Assembly (NCBI GenBank): GCA_022925895.1
Contig: JAKSYS010000398.1
Coordinates: forward strand, 1 to 56,671
DNA length: 56,671 nucleotides
Reading direction: 5' to 3'
Origin: Fragilaria crotonensis
Taxonomy: Eukaryota; Bacillariophyta; Fragilariophyceae; Fragilariales; Fragilariaceae
The notes under the pieces are model-generated. The model was not told the DNA's origin, did no database searches, and saw nothing but the letters and a program-made list of their open reading frames with translations. This document shows, piece after piece, positions 1 through 56,671 of this stretch. A program made the position numbers and the translations under genes. The first letter of the stretch is position 1, and every line of letters starts with the position of its first letter.

Positions 1-2
1 CG

Positions 3-1816
3 CAACGGCGATTATGGAAGAGATACATACAATCATCTTTTCTACGGTACTTACCTTATCTCAAAGATCCACCGGATCTCAACGCTCCGTCAGCACTACA
101 CCCACCAATTGACACAAACCGAGCACTAGCTACGGAATATCCAAACCTAAAGGAGTACGTACGATCATTACCCAAATCCCAACGTCGTATGCTCACAGAT
201 CTCGAACAAGTGAGCGACGACATTACAGTCTGGCGAGCCTTCCGATCAAAAGCCCGCCTTTACGTGGCATCAGACGGCGGACTCCAAGGGACATCCGGGA
301 CCTTCGGCTGGGTATTGGCAAGTAAGAAACAGGTGCTGTTTAAATTTGCAGGCCCGGTTGACGGGCCTTATGACACGTCTTCCTCCACACGCAGCGAGCT
401 ATGTGGATGTGCATCTGCGTTACTTTTGGTGGTCAGTTTGTCTCGGTTTGGGGCCTTCGACATCGGAGCACCTTCCGGTGGTACACCGACAGCCGTTCTG
501 CAATCACTCGTATTGCAAGCATTCTCGATGGAATTCTTGACGAATCAAGTTGCCAAACGATCACGACCTGCTGTCACTTATCTCGGGTTAAAACATGAGC
601 TCGGAAGGCCATTCAGATCCGAATGGGTCAAAGGTCATCAAGACTCACTTCGATCATATGAACAACTTCCACGATCTGCTCGGTTGAATATCGACGCAGA
701 TTTCCCCACTCGGTATAGACTCCGTGGTCGGCTCCTCCTCACCCAGTGGACCATATTCCGGGCAACAGGTTTCAATCACGCTCAACGGGACCCGACTGAC
801 AAGCCAATATGATGAGTGTACCAGGTACCACATTAATGGTTATCATCTCCGGAAATATATTCAGGAAAAACAAGGCTGGACTGATCAAGTATGGGAATCG
901 GTTGACTTTCGGTTATTTGGAAAACATGTTCGTCGGCTGCAACCCCACAAACAAGTCACCCACATGAAGATGGTTCACGGACAACTCCCATTGGGAGAAC
1001 GTCGGCTTCAGCAGTCTTTAGTCAAGGACACGAAACTCGGCCTGTGTCCGTGTTGCATGCAGTCACAGGAGACGTCTACACATCTGTTAACGTGCAGGAG
1101 TAACCGAGAAATGTTACGGAGTCTGGAACAGTTACAAATATCAGTATGCCAGTCAAAAGCGCATCCCTTGACATCTTCTTGTACAGGGTATACAACATTG
1201 GTCACTGCAACACAACAAACCATTCTCACCGGGCATATCTCATTATCCGAATCATCTCCACCAAACGATACGAACGGCATTGGACTCACAATCATCTATC
1301 AGGTGGGAACAGGCCACAAAAGGTTTTTGACCAAAAATGGATGGAACTATCTACGATGTCAATGAAGGTGGATCACAAGGCTGACGTCAATAAGGGTGAA
1401 CAGACTGTGAAATGTTGTATATCTGAGATTTATAATCACACGATGCGTATATGGAACTCAAGAAACGAGACACTACACAAAGCGGCGACACAAGTCTGAA
1501 GGAAGTTAGGTCACAGGAGATCGCAGAGGTAAAGCATTACTACAACAATCGCCATCTTCTATGTGTCAAAGATAGACACTACTGCGAAAGATCCTTGGAG
1601 AAGCTGATTAACGGTCCAGCATCTACGAGACGTCGGTGGTTACGGCGAGTGAAACAATCATGTAAGGAATATTGCAGAGAATCTGCAAAACAGACGTGCA
1701 TTCCATCATTTTCCGGAAAAAGAGTGAGTAAGCACGTTTTCAACTTGAATAACAATTCTCGCGAGGAAACTTGCCAGAATGGGGTACGTTTGAGCCTAAC
1801 GGCTCAAAAATGGTGA
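3..1816 (+). pseudogene. Decayed reverse transcriptase/RNase H retroelement (3' part)
   Basis: The reading frame is open from the left window edge, so the element continues upstream. Residues around 264-420 show an RNase H-like start (ASDGG with the first Asp, then SELCG with the Glu). The third acidic motif (TDSRSAI, about 468-490) lies in another frame. The WVKGHQD and NIDAD motifs return to the first frame at about 625-700, so at least two frameshifts break the domain. Downstream, in a third frame (724-1365), a CPCC...H...C zinc-knuckle-like segment recalls the zf-RVT tail of LINE-type polymerases. A basic C-terminal block follows at 1451-1740. No reverse transcriptase palm is visible inside the window. 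I read it as an inactive retroelement remnant. The family is not resolved. Confidence 0.75.
1789..1808 (+). other. Perfect 8-bp hairpin at the end of the retroelement relic
   Basis: TTTGAGCC, a TAAC loop and GGCTCAAA form a perfect stem just before the last stop codon of the relic. It is followed by a TTATCATTATTATCAT-like simple tail. This placement would suit a 3' recognition hairpin of a non-LTR element. The role is inferred. Confidence 0.4.
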
Positions 1817-2149
1817 TAACCCGATAATTAGTTCAGTTATCATTATTATCATATCAAAGATGTTATGTTTTTGTATCCAATAGCTGACTTGGTTTTGACA
1901 CCCTTAGATGCACTCTGCCATTCTTGCCCAAAGCTGCAAATTCCACTCATTCCCTGCTGGTCCTGCCCACCATGTCATAGTAGTACATTGCATTGACGCC
2001 ATTGCATGAATCCAAAAATAGGATGGTGGTGTGCTCCATGCTTCTACATTTGTTTATCGTCGTTTCTGTGTTTTTGTCATGCATTTCATGCTTTGACTTT
2101 GTCGTCGTGCACTTTACTGCTATACTTTTTCATTCAGCAATCTTCTCGA

Positions 2150-2830
2150 AGTATGTCGGTACTACAATATTCATGGATTCTAAATACGAAGCTATCGTAC
2201 GCATTCCTAAGTAACAATAAATCTCCTGTACGTTTGTCTCTTGTTATGAGACAATTTGGACCAAGTACAGCACCACCAAGTGGTCTTCTGGATCTTTCCA
2301 TGCTAACCCTTTATGTCCTATCCGTTGCCACAAAGCCCTTAGGACCCATGTGGCATATATGTGGCACCTCAATAAGCAACTCTTCTGGATGTTTGCATTT
2401 GCTTCATCAAACGTAAGTTCTTGCTCCCTCAACAAGCCAAACCCTCCATCCATCATTGGTGGTGGTAGCTACAAGGACCAAGACACCTGTATTAAAGCGT
2501 CGGCAATTTGTTAACAGTGACAAGGAACCAAGTCCAGCCGCTGTCCCAATTTATTCTCATGGTGTGATAGAATTCTATGGATGCTGATTTTCATTGTGTT
2601 TTTGTGGATGACGCTGCTGCAGTAGATCCTCATAATCTACCTTGCCCCATCATAGTAACAAATGTTCCCCAAGAGTTTGCCATTTGTCCTGGTTTGTGCC
2701 AATGTGGATTGAAAATGGGCGGCTGCACTATTTAAAGTTATGGATGATATCCATGTTCTGATAATGCCTTTGGGTTATATTATCACAAAATGAATTCCAA
2801 GGCATGTCCTACTAACTTCTGTAAGTCAGG
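2150..2830 (-). pseudogene. Decayed coding relic, probably mobile-element protein
   Basis: Reading the minus strand across frames gives one protein-like path broken by stops and shifts. It contains GEHLLL and VDYEDLLQQRHPQKH (about 2600-2690), then TNDGWRVWLVEGARTY (about 2425-2475). Near 2250-2400 come VPHICHMGPKGF, ATDRT, RSRRPLGGAVLGPN and TRDKRTGDLLLLRNAYDS. The composition is clearly coding, but at least five stops and two frame changes rule out a working gene. I do not recognise the family. A transposase or a dead host gene are both possible. The stretch 2831-3183 holds nothing else I can support. Confidence 0.45.
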
Positions 2831-3183
2831 TTAGTAGGGTGAATGGCTACCTTGACGGTATCTTACTGTGTACTGTTCTTCCCTCACAGAGTACTAAAAG
2901 TAATATTTTGGTTTCAGAATCTGAACCTAATGGTTCTGTCTCCCTCCCCGCCTTGTGGATCTCTCGAGGATGGCATCGTTCAGTGTATCTGTGCCTGTTG
3001 CATTAATACTGTCCGACAAACAAGAACAATAGCTAGTTGTCATTGTCCGACAAACCAATAGCACGGAGTACATTGCTCTGAGGAGTACAATATAATGTTT
3101 TTGTCAGACAAAAAACCAATACGTATGCATAATTTTGCTATTCTGGGATTACCAATACAATATAGGGGAAATTACAATATCAC

Positions 3184-3377
3184 GCATTTTTTTGCCACTT
3201 TGCAATATAGTACAATGACTTACTATCCACAAATTTGCATTTAACTATATACTACATTCGCATTTGTATTTTACAATATCACGCATTTTTCAAAGAAGCA
3301 TTTACAACATCATGCAAGTAGAACACGAATTTGTGGATATTAAGTCATTGTACTATATTGCAAAGTGGCAAAAAAAT
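3184..3377. repeat. Inverted repeat with roughly 48-bp arms
   Basis: The left arm (about 3184-3235) and right arm (about 3328-3377) are reverse complements apart from a few mismatches. They share TTTTTGCCACTTTGCAATAT and the following TAGTACAATGACTTA block. The 90-bp loop is AT-rich and repeats an ACAATATCACGCATTTTT motif also found outside the left arm. This is the structure of a small foldback or MITE-like element. No clear target duplication was found. Confidence 0.6.
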
Positions 3378-3466
3378 ATATTTAATATATCTTATCTTCA
3401 AAATGGTTTTGAAAATCAATATGAATATATTTTTTTACCATAGTACTCAGTAAATATATAGGATCC

Positions 3467-3622
3467 GATTAGAATGCAAGGAAATGATGTCAAGCCGAAC
3501 CAAATCAGCATGTTCTCCATATGTCGTATGTTACTGGGTACTGTCTGACTGTAGGTAGTACGTGAAAGGGTCAGTACTATGCATATGACGTCACCGTAAC
3601 GTCATTTCCTTGCACTCTTATC
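3467..3622. repeat. Inverted repeat with 24-bp arms
   Basis: GATTAGAATGCAAGGAAATG at 3467-3486 (continuing to 3490) is matched by its near reverse complement at 3599-3622, with about three mismatches, around a 108-bp spacer. It could be a degenerate MITE or a structured promoter-proximal sequence upstream of the oxidase gene. Confidence 0.45.
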
Positions 3623-3680
3623 GAAACCACTCGGAGTATACATGTCAATTGTCAATACCTCTATATATTATTATAGGGTA

Positions 3681-3691
3681 GCGCAGCCCTG
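3681..3691. other. Solo hAT-like terminus
   Basis: GCGCAGCCCTG here is identical to the right terminal inverted repeat of the element at 51600-52180. No matching left end occurs nearby, so it may be an orphan end or a chance match of 11 bases. Confidence 0.3.
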
Positions 3692-4073
3692 GTCTACCGT
3701 CTACCGTTAGTGTTTTACCGTTTGGTTTTCAACCTTTACGGAAAATCACGAGTGACAGTGTGCCCTCTACTGTACACAGTAAAACCACTCGAGTGTTTAG
3801 ATTTGACGATTTTGACCAAATTCATCATCATGTGATATCAATTTAATCACAACCCCCCCCATCACAACGAACGTAGAAACAAGGGGTCTGGAGCTTGTGC
3901 GACTTGACGTGGCGTTTGTTCGCGAATTCAAGACTGATGCAAGATTCGACACGCAACAAACTGCTAACAAGATTTCATTTTTCGCACATATTAGCTGGCG
4001 ACAGGCGACTGACAGCGAGGATACTTCCCAAACCCAACAACATTATTATCATACTCGACATCCTGCCTCCAAC

Positions 4074-6207
4074 ATGGTAAATGAAGATCAAGACAAAGCT
4101 ATAGTAACAACAGTGGGAGTTGTCGACAGTCAAGGGAGCGCGTCTACGAAAGATACTTCTGCCAGTATGATGGTGCAACCGCCAACCTCTGCGAACATGC
4201 TATCTTCGGTTCAAAGAAGCATGCAGGAATATAAGCTTCATGGTAAACAAGCTGCAATCAATCGAGCTTTCGAAGAGCTCGACGTCTCCAAGGATGGCTG
4301 CTTGGATCGACAAGAGATTACTGCCTTTATGGGTGAAGCAGCCAAGGTGATCAAGTTGGATGTTCCCGAGACGGTCATATCGGACGCTGTCGATGCATTG
4401 ATGGAGGACGTCGGGGCGAGCCTCACAAAGCATATTTCAAAGGAACAGTTTGATCAGCTCTTTGAGCGCCATCCAGATTTGCTCAAGTGCTTTGATGATG
4501 AAGTTTCTGTCGCTGTTATGCAGAGGAGAATTTCAACTAGTGAGCGCACTTTGGAAGAGGTACAGGAGGAAGAAAGAGAGAACCTTGAAGTCTGGGAGAA
4601 TATGCACGCACGATGGAAGAGTGAGAAGGTGCTCATTGTTTGGACCTGTCTTTACGTGGCAGCCAACATAATTGCCTTCACGTACAAGGGGATTACCTAC
4701 GCGAATCGAGAGGAGGCTTTGAATGTCTTTGGCGACTGCATCATTGTAGCCCGTGGATCGGCTCAATGCTTAAACCTGAACTGCTGCCTCATTCTTTTGC
4801 CTGTTTGTCGTCATTTCTTGACGAGACTTCGAGCCACCAGACTTCGTTTCTTCTTTCCGTTCGACACTCTGCTGGAGTCTCACATCTACTTTGGCATTGC
4901 GATCTTGCTCTTCACAACATTGCATGTCTCAGCACACGTCTGCGACTTTTATCGCTTTGCACGCGCAGACGAAACCGACATTGTCGCACTTTTTGGCGAC
5001 AGTTTGGGAGAGATTCCAGATGGCATTCAAGAACGTTGGACGTTGATGCTCGGTACTACGGCTGGAATCACTGGTATTATCATGCTGGTGTGCTTGCTCG
5101 TAGCGTACGCCTTCACTCTTTGTCGGCATAAGAAGTTCAATTCGTTCTGGTATACTCATCATTTGCTTATCGTTATGTTGATTGCCCTCTGCTTTCACGG
5201 AACCGGGAATTTGTTGGAGCCTTTCCAATCAGTCTACTGGATCATGGTGCCTTTTGCGCTATACATCATACCTCGGTTTCTTCGTGAGACACCGTTGACC
5301 GAGTGTAAAGTTTTAGACGTTGCCATGAAGAAAGGAAACGTGGTCGGTATCAAGTTGCAGCGCCCCAAGTATTGGGACAATGCAGTGCAGGCTGGCATGT
5401 ACGGCTTCATTCAAGTTACCAAGGTGTCGCGTTTGGAGTGGCATCCCTTCACGCTGACTTCGGCACCCTGCGAGGATTTTATCGAATTCCACTTTGCGCG
5501 TGTGGGCGATTGGACGGCCAAGGTGCATGACCTGCTGGAAGATTTGGTGTCGTCCAAGGCAGACGAGGAGGGTGCGGGACAAATCATGACAACCACAACG
5601 GCACACCAGAGGCACCAGCATTGACACCACCGAAGTGGTCATCAAGGTGGAAGGACCTATCGGTGCGTCATCACAGGGATTCACGGACTACCCCATTCTC
5701 GTTCTGGTTGGAGCTGGTATCGGGGTGACGCCCATGATTAGCGTGTTGAAACAACTGTTGGTGACCCCAGGGAAGATGAAGCGCGTTTTCTTGTACTGGA
5801 CCGTCCGCGACCGTTCGGCGTTCAGAGTGGTTCGCAAGCTTAATGGATGATATCTTCGAGAGTGATAAAAGAATGTGATTCAAGTGCGTCACTTTTTGAC
5901 TTCAATGAAGGAGGATGATCGCGACATTGGTGCAGTCCTTCTGCACCATGCGACCGTGCCAGGCATCAAATCTAATTTCGACCTTATCTTAGGCCAATAC
6001 AACCATCACCAGGTGGAAGTCGGGCGACCGAACTGGGAGGATGAGCTTGAATCCGTAAAGGTTGACGCGAATGAGCTCGGGCATGGCGAATGCGGGGTCT
6101 TCCTTTGCGGTCCCAAAGTGATGGCTGACGACGTTGCTAGCACATGTTTTGCCCTTTCGAAGAAAGATCCGAGCTTTCACTTCTACTTCACAAAGGAAAC
6201 GTTTTAG
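4074..6207 (+). CDS. EF-hand NADPH oxidase / ferric reductase-like transmembrane flavocytochrome
   Basis: This is a membrane flavocytochrome that would pass electrons from NADPH through FAD and two haems across a membrane, as in NOX/FRE proteins. The first in-frame ATG is at 4074; no ATG precedes it in that frame. An EF-hand loop (DVSKDGCLDRQE) lies near residue 72, suggesting Ca2+ control. The transmembrane region has haem-type histidine spacing (ESHIYFG...LHVSAHV, then YTHHL...CFHGTG). The FAD motif HPFTLTSAP is near residue 460, NADPH-binding LVGAGIGVTPM follows, and the end is a classical FYFTKETF tail. The frame breaks three times by one base: about 5590-5620, about 5822 (extra A) and about 5869 (missing A). 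Correcting each restores family-like sequence, so either the consensus has errors or the gene has recently decayed. Oxidase versus metal reductase cannot be decided. Confidence 0.85.
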
Positions 6208-6757
6208 CGTTGATTATATCAGGTTACAGGAACCATCTACATAGTGTTATCTGGTGTGTGGTCAGAAGCTAGGTTACCTGTTTGGGGTTGTGTCATGGGA
6301 TAACTATTATGATGACCACATTGCGTAAACTAACAAGGACAGGCTTAAGAATCACCAGAGCGTGCTGTATTGTGTGCAATGTGCAGGTACCACTACGGTG
6401 CTGGTAGTATGGACGCCAGCATGTTGCCCAGGCCAGTGGAACGAGTAGCACTGGGAGTACCTTGGCAGTACGAATACCGTGTACAGTGTACAGCTCTGTA
6501 AAGAAGCAATAGTGTCAGTCCAAGAGTAAATTACTGTACTTACACTACCGTAGTACTTGGTACTTGGTACCGTCGTGTCGAGGCAAATCTATTTTTTAAC
6601 TTCAACTTGTTCATGTTGGGTTCGTTCCACTTGTTGTTTCTGCCGCACAACATCAACTGTTGATTAGAAAACAGCCAATAGCCAACGCGTTGACCAAAGC
6701 CTTCGCAGTTGTTAGCACATCAGTCATTTACGCTTGCCACGCTCAAACGACAACTCA

Positions 6758-7953
6758 ATGGTGAAACTTCTGCTTGTGGCGCTCCTCGTCGTTGGACAAT
6801 ACTCGTACCATGTCCATTCCTTCTCATCCTTATCCATGATGGCCGTCCAAACGACCGACGCTGGTAATGGCAAGACTGCTGTGATTGCAGGAGCCACTGG
6901 CTACATTGGTAAATCGGTGGTGCGAGAATCGGTCCGCCAGGGATACAATACCATTGCGTTGGTACGAGATGCCTCCAAAGTATCGAGTGCCGAAGGAAAG
7001 ATTCTCTACGGAGGATTCTTCGAGGGAGCTAAAGTGGTCGAGTGCGATGTCTGTGATGCCAAATCATTGACCGAGGTGGGTGTGTGATGAGTGAGTGCAT
7101 CGTGTTACTTTAAGCATCAAACGCGGTTGCATCAACGTGTCTCACCTTTTTCTCGTCTATAGACATTAAAGTCCATTTCAATGAATCCTCCTCCTCCAAA
7201 ATTGATGCCATCATCACATGTTTGGCATCACGTTCTGGTACCAAAGGATGCCTACAAGATTGATTACCAGGCGACATTGAATTGTTTGGAGGCTGGCCGG
7301 TCCGTGGGTGCACGTCACTTTGTCATGCTGTCCGCCTTTTGTGTCAAGAACCCGTGGTTGCAATTCCAACAGGCGAAACTGAAATTTGAAGCCGCACTGC
7401 AGGCGCAACAAGACATGACGTACACCATCGTTCGACCGACGGCATTCTTTAAATCCGTGTCGGACAACTGGAAGTGGTCCAATCGGGGGCACCCTTCGTC
7501 ATGTTTGGTGATGGAGAAGTGACGAGGTGCAATCCCATTGCCGAAGCTGATCTCGCCACGTATTTGGTAGATTCTGTTGTGGACAAGTCGAGGGAAAATA
7601 AAGTTATTAATTTGGGTGGTCCGGATGAACCACTGACGATGAAAAAGCAAGGGGAAATGCTGTTCAAGGCCGTGGGGAAGGAACCAAACTTTTTCTATGC
7701 TCCGCTGTGGCTGTTTGATGTCATTATTGATTCGTTGCAATGGGTGGCTGACACGTTCAAGAGCGAAGCGTTTGAAGACTTTGCTGAAACCGGTCGCATT
7801 GGCAAGTATTATGCCGTCGAGGACATGCTCACGACAGCGCCAGAAGAGAAATTCGGCACTATATCGCTGCAAGAGCACTACGATAAGATTGCTGTGGAGG
7901 GACAAGAATATGATCCCTACACCACCATGTTTGCGTCGAAACCGAAAGATTAA
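6758..7953 (+). CDS. DVR: Divinyl chlorophyllide a 8-vinyl-reductase, plastid-targeted
   Basis: This NAD(P)-binding extended SDR-like enzyme reduces the 8-vinyl group of divinyl (proto)chlorophyllide in chlorophyll synthesis. The protein starts with a hydrophobic signal ([12 protein letters not shown]) and an HSF motif, fitting import into a secondary plastid. The nucleotide-binding motif GATGYIGK follows. A GT-AG intron occupies 7076-7162. The second exon carries [52 protein letters not shown] and a C-terminal [13 protein letters not shown], all in the order of plant-type DVR. Frame breaks lie at 7181-7195 (-1), about 7246 (+1) and about 7462 (-1). Each lies in or beside a short homopolymer and each leaves conserved residues on both sides. 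The ATG at 6758 is the first in frame. Confidence 0.85.
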
Positions 7954-8403
7954 AACAGCAAAGGTTAGTTAGAATCCGTTGGCTGTGCTATAGAAATATA
8001 ACAAAGTAGCGACGCGTTAGCTACCGCTGTTTGGGTTGCAGATTCGTCGCCACATAGTCACCCCCTGGAGAGGCTCTGCTCACCTCCCTAGTTTAGGCAC
8101 GGTGACCTTTCCGGCGAAGGCCGTTCTTCTTAGAGTGAGGCGTCAATCCGGATGCTGAGGAAATCAGATACGCATAGGTTCTCCTTTGATTGGACTGAGG
8201 TATAGAAAAGTCTAGTGATTGCGTGTAGTAAATAGTTGTCTAGTTGTATAGCGAAAATGACTCCCAACCATTGGCAGGTACTCTAGGGCCTGCATTAACG
8301 CAGCGTGTATGTAACACAACATGATTCCAAAGCCAAGAGCCCTTCCGTACCGTAACCTGTGCTAGTAGTATCAGGTGCAGCCATTGTTTATCCTTCAAAT
8401 CAA
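7954..8403. other. Intergenic, convergent gene ends
   Basis: This stretch separates the ends of two convergent genes. I see no ORF, tRNA or repeat I can support here. A short GC-rich part at about 8060-8160 looks more structured than its surroundings but matches no RNA family I can name. Confidence 0.4.
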
Positions 8404-8969
8404 TCACGCCACAATACGCAGCATCTCTTCCACTTGCGCGGGCATGCTGAATCCTGTCAGTACTCCGTCAACAATCCCACAACCAAAAAGAACATGGCAT
8501 ACCGTCCATTGTACGTTTCCGCCTGTTCCGTCCACCCCAACAATCGTGCCTTATCGTACTCCACACCCTGTCGTTCCTTCTTCCATTTCTGTTCCAATGC
8601 ATCCAGTGCCGTAACTTGGGCGGCAAGTTCGGCTTCGGAAACGACACGTTTTCCCGGAACGTCTGTGACGATCCAATCGTCGTCGGAACCAAATTTCTCG
8701 TCCCAATCGAAATCACCCTTGAGTTCCGGAAGGAGAGGATTGTTAGGATTGCGACCTGGTTCGACGTAGGCAGCTGCGGCTTTTTTGACATCTGTCTTGC
8801 TAGTAGTCTCGTCACTGCTCATTTTTAGAATGAGGTGGTGAGAAGAGGAGGAGAATGATTTCGACGGGGCATGAAGGGTGAAGGCCGATGCCATCGGAAC
8901 CGTGAGCATGAGCAGACTTGCACTGAGGAGCACAAGCAGTGGCGAGACAAAGACATTACGTTTCATCAT
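8404..8969 (-). CDS. One-helix LHC-like (HLIP/OHP-type) thylakoid protein
   Basis: This is a small plastid protein with one chlorophyll-binding helix, a family tied to photoprotection and assembly of photosystem pigment-proteins. It starts at tandem ATGs (8969 and 8966) with a strong signal peptide ending in ASAF, the diatom plastid-import cleavage motif. A charged middle region holds KGDFDWDEKFGSDDDW. The helix has the diagnostic ETYNGRYAMFF motif and continues GLLTEY. The frame then stops one base short. Reading on with one inserted G at about 8455 gives WTGFSMPAQVEEMLRIVA and a stop at 8404, the normal tail of such proteins. The missing G lies in a short G run, so a sequencing error is likely. 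Corrected length is about 188 residues. Confidence 0.8.
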
Positions 8970-11448
8970 GGCGTTATGGTATATCTGGAATCTGGTAGGC
9001 ACAACTGATGCGGTAAGGCAGATCACGACAAGTGAATGGACAGAAGGGATTGGCTACAAAGTACTCAGGGTCGAGGTGCAGATCCGGACGATAAAGTTAG
9101 CACAGTGCGATTGTGACTCGGTTCTCGGTTGTCATCATGCGATCCTCTGGGTGCTGCCCAACACGGCCATCAATGCTCGAGTGGTTCAGTGACGCACGCG
9201 ACAAAACGTAGCCGTACTGCGATCTGGTGGTATAACTGTAAAATTGGTTGTACAATTGGTAGTTGTACCCTTCCTACTTCCATATAGTACTTCGAGTATG
9301 TTGTTACGTCGTTAATACCTAACCTACCGATAGTTGAGCACGTGTATTGGTGCTCTGAGGTGGACCAGTTGATGAGGATGAGTACTATTGCTCAGACTGA
9401 ACGCTCACCATACTGATATGTAGAGCGTAGGGTCGAGATTTGCTGCATTTACGCTTTGACGAACATTTCTGTGATCACTTGTGACATTTTTGGTGTGCTC
9501 GAAGTGTAATTGCATACTGTACATACAGTATCTTTGGTGTCTATGTTGTCATGAAATCTAGCGGTAGTACCAGGTACCGTACAGCGTACAGCTAACAACC
9601 GTACTGAGCATGCCAGTTCCCGTCATCAGTAGCTTGGTACTCGTGTACTGGAATGCATGTACTGTTGCAACGCAGTAAGAGGGGGTTCCGCTACTGGAAT
9701 GCATGTACAGTACTGTTGTAATACAGTAAGGGGGTTCCGTTGATGCAGCTCTGCCTCTACCGGTACTGTACTCTACTAGCTGTTGAAAAATTGAAACCAT
9801 TGATATGGCGTCGTTTTTTCGCAAACGTAAACGTGACGTCATAGGAATCCTGCAAAACGAAAATTCATCAGGATTGTTTTCATCAGTGCAGGCACGCTCG
9901 CAGAAGATGCCGGCCCGACCCAGAGCATGTGCCTCCCAATTCAAATGGTTTGAGCCCCCTCTCGTAATTCAAAAATAGATTCAAATGTTTCGCATATACT
10001 ATCCTCCATTGGTGATTGAGCAAATACCTGCTGCCAGCAGTTTAGGAATCCGAATACTTGGTAAGAAGCAGTGGTTTGCATTATCTTTGTTGTTTGCTGT
10101 CATCAACCTTCCATAACATGAATACTAGTAAACCTATTTCTTGTTTCAAATTGCACGTATCAGCAGCGTCAGCTTCAAAGAAAGAGATGATGTTGCAGAT
10201 GTTGATGAGGCATACACCAGCACTGCTGACTATAAGTGGTGAAATTTGCTAATGACTACATTGGCAGCAAGAAAGGGTGCACGTATCCATGGAACCCAAC
10301 AAAATACATTCTTGATCAATTCAAACATGGAGGAAGGCAGGGTTGCTCGCGTCGGCATCGTACGGAGCATTTGTTCAGATCACGGCTAATTGTGGTGGCA
10401 GACCATAAATCTATGCCCGTTGGCTTTCCAACAAGTTGCATTTGACAAATGCTGCCTTTTGTCACAATGTATACTACGAGGGAATGGCAAATGGTGACGC
10501 ATGTTGAATTTTGAGAATTAAGCACATAATCACATAGGCATTTGTGTTCAGAACTGCATATTCAGCAGTATCTTCTTTCTTAACATATTGCACCCAGCAT
10601 TGCATTTGGATACCACTCTCAACAGATGCCCAATTGCTCCACGGGTGACGTGACGAGGTATGGACAATGGCCTTCCAACATCACAAACATGCATAATGAG
10701 GCACAAAACACGTGTTGCTACATTTGAATGTTACCAGTCGACACCGCCCATCTTACTAGCTGAGTACGGTTGTCCAGCTAGTACTTTGCCTTTCGGAGCA
10801 TGCTCGTTCGTCAGCGATTCCTGATTTTAAAGGCCCCGACGCATCAACTTTAACACCTGAGGACGCTCGTTGGGAGCAACAAACACGGCAGCTCCTTCAA
10901 AAATTCAATCCTCTAAAGGTCCAAAAATCCATCAATACTGAGATACTGCGGGATTCTTGGTCTCCAGTGGTCCAAAAATCCTGAAGTAGTACTCCACAAG
11001 TCCCGCATTTTTTGTAATCACAGGATTTTTGATCTCCAATCCTTTGTAAGGGACTCAAGCAAGTTGCCAACACCACCATTTATGATGGATTGACAGTTTA
11101 AAAAAACCTGCAGCATGTCTTTTTGTGTATCAAAATGATCATAGAAATGATTTCAGGGGAGGCTGGCGCACTTTGGGTTAAGCAAACTTAATGAAGAAAA
11201 CGAATTCAGGATTCCTATTATCAAACATTTCCACTTGTAAAGAATACTAGATGATGTACAGGGCTCCTAAGTAGCTACTAGCATGCCATATGATGATGAA
11301 ATTTTGATGCCTTTTAATAGGATTCAAATCTTGAATGTACACAAGATTGCTTCCGGTAGAGCTGAAACACCAGAACCCTCAGGAAGGTCTCGCCCAGCAC
11401 AGCGCATCTGGGCATTAAACTTGGCCCAGCTGGCGGGCATGTTTTCAT

Positions 11449-11830
11449 CAGAAGATTCTGTCATCAGATTTCTCTAGTTATCAGTTTCCATTTATGTCAT
11501 CAGATTTGGTCATCAGATTTCTAAGGTCAGCCTGCAGCCGATTTGTACATGAGGGCATTTGCAAAACATCAGCGCAACCCTTTGCTGATGACACGTCAAG
11601 GTCTTAGTTACCTGATGTTCTTTAATTTCTAGACATTTGAGGAGTTTTCCATCCTCAGCAGCTTTTCCATTCTTGAGCGGATTGTGTCAAAAGATGTTTC
11701 TTGTCATTGGATTTTGTTTTGGTCAGCAGAGTCCATCAGAAGATTTGAGTGAACACTGTCATCAGATTCTAAGCGCAATTTTTCTTCATTAGCAGATTCT
11801 TTTTTGTCAACAAATGTCTTTTCGACATCA
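11449..11830 (+). repeat. Dispersed (G)TCATCAGATTY motif cluster
   Basis: The string TCATCAGATT or close variants occurs about eight times in 380 bp with irregular spacing. Examples lie at about 11461, 11505, 11517, 11732 and 11760. It is not a regular tandem array. Function unknown. Confidence 0.4.
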
Positions 11831-12234
11831 GCGAAATGACGCTGACGCTGGCATATTCAGTTTCGCGTCAGGCCCTTTCTTGAAGGAAACTTTCTCCTCC
11901 GGTCGGCGGGCATTTTGCTCAATCACGATTGAGTTTATTTTGCCAAGTCGGGGATTCTGACATTCTGCGGCAGGGGGTCCGGCTAAACTAGATATCTCCT
12001 CGTAGGTTTTACATACAATCAATAGCAAGCAGAAGCTTGTTGATAGACCTTCCCCGGCAAGAACCAAAACACGAATGGAAGATACGAAATCCATTGTCCA
12101 ACCGCGAATCGCTAATCGTGAAGAGATTCAGCACTATATAACTACTACAGTACATGTTATCATAAATCTGCCTGCTTTGAATCCAAACTCTGCTTCATTC
12201 CGAGCTAGGAACTGCGCCATTAACAACTAACACC

Positions 12235-12537
12235 ATGAATCCACCGCCTGCCATTCACGCAATCGCTTTGACATCACCACCTAACACCACAAATCCACCG
12301 CGTGCCATTCACCCAATCGCTGCTAGTGTCCGTGCGCGGGTCCTCCGCCCCATTGCTAATCGCGGAGTCGTCGTTTGCAACAAGATCCTCGATTCAAAAG
12401 TTGTTTCTGGCTTGGTGCCAGCAAAAGTCTATCATATGCTTGCCACTCATTTGACCAATTCCTTCATCCAGGTTAAGTGGCACAGCATCGTAATGAAGAT
12501 CATCGGCTGTTCAGTACTACCCCAGATCAGATTTTAA
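12235..12537 (+). CDS. Possible small protein with an 18-residue duplication
   Basis: This is a 100-codon ORF from ATG to TAA. Its N-terminus contains two in-frame copies of an 18-residue unit (core NPP-AIH-IA), and the DNA copies are 54 bp apart. The rest is basic and hydrophobic with no recognised domain. The in-frame repeat is mild evidence for coding, but nothing else supports it. It may be a chance ORF. Confidence 0.2.
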   Translation: MNPPPAIHAIALTSPPNTTNPPRAIHPIAASVRARVLRPIANRGVVVCNKILDSKVVSGLVPAKVYHMLATHLTNSFIQVKWHSIVMKIIGCSVLPQIRF

Positions 12538-14077
12538 CAATGCTTGGAGTATGGGTTGTAAAATCACTCTTCAAACGAGGGGTCTCTATCCTCTTCAGAC
12601 ATGGCATTTGCCACTTCACGAATCAACATGGTACAGCGGTCGAGGATTCTTGTGTCAACGATCTGATTGTCGATTCGTTCAATTGTGTCACTTCAGAGGA
12701 CGTCACCGGAATTCTGTTTGATCCGCTATTTATGTAGCGTTCTGACTGGGCGACAACTTGTTGGAGTATACCTGCATCAAGGCAATTAGGAGTGTGAGAA
12801 CGAATAACATCCGCATATCGGAAATAACATGGTGAACGTCGAATAGCGACTTATAGTGTATTGACTTGAAAGGATTGAGTACGTACAAATAAAACACTAG
12901 GGACGTACTCTTGCTTGTTTGTGTTGAAAACCCCATTTCGTGATGAGTTCTAGCGTAGAAAACGGGCTCCGGAACATATTCTTCGACTCCTTTCGAATTG
13001 TAGGAGGAGCCCTTTCTGGTCCTGGTATCCTTACAGTCTGCAAAAATGCCAACGAGCGAATTCTTGATCACATGATACTCATATACACATCAATCGCAGC
13101 ACATTCATGTGAAACGAAGGCGCTTTTGGTGGCAGATAGTGCATACACCGTGGTATATTCTCCATTCCACGCGGGCGCCATACATCGTCATTGCCTGCAT
13201 CCTGACCGACAGTCCTTTGCAATTCAATGCTTAGTACTGGCTGCTGGTATGTGACTGCGGCGAGTGGTGGAATAGATCCACCATCTGGTACAGACTGGGA
13301 GAACTACAGTCGTCGGAGTTGTCCGTAGTCAAAAGTGCATAATGTTCCTTGATGGTTTGTTGTGATCCGAAGTCCGACGGCTACTTGTACTCATTTTGAC
13401 GGCTCCACGGCTCCACTCTTGAGTCTAGATTGGAGTGGAGTACAAGGTACTGGTACATGTACCAGATACCAGATAGCACCAGTTTCGATTACCTGGTACT
13501 GTACTCGAGTATGCATATGCATACGCAGAACATGCAGGTTTGAAACTGCATACTACGCCCTCTACTCTGTACTCCAGTACTCAGTACTACAGTATTCGTG
13601 GTCGCAAACTTACCAGCTTTGCATACAGTACCAGCTACCTGGTACTGGTACCTACTTGTACCTGGTACACGAGTACCTTGCATGACGATCGGACGATCGG
13701 TGTCTAGCAAATGTATTTTGAAACGTACGACGACAGTGTAGAGTACATACGCACATCAAACTCGTACCAAGTGTGAGGACTCACATAGTACTTGTACCAG
13801 GTACAATACGAGTACCATGTTGTGCTGCTGACCAAAGGAGTCCCGAAGATGACGCGTGCAGGCCAACGTGGCCGTGTTCTGGATTTCTCGTCATCATTTT
13901 CATCATCAGAGGTGATCTCAGTCATCGCACCCTCGCGATCACCAATCCCATCTCATCAGCAGAAACAGCCTAAACAGTCCCTTCAGCATACCACAAATTT
14001 ACGAATCAATTAATCCGATCGCATCTCAGTTGTGTCATTATTTTCGAACTTTAAACTTCTACAACAACATATACAAC

Positions 14078-14496
14078 ATGTCTCGATTCACTGTTGCCGT
14101 TCTCCTTCTTGTTGCTGCCAGTTGCAATGCATTCACAGGTACGTTCTCTTCGCTACAGCATGACTGCGTTCGTACACGGAGTGCTACTAAGGATTGCAGA
14201 AGTCACTCACTCGATTTTCTCGTTCTCCTCGAACAACAGTCACTCCTCACTCAACTACAATGATGAAATCTGCTACAACTACTACACTCTTTGAACAACC
14301 ACCAGTCGAACGTGGTGTGTCGATTGATCAAGATGGAAAGAGCAATGTGTGGGCCATTGAACCCAAAATGGAAGTCGATTCGAAAAGTTCTTCGGAGAAA
14401 ACTTCGGCGCTCCTGACCGGAGGTGCTGCATTTGCCGCATTTGCGGTTGCCGCCGGTGCTATTCTTACCAACTTGCCCGATCCAAGTCAATTTTAA
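14078..14496 (+). CDS. Small plastid-targeted single-helix membrane protein
   Basis: Exon 1 (14078-14138) encodes a signal peptide, MSRFTVAVLLLVAASCNAF, ending in an NAF motif of the plastid-import type. Splicing a 53-bp GT-AG intron (14139-14191) joins it in frame to exon 2, giving 121 residues. The mature part is short. It has an acidic stretch (WAIEPKMEV), then one Ala/Gly-rich membrane helix (SALLTGGAAFAAFAVAAGAI), and ends in NLPDPSQF. This layout resembles low-mass photosystem or thylakoid subunits of algae, but I cannot name the subunit. The intron is shorter than others in the window, so the splice site is the weakest part of this model. Confidence 0.55.
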
Positions 14497-14796
14497 GAAA
14501 GAGAGAGAACGTATATACGATACATTACTCTACGAGTGACGAAGGAAGGGATATGAGATCAATCAAGAACGCTCAGTACTGTGGAGTCTATCAGGACAAT
14601 ATTATACCGGCATGACATGCAACTCTAGAACAAATAACATTTTAGCATCCTGTCCAAATAGTATTCTCTTAACATTAAGACTACCGGTACATGGTGCCAA
14701 GTGAAAATAAACACTGAGCGAGGCTTGACTTGAAAGGGGAAAGGGCACAACCGCGTAAAACTGCATAACGTTCGATGAGCCTTGGTGTTGCGTGAA

Positions 14797-16584
14797 TTAC
14801 AAAATATCTTCTTCATCATCAATACTAAAGTGAAACGGCGGCGACGTCGTTGCGTTTGCAGCATTCGTTGGTGGATACGACGGAAAATCATCCTTGGAAA
14901 CGCCCATCCAATCATCTCCAATCGTGGGGGTGTCACCCTCATTGTTGCCACTCAGCAAATCGACCATGGGTCGCTGGGATGTGACAGCAGCATCCCGTGG
15001 TGGAATGTCCACAATGGTAGGACTTGGCACAGTGTCGGTGTTGTTGTTGCTCTGCTGCTGCTGGTTGCGTGCCAATGGATTCGGCAATTTGGCGCCCTTG
15101 ATCTTTTCGAACACACCGGCGGCCATATTCGTTGCACCCGCCACTGCCGATCCGGCTATATTCGATGCACCAGCCACTGCCGAACCGGCGATATTCGATG
15201 CACCCGCCACTGCCGAACCAGCGATATTCGATGCACCCGCCACGGCATTTTGGACTGGATTGTTCCTATTACTGTTGTTGTTCATGTTTGCCATATGGAT
15301 TCCAGCTTTTCGTTCCTTTTCTTCCAATTGGTGTTGATATTTGCGGCCAACGATGCCGCGATGGATCTTAATTCTTCCACGGTACTGGGACCTGCACCAA
15401 GCAAATCATCTCGAACACGACGCTCGGTGCGTTCCAAGATTTCGGCAAAATCAAAGACCGAAACGGGTCGATTGGTATTATCATTACTGCCACCAGGCAT
15501 CATGCTATTGGAAGCAGCAGCTGTTGTATTGTTATTATTTTTGCTGGATGAAATGCATCGTTCTCGATTCATTTCCACAACGACATTGCACAACATTTGC
15601 ATGGAAAGTTCTTGCAATGCCAAAATGGCATTGGGATCAGCAAACATTCTCCAAAATGGCTTTTGACTCATCAAGGCCTCCATCTTGTCAGTAGATTTGG
15701 CCAGCATGAGGAATTTGGCCATCATGTCTGTCACATTGATGCAGGTAATGCCAAAGGGTAAGACCGAGGCATCGCCATCGGGAGAATGAAAACGCTTGAC
15801 TGTCGGCAAGCAAGATTCGACCCTGCATTGGTAGTAGTGTGCAATGTACAATACGCATTTGCATCAAGGGGTGAATGCAAAATGTGTCAGTAAACATGGA
15901 GACAGCGCCTTTCAACCCTTTCAACATCTGCATAAATACATAAACGAATGCAAAATTTGATAATTCCAATGAAACTCACATGTGCACCATCATGGCCAAA
16001 CTCAAGACTCCTCCCGATCGAAAGTCCGTAACTGGATCCGGTTGTTGAAACCCCAATCGTTCTACCCAGTATTCATGCGGAATGGGTGGTAATCCATCTT
16101 CATTAATATACGTTTCAACTGGCGTTCCCAACAAATCGGCAAATGGCATAATGGCACCATGCATCCACAATCGCACCACGAGATTATCGTACGAAATCAC
16201 CATTTTGTTTGTTTCCAAAATCCCCTGTTCCCACCATGGCATGTGCAACACAGCACGTTGGGCGGCTGTATTCTGATACGGACGCGACAATTTCAGACCA
16301 GGACGACAATTCGTATGCAACAGCTGTCGGTACATGAGGACCTGCGATGCGACATTTTTATCGGGCAAGGCAAATTTTTTGGGTTGAATGAATGGCAAGG
16401 ACATGGGAGGATTGGGAAGGAAATTGGAAATGGCACGACCCGTATTGCCAAAGACAGTTTGTGCCGAGCGGGTGAAATTTCCAAATAATTGTTGTTCCTC
16501 TCCGTCTTGTTGGCGAGACGTTGTTGTGCCGCGGTTGTGTTCTTCGTCATTGTTGTTGTTGATGATGGACGTTGAAGTCGACAT
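14797..16584 (-). CDS. ELMO-domain protein with C-terminal 11-residue repeats
   Basis: The ELMO/CED-12 domain is found in regulators of small GTPases (Rac/Arf family), which fits a cytosolic signalling or traffic role. The diagnostic block is WVERLGFQQPDPVTDFRSGG, then LSLAMMVH, followed after the intron by LPFGITCINVTDMMAKFL. Exon 1 ends at 15980 and exon 2 starts at 15822; the 157-bp intron joins them in phase. The tail has four copies of an 11-residue unit (AGASNIAGSAV). The frame shifts once near 15325. Adding one C gives NTQLEEKERKAGIH, so a homopolymer error is likely. The ATG at 16584 is used here, but the frame is open back to 16890, so a longer N-terminus is possible. Confidence 0.75.
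15120..15255 (-). repeat. 33-bp coding minisatellite in the ELMO gene
   Basis: About four in-frame copies of a 33-bp unit encode AGASNIAGSAV-type repeats in the C-terminal tail. The unit length is a multiple of three, so copy-number changes would keep the frame. Confidence 0.7.
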
Positions 16585-16890
16585 GTTTAGGTTTTTAGTG
16601 ACAGAGTCGAGATCAAGAGAACAAACAAGTCGATTCAGAGTAGCAAAAGTGTTGCCGTAGGGTTCTGATGATCTAGAGTCCACGTCAATGGCAGAATCAA
16701 CGTCAACGTCTACCTCGCCAGAAGTCCAATCAGTGCAAACAGAGTGACAGAAAGTTGTACTCTGGATTACTTCACTAGCACTCAGCAGAAGATTATCGTT
16801 GATACTCCTACCGATATCAATACCAATACCACGACAGGTTGAAGAGTCTATTGTCAAATCTGAGTCGAGAAACACAACGAGTCTCGCCAA

Positions 16891-17873
16891 CTAAAGCCAG
16901 AATGAATGATACGATGACAGCAGCACCACAACACCCCTACCAATAACAACAACCACAAGAGGTGTGAGGACGGTATACGTATGACGTATGGCGTATGGTT
17001 GGGACTATGCAGAGTTGGTTCGGTACGTTGAGTAGGTCTATGGCGAATGAATGGGGTTGGAAGTTTGAAGAACCTCCGTCATGAGAAGGCATCGAATGAG
17101 AGCCAAGCAGCCGTAACCCATGACTATTGTGGGGTTAATCTCACTCACTAAATACATGTGAGAGGTTATCAACATAAACGACACGAATACACTACATACT
17201 TGCGTTTCCCGTAGACTCCACGTCACTGAAGTACCTAGGCAAAGATATATTATCTTATATTATACCGAATTCACTAATGGCCGTTTTTATGGCGTTTATC
17301 TACTTGCCAACTCCAGAGTCCGGTCCGTAACTTGCGTCCGGAGGTCCGGAGTCAGTAGTCAGTTCTTTCAGGCATACTGCATACTACATACTTGTGCTCT
17401 GTACTTTATACTATGTATTGTACTACTACGCTGGTATCATACGAGGACAACTGCTGCAGGGGCACCGTACGAGTATTTAGTTCTGCACTGCTGTACTAGC
17501 ACTAGTACGTGTACTGTACCGTTCATCTGCAAACTGCAACAAGATTTTAGGAAACGGAAGCAAGGTGTGTGTATGTCATAGTTCATTTGTATGTAACTAT
17601 GTCCATACTCGTATTAATAATAGGCAGTACATATTTATATCATACGAGAACTTGCTAGTAGATTTTCGTGGGTCTACCGGTAGTGTTAAAGCAAGTTCAA
17701 GGACACGTACTGGTACAATTGTACTGTACACAGGGGTTGGATCCAAGACGGCATGATGATTCTGTTGTCGAATTAGTCGAACTCATTAATCCCTCATTCG
17801 ACAGAAGAATACAACACACAAGTCGTACATTAGGTGCTCTTCATCATCATCCTTATTGCCATTCGTTCATATC
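16891..17873. other. Intergenic, divergent promoters
   Basis: This region separates the divergently transcribed ELMO gene and the first WG-protein gene. It contains GTAC-rich segments (17380-17520) and no ORF or RNA gene I can support. Confidence 0.4.
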
Positions 17874-19705
17874 ATGAAGAGAGGTCACATTGCCAAGTCT
17901 ACAACAATGATGGACCGCCAAGACAAGGAGTCCGCAACAGAAAGTCATCGCAGAATCAAGAAATTAAAACACGATGGAGATACAACGCCGATATCGACCT
18001 TGCCGTCAAAACCAAGAATTAGCAAGTCAGACGTTGAAACCTCAAGCAGAAAGAAGATTTCCACTGATACAACAACTACGAATCCTATTAGTAAATCTCG
18101 GAACAAGAAAATCATTGACTCGGATGATGACGATGACGACGATAGTGTCATTGTTCAGGATCCCAGTTTCGATAACGATCAAGACGATGAAAACGAGGAC
18201 GTAACTCCAATCAACAAGAAACAGCGCAAGATTGAGATATTGACTCAAACAACCTTTCAGCCACTCCGGATGAAGGAAGCCCTGGTGAGTTTGGATCATT
18301 GTCGTGTGCTTGCAAATTCACCTTTTTCCTGTCGACAAAACTCACAACTAGTTCGTCTCCAAAACCCTGTTGCTGTTGTTTGTTTGTGCTCATATCTTTC
18401 CTTGGTTCCATCTGTGTATGTGTGTTTCTCTACATCCATAACTATGAATGCATGTGCAGGATGATATGCTACCATACCTGAAGAAGGAGGTGCACGAGTA
18501 CACAAGCATGGCAGAAGTCAGAGCCGCCGGCTATGCCTTTGGAAGCAATGAATCTGCAGAACGGTTCATTGTTGAAAAAATGAGACCGTCCAAAATCCAG
18601 AGTTGGGAATACAAAGTCTTGGTGGCACTCGTCTTTACAAATATCTATGCACAACAACAACAAATTGACAAGACGGATGATTCCAAGGTAATTACAAAGT
18701 ATGAAAAGACTATATTCGGAAAAGGCGAAACCAAGGATCAGGAGCTTGGTGTCAAAATCTATTGTGAGACGTGGAGGAATCAGGCGGTGACACTCATCGG
18801 CGAATTTGAAAAGGTCTCGGAATCCAACGACGCAGACAAGACGGCCGACCATGACCTCAAGACATCGTTGCTGGCAGAGCTACTCCTGGAGTTTTGTAAG
18901 TTTAGTGCCCAGTGCAAAGTGTTGAAGTCAAAATCGGCATTGGACAAAATTAAGGACCCGAAGAAGTACGGAATTGATTTCATGCTTGGGTTGGAGCAGG
19001 TATGTATGGCCCCGAATGATCCTCTGTGTCTTGATGCGTGTCCCATTTTCGTTCGCATTCCAGTCCCAAGCGTTAAGTCTTCTCTCACGTCATGTGTATT
19101 ACTTTTATACAATCTAGGCGAGTGAGATGGCAAACAAGCTGAAGCATCCTCGACTGATTCACGAGTGCAACATTGCCGCCACTCGATTCCGCACCATGAC
19201 GGCTACTGAAAGTCAAGCCACCACCACCACCACCACCACCACCACCATGACGCAAGCGGAGAAAGGAACCAAAAACACCAACTCGGAGCAACAATCAGCT
19301 CCTGCTGTAGCGCAGCAGCAGCAACAGCCGCCTTTGAAAAAGACAGGGCAGGAGAAGCGAATGCAAGTAATGCTCCAACGAATTGTCAGTGGTGCGACTA
19401 GTGCGGCTGCCTCGGCCGACACCGGGTCACACTTGCGACCTCGACAACTCAAGTCATCTTGGGGTGGCAAATCTACGTGGGGTATCCCCACTGACACTGC
19501 CAATGACGCAGAATCCGAAAACGTCGTGTCGAATGATGGCGTGGATTCCATTTATGCTTGGGCAGCATCGTCGACTAGGGTGAGGTACAACATATGGGGA
19601 AATGCGGCAGGGAGTGCACCAAATCAAGCAACCAATTCCCGGAACAGGAGCATGGCATTGAATCGCCGATCCTCGAATGGTCACCGCGGCGCTCCGCTTG
19701 AATAA
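17874..19705 (+). CDS. WG-motif protein A, candidate Argonaute-binding partner (short paralogue)
   Basis: Three exons (17874-18284, 18460-18999, 19118-19705) join in phase to 512 residues. An N-terminal basic and acidic disordered region (runs of Asp) leads to the conserved LTQTTFQPLRMKEAL. The next exon encodes an alpha-helical domain (RAAGYAFGSNESAERF, SWEYKVLVAL, LLLEFCKFSAQC, KKYGIDFM). The disordered C-terminus has three Trp-Gly dipeptides (SSWGGKSTWGIP and YNIWGNA) in a Gln/Ser/Ala-rich setting, as in Argonaute-hook proteins. It is clearly paralogous to the protein at 40703-44293, with the same splice positions, but lacks that protein's extra N- and C-terminal regions. Binding to Argonaute is inferred from the motifs and the cluster. 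The helical domain is not one I recognise. Confidence 0.7.
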
Positions 19706-20220
19706 GTCTGTACTTGTTCCAATGTATATTGATGCGTCTGGCCACTTTTTATTTCAGCGAGTCAGTTAAAATGATGAACCCTCTAGGCCAAGCCGACGCA
19801 ACAAACGAGCCTGCGTGGTAGTGACGAGTCGATTCCAGGTTGAATCTAATGTGTGTTATGCAAAGGTTGCGCTTTACCATCTCCATTTTTCTAGCTCCTA
19901 TTAGAATTCGGTTAGTTTCCGCGGCTTGCCGATTGGTGCATTGTAAAAGGAACTGGGTTTGTCTCTCACACGTGGGCAACACTCCGGGAATAAGTGATGC
20001 GGATGCTTATTGCATGTTCTAAATTGTACATTGATGCGAAGCGCCAACTACAAGTACTACTCTGTCTCTGCTAAGCTACTAGTAGGACAGCAGTAGTTTG
20101 GAGTTTGGGCTCAATTCACACCTCAGTTATCACAACTCACAACTTTGCTTCTTTTCGCGTTAACGTTTTAAACCGTTTTTGGCGCACAGCGCACTGGCGT
20201 TCTAGATATATGCATACGAA

Positions 20221-20448
20221 GTGCGAAACAGCGGAAGGAGTATTGGAGTGTTGTTGAGGATCGGCAGGGGGCAGGGGATGCTGTGCCACGTGCCACGCCG
20301 ATGTTCGAATTGCAAGCAGGCAGGCCATTGCCTTGACTCGTGCCTCTTGACTCTTGACAGCAAGCAGGTCGTTGCTGTCAAGCGGTGTCAGCGACGTTGT
20401 TCCGATTTCCGATCTGCACAGGACGAGCTGTCCGGCTTGCCCCATTAA
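20221..20448 (+). CDS. Doubtful 75-codon ORF with a CCHC-like knuckle
   Basis: The translation contains CSNCKQAGHCLDSC, which fits the CX2CX4HX4C zinc-knuckle spacing of retroviral-type nucleocapsids and RNA-binding proteins. There is no visible ATG context, neighbour or extension that supports a gene. The initiator codon (ATG or an alternative) is uncertain. A retroelement fragment or chance are equally possible. Confidence 0.15.
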   Translation: MRNSGRSIGVLLRIGRGQGMLCHVPRRCSNCKQAGHCLDSCLLTLDSKQVVAVKRCQRRCSDFRSAQDELSGLPH

Positions 20449-20851
20449 ACTCATATGAGTATGCATACACTTCAGAAACGCGCAATATCAAATTGAGCTC
20501 CATTGTACCAGGTATGTAGGAGCCAACAGTGTACGAGTACTGTTAGATATGCTTAGAAGAATACACATGTATGCATACTTTGTTCTCATTGGTGCGTTGT
20601 ACTCGTGCTGGAGTGTATGTATGCTCTCGACTCTCGGAGTGCACCATAGCGGCGATCGATCCATTTGTATGCATACCATAACTCGTGTACATTGTACACT
20701 GGTACTTGAGCAGTAGTAGATGTACCTCTGTATGTTAGACATCCGTTGTACACCATAGCAGAAAACGTATCTTGTTTTCTTGGATTTTGTTGCCCACTAT
20801 ATATCCTACTATATTATAAATTAATTGTGTGCGTGTGTGCGTGCGTGCGTC

Positions 20852-21036
20852 CGTCTGTTACGGAGTATGACCACTCTGGGGTACTGGATCAAATGAATAC
20901 TGTCTCATACTCGGAGTATGATATATGTCATACATGCATACTGGAGTACTCCGTAAGCGATGTCGGTAAGATTTGCATATACGTAGTTGCGTCAGTGCGT
21001 GCGTCTGTTACGGAGTATGACCACTCTGGGGTACTG
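20852..21036 (+). repeat. 35-bp direct repeat, two copies 150 bp apart
   Basis: A 35-bp stretch starting CGTCTGTTACGGAGTATGAC occurs at 20852-20886 and again at 21002-21036. Each copy follows a GTGCGTGCGT-like run. The copies appear identical over the full length, suggesting a recent local duplication upstream of the RdRP gene. Confidence 0.65.
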
Positions 21037-21244
21037 CACTACTTGCGTATAGTACTGAACTGTACAAACAGTACACACAACCGTGCACAACCCATACCGT
21101 ACACGTATTCCAAAAGTCCGACCAATTGGGAGGTACCCACTAGTCATATATAACATTGAAGACTCATTTCTTTCCAAAGCTCTTGAGGACTGTACTCTGT
21201 AATAAAACAACAACTACTACTCTCTTTGCTCCTTCATAGTCTCA

Positions 21245-24200
21245 ATGGTGACTCGCACTGTGAGGTACCTGAAACATCCAAAGCAGCATGATTCCCCTTC
21301 TCCGTCACCGGTGGTCACAGCAACTGATGATGGTGAAGTGGACAACAGTGGCGGCACGACGAGCGACACTGATCATCGCCGCAGCAACGTAGGTGGATCT
21401 TCATCATCATCATCATCACTGGAACGGCCAAGCAAGAAAGCAAAACGTCATCATCACAAGAACAATGGCAGCGATGATTGTACCAATGACAATCATCCTT
21501 GTGGAGAAACATCACCAATCGTGACTCCATCGTTACGAAAGAATATGAGACAAATTGGTGTGGACACTTCCCAATGTGGTTCATCAGCAAGGTGGTGACG
21601 ATGCAATGAACAACCAGGTCGTCGAAACAAATGCATCCGCAGGTAGGATTCAAGGTGGTGCGATGGATGACGGAGAACAGGATTCCCAGTCTCATGTTAG
21701 TAGTCTCTTTTCAGATGACGATGGAGATCAGGGTGATGCACATTCAGTGGCAACGCAAGAAGAAATCAATGATAATGATGACGACGGCGACGACGACAAC
21801 TCTTTGCCTTCTGGCTTGTTTACAAACATTGAAGATGAGGGAGACAAAAATGGCGACAAGGTTCAGATTAATGAACCTACCTTGCAACGAGTTACTATAT
21901 CCCACATAATGCAGAAGCAACAGATTATGAACGATGGTGACTCGCATGACGAAGGGTTGACAAGATCCCAGAAAATTCAGAAGCAAGCGACGGTGAATGA
22001 TGATGATGATGATGATGATGACTCGTCTGGTTTGTTTACGAGGAGTGGAGATGAAGGAGGCGATGGAGTGAAAAGATCCCAGAAAAATCAGAACCAGACG
22101 ACGAAAAATGATGATGACTCATCTGGTTTGCTTACGAACAGGGAAGATGATGAAGAGGAGAAATCACAGAAGATGCAGAAAGAGGAGACTGTCAACGATG
22201 ACGACTCATCCGGCTTGTCTTCAGAGGGTGAAGAAGAAGGAAGTCATAGAGTGAAAACATCCCTGAAGATGCGGAAACAAACGATTATGAATGCTCTTGA
22301 CTCATCCGGCTTGTCTACGAAAAGTGATGACGAAGGATGCCTAGGCGAAGGGGTGAAAAGAACACACAAGATACAGAAACGGATGACAGTCAACGATGAT
22401 GACTGGTCTGGCTTGTTTTCAAAGGGCGACGATGAAGGAGAAGAAAAATTGACAAAACCCCAGAAGATACAGAAACAAGCGATTGTGAACGATGATGACT
22501 CGTCTGGCTTGTTTTCGAAGAGTGACGATGAAGGAGGCTTAGGCGAAGGGGTGGAAAGATCACACAAGATGCAGAACAAGACGACTGTGAACGATGATGA
22601 CTCGTCTGGCTTGTTTTCGAAGAGTGAAGATGAAGGGTGCTTACGCGAAGGTGTGAAAACATCGCACATGATGCAGAAAAAGACGACTGTCAACGATGAT
22701 GAGTCGTCTGGCTTGTTTTCGAAGAGTGAAGATGAAGTAGACGAAGGGATGGCAGGATCCCAGATGGTCCAGAATCAGACAAATGTGAGAGATGATGACT
22801 CGTCTGGCTTGTTTTCGAAGAGTGAAGATGAAGGATGCTTAAGCGAAGGGGAGAAAAGATCCCAGACGATGCCGAAAAAGATGACTGTCAGCGATGATGA
22901 CTCGTCTGGCTTGTTTTCGAAGAGTGACGATGATGACGACGAAGGAGTGACAACATTCCAGAAGATGATGAAACAGACGAATGTGTACGACGATGACTCA
23001 TCTGGAATATTTTCGAAGAGCGACGAGGAGGACGAAAAAATCCAGGCCAATGAATGCCTTTCGATGCCAGTGACCGGAATTCAACCGAGGCAAGCGCAGG
23101 AGACTGCAAGCGATGATGATTCATGTGGCTTGTTCTCAAGAATTGAAGTCAAAGAAGAAGTCCCGGCCGAGGAAATGCCTGTGGTTAGAGTGACAAGGTC
23201 CAGAATCAGGATAAAGGAGGAAGCTTTTCTGAATGATCATTTAAGGGATTCGTTTCCCAATGAAACCACGCATAGAGAGGAACCATCCTTGTGTGATACT
23301 GGCCATGGTGTGGTGTTCCCTGCCCCCATCAAAAAACAATCGAGAGGAAGCCTTACCCGATTTGAACCCTTGGAAGCAAGTCGTGAGACGCTCCTGATGT
23401 TGAGTGAAAGCACAGACCAGTTTTTTCTTCGGCATGTGTTTGATGGAAAGCTTATCATCAAAACAATCAAACTTCCATCGAAGAAGCCCCTTGACCAAAG
23501 CTTTCGATTTGCAGGCCGCACGTATTCAATCGTAGCAGTAAAGCATGAAAAGCGCGACTCCAAGCAACCAATATGGAAGGATTCAATCCATGGATCTAAA
23601 GGTTATGCCAAAGCCTTTTATGTCGCGATGGATCATTGTGAACTTCAAAAGGCATTAAACCAGCTCGGAGACTTCGCTGCCTTGCAACCACCATGCAAGG
23701 CAGCAAGTCGGCTTGAGATGATGGTAAGCCCAGCAAGCACCGACAAAGCGGGATTCCCCCGCGTATGGCTCAGGAATATTGATGACTTTGAACTTATCGA
23801 GGAGAACCACCACGTGGGTTGTGGCTTCATCCCGGTCGAATACCTTGTTCAATTGGTTGGAACCGCTGACATTGCAGCTATACAGGTTCGTATTTATTCT
23901 AAGGCCCTCGGACACTTCAAGGGAATGCTAATGGCCAAGAACCGCATCACTCGGATCCAATTGCCACACTCAATGCTGAAAGTGAGGCCATCACCCGAAA
24001 AAACAAGGACAGATACAGATGTGTTCGTTCTTTGCAATGGAGTTTCCCCTTCTAATTCTAGCCGGATGTTGAACCGACACCTCAACCCAAATCTAGCCAA
24101 CCCACCACCGAGTGCAATAAAGGATCTTCGCCCGATGTCACCCATGATTAAGAGCCTCATGGTTCTCGTAGGTGTTCCAAGTGAGGTTGTGGAAAAGTTC

Positions 24201-25477
24201 AGCAAAGATGCTAGTCAGGACTGGAATCGCAAACACTGGGCGTTTTGTGTTGGAGTGGCAGATCCAACAGGATGCCTTCCGGCAGGTTCTATCTTTGTCA
24301 CTGGAGTCGGTGTTGGCTATGACACTGCCAACAACAAGCACCAGATGTTTATTACTCGATGCCCCTGCACGGAACCCAGTGATGTGAAGGTGCTCCCAGT
24401 GGTAAGCCATAAGCCTGCCAGCATGCCTGTCGAAGACTGGAAACATTTATGTTCGATTAGTTTTGGTTTGGTGATTTTTGCCACCCCAAATGGCGCTGCC
24501 GGGTGTTCTTTGCCGGAAAGCATAGCCGATGGTGATCTGGATGGCGACCCGTACTTCTTGTGTTGGGATCAAGAGATTTTGCACATATCTCCAGAACGAC
24601 TCATGAACACTAATGACGATGTCGAGGATGCCCAAGATGACCTTATTGGTCAAGATGTGACAACCATAAAAGATGGAAAGCTTCTTCATGGTATAACGAT
24701 CCGTCAAGACGATCAAGGTGGCTACCTCTGTGACTTCCTGGCCCACGGTCGATGGTCGTTAACCAAGAGCGAGGTCCTCGGCGATCGTGACTTTATCGTG
24801 AAGATCCATGATCACCGAGGTCTTGGTGTGAAAGCCGAGATCCTAATTGAATGGCAGTTCGCGAGTACCCCCACGTGGGAACGTATCCATGGTTTTCGTA
24901 ATGATGAGGCGAACGCACAAGTTGTTGCGGAGTATGCCCGGGTGCAAGACTTGCTGGGGACTCGTGGATGGGAATGGACCAAAGATTTCATCAGACCTTC
25001 AGAATTGGCAGAAATACTAGAGCACGATGAGCGCGACGGGATTTGCAAGTCCGTGTGATTTGGGATCATGGTGAAGTTGACTGGGAGTCAGTGTTGGAAT
25101 TGCGCGAGAACGAGGTGCAGGAAAACCGAGAAAAACTTGCAAGGTATGCCCAAGAGAAAGATCTTTTACGATGTGAAGGCTGGACTTGGGCGGAAAGCTA
25201 TTTGCAAGGGCTATCACAAAAATGGTTGGATCCTGTGCAGTGTTACTTGGTTGACACAGATCGTCTGGTGGAGCGCAGTCGCCTTACTGAGGCTCTTCAT
25301 AACGCTTACTGCAAGAGCATAAATCACGGCAGTTCTGAGCAGGACATCAAGGCCTTGGGGCGTGCATTCAAACAATCGATCGATATTTCGAAGCATGGAG
25401 GAATGGTTGACCTTCCTTTTTACTTAAGAAAGCAAGTTCGAGGAACGAAACTACAGAAGTTTCTGCGGTTGGTGTGA
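21245..25477 (+). CDS. RNA-dependent RNA polymerase 1 with acidic repeats and chromo-like insert
   Basis: This cellular RDR-type polymerase would convert single-stranded RNA into dsRNA for small-RNA production. The start ATG is at 21245. Residues about 180-640 are a disordered, highly acidic array of DDDSSGLFSK-type repeats. The polymerase half shows GHFKGMLMAKNRI...LPHSMLKV, then LPAGSIFVTG, ITRCPCTEPSDVKVLP and the catalytic ADGDLDGDPYFLCWD (24526-24570; metal-binding Asp triad DLDGD). After it come two tandem chromo-like modules (EILIEW...TWERI...GWEWTKDF and VRVIWDHGEVDWESV...GWTWAESY). The RDR-like tail ALGRAFKQSIDISKHGG follows. One-base frame breaks lie at about 21570 and about 25045 (a T run). 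The N-terminal half of a usual RDR core is poorly conserved, so this is a divergent or shortened polymerase. Confidence 0.8.
21780..23150 (+). repeat. Acidic DDDSSGLFS coding repeat array
   Basis: About 13 imperfect copies, roughly 75-110 bp each, encode DDDSSGLFSKS-DEG followed by a basic segment ending in KKTTVN. Copies near 22490-22960 are the most alike, suggesting recent unit expansion. The Ser residues beside acidic runs fit the casein kinase 2 consensus, which is an inference. Confidence 0.75.
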
Positions 25478-26027
25478 TAGTACAGGCGTCCGGAACACTC
25501 TCGTCAGGCTACGGAATGCCCCCAACAATGCAGAATCTGATAATGCGACAATAAATAATACAGTGTGAATCGTCAAGGAGGATTTGAGCAACCGACGTGA
25601 ACTCCTCAGGTTCATTGATTTTGTAGCATTTAATACTTTGAAGATAGTAACGTTGTAGCTCTAGCCTGGAATACATGGCGTACACTCGGAGCGTCTCAGC
25701 TTTCTAATTGCTCCGTCGACACTTAAATATATATATAAAGCGCCTGTTGAGTGTGCGTGAATGTTGTCAGCGTCAAGAAGCATAAAATGAGGCTTGGCAA
25801 CAACCTCCCTCACCTTCAGTACCAGTGAAGGAACTTGTCAGAAAATGGAGGCGATCAGGACGTGAAGAATACAGGACATCTGAAAAGGCTAAGAATTGTG
25901 TAATCATTCGCTCCATTGGCCGAACTTGCAAAAGTTCTCCCGCACTTCGATCGGCTTTTGTGACAGTCAGAACTAGGCTGACAAGTGTGGATGGAAAGGA
26001 ACTCGCAATCCCTTCGCAATTTTTGGG
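25478..26027. other. Intergenic between convergent RdRP1 and Argonaute genes
   Basis: This 550-bp stretch lies between convergent gene ends. It has an AT run (AAATATATATATAAAG at about 25725). Short ORFs here look like chance. No RNA gene was recognised. Confidence 0.35.
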
Positions 26028-29000
26028 TCATATGGACTGAATGCACCTAAAAGATTGTTTTGGGGGTAAATCCGAAAACACAAAGGCTGATGTTGGAGGT
26101 CCTTACCTTTCGAAAAAGTACTCAGGGATTCCGCTCTTCTCCATTGATTTCGTCAATTGGACGTCTAGTGCAATGGGGGGTCAGGGCCATGTCGATCATG
26201 AACAAGCATCAGCCCACAGATCGTACCTGGTAGATATCCCGATGCTATATTACCAAGTTTGACAGCATACTTGACCACAGGTACCATACGCACCGCTTTC
26301 GTTGCCGTACCATACTGAAAGGACATAGAATACGTCATTCGCTGAATCTCCTCCTTTGTTAAAGGTGTGCAATTCTCACCATTTGACCAGGGCCGCCAGA
26401 CAAAGTTTTCGTTGAGAATCTGGTAAGCAAGATGAGTTAGTACCGCAGCAGCAAGTGCCCACACAAAATAGAAACTTACGACTCGGTAAAAGATAGGTTT
26501 TGAGGTGCCCTTGAGACCGCCATGAGCTGTCAGCAGGAAATCAAACCCTGAGGAGCTCGGGTTCGAAAACACAAGTGGTATTGGATCATCAGGTATCCTA
26601 TCGATTTCGGGCTGCGGGGCTGAAAGGTTCAAGCCATCCAAGAAAGGAGTAACCGTATGGTCCAAACAAGTACCGCTTGGCACGTTTAGGACAGAATTCC
26701 GTTTGTTCATCACTTCCTGCGCTGGAACAATGCGAATGTTATGTTGGGATAGTGCCACGATGTAAGTGATGATTGGGGTGCAAAATGTGCAGCCATTCCC
26801 TTGGCACTTCCTCGCGTTTTCACAGGCTCCTCCATGACGAGCCATGCGAATATCGTAGAAAGCCTTTCGAAGCGTGGCCACCTCGCTGTTCAGAACGAGA
26901 TCGAAATTACCCTCAGATGAACCATTCCGGTAGACCACAATTCTTGATGGCATCTTGTCATCGTTGTGCAACAAATATTGGGTTGCCAATGTCTAGTCAC
27001 ACGCAGGGTTAGGTTTTCACAACACACGACGCCAACAAATTTAAATTCATGATGACCCACCTTGGACAATGCATACATAGGTACGGGCTCCACAACGCCC
27101 GCAGAGTCTTGAACGCGAAGATCAAGTGCCAGTTGAATTGTACCTGACACATCACGAGAAGCATGAGATGCATCGCCTTGATTCTCTAACGAAACTGCTC
27201 CAGTAACGATCGTCACTCCCTCTGTCCCCGCAGCTGCATTTGTTGTTAGAATAATAACTTTCGGTTCGAGAGTCAACGGATTTGGCTCGTACCTCTGGTG
27301 AGACTTAAACCCATCACCATGGTCGGAGTCTGTTCAAGCCATGGAACGCGACCCTCTTTGCGTAAAACCTGGATATCCCAAGCGCGAGCTTTGTTGCTTT
27401 TGGAGAAGAGCTTCGTGTTCACTTTGATGGCAATGTTACTGCAGCTGCATTTTTTACAAGGTTGTGAGTCATGGTGAGGTCGGCTGCTGACGAACCTGCA
27501 ATAAAGATCAACTTACTATTGATCGGGGCTTCGTTGACTCGTGAACTTGGAATGTACAAAGCATTGGGATTGAACATTGCACTCGATGTTCGAGACGAGC
27601 TTGACAAAGTGGTAAACCTGGGCATTGTCAGTGGGAAGGCGAACGAAAACAAGCGAAGGACATTCAATCTGGAATCCCTTCACAACATGGTAGGCCTTTA
27701 ACGTCGACACGTTCGCCTGCGGTATGTATTCTCCATTTTCAAGCATGTACACAAATTCGCCAGAGAAGTACTCCGAAACCCACTTCCCGTTTCCTTCCCT
27801 CCTTTCAATGGGAACTCCTGAAATTCGCAAAACGGTGAGCAGCGGGACTAGGAATCAAATATTCAAGCTGTCCTTTTTCTCGCACCTTTACCGATTGGGC
27901 CCCGCTTGTCATCGCCTCTTGCTATTGGGAATCGTAAGTCAAAAAGTTCCACTGCCGTATCCCCAACTACTGCCTTGATTCTAGCAGGCACTGGACCATC
28001 TGATTCTGGGAAAGTGACCCAGTGCGTCTCACCAGCAACATCAATCGGCAGTATCGCCTCGAAGGCATCGGCATCGATATGTCTCACAATCGCTAGGGAC
28101 GTATTCCCGTCAACTGCAGAGACGATGTTGGTCAAAAAGCCAAGACCGCTGTTCGATTGGCCTCGTAAAAAATGGTTCTTCGACTTTTCGATTGCATCTC
28201 TGAAAACCCGATTTATCTGTCGAAGCCCAAGTTGACTGAGTGCATATTCGCACAACGGATACAAACGACGACGTACTTACAGTTTCCTTCTCCCTTCCAG
28301 AAGGAAGATGTTCAGCTACGATGACCTCCAGAATTGCTTGTTCAACGTCAACGTTCCGAGGCATCTCAATGCCATGCGATGCCATAATCTCAAACAATCT
28401 TATAAAAGCAGAGCATCTGTTTTCTCCGACAACATTAGCAAAGTCTACGATAGCGAATGAGCTCATAAACGCAGGTTTCGAGAACTTGACTTCCGCAAGA
28501 TTCCAGGAGCCATCGTTGGGTACTTTCTCGTTATTCAGAAACCTCATAACAGGCTGAGGGAGCACTGACGCCTCGAGTTTTGCCGGTTCGAGGTCTGTTG
28601 TAAGGTTCAACTGCTGCAGTAGCATACCCAATTCTGGTCCACTTTGCATCTTCACTTCCTCGACAATTCGCTTCACATGCTGTAGGTGCTCCATTCGTCT
28701 TGTCGATGCGAAGTGATCGTTGAACTCGAGTACATCGGGATTGTGATCAACTTCACGCACCTTGCTCCACGCCTGGAAGAAGAACTCAAGTGGAAGCTTC
28801 TCTATGATAGGTTCATCCTTCTTGGTCTCGACTTTAACCTCTTCTCCCTGTACGACAGGGAGCAGTTCTTTAGTCCTCCTTGGGCGCGTCTTTTTGCCGC
28901 CCTTGATGATGAAAAGTGGCATCTTGGGGAAACGAAGTTTAATCTTGTGGTGGATTTCGAAGTACTCTGCGACTGTAACCATACGAGCATTCTCTCCCGG

Positions 29001-30782
29001 CGGAGCACCTCGAGGTTTGTATTCAAACATCGCGGATGGGTCTTCTCCATTCCAGACAATGCTATCAATCCTCACATTTCGGTACACTCTAGTGTTGAAC
29101 TTATTTCTCGACTTTATCTTTCGATCAATGTCGGCCTCTGACTTGCCTTCTTCCAGTAGCTTCTGTCGAAAGGCTAGAAAGGTGTAAGAAAAAAATTCGT
29201 CTCTCACTTCACAATTTGAACGTGCGGCCTCACCATTTTCTCTTGCTTCATCTGGTGGCTTGGTGTACTTCATATTCAATGTCAACTTTCTAAGCGCTTT
29301 CTCAATCTCGCCCCTCTGGTGGTCCGGAATGACATCATGCAGATTATCAACACGGACGCCAGCTATCGCTTTCTGTCTCTCGATAAGGACCGGGATAGGC
29401 CCATTCTGAGGGTGGATCTCTCGATTGAACCAATCAAGGCCCGCATCCATGGTCACAAACACGTTGCCGTTAGAACAAAATCTAACAGACTGAGAAAGTC
29501 CAATGTAAGGGAATTCAGATTTCTTCGGGATGATGCGTCTAGGGAGTGAGACAGTGTGTAAGGCAAACCAAAACAGACGCAGAATTTGTAACTCACGTCG
29601 CGGTATTTGCCTGCCAATCTGCCAAGGATACCATCGAATTGGTTTGGATTAGGATCCAGATAGAAAAATCTGGGTGACTTGCCATTGCCATACACCTTGA
29701 GCTTTGAGACCAACATGGAGTTCTTCAATGCAACTTCCATTGCCATTTGCATGGCATACATAGAATCAACTGTGTTGGTGCCTTGCACAAATCCAACCTC
29801 TTGGAATCGAACAATAAAATGCTTATTTTCGATTCTTGCGATCAACTCTGTTAGAACTGGAATGTTTGAACGAAAATCATATTGAAGTGGCAAACCTACC
29901 GATCTGCATCTGGATCACCATCATCGCACGACTTCTTCACTACAACCTTATAATCATAGTACAATCCCTTCTCAGCGACCTGGTGTCCACCAGTGTCGAC
30001 TTGTATGTCAGCTGGACCATAGCGTCCCATCGCGCCTTTTCGTTCATCTGCCGTGCCACCCATATTCGCAGCTTGGGCTACTTCGTCATCGGCTCCGTTT
30101 GCTTCAAAGAGTTGGCCCACAGAAATCGCTAATTTGCTACCATCGGTCTTTTGGAAGGGCATTGTCAGCTAATTTGCCTGTGTCAAGAGCCTGGTCGAAC
30201 ACTGTGGCTTGCACTTACCCAAAATACTTTGCGTTCACCAAACAATCTCTGTTGAAGCTTGCACAGGACACGACGGCTGATCGTATTTGATCCGTCGTCC
30301 ATGTCAACAGTTTTCGAGTCACCCTCGCGGCTTTGTCGAGGCACAAGCACATATTGCCACGGTTCCAAAAACTTTCCCTCCGCATCTTTCTTCTTCCTCA
30401 GGAGCGCATCGAAGATAGTGACGTCGTACTTGTACCACTTCTGTTGCAAGAAATAGTTCAATGTTGCGTCGGGGTTCGACAATTTAAATTGGTTCGTCAT
30501 CACTTGAATAGTCTCTGGTCGGCGAAAGTCGCCCCACTTACTACCTCCGCCTTGTCCTCTCCCGCCTCCTCCGTATCCACCACCGCCACCTCCACGGCCA
30601 AACCCACCACCGCCTCCTCTTCCTCCTCGGCCTTGATAACTGCCCAATCCTCCACCTCCTCCTCTCCCTTGATAACTGCCCAATCCTCCTCCACTTCCTT
30701 GATAACTGCCCAATCCTCCTCCATCACCACCACCAAAACGGGACCGCTTAGGATCGCGGTCATTGTTGCCGTAGTAGCTCAT
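26028..30782 (-). CDS. AGO: Argonaute with degenerate slicer site and RGG-type N-terminus
   Basis: Twelve exons join in phase to 1,349 residues: 30782-30219, 30168-29919, 29856-29597, 29522-28281, 28216-27892, 27817-27517, 27444-27293, 27233-27061, 26992-26480, 26419-26227, 26164-26107, 26046-26028. The N-terminus is a Gly/Arg array (GSYQGRGG units). The N domain begins TNQFKLSNPDATLNYFL. A PAZ region includes VTVAEYFEIHHKIKLRFPKMP. L2 has GSWNLAEVKF. MID has VRLPTDNAQVYHFVKLV, SQCFVHSKF and QYCSNIAIKVNTKL. PIWI matches are VMGLSLTR, SRIVVYRNGSSEGNFDLVL, NVPSGT and GGLKGTSKPIFYRV. At the catalytic positions Asp is Ser (about 1027), Asp is Asn (about 1112) and His is Phe (about 1257), so RNA cleavage is unlikely. 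About 160 extra residues lie between L2 and MID. The small exon 2/3 and 3/4 junctions are the least certain. Confidence 0.9.
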
Positions 30783-31589
30783 GTGGTTGATTCTCTCTGT
30801 AGAGAAAAGAATCTACTTGGTTGTGTTCTCTCTCACAGATAATGGCTGGTATCTGGCGTCAAGTTAACGAACAAAACACCCCACAGAAAAAAAAGTATCC
30901 TGTTTCATGCAACTTGCAACACACAAACGCAATATATGATTTTTTAGTTTACTCTGCAAACATACTGCACATTTTCCAAGCTTTGGTTGTGCTGCGCTTG
31001 GATACAGGATGTCAACCTTGTACCAGGAGACTTGTAGATTTCTTAGTCTACTCTAAATTTGTTAGTGTACTAGCTAGCGTATATGCAGAAAAGAGCGCTT
31101 TTGCAAGGTATGGAGCTCCAGTAGAAGTCCAGTACGTACGATACACAAGGAAAGCTACACATCAGGATTGCGAACATACAGTACTACTACTAGCTAGTAC
31201 CCGGAGTACAACGTACTGTATTTATTTTTTCATACACACAACCCACACACGCCAGACACAGTTTGGCAAGTTGCGAGGTGTGTGTGTGCACGTCTTAGCA
31301 ACCGTCACAGCACTCATGCGGCAATGCCACCATGAGTCAGAAAATCTGGAGTCGACACGAGACAGATGGCAACACCAACGGTATTGTTGGCATTGATTGG
31401 TAGAAAGGCAACATGAGATTGTTCGGTGCACACTAGGTCCCATCTTGCGCGTCGTTACTCTCTATACATACAGCGCGGGCAGCTACATGTAGTACTGCGA
31501 ACGGTCCCACGCGCATTCAAAAGTTCTAGTAAGTCCTTCTCAAGCGGACCGCACATACACGACATTAGCAACAAATATGACGACACCCA
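30783..31589. other. Upstream region of the Argonaute gene
   Basis: Promoter-side intergenic DNA of the Argonaute gene. It includes a GTACTACTACTAGCTAGTAC-like palindromic patch near 31180-31220. No gene was recognised. Confidence 0.35.
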
Positions 31590-31770
31590 GTTCGATGGGA
31601 AGGTCAGGAATTTCTGTCCAGGAGTGCCTTGATAACACACTCGTGTGGAACGGGACTGGTCGCACCGAGTCCCGAGTAGTTTCACGACCCTGTAGATCCA
31701 CTCTCTTACATTGGTGAAGGAACTGAAATTGTACATTCCGGAAACAAAAAAGGCAAAATCAATTTGCTGA
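31590..31770 (+). pseudogene. Truncated copy of exon 1 of the RecQ-RdRP gene
   Basis: This stretch aligns in the same orientation to about 34018-34200 inside exon 1 of the RecQ-RdRP gene. Shared blocks are TGGGAAGG-CAGGAATTTC, ACACACT-GTGT, CGAACGGGACTGGTCGC (one change), GCCGAGT and TTCCGGAAACAAAAAAGGC. The copy has an internal deletion and an in-frame stop (CCTTGATAA), so it is not coding. It sits between the Argonaute and methyltransferase-like genes, about 2.4 kb from the parent. Confidence 0.8.
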
Positions 31771-31865
31771 CATGCGTCTGTCATAATCTCACGAAGCCTG
31801 GATGCCTCGACAAGGAACGTAGCGAACGAAGCCAGCCTCCTTTCTGTCAAGCTTTGACTCACTGC

Positions 31866-33008
31866 TTACACCCAAAAGTGAGCAGGAATACCTTTCTTGC
31901 GAAGGTTTTGAAAGAGATTCAGAGACTGTTGCACACTTCCCTTCATGATGGTTTTCCAGAGATGCGCAATCTCAGCCATCTTCACATGATGTTCAAAATA
32001 GAAGTGGTCCACTAAATTGTGAAGTTGAGGATTATTGAGTAACTGTCGAGCCAACGGAACTTCAACGCTTCTCGTGTCTACATCAAGCTTGATGATTATC
32101 AAATCATCTTGATTGTAGTTCTCAAGAAGCAAGTTCCAGGGATTATTCCGACTGGAAACGTCTGGACTCACACCGACATTGATCCAGTGATACGCAGCGA
32201 GCAATTCAAGCGGGACCTTGTCAAAGACCATTTGACTATCACTTTTCTTAATTTCAAAGGCATAAAAGTGATCAAAGGGAAAGCCAAACTTGCGATAGAG
32301 GGCAGCAAGCTTCAAGGCTGGCGACATGTGTTTGCCCCCATGAAAATTTAGTGACGCGCCCAAATCAAAGAAGACAATACGCGACGTCTTCCTGAGTTGT
32401 TTGCACATGGCACCAAAGTCATGGATTAAGTAATCCAAATTTAAGAAATCTTCGGGATCCTTGCAGAAGTTGGGGTGGCGCATGGGTGTAAAGAGCGGTT
32501 CAATGTAACCTGACGAAGAATACGAGAGCTGCCTACTTTCATTGAAGAATCCTTGTAGAATACCGTTTTCAGGATCCAGTTCGGCTCTCTTGCATACTTC
32601 ATCACGGTTTGTTTCATCATGAGTAAATAGAGTTCTGAGATCTGGAATGCTCTCAAACGTTGCAATCTTTTCATAGTAGTTCTTCAGCTCATTGTTTAAT
32701 GTCTGAGCCGAGTTGTACATTGGGTTTTCTTTATTATTCCATATCTCGCATCCAGAAGCCATGTCCGTTCGGTTCTCCCCAGCTTTGTCGAATCCCAGTG
32801 CAATAGCATTGTCCACGAGGTATTGCTCAAGCGACGCTGGTTGATACTCGGAGGTCGGGCCAGCGCTTATTCTTGCAGTTCCGGTCTTCGTCTTGCCAAG
32901 GTCTGCACAGTTCTGATTTATGCTCCCGATGATGGTAAGTGTTGATGTCAACACCAAGACCAAGACAACCGCGATTTGCAAAACTCTAGTAGAGACATTC
33001 GAAATCAT
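31866..33008 (-). CDS. Type II membrane protein with FkbM/methyltransferase-like lumenal domain
   Basis: An intronless ORF of 380 residues starts at an ATG at 33008. A hydrophobic segment near residues 10-30 (VLQIAVVLVLVLTSTLTII) is a signal anchor, placing the bulk in the secretory lumen. The C-terminal half has a Rossmann-like motif (RIVFFDLGASLNFHGGKHM), then DHFYAFE, DDLIIIKLDVDT and VDHFYFEHHV. This order recalls FkbM-type methyltransferases and related diatom proteins of unknown function. I infer a Golgi enzyme but cannot name a substrate. It shares an upstream region with the RecQ-RdRP gene. It is intact and seems unrelated to RNA silencing. Confidence 0.6.
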   Translation of the reverse strand: MISNVSTRVLQIAVVLVLVLTSTLTIIGSINQNCADLGKTKTGTARISAGPTSEYQPASLEQYLVDNAIALGFDKAGENRTDMASGCEIWNNKENPMYNSAQTLNNELKNYYEKIATFESIPDLRTLFTHDETNRDEVCKRAELDPENGILQGFFNESRQLSYSSSGYIEPLFTPMRHPNFCKDPEDFLNLDYLIHDFGAMCKQLRKTSRIVFFDLGASLNFHGGKHMSPALKLAALYRKFGFPFDHFYAFEIKKSDSQMVFDKVPLELLAAYHWINVGVSPDVSSRNNPWNLLLENYNQDDLIIIKLDVDTRSVEVPLARQLLNNPQLHNLVDHFYFEHHVKMAEIAHLWKTIMKGSVQQSLNLFQNLRKKGIPAHFWV

Positions 33009-33559
33009 TGTTCAGGTCAACAATGGATGGCAAGGCAAGCGAAAAAAGTGTCTGCACGCTCTCTCGCTTCGGTTCAATGCATTGTCACTCTTCACGCTGG
33101 TTGTACTGGTTCGATAGGTATATGGTAGCACATGGTACATGTACGGGTAACCTATTTGTACATAGAGTGCCGTTAAATAAATTTGAATCGATATCGCACT
33201 CTCTATGACATATGTCATACATAACGGATGGAACTGATGGGGATCGTTCGTACCGGGTACAGTCGCGTAACTTAGACGCAGAAACATACGAGGACGCCTT
33301 TTACTGGGACCCTGGTACTCCAGTACAGTACGGAGCCACCAATCCTCTCGTCGATTCCATCGACTTCACTTGCCAAGATCGCTTCAAAATCCGAGATCCT
33401 GTGCGCAACTGGGATATGCATCATCATCAGTGTGGCGTTGAGCAAGTATCTTCCACCTTGCACTTGATCGTGTCCTTAGCCGTATACGTACAAGTTCCTG
33501 GTAATATCCATTTTATTGCGCAAGGGTTGCACCTGCCTTGTTGATTACAGCGAAATATC
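33009..33559. promoter_or_regulatory. Shared bidirectional upstream region
   Basis: This is a 551-bp gap between divergent start codons of the membrane protein (minus) and RecQ-RdRP (plus). It contains a TATGACATATGTCATACATA palindromic patch at about 33205-33225. An open frame at 33212-33544 on the plus strand shows no domain and stops before the RdRP ATG, so I treat the segment as regulatory. Confidence 0.45.
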
Positions 33560-36500
33560 ATGTCTGACAAGAAGGATAACAGCGATAAACGCAACAAACC
33601 CTATGTTGACATTACTCCAAAGTCCTTTGCTGCTTTTATGCGTCAACCAATCAGTGGTCTAGATATCAAGAAGCGTGCGAATTCTGTCAAACGCAGCGAT
33701 TCATTTGGGAATGTCAGCAAGAATAAGAAATCTAGAGTGGACACGCCAAAAACAAAGACAGTTGGCGACACCAATGTTGTTCCGGCAACACCAATGGAGC
33801 TGGTTCAGTCCGCGACGCCTTCCATCTTGCGCGTCACTCGAAAACACGCCGCTACTACGGTACAAGTTACGAAACCAAAAGGTGCAACCAAAGCACCACG
33901 AGAAATGGCCAAATTCCCAAATCCTTCGCAATCAGATGTACTGTCATACCTCTGTCAAGATTTCGGACTGCAACTAATCGACAGCAAGAATGGTGACAAT
34001 GTTAGTACTGCCGTCTCATGCCGTTGGGAAGGACAGGAATTTCCGTCCATTGATGCCTTGAGAACACACTTGTGTCGAACGGGACTGGTCGCGCCGAGTA
34101 AAGAGTGGTTTCATAAGAATATGCAACGTGCAGATCGGCTTCGTTACTACGGTGGAGGTACAGATTTGTACGTTCCGGAAACAAAAAAGGCAAGAATGAT
34201 TGCCGATTGGATTCGTCTGGATATTGTCCCCGTCGCCCATCGCAAATTCGCGTCACTCGAACGGTTGGCAAAAAAGGAGGTTCAGACCGTCCTTCGAAAG
34301 GTCGGAGTCCGCGCAACCATGGGCAACTTTGAAATGGACGGCGAGGAGCTGCAATGGAATGAAGTCGAACGGAAATTGGCAACCTTTGGCCTTTCGCAGC
34401 AATTGTGGGAACATCCAGGTGCTACAGAGACTGAAAAGCTGTCGGTGTTGCTTTATTATGTTGACTATGAGGTCATGTGAGTCCAACTTGTTCGCAATAC
34501 TGCGAGCGTTTATGTGAGCAAAAATGGGACTAACCTTTTTCTTGCACCACTCCAAGTGTATTGCAACGTGAATTGACATATATGCCAAGCATGGATGCGG
34601 AGCTGCCTGCCACGACGCGTCCTAGGAGGCGGGTTGTTTTGCAGTCACAACAGGCCAAGGCGCCGGCTCCGCCAAAGTCAATGAACATCGAGGTCAATTC
34701 CAATCCACCGGACAAGACGGTTGAGGAAGATATTGTGTTGGACCAATGGAAAGCACCGGATGAGCGGCAGGTTCCCGACGACTTTCCATTCTTTAGCGAC
34801 AATGAGGAGGGGAAGGAGGACATGCCTGCCGCAGGCTTGCGCCGACCGCTTGAGCCATTTCCCCCGAAGCGCAAAAAAATGAGACGAAAATCGACGTTTT
34901 GCCGCAGAAAGCTCGAGGCCGATGAATTCGTTGGACGCTGCCTGCTGACTTCGCCAGACTTTTGGGATACGCTTGGACAAATTAGACCAAAATCGAGCGA
35001 TTTTGCCTGGGGCAAGCCCATTGGTTACCGACGCCACATGGGTCGAGCGTATTTCGACTCCTTTGTGCTCTTTGGTAAACGGATTCAAGTTGGTAGCTTT
35101 GTGAAAATGGACGAACAATACTATAAGATCATTTCCACGTTCCAAGCAACTCGGTCGTTTATTGGTCGTTGGAGCACAAGAACCGATGAGCTGCAGAACC
35201 GTGGATACGCCTACGTTGAATTGGCACCAATTAAACGCGATACCGAAGGACGTTATTTTCTTTTTCGATCCAACGATTGGAACCCTGGCCACATTGAGGG
35301 AATTCCAACCTCTCTATTTCACCCCAACGGCGATTCACGCGAGCTGGAATGCGTTGCTGTCACATGCTCTGGCGTCTGGATCCGTTCAAGGGTTCATCGA
35401 CCATTCACAGCCGAACAGCAAGCTTTTGTGACAGAGAACGATGCTTTCGCCTTGACCTCCCGGTTCGCCCTTGATGCGTGGCCAGAACTCACCAACGCAA
35501 AGTGTGTGATTCTTTACGCGAATGAACGGGAGTTTAAACTTGCAACTGATGAGAAGTACACGATATTCGACAGTGACGATAGCGATGATTTTGAAGAGTC
35601 GTCGAGTCAACGTATCAAACAAGGAAAATTTAACTGGAACGAAGAACTTGAATGCGACTTAATTGATAACGATCTTGAACCATCGATCATGTTTAGAGGA
35701 AATCTCCTTCCCGAAAAGAAGGTGGATTCCGAACACCTGTATGAAATCCTTATGAAAATAAGTCCGTTGTTGGATGCTTGCGAAGCATGCGATGAATCCC
35801 TGAAGGACTCAGTGTCTGCTCTTAGAAAGGAGCTATTCTTGCGCACCGCGACATCGAGGCTTGATGATTTTTTTACCCTGATTCGTGTCCCTGCAAAATG
35901 GGGTGGCGGCATTGTGAAACCTGAGTATGCAAAGGTGGTGGGATACAGCCGATACAAGAGCAAGATCCAACAGCTAGCATGCGAGCATGTTGCGAATCGC
36001 GAGGACACTGTCATGATTGCTCCTTGTGGGTCGGGGAAAAGCATGGCCTTTGTGCATGCGGCTCTAAACTCAGGCGGAAAGGTTAACATTGTGATTGAGC
36101 CCCTCAACGCAATCATTAAGAGCCAGCTTGTGGAGTTGCAATACTTGTCAGGGTACATTGATATAGAACAGCTCTATAGTGAAGATGACGCCAGAGAGCA
36201 TCGAGTTCTCAGCAGCTACAACAGAATGCAAATGATAATTAATGATACTAAGGTGAGTCCTATTGAGTTGCAATCGGGAAAGCTCAGCCTGGCAAAATTT
36301 CTCACCGATTTCACTAAAGCAGGATGGCTGGATGTCGAAGCCCCTGCTTCTTTTCGCCACGCCAGAACTAATTGAACAAAGATTGCCACAGTTGAAGGTC
36401 CTAGCTGCAGAAGGTTTCCTCTCCAGTGTTACCGTGGACGAGATGGACATGATTGATCGAAGTCGTGGGGGCTTTCGTGGTGTCTATACCAATCTGGCAG

Positions 36501-39500
36501 AAAAACTTCGTCTCCACTGCGAAGGAGCCAAGTTCATTTTTCTCTCAGGCACCATCACAACCCGCGGGTTGGTGAGTTTGTTGCCATCTGTATCGATAGC
36601 TCAACAACTCCCTGAAGTTACGAAACCATTGCTTGTGATCCACGAACGCGCCCTGGCAGATTCCCTTTCCTTTCATGTCGAACGCAAAGTCAACGATGAA
36701 CAGGTAGGTCTCGAGATTTGTGATGCGGCGGTTGGTGTTGTCCCTACGCATTAATGCTTATCGTGCATGCAGGTAGCTGAACGTATTGTGTGGTGGATCA
36801 GAAACGCCAAGGGCCCGGTGAAATGTTTGTGCTACTGCCTCACGAAACCTAGATGTCGAAAAATTGCCCAACTGCTTGAAGACAGGGGGGTAACTTCAAT
36901 GCCAGTGACGAGTGAAGAGAAATCAGCCTTCAGTGAAGTGTTACAGTCCTTTCGAAAGGGACGCATTTCCGTTCTATGCTGCACAGGAGTCTTGGGAAGA
37001 GGATTCCATGTTGATGACATTCGCTTTGTCTTCCACGCTTCAGTTCCATTGGACCTCACGGAGTACATTCAGCAAACGGGGAGGGCAGGCCGAGATGGTA
37101 AGCGAGCTCGATGCATCTTGTTCTACAGAGCGCAAGACTTCGCCACTGTTCGCAGAATCAAAATTCGGCCCGACGACCCGGACGTCGTTCGAGAATCTGT
37201 CGATGCGGATATTGCCGAGGTGGCTTCGTACGCCATGACAGACAAGTGTCGGTATTCTCAATTGGCATCCTCTGCTACACTCAAGCAATGCAGGCCATCA
37301 GACCAACGATGCAATAAGGATGCTCCTTGCGACATTTGTGTTAACATGAATTCTCAAGTATTTGACATTGGAATGAGTCATGTGTTCGATTCAATAAGCG
37401 ACCACACTGCGTGGGAGTTCGATACGAACCAGCCTTCACTGAGCGATGATCTACTCCAACTCTTTCTCAATACGAAGATTCTCGAAAAGAAGGGTCCTAG
37501 GCAGCTGCAGGCAGGCTTAAATTTCCATCATGTCCATGAGCAGCTGACGACAGGAGCTGTTGGATTCTTTGTCAAACATAAGAAAGGAGATATCGAGCAT
37601 GACTCGTCGAGGTCGTTGGAAGAGAATTACTCAATGGATTGTCCGAAAGTAAAGATTTTTGATTACGAGGAGCTGCATGATCAGGCACTTTTTGGGAACA
37701 CAAACGAAGTGGATGACTCAATCGATCCCCTAGATCGTTTGCGAGTTCCATTTCTGGTCCGATTTGAATCCGAAAGGTAAGTCACACTTCCGATTCCAAG
37801 GTTATGCATCCACGCCAATAAGGATCTATCTCTCAATTCGTTGATGTTAAACAGAGCTCGGCAGTCCAATGCAGAGTGCGAATCGAAGATCATGGACCAC
37901 TTTGGGTCCGAAGTTGTTGGTTCTCTCGATTGCTTGGATGCCTGTAGATTCTTGAAAGGTCTACTGCCCCGTCGTGAAGCTGGGCGATACGAATCTGCGC
38001 TTCCTCGGTTGCCGGCGTCTGAGAATCAACTTTCATTTGACGAATTTAACAGTGGCTCAGGATTGTATTTTCATGGCGAGTTAGACGCCAACAATGTCAT
38101 TCGTTTGTTACCTCCAGAGCGGGCCAACAGTCGAAGGATATTTAGAAAGTTTGGCAGCGATCGTTTCCTTCACGTAAAGGTCGCTGGAGATCTGCCCGAC
38201 GAGCGCGTGATGAAAAAGTTCACCCAGAAAAACGTGTTATCCGGACGGACCTACGCGTACTTATGGTGTAAGGCGCAGAAGTCTCCCCAATGCTTCGTTC
38301 TGTTTGCTGAACGCGGTTTCGGGATTACCGAGGAGTTATCCGCTGAGCAAGTTCTAGACTGGTGTATTCCGCGAGAGCTCAATCCGGACTTAACAGTTGC
38401 GAAGGAGCTCAAGCGAATGAAGCTCGCGTTTTCAAAAACTACCCCGTCCTTTGTTCTGCCAGAAAATTCAGTTGAGCTGATTGATGACATTTTAGGGGCG
38501 AGAGGAACACTGATGACAGACGGTGCTGGGCTCTTGTCAAGGGGTGCTCTTAACGAAGTATGGAGATGCTACTCCGGTGGATCAACGTTGTGCCCATTTT
38601 CATCGTTTCAAGGCCGTCTTGGTGGCTTTAAGGGGATGTGGGTACTGGATGATTCCCTACCAGGGATTCAGATCAAATGTCGACGTTCCCAATTGAAATT
38701 CAACGTTCCAATGAAATCGTTGGCATCAAGTACCAATACGTTTCACACGAAGGAAGATTCGCTGTACGATACGGTCGAGGTGAACAGTTGGGATGAGAAA
38801 CCCGAGAAAGGTTTTTTGGTAAGTATCGGTCGTTACCATTAGAGCACAAGTTCATGTTTAATGAAGGTCTAACCTTTGTGACGAACACACAGTCTGTCCG
38901 GCTGGTCCAGATTCTGGAACGCCGAGGTGTCAGTCTTGATTATTTCCTTCGCTGCGCGGATCATGGCCTGTGCTGGCTCGACGAGCTTGACAGTAATCTG
39001 CCATCCAGTCAAGCCCACTTTTATGACGAGATTCGTAGGAGGCACAGCAATATTGTCGCCATGAATGAGAAGGAGGAGCAGGCCAATGATGACATACTCT
39101 TCCATATGGCCTCTGCGAAACTTGACCCTAGCGAGCCGTATTATGCAGCCCAAAGGCGAAATTTTGTGAAGAAAACCGCTGACAGTATGCGGAACAAGGT
39201 GAGGATCTCGTGCTTTAACTTATCCATTCCGTTGCCTGACGTTACTAACCCATGGAGCCGCACGCGAAGGCCCGATATCCGTTGAAGGATTCATGGCACG
39301 TACGTATGCTTCCCGATCATATGCAACTTCTGAAGGAAGGGGAGGCCTTTGTTGCCCTGCCACATGAAGCGCACGGATCTCTACGTGAAGCAAAGGAGGT
39401 GCTTGCCTTTCGAAATCCATCCTACTTTGATGGGGATTTAAGGAAGATGACCTTGGTTCACTACGACGATTTGCTCCTGCGAGCTGATGAGGAGGATAGA

Positions 39501-40535
39501 AAACCTGGCAGGGTAGGGCGAGAATGGGTCTCCAAATTTCAAGGTTTTTTCAGTAATTTGATATCCGCAATCGTACTTAGCACCGTTGGTTCTGAGAGCG
39601 AGGCCGATCGAATGAGTGGGGGTGATTTTGATGGTGACAAGGCGTGGATATGCTTTGATCGCGATCTCGTCGAACAAGTGGCTGCGTCTGAACCCGCAAC
39701 AAGGCCTGATCCTCCACCGAAAGATCGTGCCGAACACCGGCTCGTCGTTGATGCAAGTGTGATACATCGAATAAAGTTCGCTCGTCATTTCAAGTACCAC
39801 CAGCGGCAACTTGGATTCCTGGCCAATACTCTCGACTTTGCCATGGACATGTTCGACGATTTCAGCACGAGCCCTATAATCGATGACATTGCACGGCAAG
39901 CATTTCTGCAAGTGGATCATCCTTATCAACTTTGCGCGCCCAAATCGGTTACCATGGACTATTTGAATTTGCAGAAGCAACCACATTGGAGCCTGAACCA
40001 AACGCTTCGTGCTGGGGAGGAACACGAGAAGGCCTACTGCTCTCAGAAAGCGATGGGAATTCTGTGGGATCACGTTGAAACAAAGATTGCAAGGGCTGTT
40101 TCGCACGGCAACGGCAACGAAGTTCCAAATGCGCATATACTGGAGCTGGCAGATACAGCATGTACTCGATTGGATTTTCCGGCATTGAAGTCAAAGATGC
40201 GAAAGGCTGTCGTTGACTACAATTTGGTATTAAAGGAACTGATGAGCTCAAAGCTGGTTTCGGTAGATAAAGTTGCCGAAAGGACTCATGAACTTGCGCA
40301 AGCTGAAAGAGCGAGACTCATTATTGACTCATTTGATTCAGAAGATGACAGAACTCTTGCAGCTGCTGTCCTCTACAAGGAGTGTGGTGATTCAAAGGGG
40401 TTTGCCTGGAAGGTCGCGAGAGATTACTTGATTTTAATCGTTGTTCGAGCTCAAAATAGGGGGAAATCTGCCATGCCAATCATAATGGATTCTGAAATCG
40501 ACAAACTGGCATTTGGGCGCAAGCAAAATAAATGA
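33560..40535 (+). CDS. RecQ-type helicase fused to RNA-dependent RNA polymerase
   Basis: Seven exons join in phase with no breaks to 2,177 residues: 33560-34476, 34557-36252, 36323-36703, 36773-37776, 37855-38818, 38893-39198, 39270-40535. After a basic disordered start and an unassigned region, an SF2 helicase core begins near residue 770. It has motif I APCGSGKS, motif II VDEMDMI, motif III FLSGT, motif V TGVLGRGFHVDDIRFVFH and motif VI QQTGRAGRDGKRA. A RecQ-like Cys cluster (CRYSQL...C...CDIC) follows. The RdRP half has LMTDGAGLLSRGAL, FQGRLGGFKGMWVLD, EAFVAL, AFRNPSYFDGDLRK and catalytic MSGGDFDGDKAWICFD near 1870, the QDE-1-like form of the motif. It would unwind or remodel templates and copy RNA (or ssDNA) into duplex for silencing. 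In fungi, QDE-3 (RecQ) and QDE-1 (RdRP) are separate proteins. Confidence 0.9.
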
Positions 40536-40702
40536 CTCACCATCAGTACTACGTCTCAATGTCAGGACTACTTAAAGGTGATGCCACCTCTCTATAGCTG
40601 CCTACTGATCAACGTTACGAACTCCATTATACTAGTCGTCTTACAAGGCTCACATTTCAGTGTGGACAGCGGTAAAAAGCTGTGCAAGGCATAAAGTACG
40701 CC

Positions 40703-43700
40703 TTATGGATTTCGATTCGGTTCCTGGTTTGTCATCCACGCCGGCATGGTCATTGCACGACCACGACCGCGGCCCAGGGTCGGATTGACCCGAGTCTCAG
40801 AAAACGCTGTAGGCGCAGCTACCTGTACGGCCACTGACTGTTCCTGTGAATCATTCGGTTGGCGCGAAGGGATCCCAACATCATTACCTTGACTTGTCAT
40901 CCATGCAGGCTTATTGACATGAGACCCTCTTCCTAATCCGGGACCACGGCGTTCCGACCGCAGAGGTTGGACTGGGTGCGGTTGGACGGGACGCTCAACA
41001 TTCGACGCAGGAGGAGAAGTCACAACATGCTCGCGCAAACCGAAGTTTTCGCTGGTTGTTTGCCAAGCAGGCCTATTCAGATGGGCGCCCCGGCCACGTC
41101 CATTTCCAGGTATTTGATGATCTTTCCCCTGAATTGAAAATGTGAGCGTTAGCTTAACGAGTGAGGAAAACCATTGCTAAAACCAACATACATAAGTACA
41201 CTCACATTTCCGACTCCCATAACTACCTGGCCTTGCTGCGGGAGCTTTGTTGCGGATGAAGCTGCTTGGAATATTGCGTTCGCAATTTGGTCCGCTGGCG
41301 TGATCGCAGTTGTTCCCACAGCATCAACAACGCTCGATAACAGTGGAGGAGTCACTGAAGTCTTCAGCTCGAAAGAATTTAGACCTTGGCTCGGGGCTCT
41401 ATCTCCCGCGCTTCCCCAAATGCCGAACCTCACTCTATTTGACGACGCAGCCCAAGCATAAATAGAATGCCCACTGTCCAGCGATTCATCTTGTTCCACA
41501 GGGGTGTTTTCAGTGTCTGTTGGGAAGCCCCATGCAGATTTTCCTCCCCAAGTAGAGTTCAATTGGGTAGGCGGAGCTGACCTGCCTGGTGGATTTTCTT
41601 GCGACGCAGTCGTGCAAGCACTGACAAGCCTTTGGTGCATTGCTCGCATACGTAGCTTTTGTCCTGCCTTTTGGTAATTAATGGTGGAAGGAGGCGGCAG
41701 CTGTTCAGTAGACGAGCTTGCTGCAGCGGCTGATGGTTGTTCGCCAGAATTGGCATTATTCTTTCCTTTCTCCACTTGCGCGGTAGCTTTAGAGCGATCG
41801 TCCATCATGGCGAGGAATCGACCTCTGGCACTGTTGCATTCGATACTTAAACTGGCAAGCTTCAACTTGCTCGTAATCTCGCTAATCTAGAAAGAGAATA
41901 TCGAGTGAATACGAAAAACAAAAAAATCGATACGAAGGGAGAAAATCAACCAGCTTACCTTCTCCAACGCTTGCATAAAATCAATGCCATACCTAGCTGG
42001 GTCCTTGATCGTGTCCAATGCAGCTTTTGACTTTAGTACTCTGCACTTCGCACTGAACTTACAAAATTCCAGGAAAAGCTCGGAAAGCAATGACGTCCTG
42101 AGGGGATGACTACTAGGCATGCTTGAGTTGGCGGATTTCGAGGCCTCTTCAAATTTAGCGAAAAGAGCCACCGCCTGACTACTCCACCTCTTGCAAAAGA
42201 TTTTGACCAAAGGCTCCTGGTTCTTTGCCTTTCCCTTTCCAAATAAAGTCTTTTCAAACTTCGTGATAACTTCCGTCGCCAGTGGCTGTTCATAGATATT
42301 TGTTAACACGAGCGCCACCAAAACTTTGTATTCCCAACTCGTGACAGATGTTCTCATTTTTGCAACAATGAACTGTTCCGCTGATTCATTACTTTTGAAG
42401 GCGTAGCCGGCGGCTCTCAAATCCGCCATTGTTTCACACTCGCATACTTCTTTATTGAGGTACGGTCGCATATCATCCTGCTCGAAACAATTTGTGTGAA
42501 TGTGAGTCTATGTGTATTGTATCGTGTTCATTCGAGGGAGTCAAAACTTACCAACGCACCTTTCATCCGCAGAGGTTGAAAGGTTGTTTCGGTCAAAATC
42601 ATTGACAGTCGATGCTCGCTTGCACGTTTTTCTTCTCCGATGACTCCTTCCTTATGATTCGCGTCTTCGACCTTCGTCTGCGATTTACTCTTCCCATCTG
42701 AATTTTCAAACCCGGCATCATTGGTCGTTCTTTTCAATGGTGTCGGAGCCTCCTTGATAACACGCTTAAGTTTCTTCGCTTTTCTTGGCGACGATGACAA
42801 AGTCGATTCTTGATTCACGACTTCCTCGTCATCAGTGTCCATGAGATCTGACACCCGGAGCTTATCCGCGCGCTTTCCGCTGCTCTCAACTGCACCATCA
42901 CCATTCTTGGTCGTCCTTTTCAACGGTGCAAGAGACCCCTTGACATCACGGTGAAGTTTCTTAGATCTTCTTGGCGACGATGTTGAAGTCCCATTATTGA
43001 CCGATTTTTCTCTCCGTTCTTCTTGATCGGCGATTTCCTCGTCATCAGTGTCCACAAGGTCCGATATCCGGCGTTTCTCTTTACGCTTCCGGCTGCCCTC
43101 AACCACAGTGTCCAACTCACTCCCCGGAGTTGTTCTCTTTTTCAAGGGTGGCAACGTCGATAAAGTCTTGTTGGTCGAAACCTCGGACACCCCGGGTACC
43201 TCCAATTTGGCATCCACCCTTTTCTTCTTCAATCTCGGCAACAGCGTCTCATCTCCATTTTCAGTCTTGACCGTTTTCGATTCTCGTTTGTGATTTACCT
43301 CATCTGCTGCTTCTTGTAGTCGTTCAGCATAGACCCAATTGGGATTGACGCGTCGAGTTGGTGCATTGTCATCATGGAGCAATTCACCCCAGGGATACCG
43401 ACCTCCACGACGTTCGGCTGCCAAGGCTGACGCAAGCTCATCGCGTCCATTCTCGCGACGTTACGTTCTGTTTGAGAGCAGTCGCAAAGGCGCATTTAGG
43501 AAATTGAGGATGAAAGCCCAAGAAATGATTCTTGATAAATGTCGCGTGCCGTTTCAAGAGTTGCAAATCAAATGGTTCGGGTGAACGATCGGGAATTTGG
43601 CTAGTAGTTGAGGACTGGGTGTGAGTTCCTTGTGGAGGGCATCGGGAGTTTGGTTGGCGTGACGTGTCAGCAGTGCGAACGAGTCGGGAGTCTCATCAAA

Positions 43701-44293
43701 CAAAAACAAGTCGCACAAATTGGAGACGAGTCCTAATTTGGCACGCAACTCAAGATGCAGTTCGTCCTGACTCGGGTATGTGACAACAATACACGAATGA
43801 TCGTTGGTCTGTTGTATTCCATCGACTGTAACATGGACCGGATATGTAATCTGGCGACTGCAGGGTCTCTTCAACCAATACCAGGCTCGGTCTGTTTGAG
43901 CCCATATTCCTCTTAATTCATTATCTCGGTCCACAGACCATCTCCCATCATAGTTGATCCGGACTGGAATGTTGTCATTTCCTTCTTGTTGTGCGACCAG
44001 CATTCCACGAAGTGTATACGAACCGGGGTGCGTCGCATCTTCCAAATTAATGCGAATCGGCAAAGTCGAGTCACTCTTGGTCAAGTACCAATCCTCCAAA
44101 GCGCGATAAATGAAATGATGGCCTGTTATATCGTAGGCTCTGCCTTTCATGAGTGGAATCTATTGAGTCATGCAAGGATGAGATCAATACCGTTAGTATG
44201 TGAAGATCCGGTAGATCACATGATCAACGAAATCAATGGAAACAAAACGCATGAGCTCCAAAACAAACTTACATCTTGTTCGGTTAACTCCAT
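40703..44293 (-). CDS. WG-motif protein B with RFD-like N-terminus and GRG/PAW C-terminus (long paralogue)
   Basis: Exons 44293-44273, 44159-42552, 42477-41959, 41886-41206 and 41128-40703 join in phase to about 1,084 residues. The N-terminal part contains GIWAQTDRAWYWLKRP and, further on, PFDLQLLKRHATFIKNH, which recall the DNMT1 replication-foci domain (tentative). A long basic and acidic region follows, with repeated VDTDDEE and LKRTT blocks. LTETTFQPLRMKGAL and the helical domain (RAAGYAFKSNESAEQF, SWEYKVLVAL) match protein A. The disordered part has three WG dipeptides (STWGGKSAWGFP, FGIWGSA). The last exon has three GRGRG...PAW(M/Q)T repeats. Two compensating one-base shifts near 43585 and 43450 interrupt the second exon. 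It would be a scaffold binding Argonaute; the RFD hint would link it to chromatin. Function is inferred. Confidence 0.7.
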
Positions 44294-44339
44294 CGTTGAA
44301 ATTGATCTCCTTGCCTTCATGGCAATTCAACGTTGACGA

Positions 44340-45005
44340 TTGATGTATTAGGGGTATTGGCGTTAGATAGCAAAATTGTAGGGCGTTCAATGTTCTGGTC
44401 GTTACTGCAATAAAAGTGCCAGGAGCCTGGTAGTAGTAGACCTGGTATCTTGCCTGCTATCATTGAACAACAGCAGCAGAACAATCAACTATTCTACTGC
44501 AGTTCTCTCGGAGAAGTGTCTATGATAGTGAAGGAGGTTGGAGGAGGAAACCGAGACATGTGACTGGGAACTGGGAAGTGACAGTCGAAGATCGTCGCAC
44601 GGTTCATGGCCACGGTCCAATGCCAACAGTGATCGTGCTTGCCGCCTGCCAGTACAATACTCGCAGGCTCGCAGGCGCTCTAAGCAGCGAGTCAACACGT
44701 AATGCCTGTACTCGTACCTTCTGGTACTCCGGTACCCCGTAGCACAGTATTGAAGGCTGACAGTACTCCAGTACTAATTACGCTCTTATTCAGTACAGTC
44801 GTACTCCAGTGAAACATGACAAACAGTACAGTACTACAGTACACGATGCCAAGTACCCTATGCATACCTGGTCCAAGGCGTGCACATTCTGTACGAAAAA
44901 AGGCGGAGTTTATGCACGTTACGTATGGGCACAACTCTGCTATAATAGACCTCGATACTGCTGTGCAACAGTATATTCTTCTTCATCATTGAAACGCTTT
45001 GACTA
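44340..45005. other. GTAC-rich intergenic region
   Basis: Lies between the start of WG protein B and the end of the UXS gene. It is packed with GTACTC/GAGTAC palindromic motifs (44700-44870). No gene was recognised. Confidence 0.4.
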
Positions 45006-46354
45006 TCAATTCTTTGGCTTGGCCGCTCCGGGACCGGTGGGAATGATTTCTCCTGCCTCTTCCAACACGGACGCAAAGTAGATAATCGTCGCCTCGAGAC
45101 CTTGTTCCACTGACACTTTAGGTTCCCATCCCAATTCGCGCTTGGCGGTGGTAATATCGGGTTGACGTTGGGTCGGATCGTCCGTCGTGGCAGGCAAGAA
45201 TACAATTTCGGATTGTTCGGACTTGGTCATTTCCTTAATTTTGACGGCAAAATTTTTGATGGAGTACTCGTCAGGATTTCCCAAATTGACCGGTAGATCG
45301 TAGGGGCCGTTCATGAGTTTGTGCAATCCCTCCACCAAATCGCTAACATACTGGAACGATCGTGTCTGAGAGCCGTCACCATAAACGGTCAAGTTCATTC
45401 CCTGCAAGCTCTGGATAATAAAATTGGACACGACTCGTCCATCGTTGGGATGCATGCGAGGTCCGAATGTGTTGAAAATACGCGCGACGCGGACATCGAC
45501 TTGATTCTGATCGCGATAGGCGTACATCATGGTCTCGGCGACGCGTTTGCCTTCATCGTAACAGGCACGAGGACCAATGGTGTTGACGTTGCCCCAATAC
45601 GATTCGGGTTGGGGATGAACTTCAGGATCTCCATAGATTTCCGATGTGCTGGTGAGCAACATGCGAGCCTTGACGCGTTTGGCCAAACCCAACATGTGGA
45701 GGGTACCAATCGTCGAGGTTTTTATGGTCTTGACTGGATTGTACTGATAATGAGGTGGAGAGGCGGGGCACGCGAGGTGGTAGATCTGGTCAACTTCCTG
45801 CATAGGTGTTGGACGTGATGGAAAATGGAATGCGCACATGGTTAGCGAGGTTCAAGAGAGACGATGTTGATACGCGATTACAAGAGCGAAAATGAAATGT
45901 CCAAGTGCAAGTAACTTGTCAAGAGGAAGCAGACTCCAGTACAGTAGCAGGTATTACTGGAAGTACTTACCAAACGAATGGGCTCGGTAATATCGTGAAC
46001 CACGAGCGTAAAGTTAGGGTGCTGGAGCCAATGTTCAATGTTCTTCTTGGATCCAGTGAAGAAATTGTCCACAACAGTCACTTCATGTCCCTCCATCATT
46101 AACTTATCCGTCAAATGCGATCCCACGAATCCCGCACCTCCAGTGATAAGAATCTTCAAGCGTTTGTGGTCGGGAAGCGTTCCCGTATACATGAGATTGG
46201 GAGTGCGACGAGTGGGAAGGGAATGAAGTGCCAACGTATCGCGATCATTGACCAATCGACGGGCGGACTCGGATAGCGGATCTTCGACGTTGCCTGTTTT
46301 CAAGCGCTTGGCGTAAGGCGTGTGCATCTCGTGATCGTCATTGCTCGTGCTCAT
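45006..46354 (-). CDS. UXS: UDP-glucuronate decarboxylase (UDP-xylose synthase)
   Basis: This enzyme converts UDP-glucuronate to UDP-xylose with bound NAD+, supplying pentose for cell-wall and secreted glycans. Exon 1 (46354-45971) and exon 2 (45797-45006) join in phase across a 173-bp intron to 391 residues. The nucleotide-binding motif [12 protein letters not shown] is followed by VDNFFTGSK, then [25 protein letters not shown], the catalytic YxxxK in [32 protein letters not shown] and [14 protein letters not shown]. All are hallmark UXS blocks. The start used is the ATG at 46354. The frame is open upstream to 46546, so a longer N-terminal targeting or anchor segment is possible. The gene is intact, with no frame errors. 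Confidence 0.93.
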
Positions 46355-46716
46355 GATTGATGAAAGGCGGTGGGAGCTGTACGGATGTATCTTGGAGCGC
46401 AAGGAGCGAATTGAGTATGCTGGTGTAGATCGAAAGACTGATGGAGATGCGCTGATGATGAGACACAGATCCGCGGATGACTGCGTGTGTGCAGGTTGTG
46501 TTTTGAGTTTTGAGAAAGTCATCCTGTTATTATTCTCCCCGGTCATCCCGCAGTCGGGAAACCCGGCGGGTCATTGCATATTCCAATGACCGAGTCCAGG
46601 TCCACTCAAATATCAAGTCAATCATAATTTATGTAGCTCACCGTTTGAACGTCATCTACCTCTTCAATACATCCGTCCCTCGTCGCGGCGGTCACCAACA
46701 AATCGAAAATCTGTAA

Positions 46717-46745
46717 AGAGCATGTCTTATCGTGGGGGGTACATC
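46717..46745 (+). repeat. Left terminal inverted repeat
   Basis: AGAGCATGTCTTATCG followed by a G run and GTACATC; matches the complement of 51279-51307 with a few differences. Confidence 0.75.
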
Positions 46746-47714
46746 CCTGATTTTTCGATTTTTTTTCGAAAAAAGCATTTCTTATGAGGGGGGGTACATC
46801 GAATTGGGGGGGGTCAGATGATGTACCTTTTTGATGACCTAGGGTCACATTTTCAAACCCCCCCTCATGTACCCGGGGTCCGGGGTCAGTACTGTATCAT
46901 TGCTCCAGTGGGAATATACAGTGATCTTTTGTGGCTTTCACTGCATGTTTAATACCACAAAACGTACAAATACCTGATCCTCGTGTTTTCGTCGAACGTT
47001 GGAGCAGTTGTGTATGCATACTCGCATTATGGGATATCTCAACAATAGCCCTGCAATCGAAACGCATCCTGCACCCTATGATGACACCTCAAAAGGATGC
47101 ACGCCCTCCCAGCATATATATGCAATGTGCCCATACTCCTATCACTCCCCCACTATTAAGTACAAGTAGGAGACTCACAATCAGCATTGTGCGAATGCCA
47201 ACAATGATGGATACAAATAGCAACTTGCAGTGTATCACATAGTGTGCACGTGTGCCCAGTCACGCCGTTGTTGCTCCAGTAATCGGAAATCCGCGCGGTG
47301 GTTCAGTACACAGTACTACAGTACACGATAAAGATTGCCAATTTTTCCATTTTTTTTGAAGGGTACATCAGATCCGATTAGGTTTCACCAATTTGACGTC
47401 AGCACCCACGTCACAGTAATAAACTACAGTCAGTCCTCCTGTAGAAGTTTTTTGAAGACATCGGAAATTTGAATGGCTGACAAAACACGGAATCTTTGTT
47501 GTTGACTTCTGTTGGCGCTTTTCCTAACGCGCATGTCAACCCTTTGTCATGCCAGGAAGATAACTGCTACTTATCTCCTTCTATCAGTGATTCATGTGTT
47601 TCCCTTGTTTTGAATCACTCGAACTTACATTACTTTGTATTCGATTACAACCTAGGGTTGCAAATCTCCTTGAAGACAAGTACACTTTTCTTCTTAATCA
47701 ACACCAACAGAACT

Positions 47715-48545
47715 ATTTTTCTGTACGAATTTCGATCTTCAAATAGTCTCGATGGACAAGTAACAGTGTGTCAGTACGATGAGGACTATTTGGTGTACAA
47801 ATTTCGATCTTCAAATAGTCACAATTGGACAAGTAACAGTATGTCAGTACGTTGACGACTATTTGCTGATCAAAATTCGATCTTCAAATAGTCACGAATG
47901 GACAAGTAACAGTATGTCAGTAAGGAGACGACTATTTGGTGTACGAATTTTGATCTTCAAATAGTCACAAATGAACAAGTAACAGTATGACAGTAAGAAG
48001 ACGACTATTTGGTGTACAAATTTTGATCTTCAAATAGTCACGAATGAACAAGTAACAGTATGTCAGTACGATGACGACTATTTGGTGTACGAATTTCGAT
48101 CTTCAAATAGTCACGAATGAACAAGTAACAGTATGTCAGTACGATGACGACTATTTGGTGTACGAATTTCGATCTTCAAATAGTCACAAATGAACAAGTA
48201 ACAGTATGTCAGTACAATGACAACTATTTGGTGTACAAATTTCGATCTTCAAATAGTCACAAATGAACAAGTAACAGTATGACAGTAAGAAGACGACTAT
48301 TTGGTGTACGAATTTTGATCTTCAAATAGTCTCGAATGAACAAGTAACAGTGTGTCAGTATGATGACGACTATTTGGTGTACGAATTTCGATCTTCAAAT
48401 AGTCACGTATGCACAAGTAACAGTATGTCAGTAAGAAGACGACTATTTGGTATACAAATTTTGATCTTCAAATAGTCACGAATGAACAAGTAACACTATG
48501 ACAGTAAGAAGACGACTATTTGGTGTACAAATTTTGACCTTCAAA
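47715..48545 (+). repeat. 73-bp tandem repeat array, about 11 copies
   Basis: The string CTTCAAATAGTC recurs every 73 bp (about 47736, 47809, 47882, 47955, 48028, 48101, 48174, 48247, 48320, 48393, 48466). Each unit contains GACTATTTG and CAAATAGTC about 19 nt apart, so every copy can form a 9-bp hairpin. Units also share AACAAGTAACAGTATGTCAG. Divergence is low, implying a young array. It lies inside the inverted-repeat element. Confidence 0.85.
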
Positions 48546-48582
48546 TATGCTACTACATACAGCAAGTACAACTACGATGAAC

Positions 48583-50430
48583 TCATTTCTTGCATTCTTC
48601 ATCCGAAGTACTGTAATTGCCGTCCCGAATTAATGTTTGCTTCCAAACACTTTGTCTATTGAAACACACATTGCACCACCAAGTGTTTTCGAGCTTTCTC
48701 TTATCATAGCAACACATGGAACATACATGCTTCTTACATTTCCGACACGAGTGCTTTGAAGGCTTATTGCATTCAATACAAGCATCATCCTCGTCACCAG
48801 CTTTCAAACTTCCTGTCATCCGCTGTTTTGAAGGTTATTGCATTCAATGATGCCAGCATCATTGTCGTCACCAGCTTTCCTCTTTGCTCTCACCGTACTT
48901 TGTTTCCCAAAGTACACTGATTTCCTTAGACGATCCTGAACCTGTGTCCTTACTTCTTTCGTGTTGATACCTTTCCAAACGTCTTCCACCTTATTGACAA
49001 AGATATAACCTTTTTTCTGCATTTCCTCTAGCACTTCACCTGCAATATTGTCCTTAGCGCTTTCTGTTTTACTTTCAAACGTGTCATCTGCAGCTCTTCG
49101 GATTACCCGATGGAAATCCATGTTTGGTGGATGTCCCTTTGGTTCATCGCGTTTACGTAGTACAATTACATTTGTCGGTAGTGATGTACTTTCAAATGGA
49201 CCTGGTCCGGCCTCCAAATCATTTATTGACGGCGTTATGCCCTCCCCTTCTTTTTCGTTACACACACGTTTCATTCGCGATCTAATATAGGCCATTCCAT
49301 CATCGTATGTTTTTTCCTTCCACATTTTTTTCTGTCATCTCGAGGAATCGAATCCCTCCTTTTTTAGAGTAGTGTAAATGGTACGCACCACCTCATATTT
49401 TTCTGCCTGACTAGTTGCTGACAAGTGCAGATTCTTGAAGTCCGATGTGCGATCAAGGTACGGAATGCATTTGCGTTGCCCCTTCCCACACAGTACATCC
49501 TTTTTTCCATGTTTCGCGATTATCGAAAAAGTTTCATTTTCCTTTTCCAAATTATCGCGTATAAACTTCAACGCATTGTCGACTAATGGCAATGGAGACT
49601 TCCCGTGCGAAAGAGCAATGATTTGCCAACACAGATTCTTCTTCTCATCTTCTGATGCAGCATTTTGGAAGTCGTTTTTGAAAATTGAAATAAATGGAGC
49701 AATATGCTCTATAGACCATGGCAGGAATTCACTTCCCTGCGACCGCGCCGTGGTCGTATGTGCTCCATCAGGCACCTTTTCGTTGTCTTGAATCCTTTCT
49801 GGTGTCGCTTCAGCCTTTCTTGCTGGTGACTTTCTTGCTGGTGACTTTCTTGCTGGTGACTTCGTCAACAATGGATTATCCTGCGTTCGCTGGCCTAGAC
49901 CATCCGACTGCTCTTCACCACCAGCCTTCTTCCCTTTGTTCTTTGTTTGTCAAGGCTTTCGCGAAGTCTTTCGCAACCACTTCGCTACATCAGCATCATT
50001 CGTCTCGCACGAATCTCTTTCCCTGCCAACCAACACTGCATGTTTTGAGAATGGTTTCCACCCCAAAATCTTGGCTAAATCAGGAAACGCATCTTCTTTT
50101 TCGGGCATCATTAGTTTTGCACCCAACAAAAGCGACCGTTCCAACCCCTTGCTGGGACGAAGATACTTTTGGTACTCATCAGTTCCTTCTCGAACCGACC
50201 CAAAGTTGCTGCTTGCTATTCTGTCAATTAGTTGAAACCTAACTCTTGCACCCACGGGCATTCTTCTTATCACCAGTGTAGGTGGTAACACGATAAGAAT
50301 CGGTTCCAGTACTTTGGTTCGGTGTGCAGGACATTCCTCCTTCTTCTGATGAATACTGGCGGAAATTACTGCATTTCAATACGCGTTGGTCAGTCAGTAG
50401 TACATCTGTGACATTGGTTGGGGAAAGCAA
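48583..50430 (-). pseudogene. Broken element-encoded gene with SPARK repeats and a Cys-rich finger
   Basis: One reading path runs from about 50430 to 48583 with a frameshift near 50250, in-frame stops near 49950 and 49335, and a frame change near 48820. It contains three SPARK repeats (KSPARKSPARK), an acidic linker, a KKDVLCGKG...DFKNLHL...KYEVVRTIYTTLKKEG block that recalls the stramenopile DUF6824 domain (tentative), and a C-terminal Cys cluster (CIECNKPSKHSCRKCKKHVC). The region coding CIECN has a local duplication of about 80 bp. More fragments at 50430-50760 are too broken to assign. It is probably an accessory DNA-binding protein of the element. Confidence 0.5.
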
Positions 50431-51209
50431 ACCATAACCATTGGAAACAAGGGCACAATTCCCAACAGATTTGGCAGCTTGGAGTAAGTCAGTGATAAGA
50501 CTATGGCCTCCTGAATCCTTTGAAATCCACCATTGATGGGATAAAGAGATGGACTGAACCGAATAATATGCTTGGAACCCTTGTACATGGAGTTAGTGTA
50601 CTGAAAGAGGTCGTACTCCGTTTCCAATGATGCATTGAAATCATCGGTTGCATGACAAAATGACCTTTGAAAGGCAAAGAAGCAGTCCATGACATAGCCT
50701 TGAGAGCAGATGAGTCTGGTCCACAGCATGGGGATCCTGCATCAATGGTACTTCTTGTTGTGGATGATCCTAAAGAGACGAAACATGGGGTTGGCAACAA
50801 ATTAATCGGTAGGTGGTTGCTATAGTAATGCAAGCAAAATGACAACAGATAGAGAGCAAACAAGAGCGAAAACAGAACAAGGGCAACAAGAGAAACAAAA
50901 GCAGCAAGGAGAGCAAGAACAACAAGAGAAACAATAATGACAGGGAGACAAAGTGCCATACCATCGTGGTTGTAAAATATCAAAATGATGAGTTTCGTGC
51001 GAGTAAACTCAAATCCACTACTGGTACCATGTTTTATACACATCTAGACACGATCATTTTTATTTCTATTCAAACAAATGTGGAGCAGATTTATGTTCCT
51101 TATCTAGAACGTAGTTTTGCACAAGAGTTGGTTTGAAAAGAGGGCGGTGATAAAGTCAAAGAGAAAGATTCCGTGCAAGTTAAATTCCACAACTAAAGTG
51201 CTAAAAAAA

Positions 51210-51307
51210 TGCTGACGTCAAATTGGTGAAACCTAATCGGACCCCCCAGGGACCCAGGGTACAGTACACAAGAGGGCCGGTGTACCCCCAACGATAAGAC
51301 ATGCTCT
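51210..51307 (-). repeat. Right terminal region with both inverted-repeat blocks
   Basis: It contains the 32-bp inner block (51210-51241, complement of 47373-47404), a CCCAGGGACCCAGGG spacer, and the 16-bp outer terminus (51292-51307). Confidence 0.75.
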
Positions 51308-51591
51308 TAACAAACGCACATACTACGATCACCACGGGTACTACGGTACATGTACATGTTAAGTACTTACTACCAGTAAGCACTACCGGAAGCTATGACA
51401 GTACCGCTACTCCCAAAGTCGGACGCCGTTCTTGGGCTGACAGGCGTATGCATAATGCATACTATGTATGGATGTATAGTACCCGGTACCAGTTTAAACC
51501 CAGTACCTGGACGTAAAAAAGTATTCGCAATAATGGCGCTGTCGTTTTGAAATTCTAAAGGCTGGATACCATGAATAGCAAGATGGCGATA
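51308..51591. other. Spacer between two mobile elements
   Basis: A GTAC- and TATGCATA-rich stretch between the right end of the 4.6-kb element and the left flank of the hAT-like element. No gene was seen. Confidence 0.35.
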
Positions 51592-51599
51592 CTTTTAAG

Positions 51600-52180
51600 C
51601 AGGGCTGCGCAACAATATATTGTATTATAATATATTGCAATATATTGTTACCAATACAATATATTGTAGTAGTAAAAGTATTGCAATATATTGTATTGGT
51701 GTTCTGAAGTATTGCAATATATTGTATTGTCCATCCGGGGAGTATTGCAATATATTGTATCGTGGTTTTGAATTATTGCAATATATTGTATTGTCATATT
51801 GAAGTATTGCAATATATTGTACAATATATTGCACGGTGGCATGGTACAAGTACTATGTACTACTCTAGTATGTACTGTACATGGATGCTCCCGTACAATC
51901 GGTGTTCCGGCCTGGCCTGCGCAACTATATTCACATTGTATTGCAATATATTGTTACCAATACAATATATTGTAGCGTTTAAAGTATTGCAATATATTGT
52001 ATTGTCGTTCTGAAGTATTGCAATATATTGTATTGCTCTATTAAAGTATTGCAATATATTGTATTGTCGATCTGGAGTATTGCAATATATTGTATTGCTG
52101 AATTCAAGTATTGCAATATATTGTATTGCATATTCAAGATGCAACAATACAATAACAATACTATTGTGCGCGCAGCCCTG
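51600..52180. mobile_element. hAT-like MITE filled with CAATATATTG palindromes
   Basis: The termini CAGGGCTGCGC (51600-51610) and GCGCAGCCCTG (52170-52180) are perfect 11-bp inverted repeats. They are flanked by the perfect 8-bp duplication CTTTTAAG (51592-51599 and 52181-52188), which is diagnostic of hAT transposition. Inside are about ten copies of TATTGCAATATATTGTATTG, separated by 10-15 bp variable spacers. They are arranged in two blocks that each begin with the same TTGTTACCAATACAATATAT segment. A TIR-like GCCTGCGCAAC near 51915 lies between the blocks, suggesting a tandem or nested duplication. There is no coding capacity. Confidence 0.85.
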
Positions 52181-52188
52181 CTTTTAAG

Positions 52189-53117
52189 CATGTCATATGT
52201 TGCAATAGATAGATAATTGATTAAGTTACGATTAGTCGAATATTTTTTTCATCGATTTTTTTAAACATAGTACCTGGACAGTTCAGTCACTAGTGTCTAT
52301 TTACCAGGGCTCAATCTTTAATTAAAGACTGATTTATCTTTAATTAAAGACACCATTTTTTGTACGTTTGCAAGACTGGCTCTAGTAGAATTAGTACTAC
52401 GGGCAACTAGAAATTCGACATGGGCCATGGTGTATTGCAAACATCAAGAACACAATAAACAGACACCTATACACGTAATGAGAACCTTTCAATCCACTTC
52501 TTTTTCATCATGACAAGCAGATATGTTGGTGGCAATGTTTACATCTGATTTTTTTATTCAGTAATTCGCCACTCTCAGGCACTTGGCAATCTGTCGTGGA
52601 CTACGGTATGTCTTCTACGTGAGTTTTGTAAAAAGAAACCGTTGGAGCTCCTTGTTTCCATGCGATGCTGCTGCTTGAATACTTAAAGCTAAGTCAAACA
52701 TTCCATATGCCCCTCCACGTTTCAATGTATGCTGAACACGAAGGTTAACGTGGTTTCAGTTGAATGTGACACGAGCATGACATAACCGCAGGGTCAATAT
52801 GTGTCATGAATCAGCAATTTGTGCTGGTGCATGGTATACATTCTACGTGAGTTTTGCACGGTGTTTTTTGCTGCTGGAGCATTTTCGAGTCGATGCTGCT
52901 GGACACGTACTGACTGTATGGCTGGGTGCACGAAAAAAGGGATTTGGGTAGACTTAGTAGACCATAGTATGACATTTTTGTTTGTACTCCCCTCCGTCGA
53001 TGCACTCATCACGTCAAACGTCGTGCTTCATTGTTGTCAACCTTCGACAATCATTACCTTCAAATCAAAGGCACCTCCCGTGTGCACCGATAGCTGCGAA
53101 GCTTCGTCAAGTCCATC
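52189..53117. other. Intergenic region
   Basis: AT-rich DNA before the transposase relic. It contains two copies of the palindrome TCTTTAATTAAAGA (52315-52328 and 52337-52350). Weak similarity between 52600-52650 and 52800-52860 (tacgtgagttttg) hints at element ends, but no clean terminal repeat was found. Confidence 0.35.
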
Positions 53118-56100
53118 ATGAGCATTCGCACTCTCCGTGCACACGGGAGACACAATGGATCCGCTTTTATCTTGACGTGTCTGCGTGGCGTTTTTAGCGA
53201 ACCGGAACTGCAAGGGAGATGGCTACCTGCCGAACAACTTGTTGACTACATGCACATGAAGTTTCAAATTGGAGATGCCATCAAGTTCTCATTGAGTACA
53301 ATGAAGAGAGTGGTGAACAAGGTGCTTCCTTTTACGGGAACTCTTGCGAACATACTTGAAATTCAAGAAGGATTGCAGCTGCAAGTCTTTCGACATACGT
53401 ACCAAAATCGGACTCGGAGGGACTTCTTCTGGGTCACAACCCAGGTTGGATTGATTCCATCACAACCGTCGCAACTTAATGCTACAGTATGGGAGCAAGA
53501 CTGCGTCTTGAAGCGTTTGACTCTCGGTGCCCGAATGCATCCATTGTCCACTGACACCACAACTACAGAACCAGAAGCAAAGCGACCGAGAGTGTTGACG
53601 GGTGAAAGTGATCTTATTTTGGGTGACAGCGGTGCTTCTGGTGGAACAGAGACAGCAACAAGCTCATCTTCACCTCCTTCCTGGTGGGAATCTGGTGATG
53701 CACGCAAAATCTTTGCTCCTTCTGCCGTAATCTATGAAACGATGGAATGCGTGAAATCAATCGTGCTTGATCGCATTGAGCTGCTAGAGTCGGTGAATAG
53801 GAATGGAAAAACTTGGGCAAATGTTGTTGAGCCAGGGTCTTGGAGCATGGAGACATGCCCCTACTCCGAATCAGACATACACACACTGCGATTGCGGAGT
53901 ATGTACATTGCCTTGGCCTTACGGCAATTTGTATGCCACGTTACCGGTGACATGAAGACACAATGGACATGGAAGAAATGCCTCGTGTTTGCAATTGAGC
54001 GAATGAATGATGTTGGAATTGAGTACTATACAAACTTTAGAACATTAGCAAGATGGCATAGGAAACTGGCGAAACACCGACATTTCTTTTGTTCGACTCC
54101 GGAGGCGACTGCTGATTCCACCGTTCTTTCGCGACAATCCGGATGCGTTGGAGGCATTCAAGAAACATGGGGTGGCGCACATTCAAGATCTTTGCGTTGA
54201 ATTAATGTACAACTTTGTGCATCAAGACCTCCTTCCGAAGCTTTTGTCAAAAGCAGTACTGAATGGTTTGTTTGATGATGATGGTACGGAGCGACAAGAT
54301 ACCAATGCTAGTACTTGTGCAAGCGACAACGCACCGACCCCAAGTCTAGTCCTTGATACAGTAGAGGTTCCTCCTAACACTCTAAAGGATTTGTTTCTCC
54401 AAAGATATGGCCTCAAGACCCTAGGAATCACTACAATCGCAAGATGGATGTATGCTGTTGGCTTCCGATTTAAGAAGCGGGAAAAGCACTACTTCGTCGA
54501 CGGTCACGAGAGACCCGAGACCCTTGCGTACCGCCCAGTGTTCACGAGGAAGTACCTAGCAAGTGAAGTGCAAGCACACCGATGGATACAGATGACATTG
54601 GAAGAATCGAAAAGAATGGAAAGTCTTGAACAAATTCCAACTAATTGCGGTTACATCTATGTTGATGATGACGGGATAGACATGATTGAGTATCATGTTG
54701 ACGTCTCGTATCATTTGAAGAAAAATTAGCTGGGTATCCCTTTGGCGGAAACCTAAGCATTCGAAAGCCGATTGCCGCAAAACCTGTGATCTATGTTGGC
54801 CAAGATGAGGCCATCTTTAAGCAGTTCCTCTTCTCCCACAAGATGTGGGTCGCTCCAGGTGGCCAACGAGCCCTTCTACCGAAGGACGAAGGCTCAGGAA
54901 TAATGGTCTCTGCATTTGTAACAAGAGAGCATGGGATTATTCGCGAGATAAGCGATATGGTTCTGGACGAAGTGAATGAGCAACGGTCAGGACAAGTATA
55001 TGCAGATGAAGAAGCAGCAATCGAAGTACACGGATGCTCGAAAAAATGCCACTTACAAAATCCAAGTCTCCATTCCTCTTATTCTTGAGTATGGTGAGAA
55101 TCGGGAGGGCTATTGGAATTACAACAACATGGTTATCAATTCGAGGATGCAGTTGATGTACTACGAGTCATGCATCCACAATACGACTTCATTTTTCTTT
55201 TTGATCACAGTTCAGGGCATGCAAAACAAAGACCCGATGGTCTCAACCATCTTCGGATGAATCGTTCTTACGGAGGAAGGCAACGCACATGCGAACAACG
55301 CTTATCGAACAAGAAGAGGATACCTCGGCAGCTTCCCCGAACCTTGGAGCCTGGAGATACACAGTCGCTTGTCTTCAGCGAATCAGATAGTGGTCCGTTC
55401 TGGCTTTCGGATTCTCAGAGAGATGAATGCCGTCGCGACAAGCGATACGGCACGTTTAACAACGTGAAACTCACAAACACCGAAATGAAGGAAGAGCTTG
55501 GAAAGAAAGGCATTGCGGAGGAGGATGCCACTTCACAAAGAACTACAAGACAGTTGAGGGATCTCTGTCGACAACATCAGATTCCAATCTCGAGACCTGT
55601 CGAGAACGTTATCGAACGCAATCGAGCGGAACTTGAGCTTGAACTTCGAAGCCGAGGCATATTGACAAAAGGTAAAAACAAACGAGAACTGGTTGACCTT
55701 TGCAGAGCTAATGACATTGCATGCACAAGAACAGCTGAAAAAATCAAGGAGGGTTGGATGGGGAAAGCGAAGGGGTTATTACAAGTGTTGTGGGAGCGAG
55801 GAAAAATTGACAGCACAAGGGTCAAGCAGTACTCACTTACCGGAAAGAAGGACGACTTTGGGACTGTTGTTGACTACAGTACAAGCTTACGGCATATCAT
55901 GGGTTTATGTCACGACTTTGTCAACGAAGAGGGAATGCTTCAGCACATTGCAAAGCGTCTCGGTACCGGTTCTCTTCTCCTGACGCAAAGTGCCACGCCG
56001 AACTCGCAGGAGAGGGTGTGGAGTACATCTGGGGCGGGGCAAAGGCGAATATCGACGGTTTAGCCTTGCTGAAAGAGAGGAAGGACAACTTCAAATCCAG

Positions 56101-56344
56101 TCTACATCATTGCCTGTCAGAAGAAGTAATAACCATTGAGAGAGTCAGAAAATACGCACGTCAGGCACGACAATACTTGATGGCTTACCATGCTATTGAT
56201 TCAGGACAAGTCGATGCTCAAACTCGCCATGATTGCCTCAAGTATGGCCCGGTGGCTGTTGACAAGTTGATCAACAACTTCAAAACCCACCGTTGCGCAT
56301 TTGACTTTGACTACAAGTTCATCATGGAGGCAATGAATGGATGA
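53118..56344 (+). pseudogene. Decayed Tc1/mariner-like DDE transposase gene with SAP-like repeats
   Basis: A single protein can be followed from the ATG at 53118 to the stop at 56344, but only by changing frame about five times (near 54100, 54715, 55050, 55135 and 55985). The catalytic region shows VGQDEAIFKQFLFSHKMW (first Asp), GGQRALLPKDEG, VSAFVTREHG, then YDFIFLFDHSSGH (second Asp) and RMNRSYGGRQ. Two SAP-like motifs follow (ELGKKGI...LRDLCRQHQI and LRSRGI...LVDLCRANDI), a usual DNA-binding module of this stramenopile family. The C-terminus has CHAELAGEGVEYIW and KTHRCAFDFDY. Element ends were not identified. The many shifts make an inactive copy likely. Confidence 0.75.
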
Positions 56345-56671
56345 GTGATGATGTGCTTTTTGGGAAGAATGAGACACTTCTCTCGTCTGCGAATTCAGAA
56401 GAGCGTGCTTTCAAAATATTCAATATCGTAGCTTCTTTATACAGAAATCTTTCTGGTGTTCATCATAGACAAATTGATAACTAAAAATATATTGTACGAG
56501 AGCTACGATGGCTATCAAAGTACTTTTATTTGCACAGCCATACAAATTGAAGATAAGACAAACCTCGCCTGATATACACTATTTAAAAACATCCAGATAC
56601 AACAGTGTCCTCACTTTCAGTCAGATGTGAAAGGAACGTGACCAAATCATATGCCAATATGTGACGCAAAC
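56345..56671. other. Right window edge, no feature seen
   Basis: AT-rich sequence after the transposase relic. No ORF, RNA gene or terminal repeat could be supported. Confidence 0.4.

Follow-up and report, generated by a model that had tools for sequence, protein, structure and literature searches.

A gene cluster encoding an Argonaute, two WG-motif proteins and two RNA-dependent RNA polymerases, one of them predicted to be fused to a RecQ-family helicase, in the diatom Fragilaria crotonensis

In fission-yeast RITS/RDRC, an Argonaute (AGO), a GW/WG protein, an RNA-dependent RNA polymerase (RdRP) and a helicase act together on chromatin. The genes for these components do not form one cluster in Schizosaccharomyces pombe, and S. 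pombe Ago1 slices. Human AGO1, AGO3 and AGO4 have incomplete catalytic residues. Translation can be repressed by AGOs that do not slice, and repressor activity is known for GW proteins.

A RecQ helicase and an RdRP have been linked in two sets of experiments: QDE-3, a RecQ helicase, and QDE-1, a DNA/RNA-dependent RNA polymerase, are needed together in Neurospora (PMC2950127), and in rice DNA-damage small RNAs depend on both OsRecQ1 and OsRDR1 (PMC3559376). Proteins with an N-terminal helicase and a C-terminal RdRP in one chain were described for Dictyostelium, oomycetes, Hydra and Nematostella; in that account the fused helicase is a DEAD-box helicase proposed to be Dicer-derived, and a tree sets the RDR helicases apart from that of Dicer (PMC4791657). 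An account of oomycete AGOs reports incomplete catalytic residues in clade II, MID residues that are better conserved than the catalytic ones of PIWI, and tandem AGO clusters in Phytophthora (PMC6284064). AGO-like proteins of diatoms were described as having canonical domains (PMC3145265), and key residues are ascribed to the RNAi proteins of diatoms (PMC4247016), in passages that do not list the PIWI triad; for brown algae an intact DEDH is reported (PMC12867755). Among the listed titles and abstract openings from an open-licence library, none concerned a RecQ-RdRP fusion, a slicer-dead diatom AGO or an AGO-RdRP gene cluster.

Cluster layout and the second contig

The window, i.e. the whole stretch of DNA analysed here, is the complete 56,671-nucleotide contig C335 of the F. 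crotonensis assembly, which comprises 62.1 Mb in 881 contigs. A 26-kb stretch of it (17874-44292) holds, in this order, the genes for a WG-motif protein (WG1), an RdRP (RdRP1), an AGO, one unrelated protein, a second RdRP (RdRP2) and a second WG-motif protein (WG2), the unrelated gene being the sole other gene recognised among the silencing genes. WG1, AGO, RdRP2 and WG2 were modelled as open frames spliced at GT-AG introns, with the WG2 model coming from a second contig, C239; RdRP1 and the unrelated gene were taken as unspliced frames. Domain matches and gene models agree with the original prediction of an AGO, two RdRPs, two WG paralogues and one unrelated gene within 26 kb; WG1 starts at position 17874 as claimed, and WG2 at 44292 instead of 44293. 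The gene orientations are mixed, with the unrelated gene and RdRP2 as the only divergent pair inside the cluster, and WG1 and WG2 lie in inverted orientation at its opposite ends. The only inverted repeats of at least 40 bp found at 14000-47500 were those of the WG pair. Rfam gave no match at gathering scores, and no tRNA was found. RNAi genes are physically clustered in a stramenopile here as in Phytophthora, but the Phytophthora clusters consist of tandem AGO duplicates, whereas that of the diatom consists of functionally different components.

The linkage was evaluated post hoc by placing AGO, RdRP1 and two RecQ-RdRP loci (RdRP2 and the paralogue described below) at random. AGO, RdRP1 and one RecQ-RdRP came to lie within 26.4 kb in 8 of 1,000,000 placements for an assumed haploid genome size of 31 Mb and in 1 for 62.1 Mb; the WG genes, whose linkage may come from duplication, were left out. 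The co-location of AGO, RdRP1 and RecQ-RdRP is thus above chance in this genome. A genome search gave no second copy of AGO, of the end of RdRP1 or of a WG gene outside the allelic pair C335/C239.

C239 is collinear with positions 1-47031 of the window, the main blocks being 97.7-98.9% identical, and the order of all six genes agrees between the two; C239 is apparently the other haplotype of the locus. The clustering of AGO, RdRP and WG genes is therefore real and present in both contigs. The original prediction had named a mis-join of the window as grounds for its rejection; since C239 is collinear, a mis-join is unlikely, and we reject it. Across 47,152 aligned columns the two contigs differ by 361 SNPs and 170 indels of 1-2 bp, the window lacking the bases at 78 of them and C239 at 92; 90 of the 170 adjoin or fall inside a homopolymer of three or more. 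C239 has extra sequence beside the 15-17 kb region, which is a second copy with 95% identity, and also at 33.2 kb. Conversely, a repeat of ~332 bp (20813..21144), which in C335 precedes the start of RdRP1 by ~100 bp, is absent from C239 at the same site; dozens of near-identical copies occur in the genome, as judged from the best 40 of 394 candidates scored. The flank of C239 contains frames that look retroelement-like by eye; the two that were scanned gave no Pfam family over cut-off.

Several frames are broken by indels of 1-2 bp, namely those of WG2 and RdRP1 in the window and those of AGO, RdRP1 and RdRP2 in C239. Frame breaks affect four of the five silencing genes in one or both contigs, with RdRP1 interrupted in both, at different places. 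WG2 is open in C239, and its window frame has breaks near 43594 and 43447. The RdRP1 frame in the window is open at 21606-25055, with indels between the contigs at 21572 and 25040, and its 5′ and 3′ ends join in frame in C239, where the frames across the two junctions (665 aa at the 5′ end, 562 aa at the 3′ end) overlap the window frame. No part of any gene is interrupted in both contigs: WG1, AGO and RdRP2 are open in the window, WG2 is open in C239, and RdRP1 is covered by overlapping open stretches of both contigs only. As, in addition, the indels that break frames differ between the contigs and fall mostly into SNP-poor bins, a cluster of pseudogenes is disfavoured, and we favour assembly error as the cause of most frame breaks.

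Polymerases and Argonaute

RdRP2 (33560..40535, plus strand) encodes 2181 aa in seven exons (33560-34476, 34557-36252, 36323-36703, 36773-37776, 37855-38818, 38893-39198 and 39258-40535), and the spliced frame is open. An N-terminal part of ~740 aa, whose scanned pieces matched no family, precedes a predicted helicase and an RdRP part that matches PF05183 in two exons (3.3e-37 and 1e-28) and contains the motif DFDGD. The best family of the helicase is RecQ (TIGR00614, 2.5e-45), at 155 bits and below the curated 219.8, and the top PDB structures are BLM (1e-27), RECQ5 and bacterial RecQ. After the helicase core, cysteines of the zinc-binding pattern CR...C...C...CDIC align with the CR...CDNC of BLM. 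No match to the Pfam RecQ zinc domain was listed for RdRP2, and motif II is not DExH. The score below the cut-off, the motif II sequence (DEMD) and the lack of a Pfam zinc-domain match make helicase activity uncertain. The genome contains 36 rows of RecQ-family matches (34 of 73 candidates scored), some of them stronger than RdRP2. The nearest PDB structure of the polymerase part is QDE-1 (5fsw, 9.6e-20), followed at ~1e-15 by 2j7n and 7y7p, which are labelled RNA-dependent RNA polymerases and which we take to be QDE-1 as well; further matches were 7w84 (2e-5) and plant RDR2 (0.0036).

The same order of helicase and RdRP was found in P0001, a metagenomic single protein of 1842 aa with 36% identity, which was the sole close likeness among seven hits, the other six being much weaker. 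P0001 matches TIGR00614 with 1.2e-56 and 192.5 bits. A paralogue on contig C199 also keeps the order and shows 68-70% identity in the helicase pieces and 78% in the RdRP, and C34 carries a fragment. The sequence CDNC occurs in both the C199 protein and P0001, and motif II reads DEMD in the former, as in the window protein, and DEFD in the latter. Relatives of P0001 were not confirmed in viral contigs or prokaryote genomes. The open spliced frame, the order on C199 and the single chain of P0001 disfavour two adjacent genes, and we conclude that RdRP2 is, as predicted from its sequence, a RecQ-family helicase fused to a QDE-1-like polymerase.

With respect to helicase type, RdRP2 is set apart by published description from the fusions of Dictyostelium, oomycetes, Hydra and Nematostella, which have a DEAD-box helicase, whereas that of RdRP2 is RecQ-like. 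The genome studied here also keeps a Dicer with its own helicase. The best matches of the RdRP2 helicase are RecQ models, and it is not of the Dicer/RIG-I/Hef type; by contrast, P0003, a DExH-RdRP labelled Effrenium voratum, had Hef nuclease as its best match and gave 4e-4 and 8e-4 with RecQ models. The helicase of RdRP2 has no significant similarity to the DExH-RdRPs P0003 and P0005 (best E 1.1). Because of its RecQ-like helicase and this lack of similarity, the RecQ-RdRP is likely to represent a fusion independent of the DEAD-box helicase-RdRPs. It resembles the pair QDE-3 and QDE-1 of Neurospora quelling and qiRNA in combining a RecQ-family helicase with an RdRP that has QDE-1 as its nearest solved structure, the likeness to QDE-3 being one of RecQ family. 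The Neurospora proteins are separate, whereas in the diatom both activities would reside in one polypeptide; the predicted diatom system further differs in its stramenopile host and in an AGO without slicing residues.

RdRP1 (21245..25477, plus strand) comprises acidic repeats, present as a tandem array of 8.6 units of 34 aa at 22163-23020, followed by a cellular RdRP (PF05183, 3.8e-33; motif DLDGD). The catalytic motif is followed by ~200 aa that, on inspection by eye, seem to be additional and that include two 70-aa repeats sharing 29% identity. This region had no other match in the genome and none in Pfam, and the PDB matches were weak (two cpSRP43 chains, E 0.1 and 0.71; two chitinase chains, 0.1 and 0.21). 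Its structure model had a mean pLDDT of 34.7 and was of no value. The likeness to a chromodomain is weak and not claimed. RdRP1 and RdRP2 are 21% identical over a stretch of 120 aa (E ~0.1), and we therefore reject tandem duplication as their origin; judged by their sequences, they are not close relatives, and both keep the catalytic motif. This result, together with the RecQ fusion of RdRP2, agrees with the earlier claim of two structurally different RdRPs.

The AGO gene (26028..30782, minus strand) was modelled with 12 exons and 1341 aa, some splice sites being picked because the frame stays open. The protein has an RGG-rich N-terminus followed by PAZ (1.1e-7) and Piwi (1.2e-24), both over the Pfam cut-off, and ArgoMid (2.5e-5) just under it (24.9 versus 27.5 bits); the closest PDB match named was AGO10 (1.9e-15). 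With PAZ, MID and PIWI in one protein it is a eukaryotic Argonaute. The catalytic D/D/H of PIWI is replaced by S/N/V (residues 1020, 1104 and 1305), in a comparison that covers three of the four catalytic positions, D-D-D/H, the fourth being Glu, and the 5′-phosphate pocket is intact (Y941 K945 Q957 K980, YKQK). For alignment, all 11 hits of the homologue search were used, consisting of 8 clade relatives and 3 more distant proteins. All eight clade relatives, and nine of nine members when the window AGO is counted, are without at least two of the three catalytic residues. The first position is S in seven of the relatives and keeps D in P0013, the second is without D in three, and the third is without D/H in all eight. 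The MID residues Y, K, Q and K are kept in 9/9 clade members. The three distant hits read D, D, D; two of them carry the labels of fungal species. Two of the eight relatives are labelled, as Thalassiothrix antarctica and Corethron pennatum, diatoms of different classes, which bears out the original description of the genome as diatom-like. By its sequence, the AGO lacks the slicing residues but keeps the pocket for the guide 5′-phosphate.

A Piwi family search gave four matches, on C335 and C239, and a divergent clade AGO used as query gave 15, all at the AGO locus on these two contigs, which makes it the only AGO locus found in the genome. In an alignment-based scan of viral contigs no AGO relatives were confirmed. 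As in human AGO1/3/4 and the oomycete clade II AGOs, MID is kept better than the PIWI triad, but the diatom AGO differs from these proteins in being the only AGO found and in that the loss extends to nine of nine clade proteins.

WG proteins and other genes

WG1 (17874..19705, plus strand; exons 17874-18284, 18460-18999 and 19118-19705) encodes 512 aa and WG2 (40703..44292, minus strand) 1088 aa according to the C239 frame. As originally claimed they are paralogues, with a common 173/180-aa domain that is 65% identical. Both contain a four-tryptophan module of near-constant spacing in which three of the four W are in WG; in WG1 it forms the C-terminal module SWGGKSTWG...AWA...IWG. WG2 consists, in order, of a long N-terminal region, a basic linker, the domain shared with WG1, the four-W module and three GRG...PAW(M/Q)T repeats, the N-terminal region and the repeats being confined to WG2. 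WG1 gave no Pfam family over cut-off, a model of the WG central domain (mean pLDDT 42) was not used, and no homologue of WG2 was found at E 0.01 among 7992 candidates scored. On the basis of the conserved motif, with tryptophans flanked by G/S as in AGO-hook proteins, WG1 and WG2 are putative members of this class.

By its motifs the N-terminus of WG2 had been suspected to be DNMT1-RFD-like. It gave nothing in Pfam at E 10 and three unrelated chains in the PDB (E 0.81 to 0.95); PF12047 had no match in the genome, and the control genomes gave none either. As none of these searches lent support, the likeness is not claimed.

The unrelated gene (31866..33011, minus strand) encodes 381 aa without a Pfam match at E 10. 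It has 10 matching rows in the genome, one of them on C199 ~2.6 kb downstream of the RecQ-RdRP paralogue.

Two Dicer-like genes lie outside the cluster on other contigs. The gene on C544 combines DEAD, Helicase_C and Dicer_dimer with a pair of RNase III stretches; that on C658 has such a pair plus a PAZ match under cut-off. C437 has a single RNase III match. DNA-methylase matches in the genome number 13. These Dicer-like genes, like the RecQ fusion of RdRP2 and the AGO without slicing residues, had been missed in the original prediction.

Proposed pathway and alternative explanations

The combination of a slicer-dead AGO, a RecQ-fused RdRP and WG proteins points to chromatin- or DNA-linked silencing rather than RNA slicing, and we consider the chances about even that the cluster supplies the greater part of a nuclear small-RNA silencing pathway that works without slicing in the diatom. 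The RecQ part may act at loci that are repetitive, stalled or damaged and open DNA or R-loops there, so that the QDE-1-like polymerase part would make double-stranded RNA on the spot. The Dicers encoded outside the cluster would cut this into small RNAs that load the slicer-dead AGO, and the loaded AGO may serve at nascent transcripts as a tether for RdRP1 and the WG proteins. The tethered partners would recruit chromatin or DNA-methylation silencing and further synthesis of double-stranded RNA, comparable to RITS/RDRC. The targets would most likely be transposons, and the location is presumed to be nuclear. Like RITS/RDRC, the cluster encodes an AGO, WG proteins, an RdRP and a helicase; it differs from the S. 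pombe system in that the genes are clustered and the AGO is without slicing residues. RITS also has a chromodomain subunit, for which the weak likeness in RdRP1 is no established counterpart.

Linkage without function, in which real silencing genes became neighbours by local duplication, chance or history, appears possible but clearly less probable. WG1 and WG2 are inverted paralogues at the cluster ends, and their linkage can therefore stem from duplication; moreover, the RecQ-RdRP of C199 likewise has a relative of the unrelated gene in its vicinity, and no shared promoter arrangement was seen. However, RdRP1 and RdRP2 are too dissimilar to be recent tandem duplicates, the proximity of AGO, RdRP1 and RecQ-RdRP was rare in the random placements, and the RecQ-RdRP on C199 stands without an AGO, RdRP1 or WG copy, as these were found on C335 and C239 only. 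The linkage may reflect co-functioning parts that are inherited together, or it may be a relic. The original prediction had read it as co-regulation, which is not shown by this analysis: the orientations are mixed, and the only divergent pair involves the unrelated gene.

Cytoplasmic antiviral or post-transcriptional RNAi that works without slicing, by translational repression or RdRP amplification, is in our estimate unlikely. It would fit the translational repression known for slicer-dead AGOs and GW proteins, and two RdRPs suit the amplification of secondary siRNAs, but a RecQ-type helicase on an RdRP suggests a DNA template or an R-loop. The other arrangement originally proposed, a selfish or defence-island-like mobile cassette, we consider highly improbable: although the genes are clustered between inverted WG paralogues, with a polymorphic repeat insertion beside RdRP1 and the retroelement-like frames in the C239 flank, the cluster occupies the same place on both contigs among ordinary flanking genes, the WG pair is its only inverted repeat of 40 bp or more, and no second copy as a unit was seen in the genome. 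Hence, of the original interpretation, the clustering holds and is rarer than expected by chance, but neither co-regulation nor a selfish island was supported.

Extending the nuclear, slicer-independent pathway from this genome to diatoms in general, we tentatively suggest, with less confidence than for the pathway itself, a lineage-wide slicer-free silencing in which RecQ-RdRP would make double-stranded RNA at DNA and the dead AGO would act only via tethered WG proteins and RdRP, all linked as one gene group. If real in nature, the RecQ-RdRP fusion would be evolutionary evidence that a RecQ helicase and an RdRP share a substrate. In the reports considered here, on Neurospora (PMC2950127) and rice (PMC3559376), this link is shown by experiments. 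The RecQ-RdRP would offer a single enzyme for asking whether RNAi triggers are copied from DNA.

Divergence of the WG2 four-W exon

Comparison of C335 with its collinear contig C239, apparently the other haplotype, revealed 68 SNPs per kb at window positions 41001-42000, whereas all other 1-kb bins of window positions 1-47000 had at most 24 per kb. At 41251-41750, in the WG2 exon encoding the four-W module, two 250-bp bins reached 88 and 112 SNPs per kb. In the two 100-codon bins concerned, dS was 0.15 and 0.16 and dN/dS was 0.48 and 0.38, respectively. This SNP peak might reflect ancient alleles, introgression, or gene exchange. The C-terminus of WG2 (40703-41126) contains three GRG...PAW(M/Q)T repeats, which are distinct from the WG module.

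A ferric reductase/NADPH-oxidase-like gene with EF hands is located at window positions 4008-6263, and a second copy with 89% identity was found at C239:65784-68046.

RdRP1 repeats and a second RecQ-RdRP

At the N-terminus of RdRP1, an acidic unit around DDDSSGLFSKSEDEG is tandemly repeated in 8.6 copies (window 22163-23020), possibly forming a protein-binding array. Immediately 5′ of RdRP1, a repeat of ~332 bp (window 20813-21144) is present in C335 only and absent from C239. A second RecQ-RdRP was identified on another contig of the genome (C199:9587-14929), and fragments of the ~332-bp repeat also occur 0.6 to 0.9 kb 5′ of its frame. Near this RecQ-RdRP lies a relative (C199:17349-17849) of the unrelated gene located between AGO and RdRP2 in the window, a pairing that hints at a segmental duplication.

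A Dicer with helicase and dimerization domains

The minus strand of C544:1-5247 encodes a Dicer that includes both a helicase and a Dicer_dimer domain. This contrasts with a statement in PMC3145265 that neither of the two diatom genomes available at the time had yielded a canonical Dicer.
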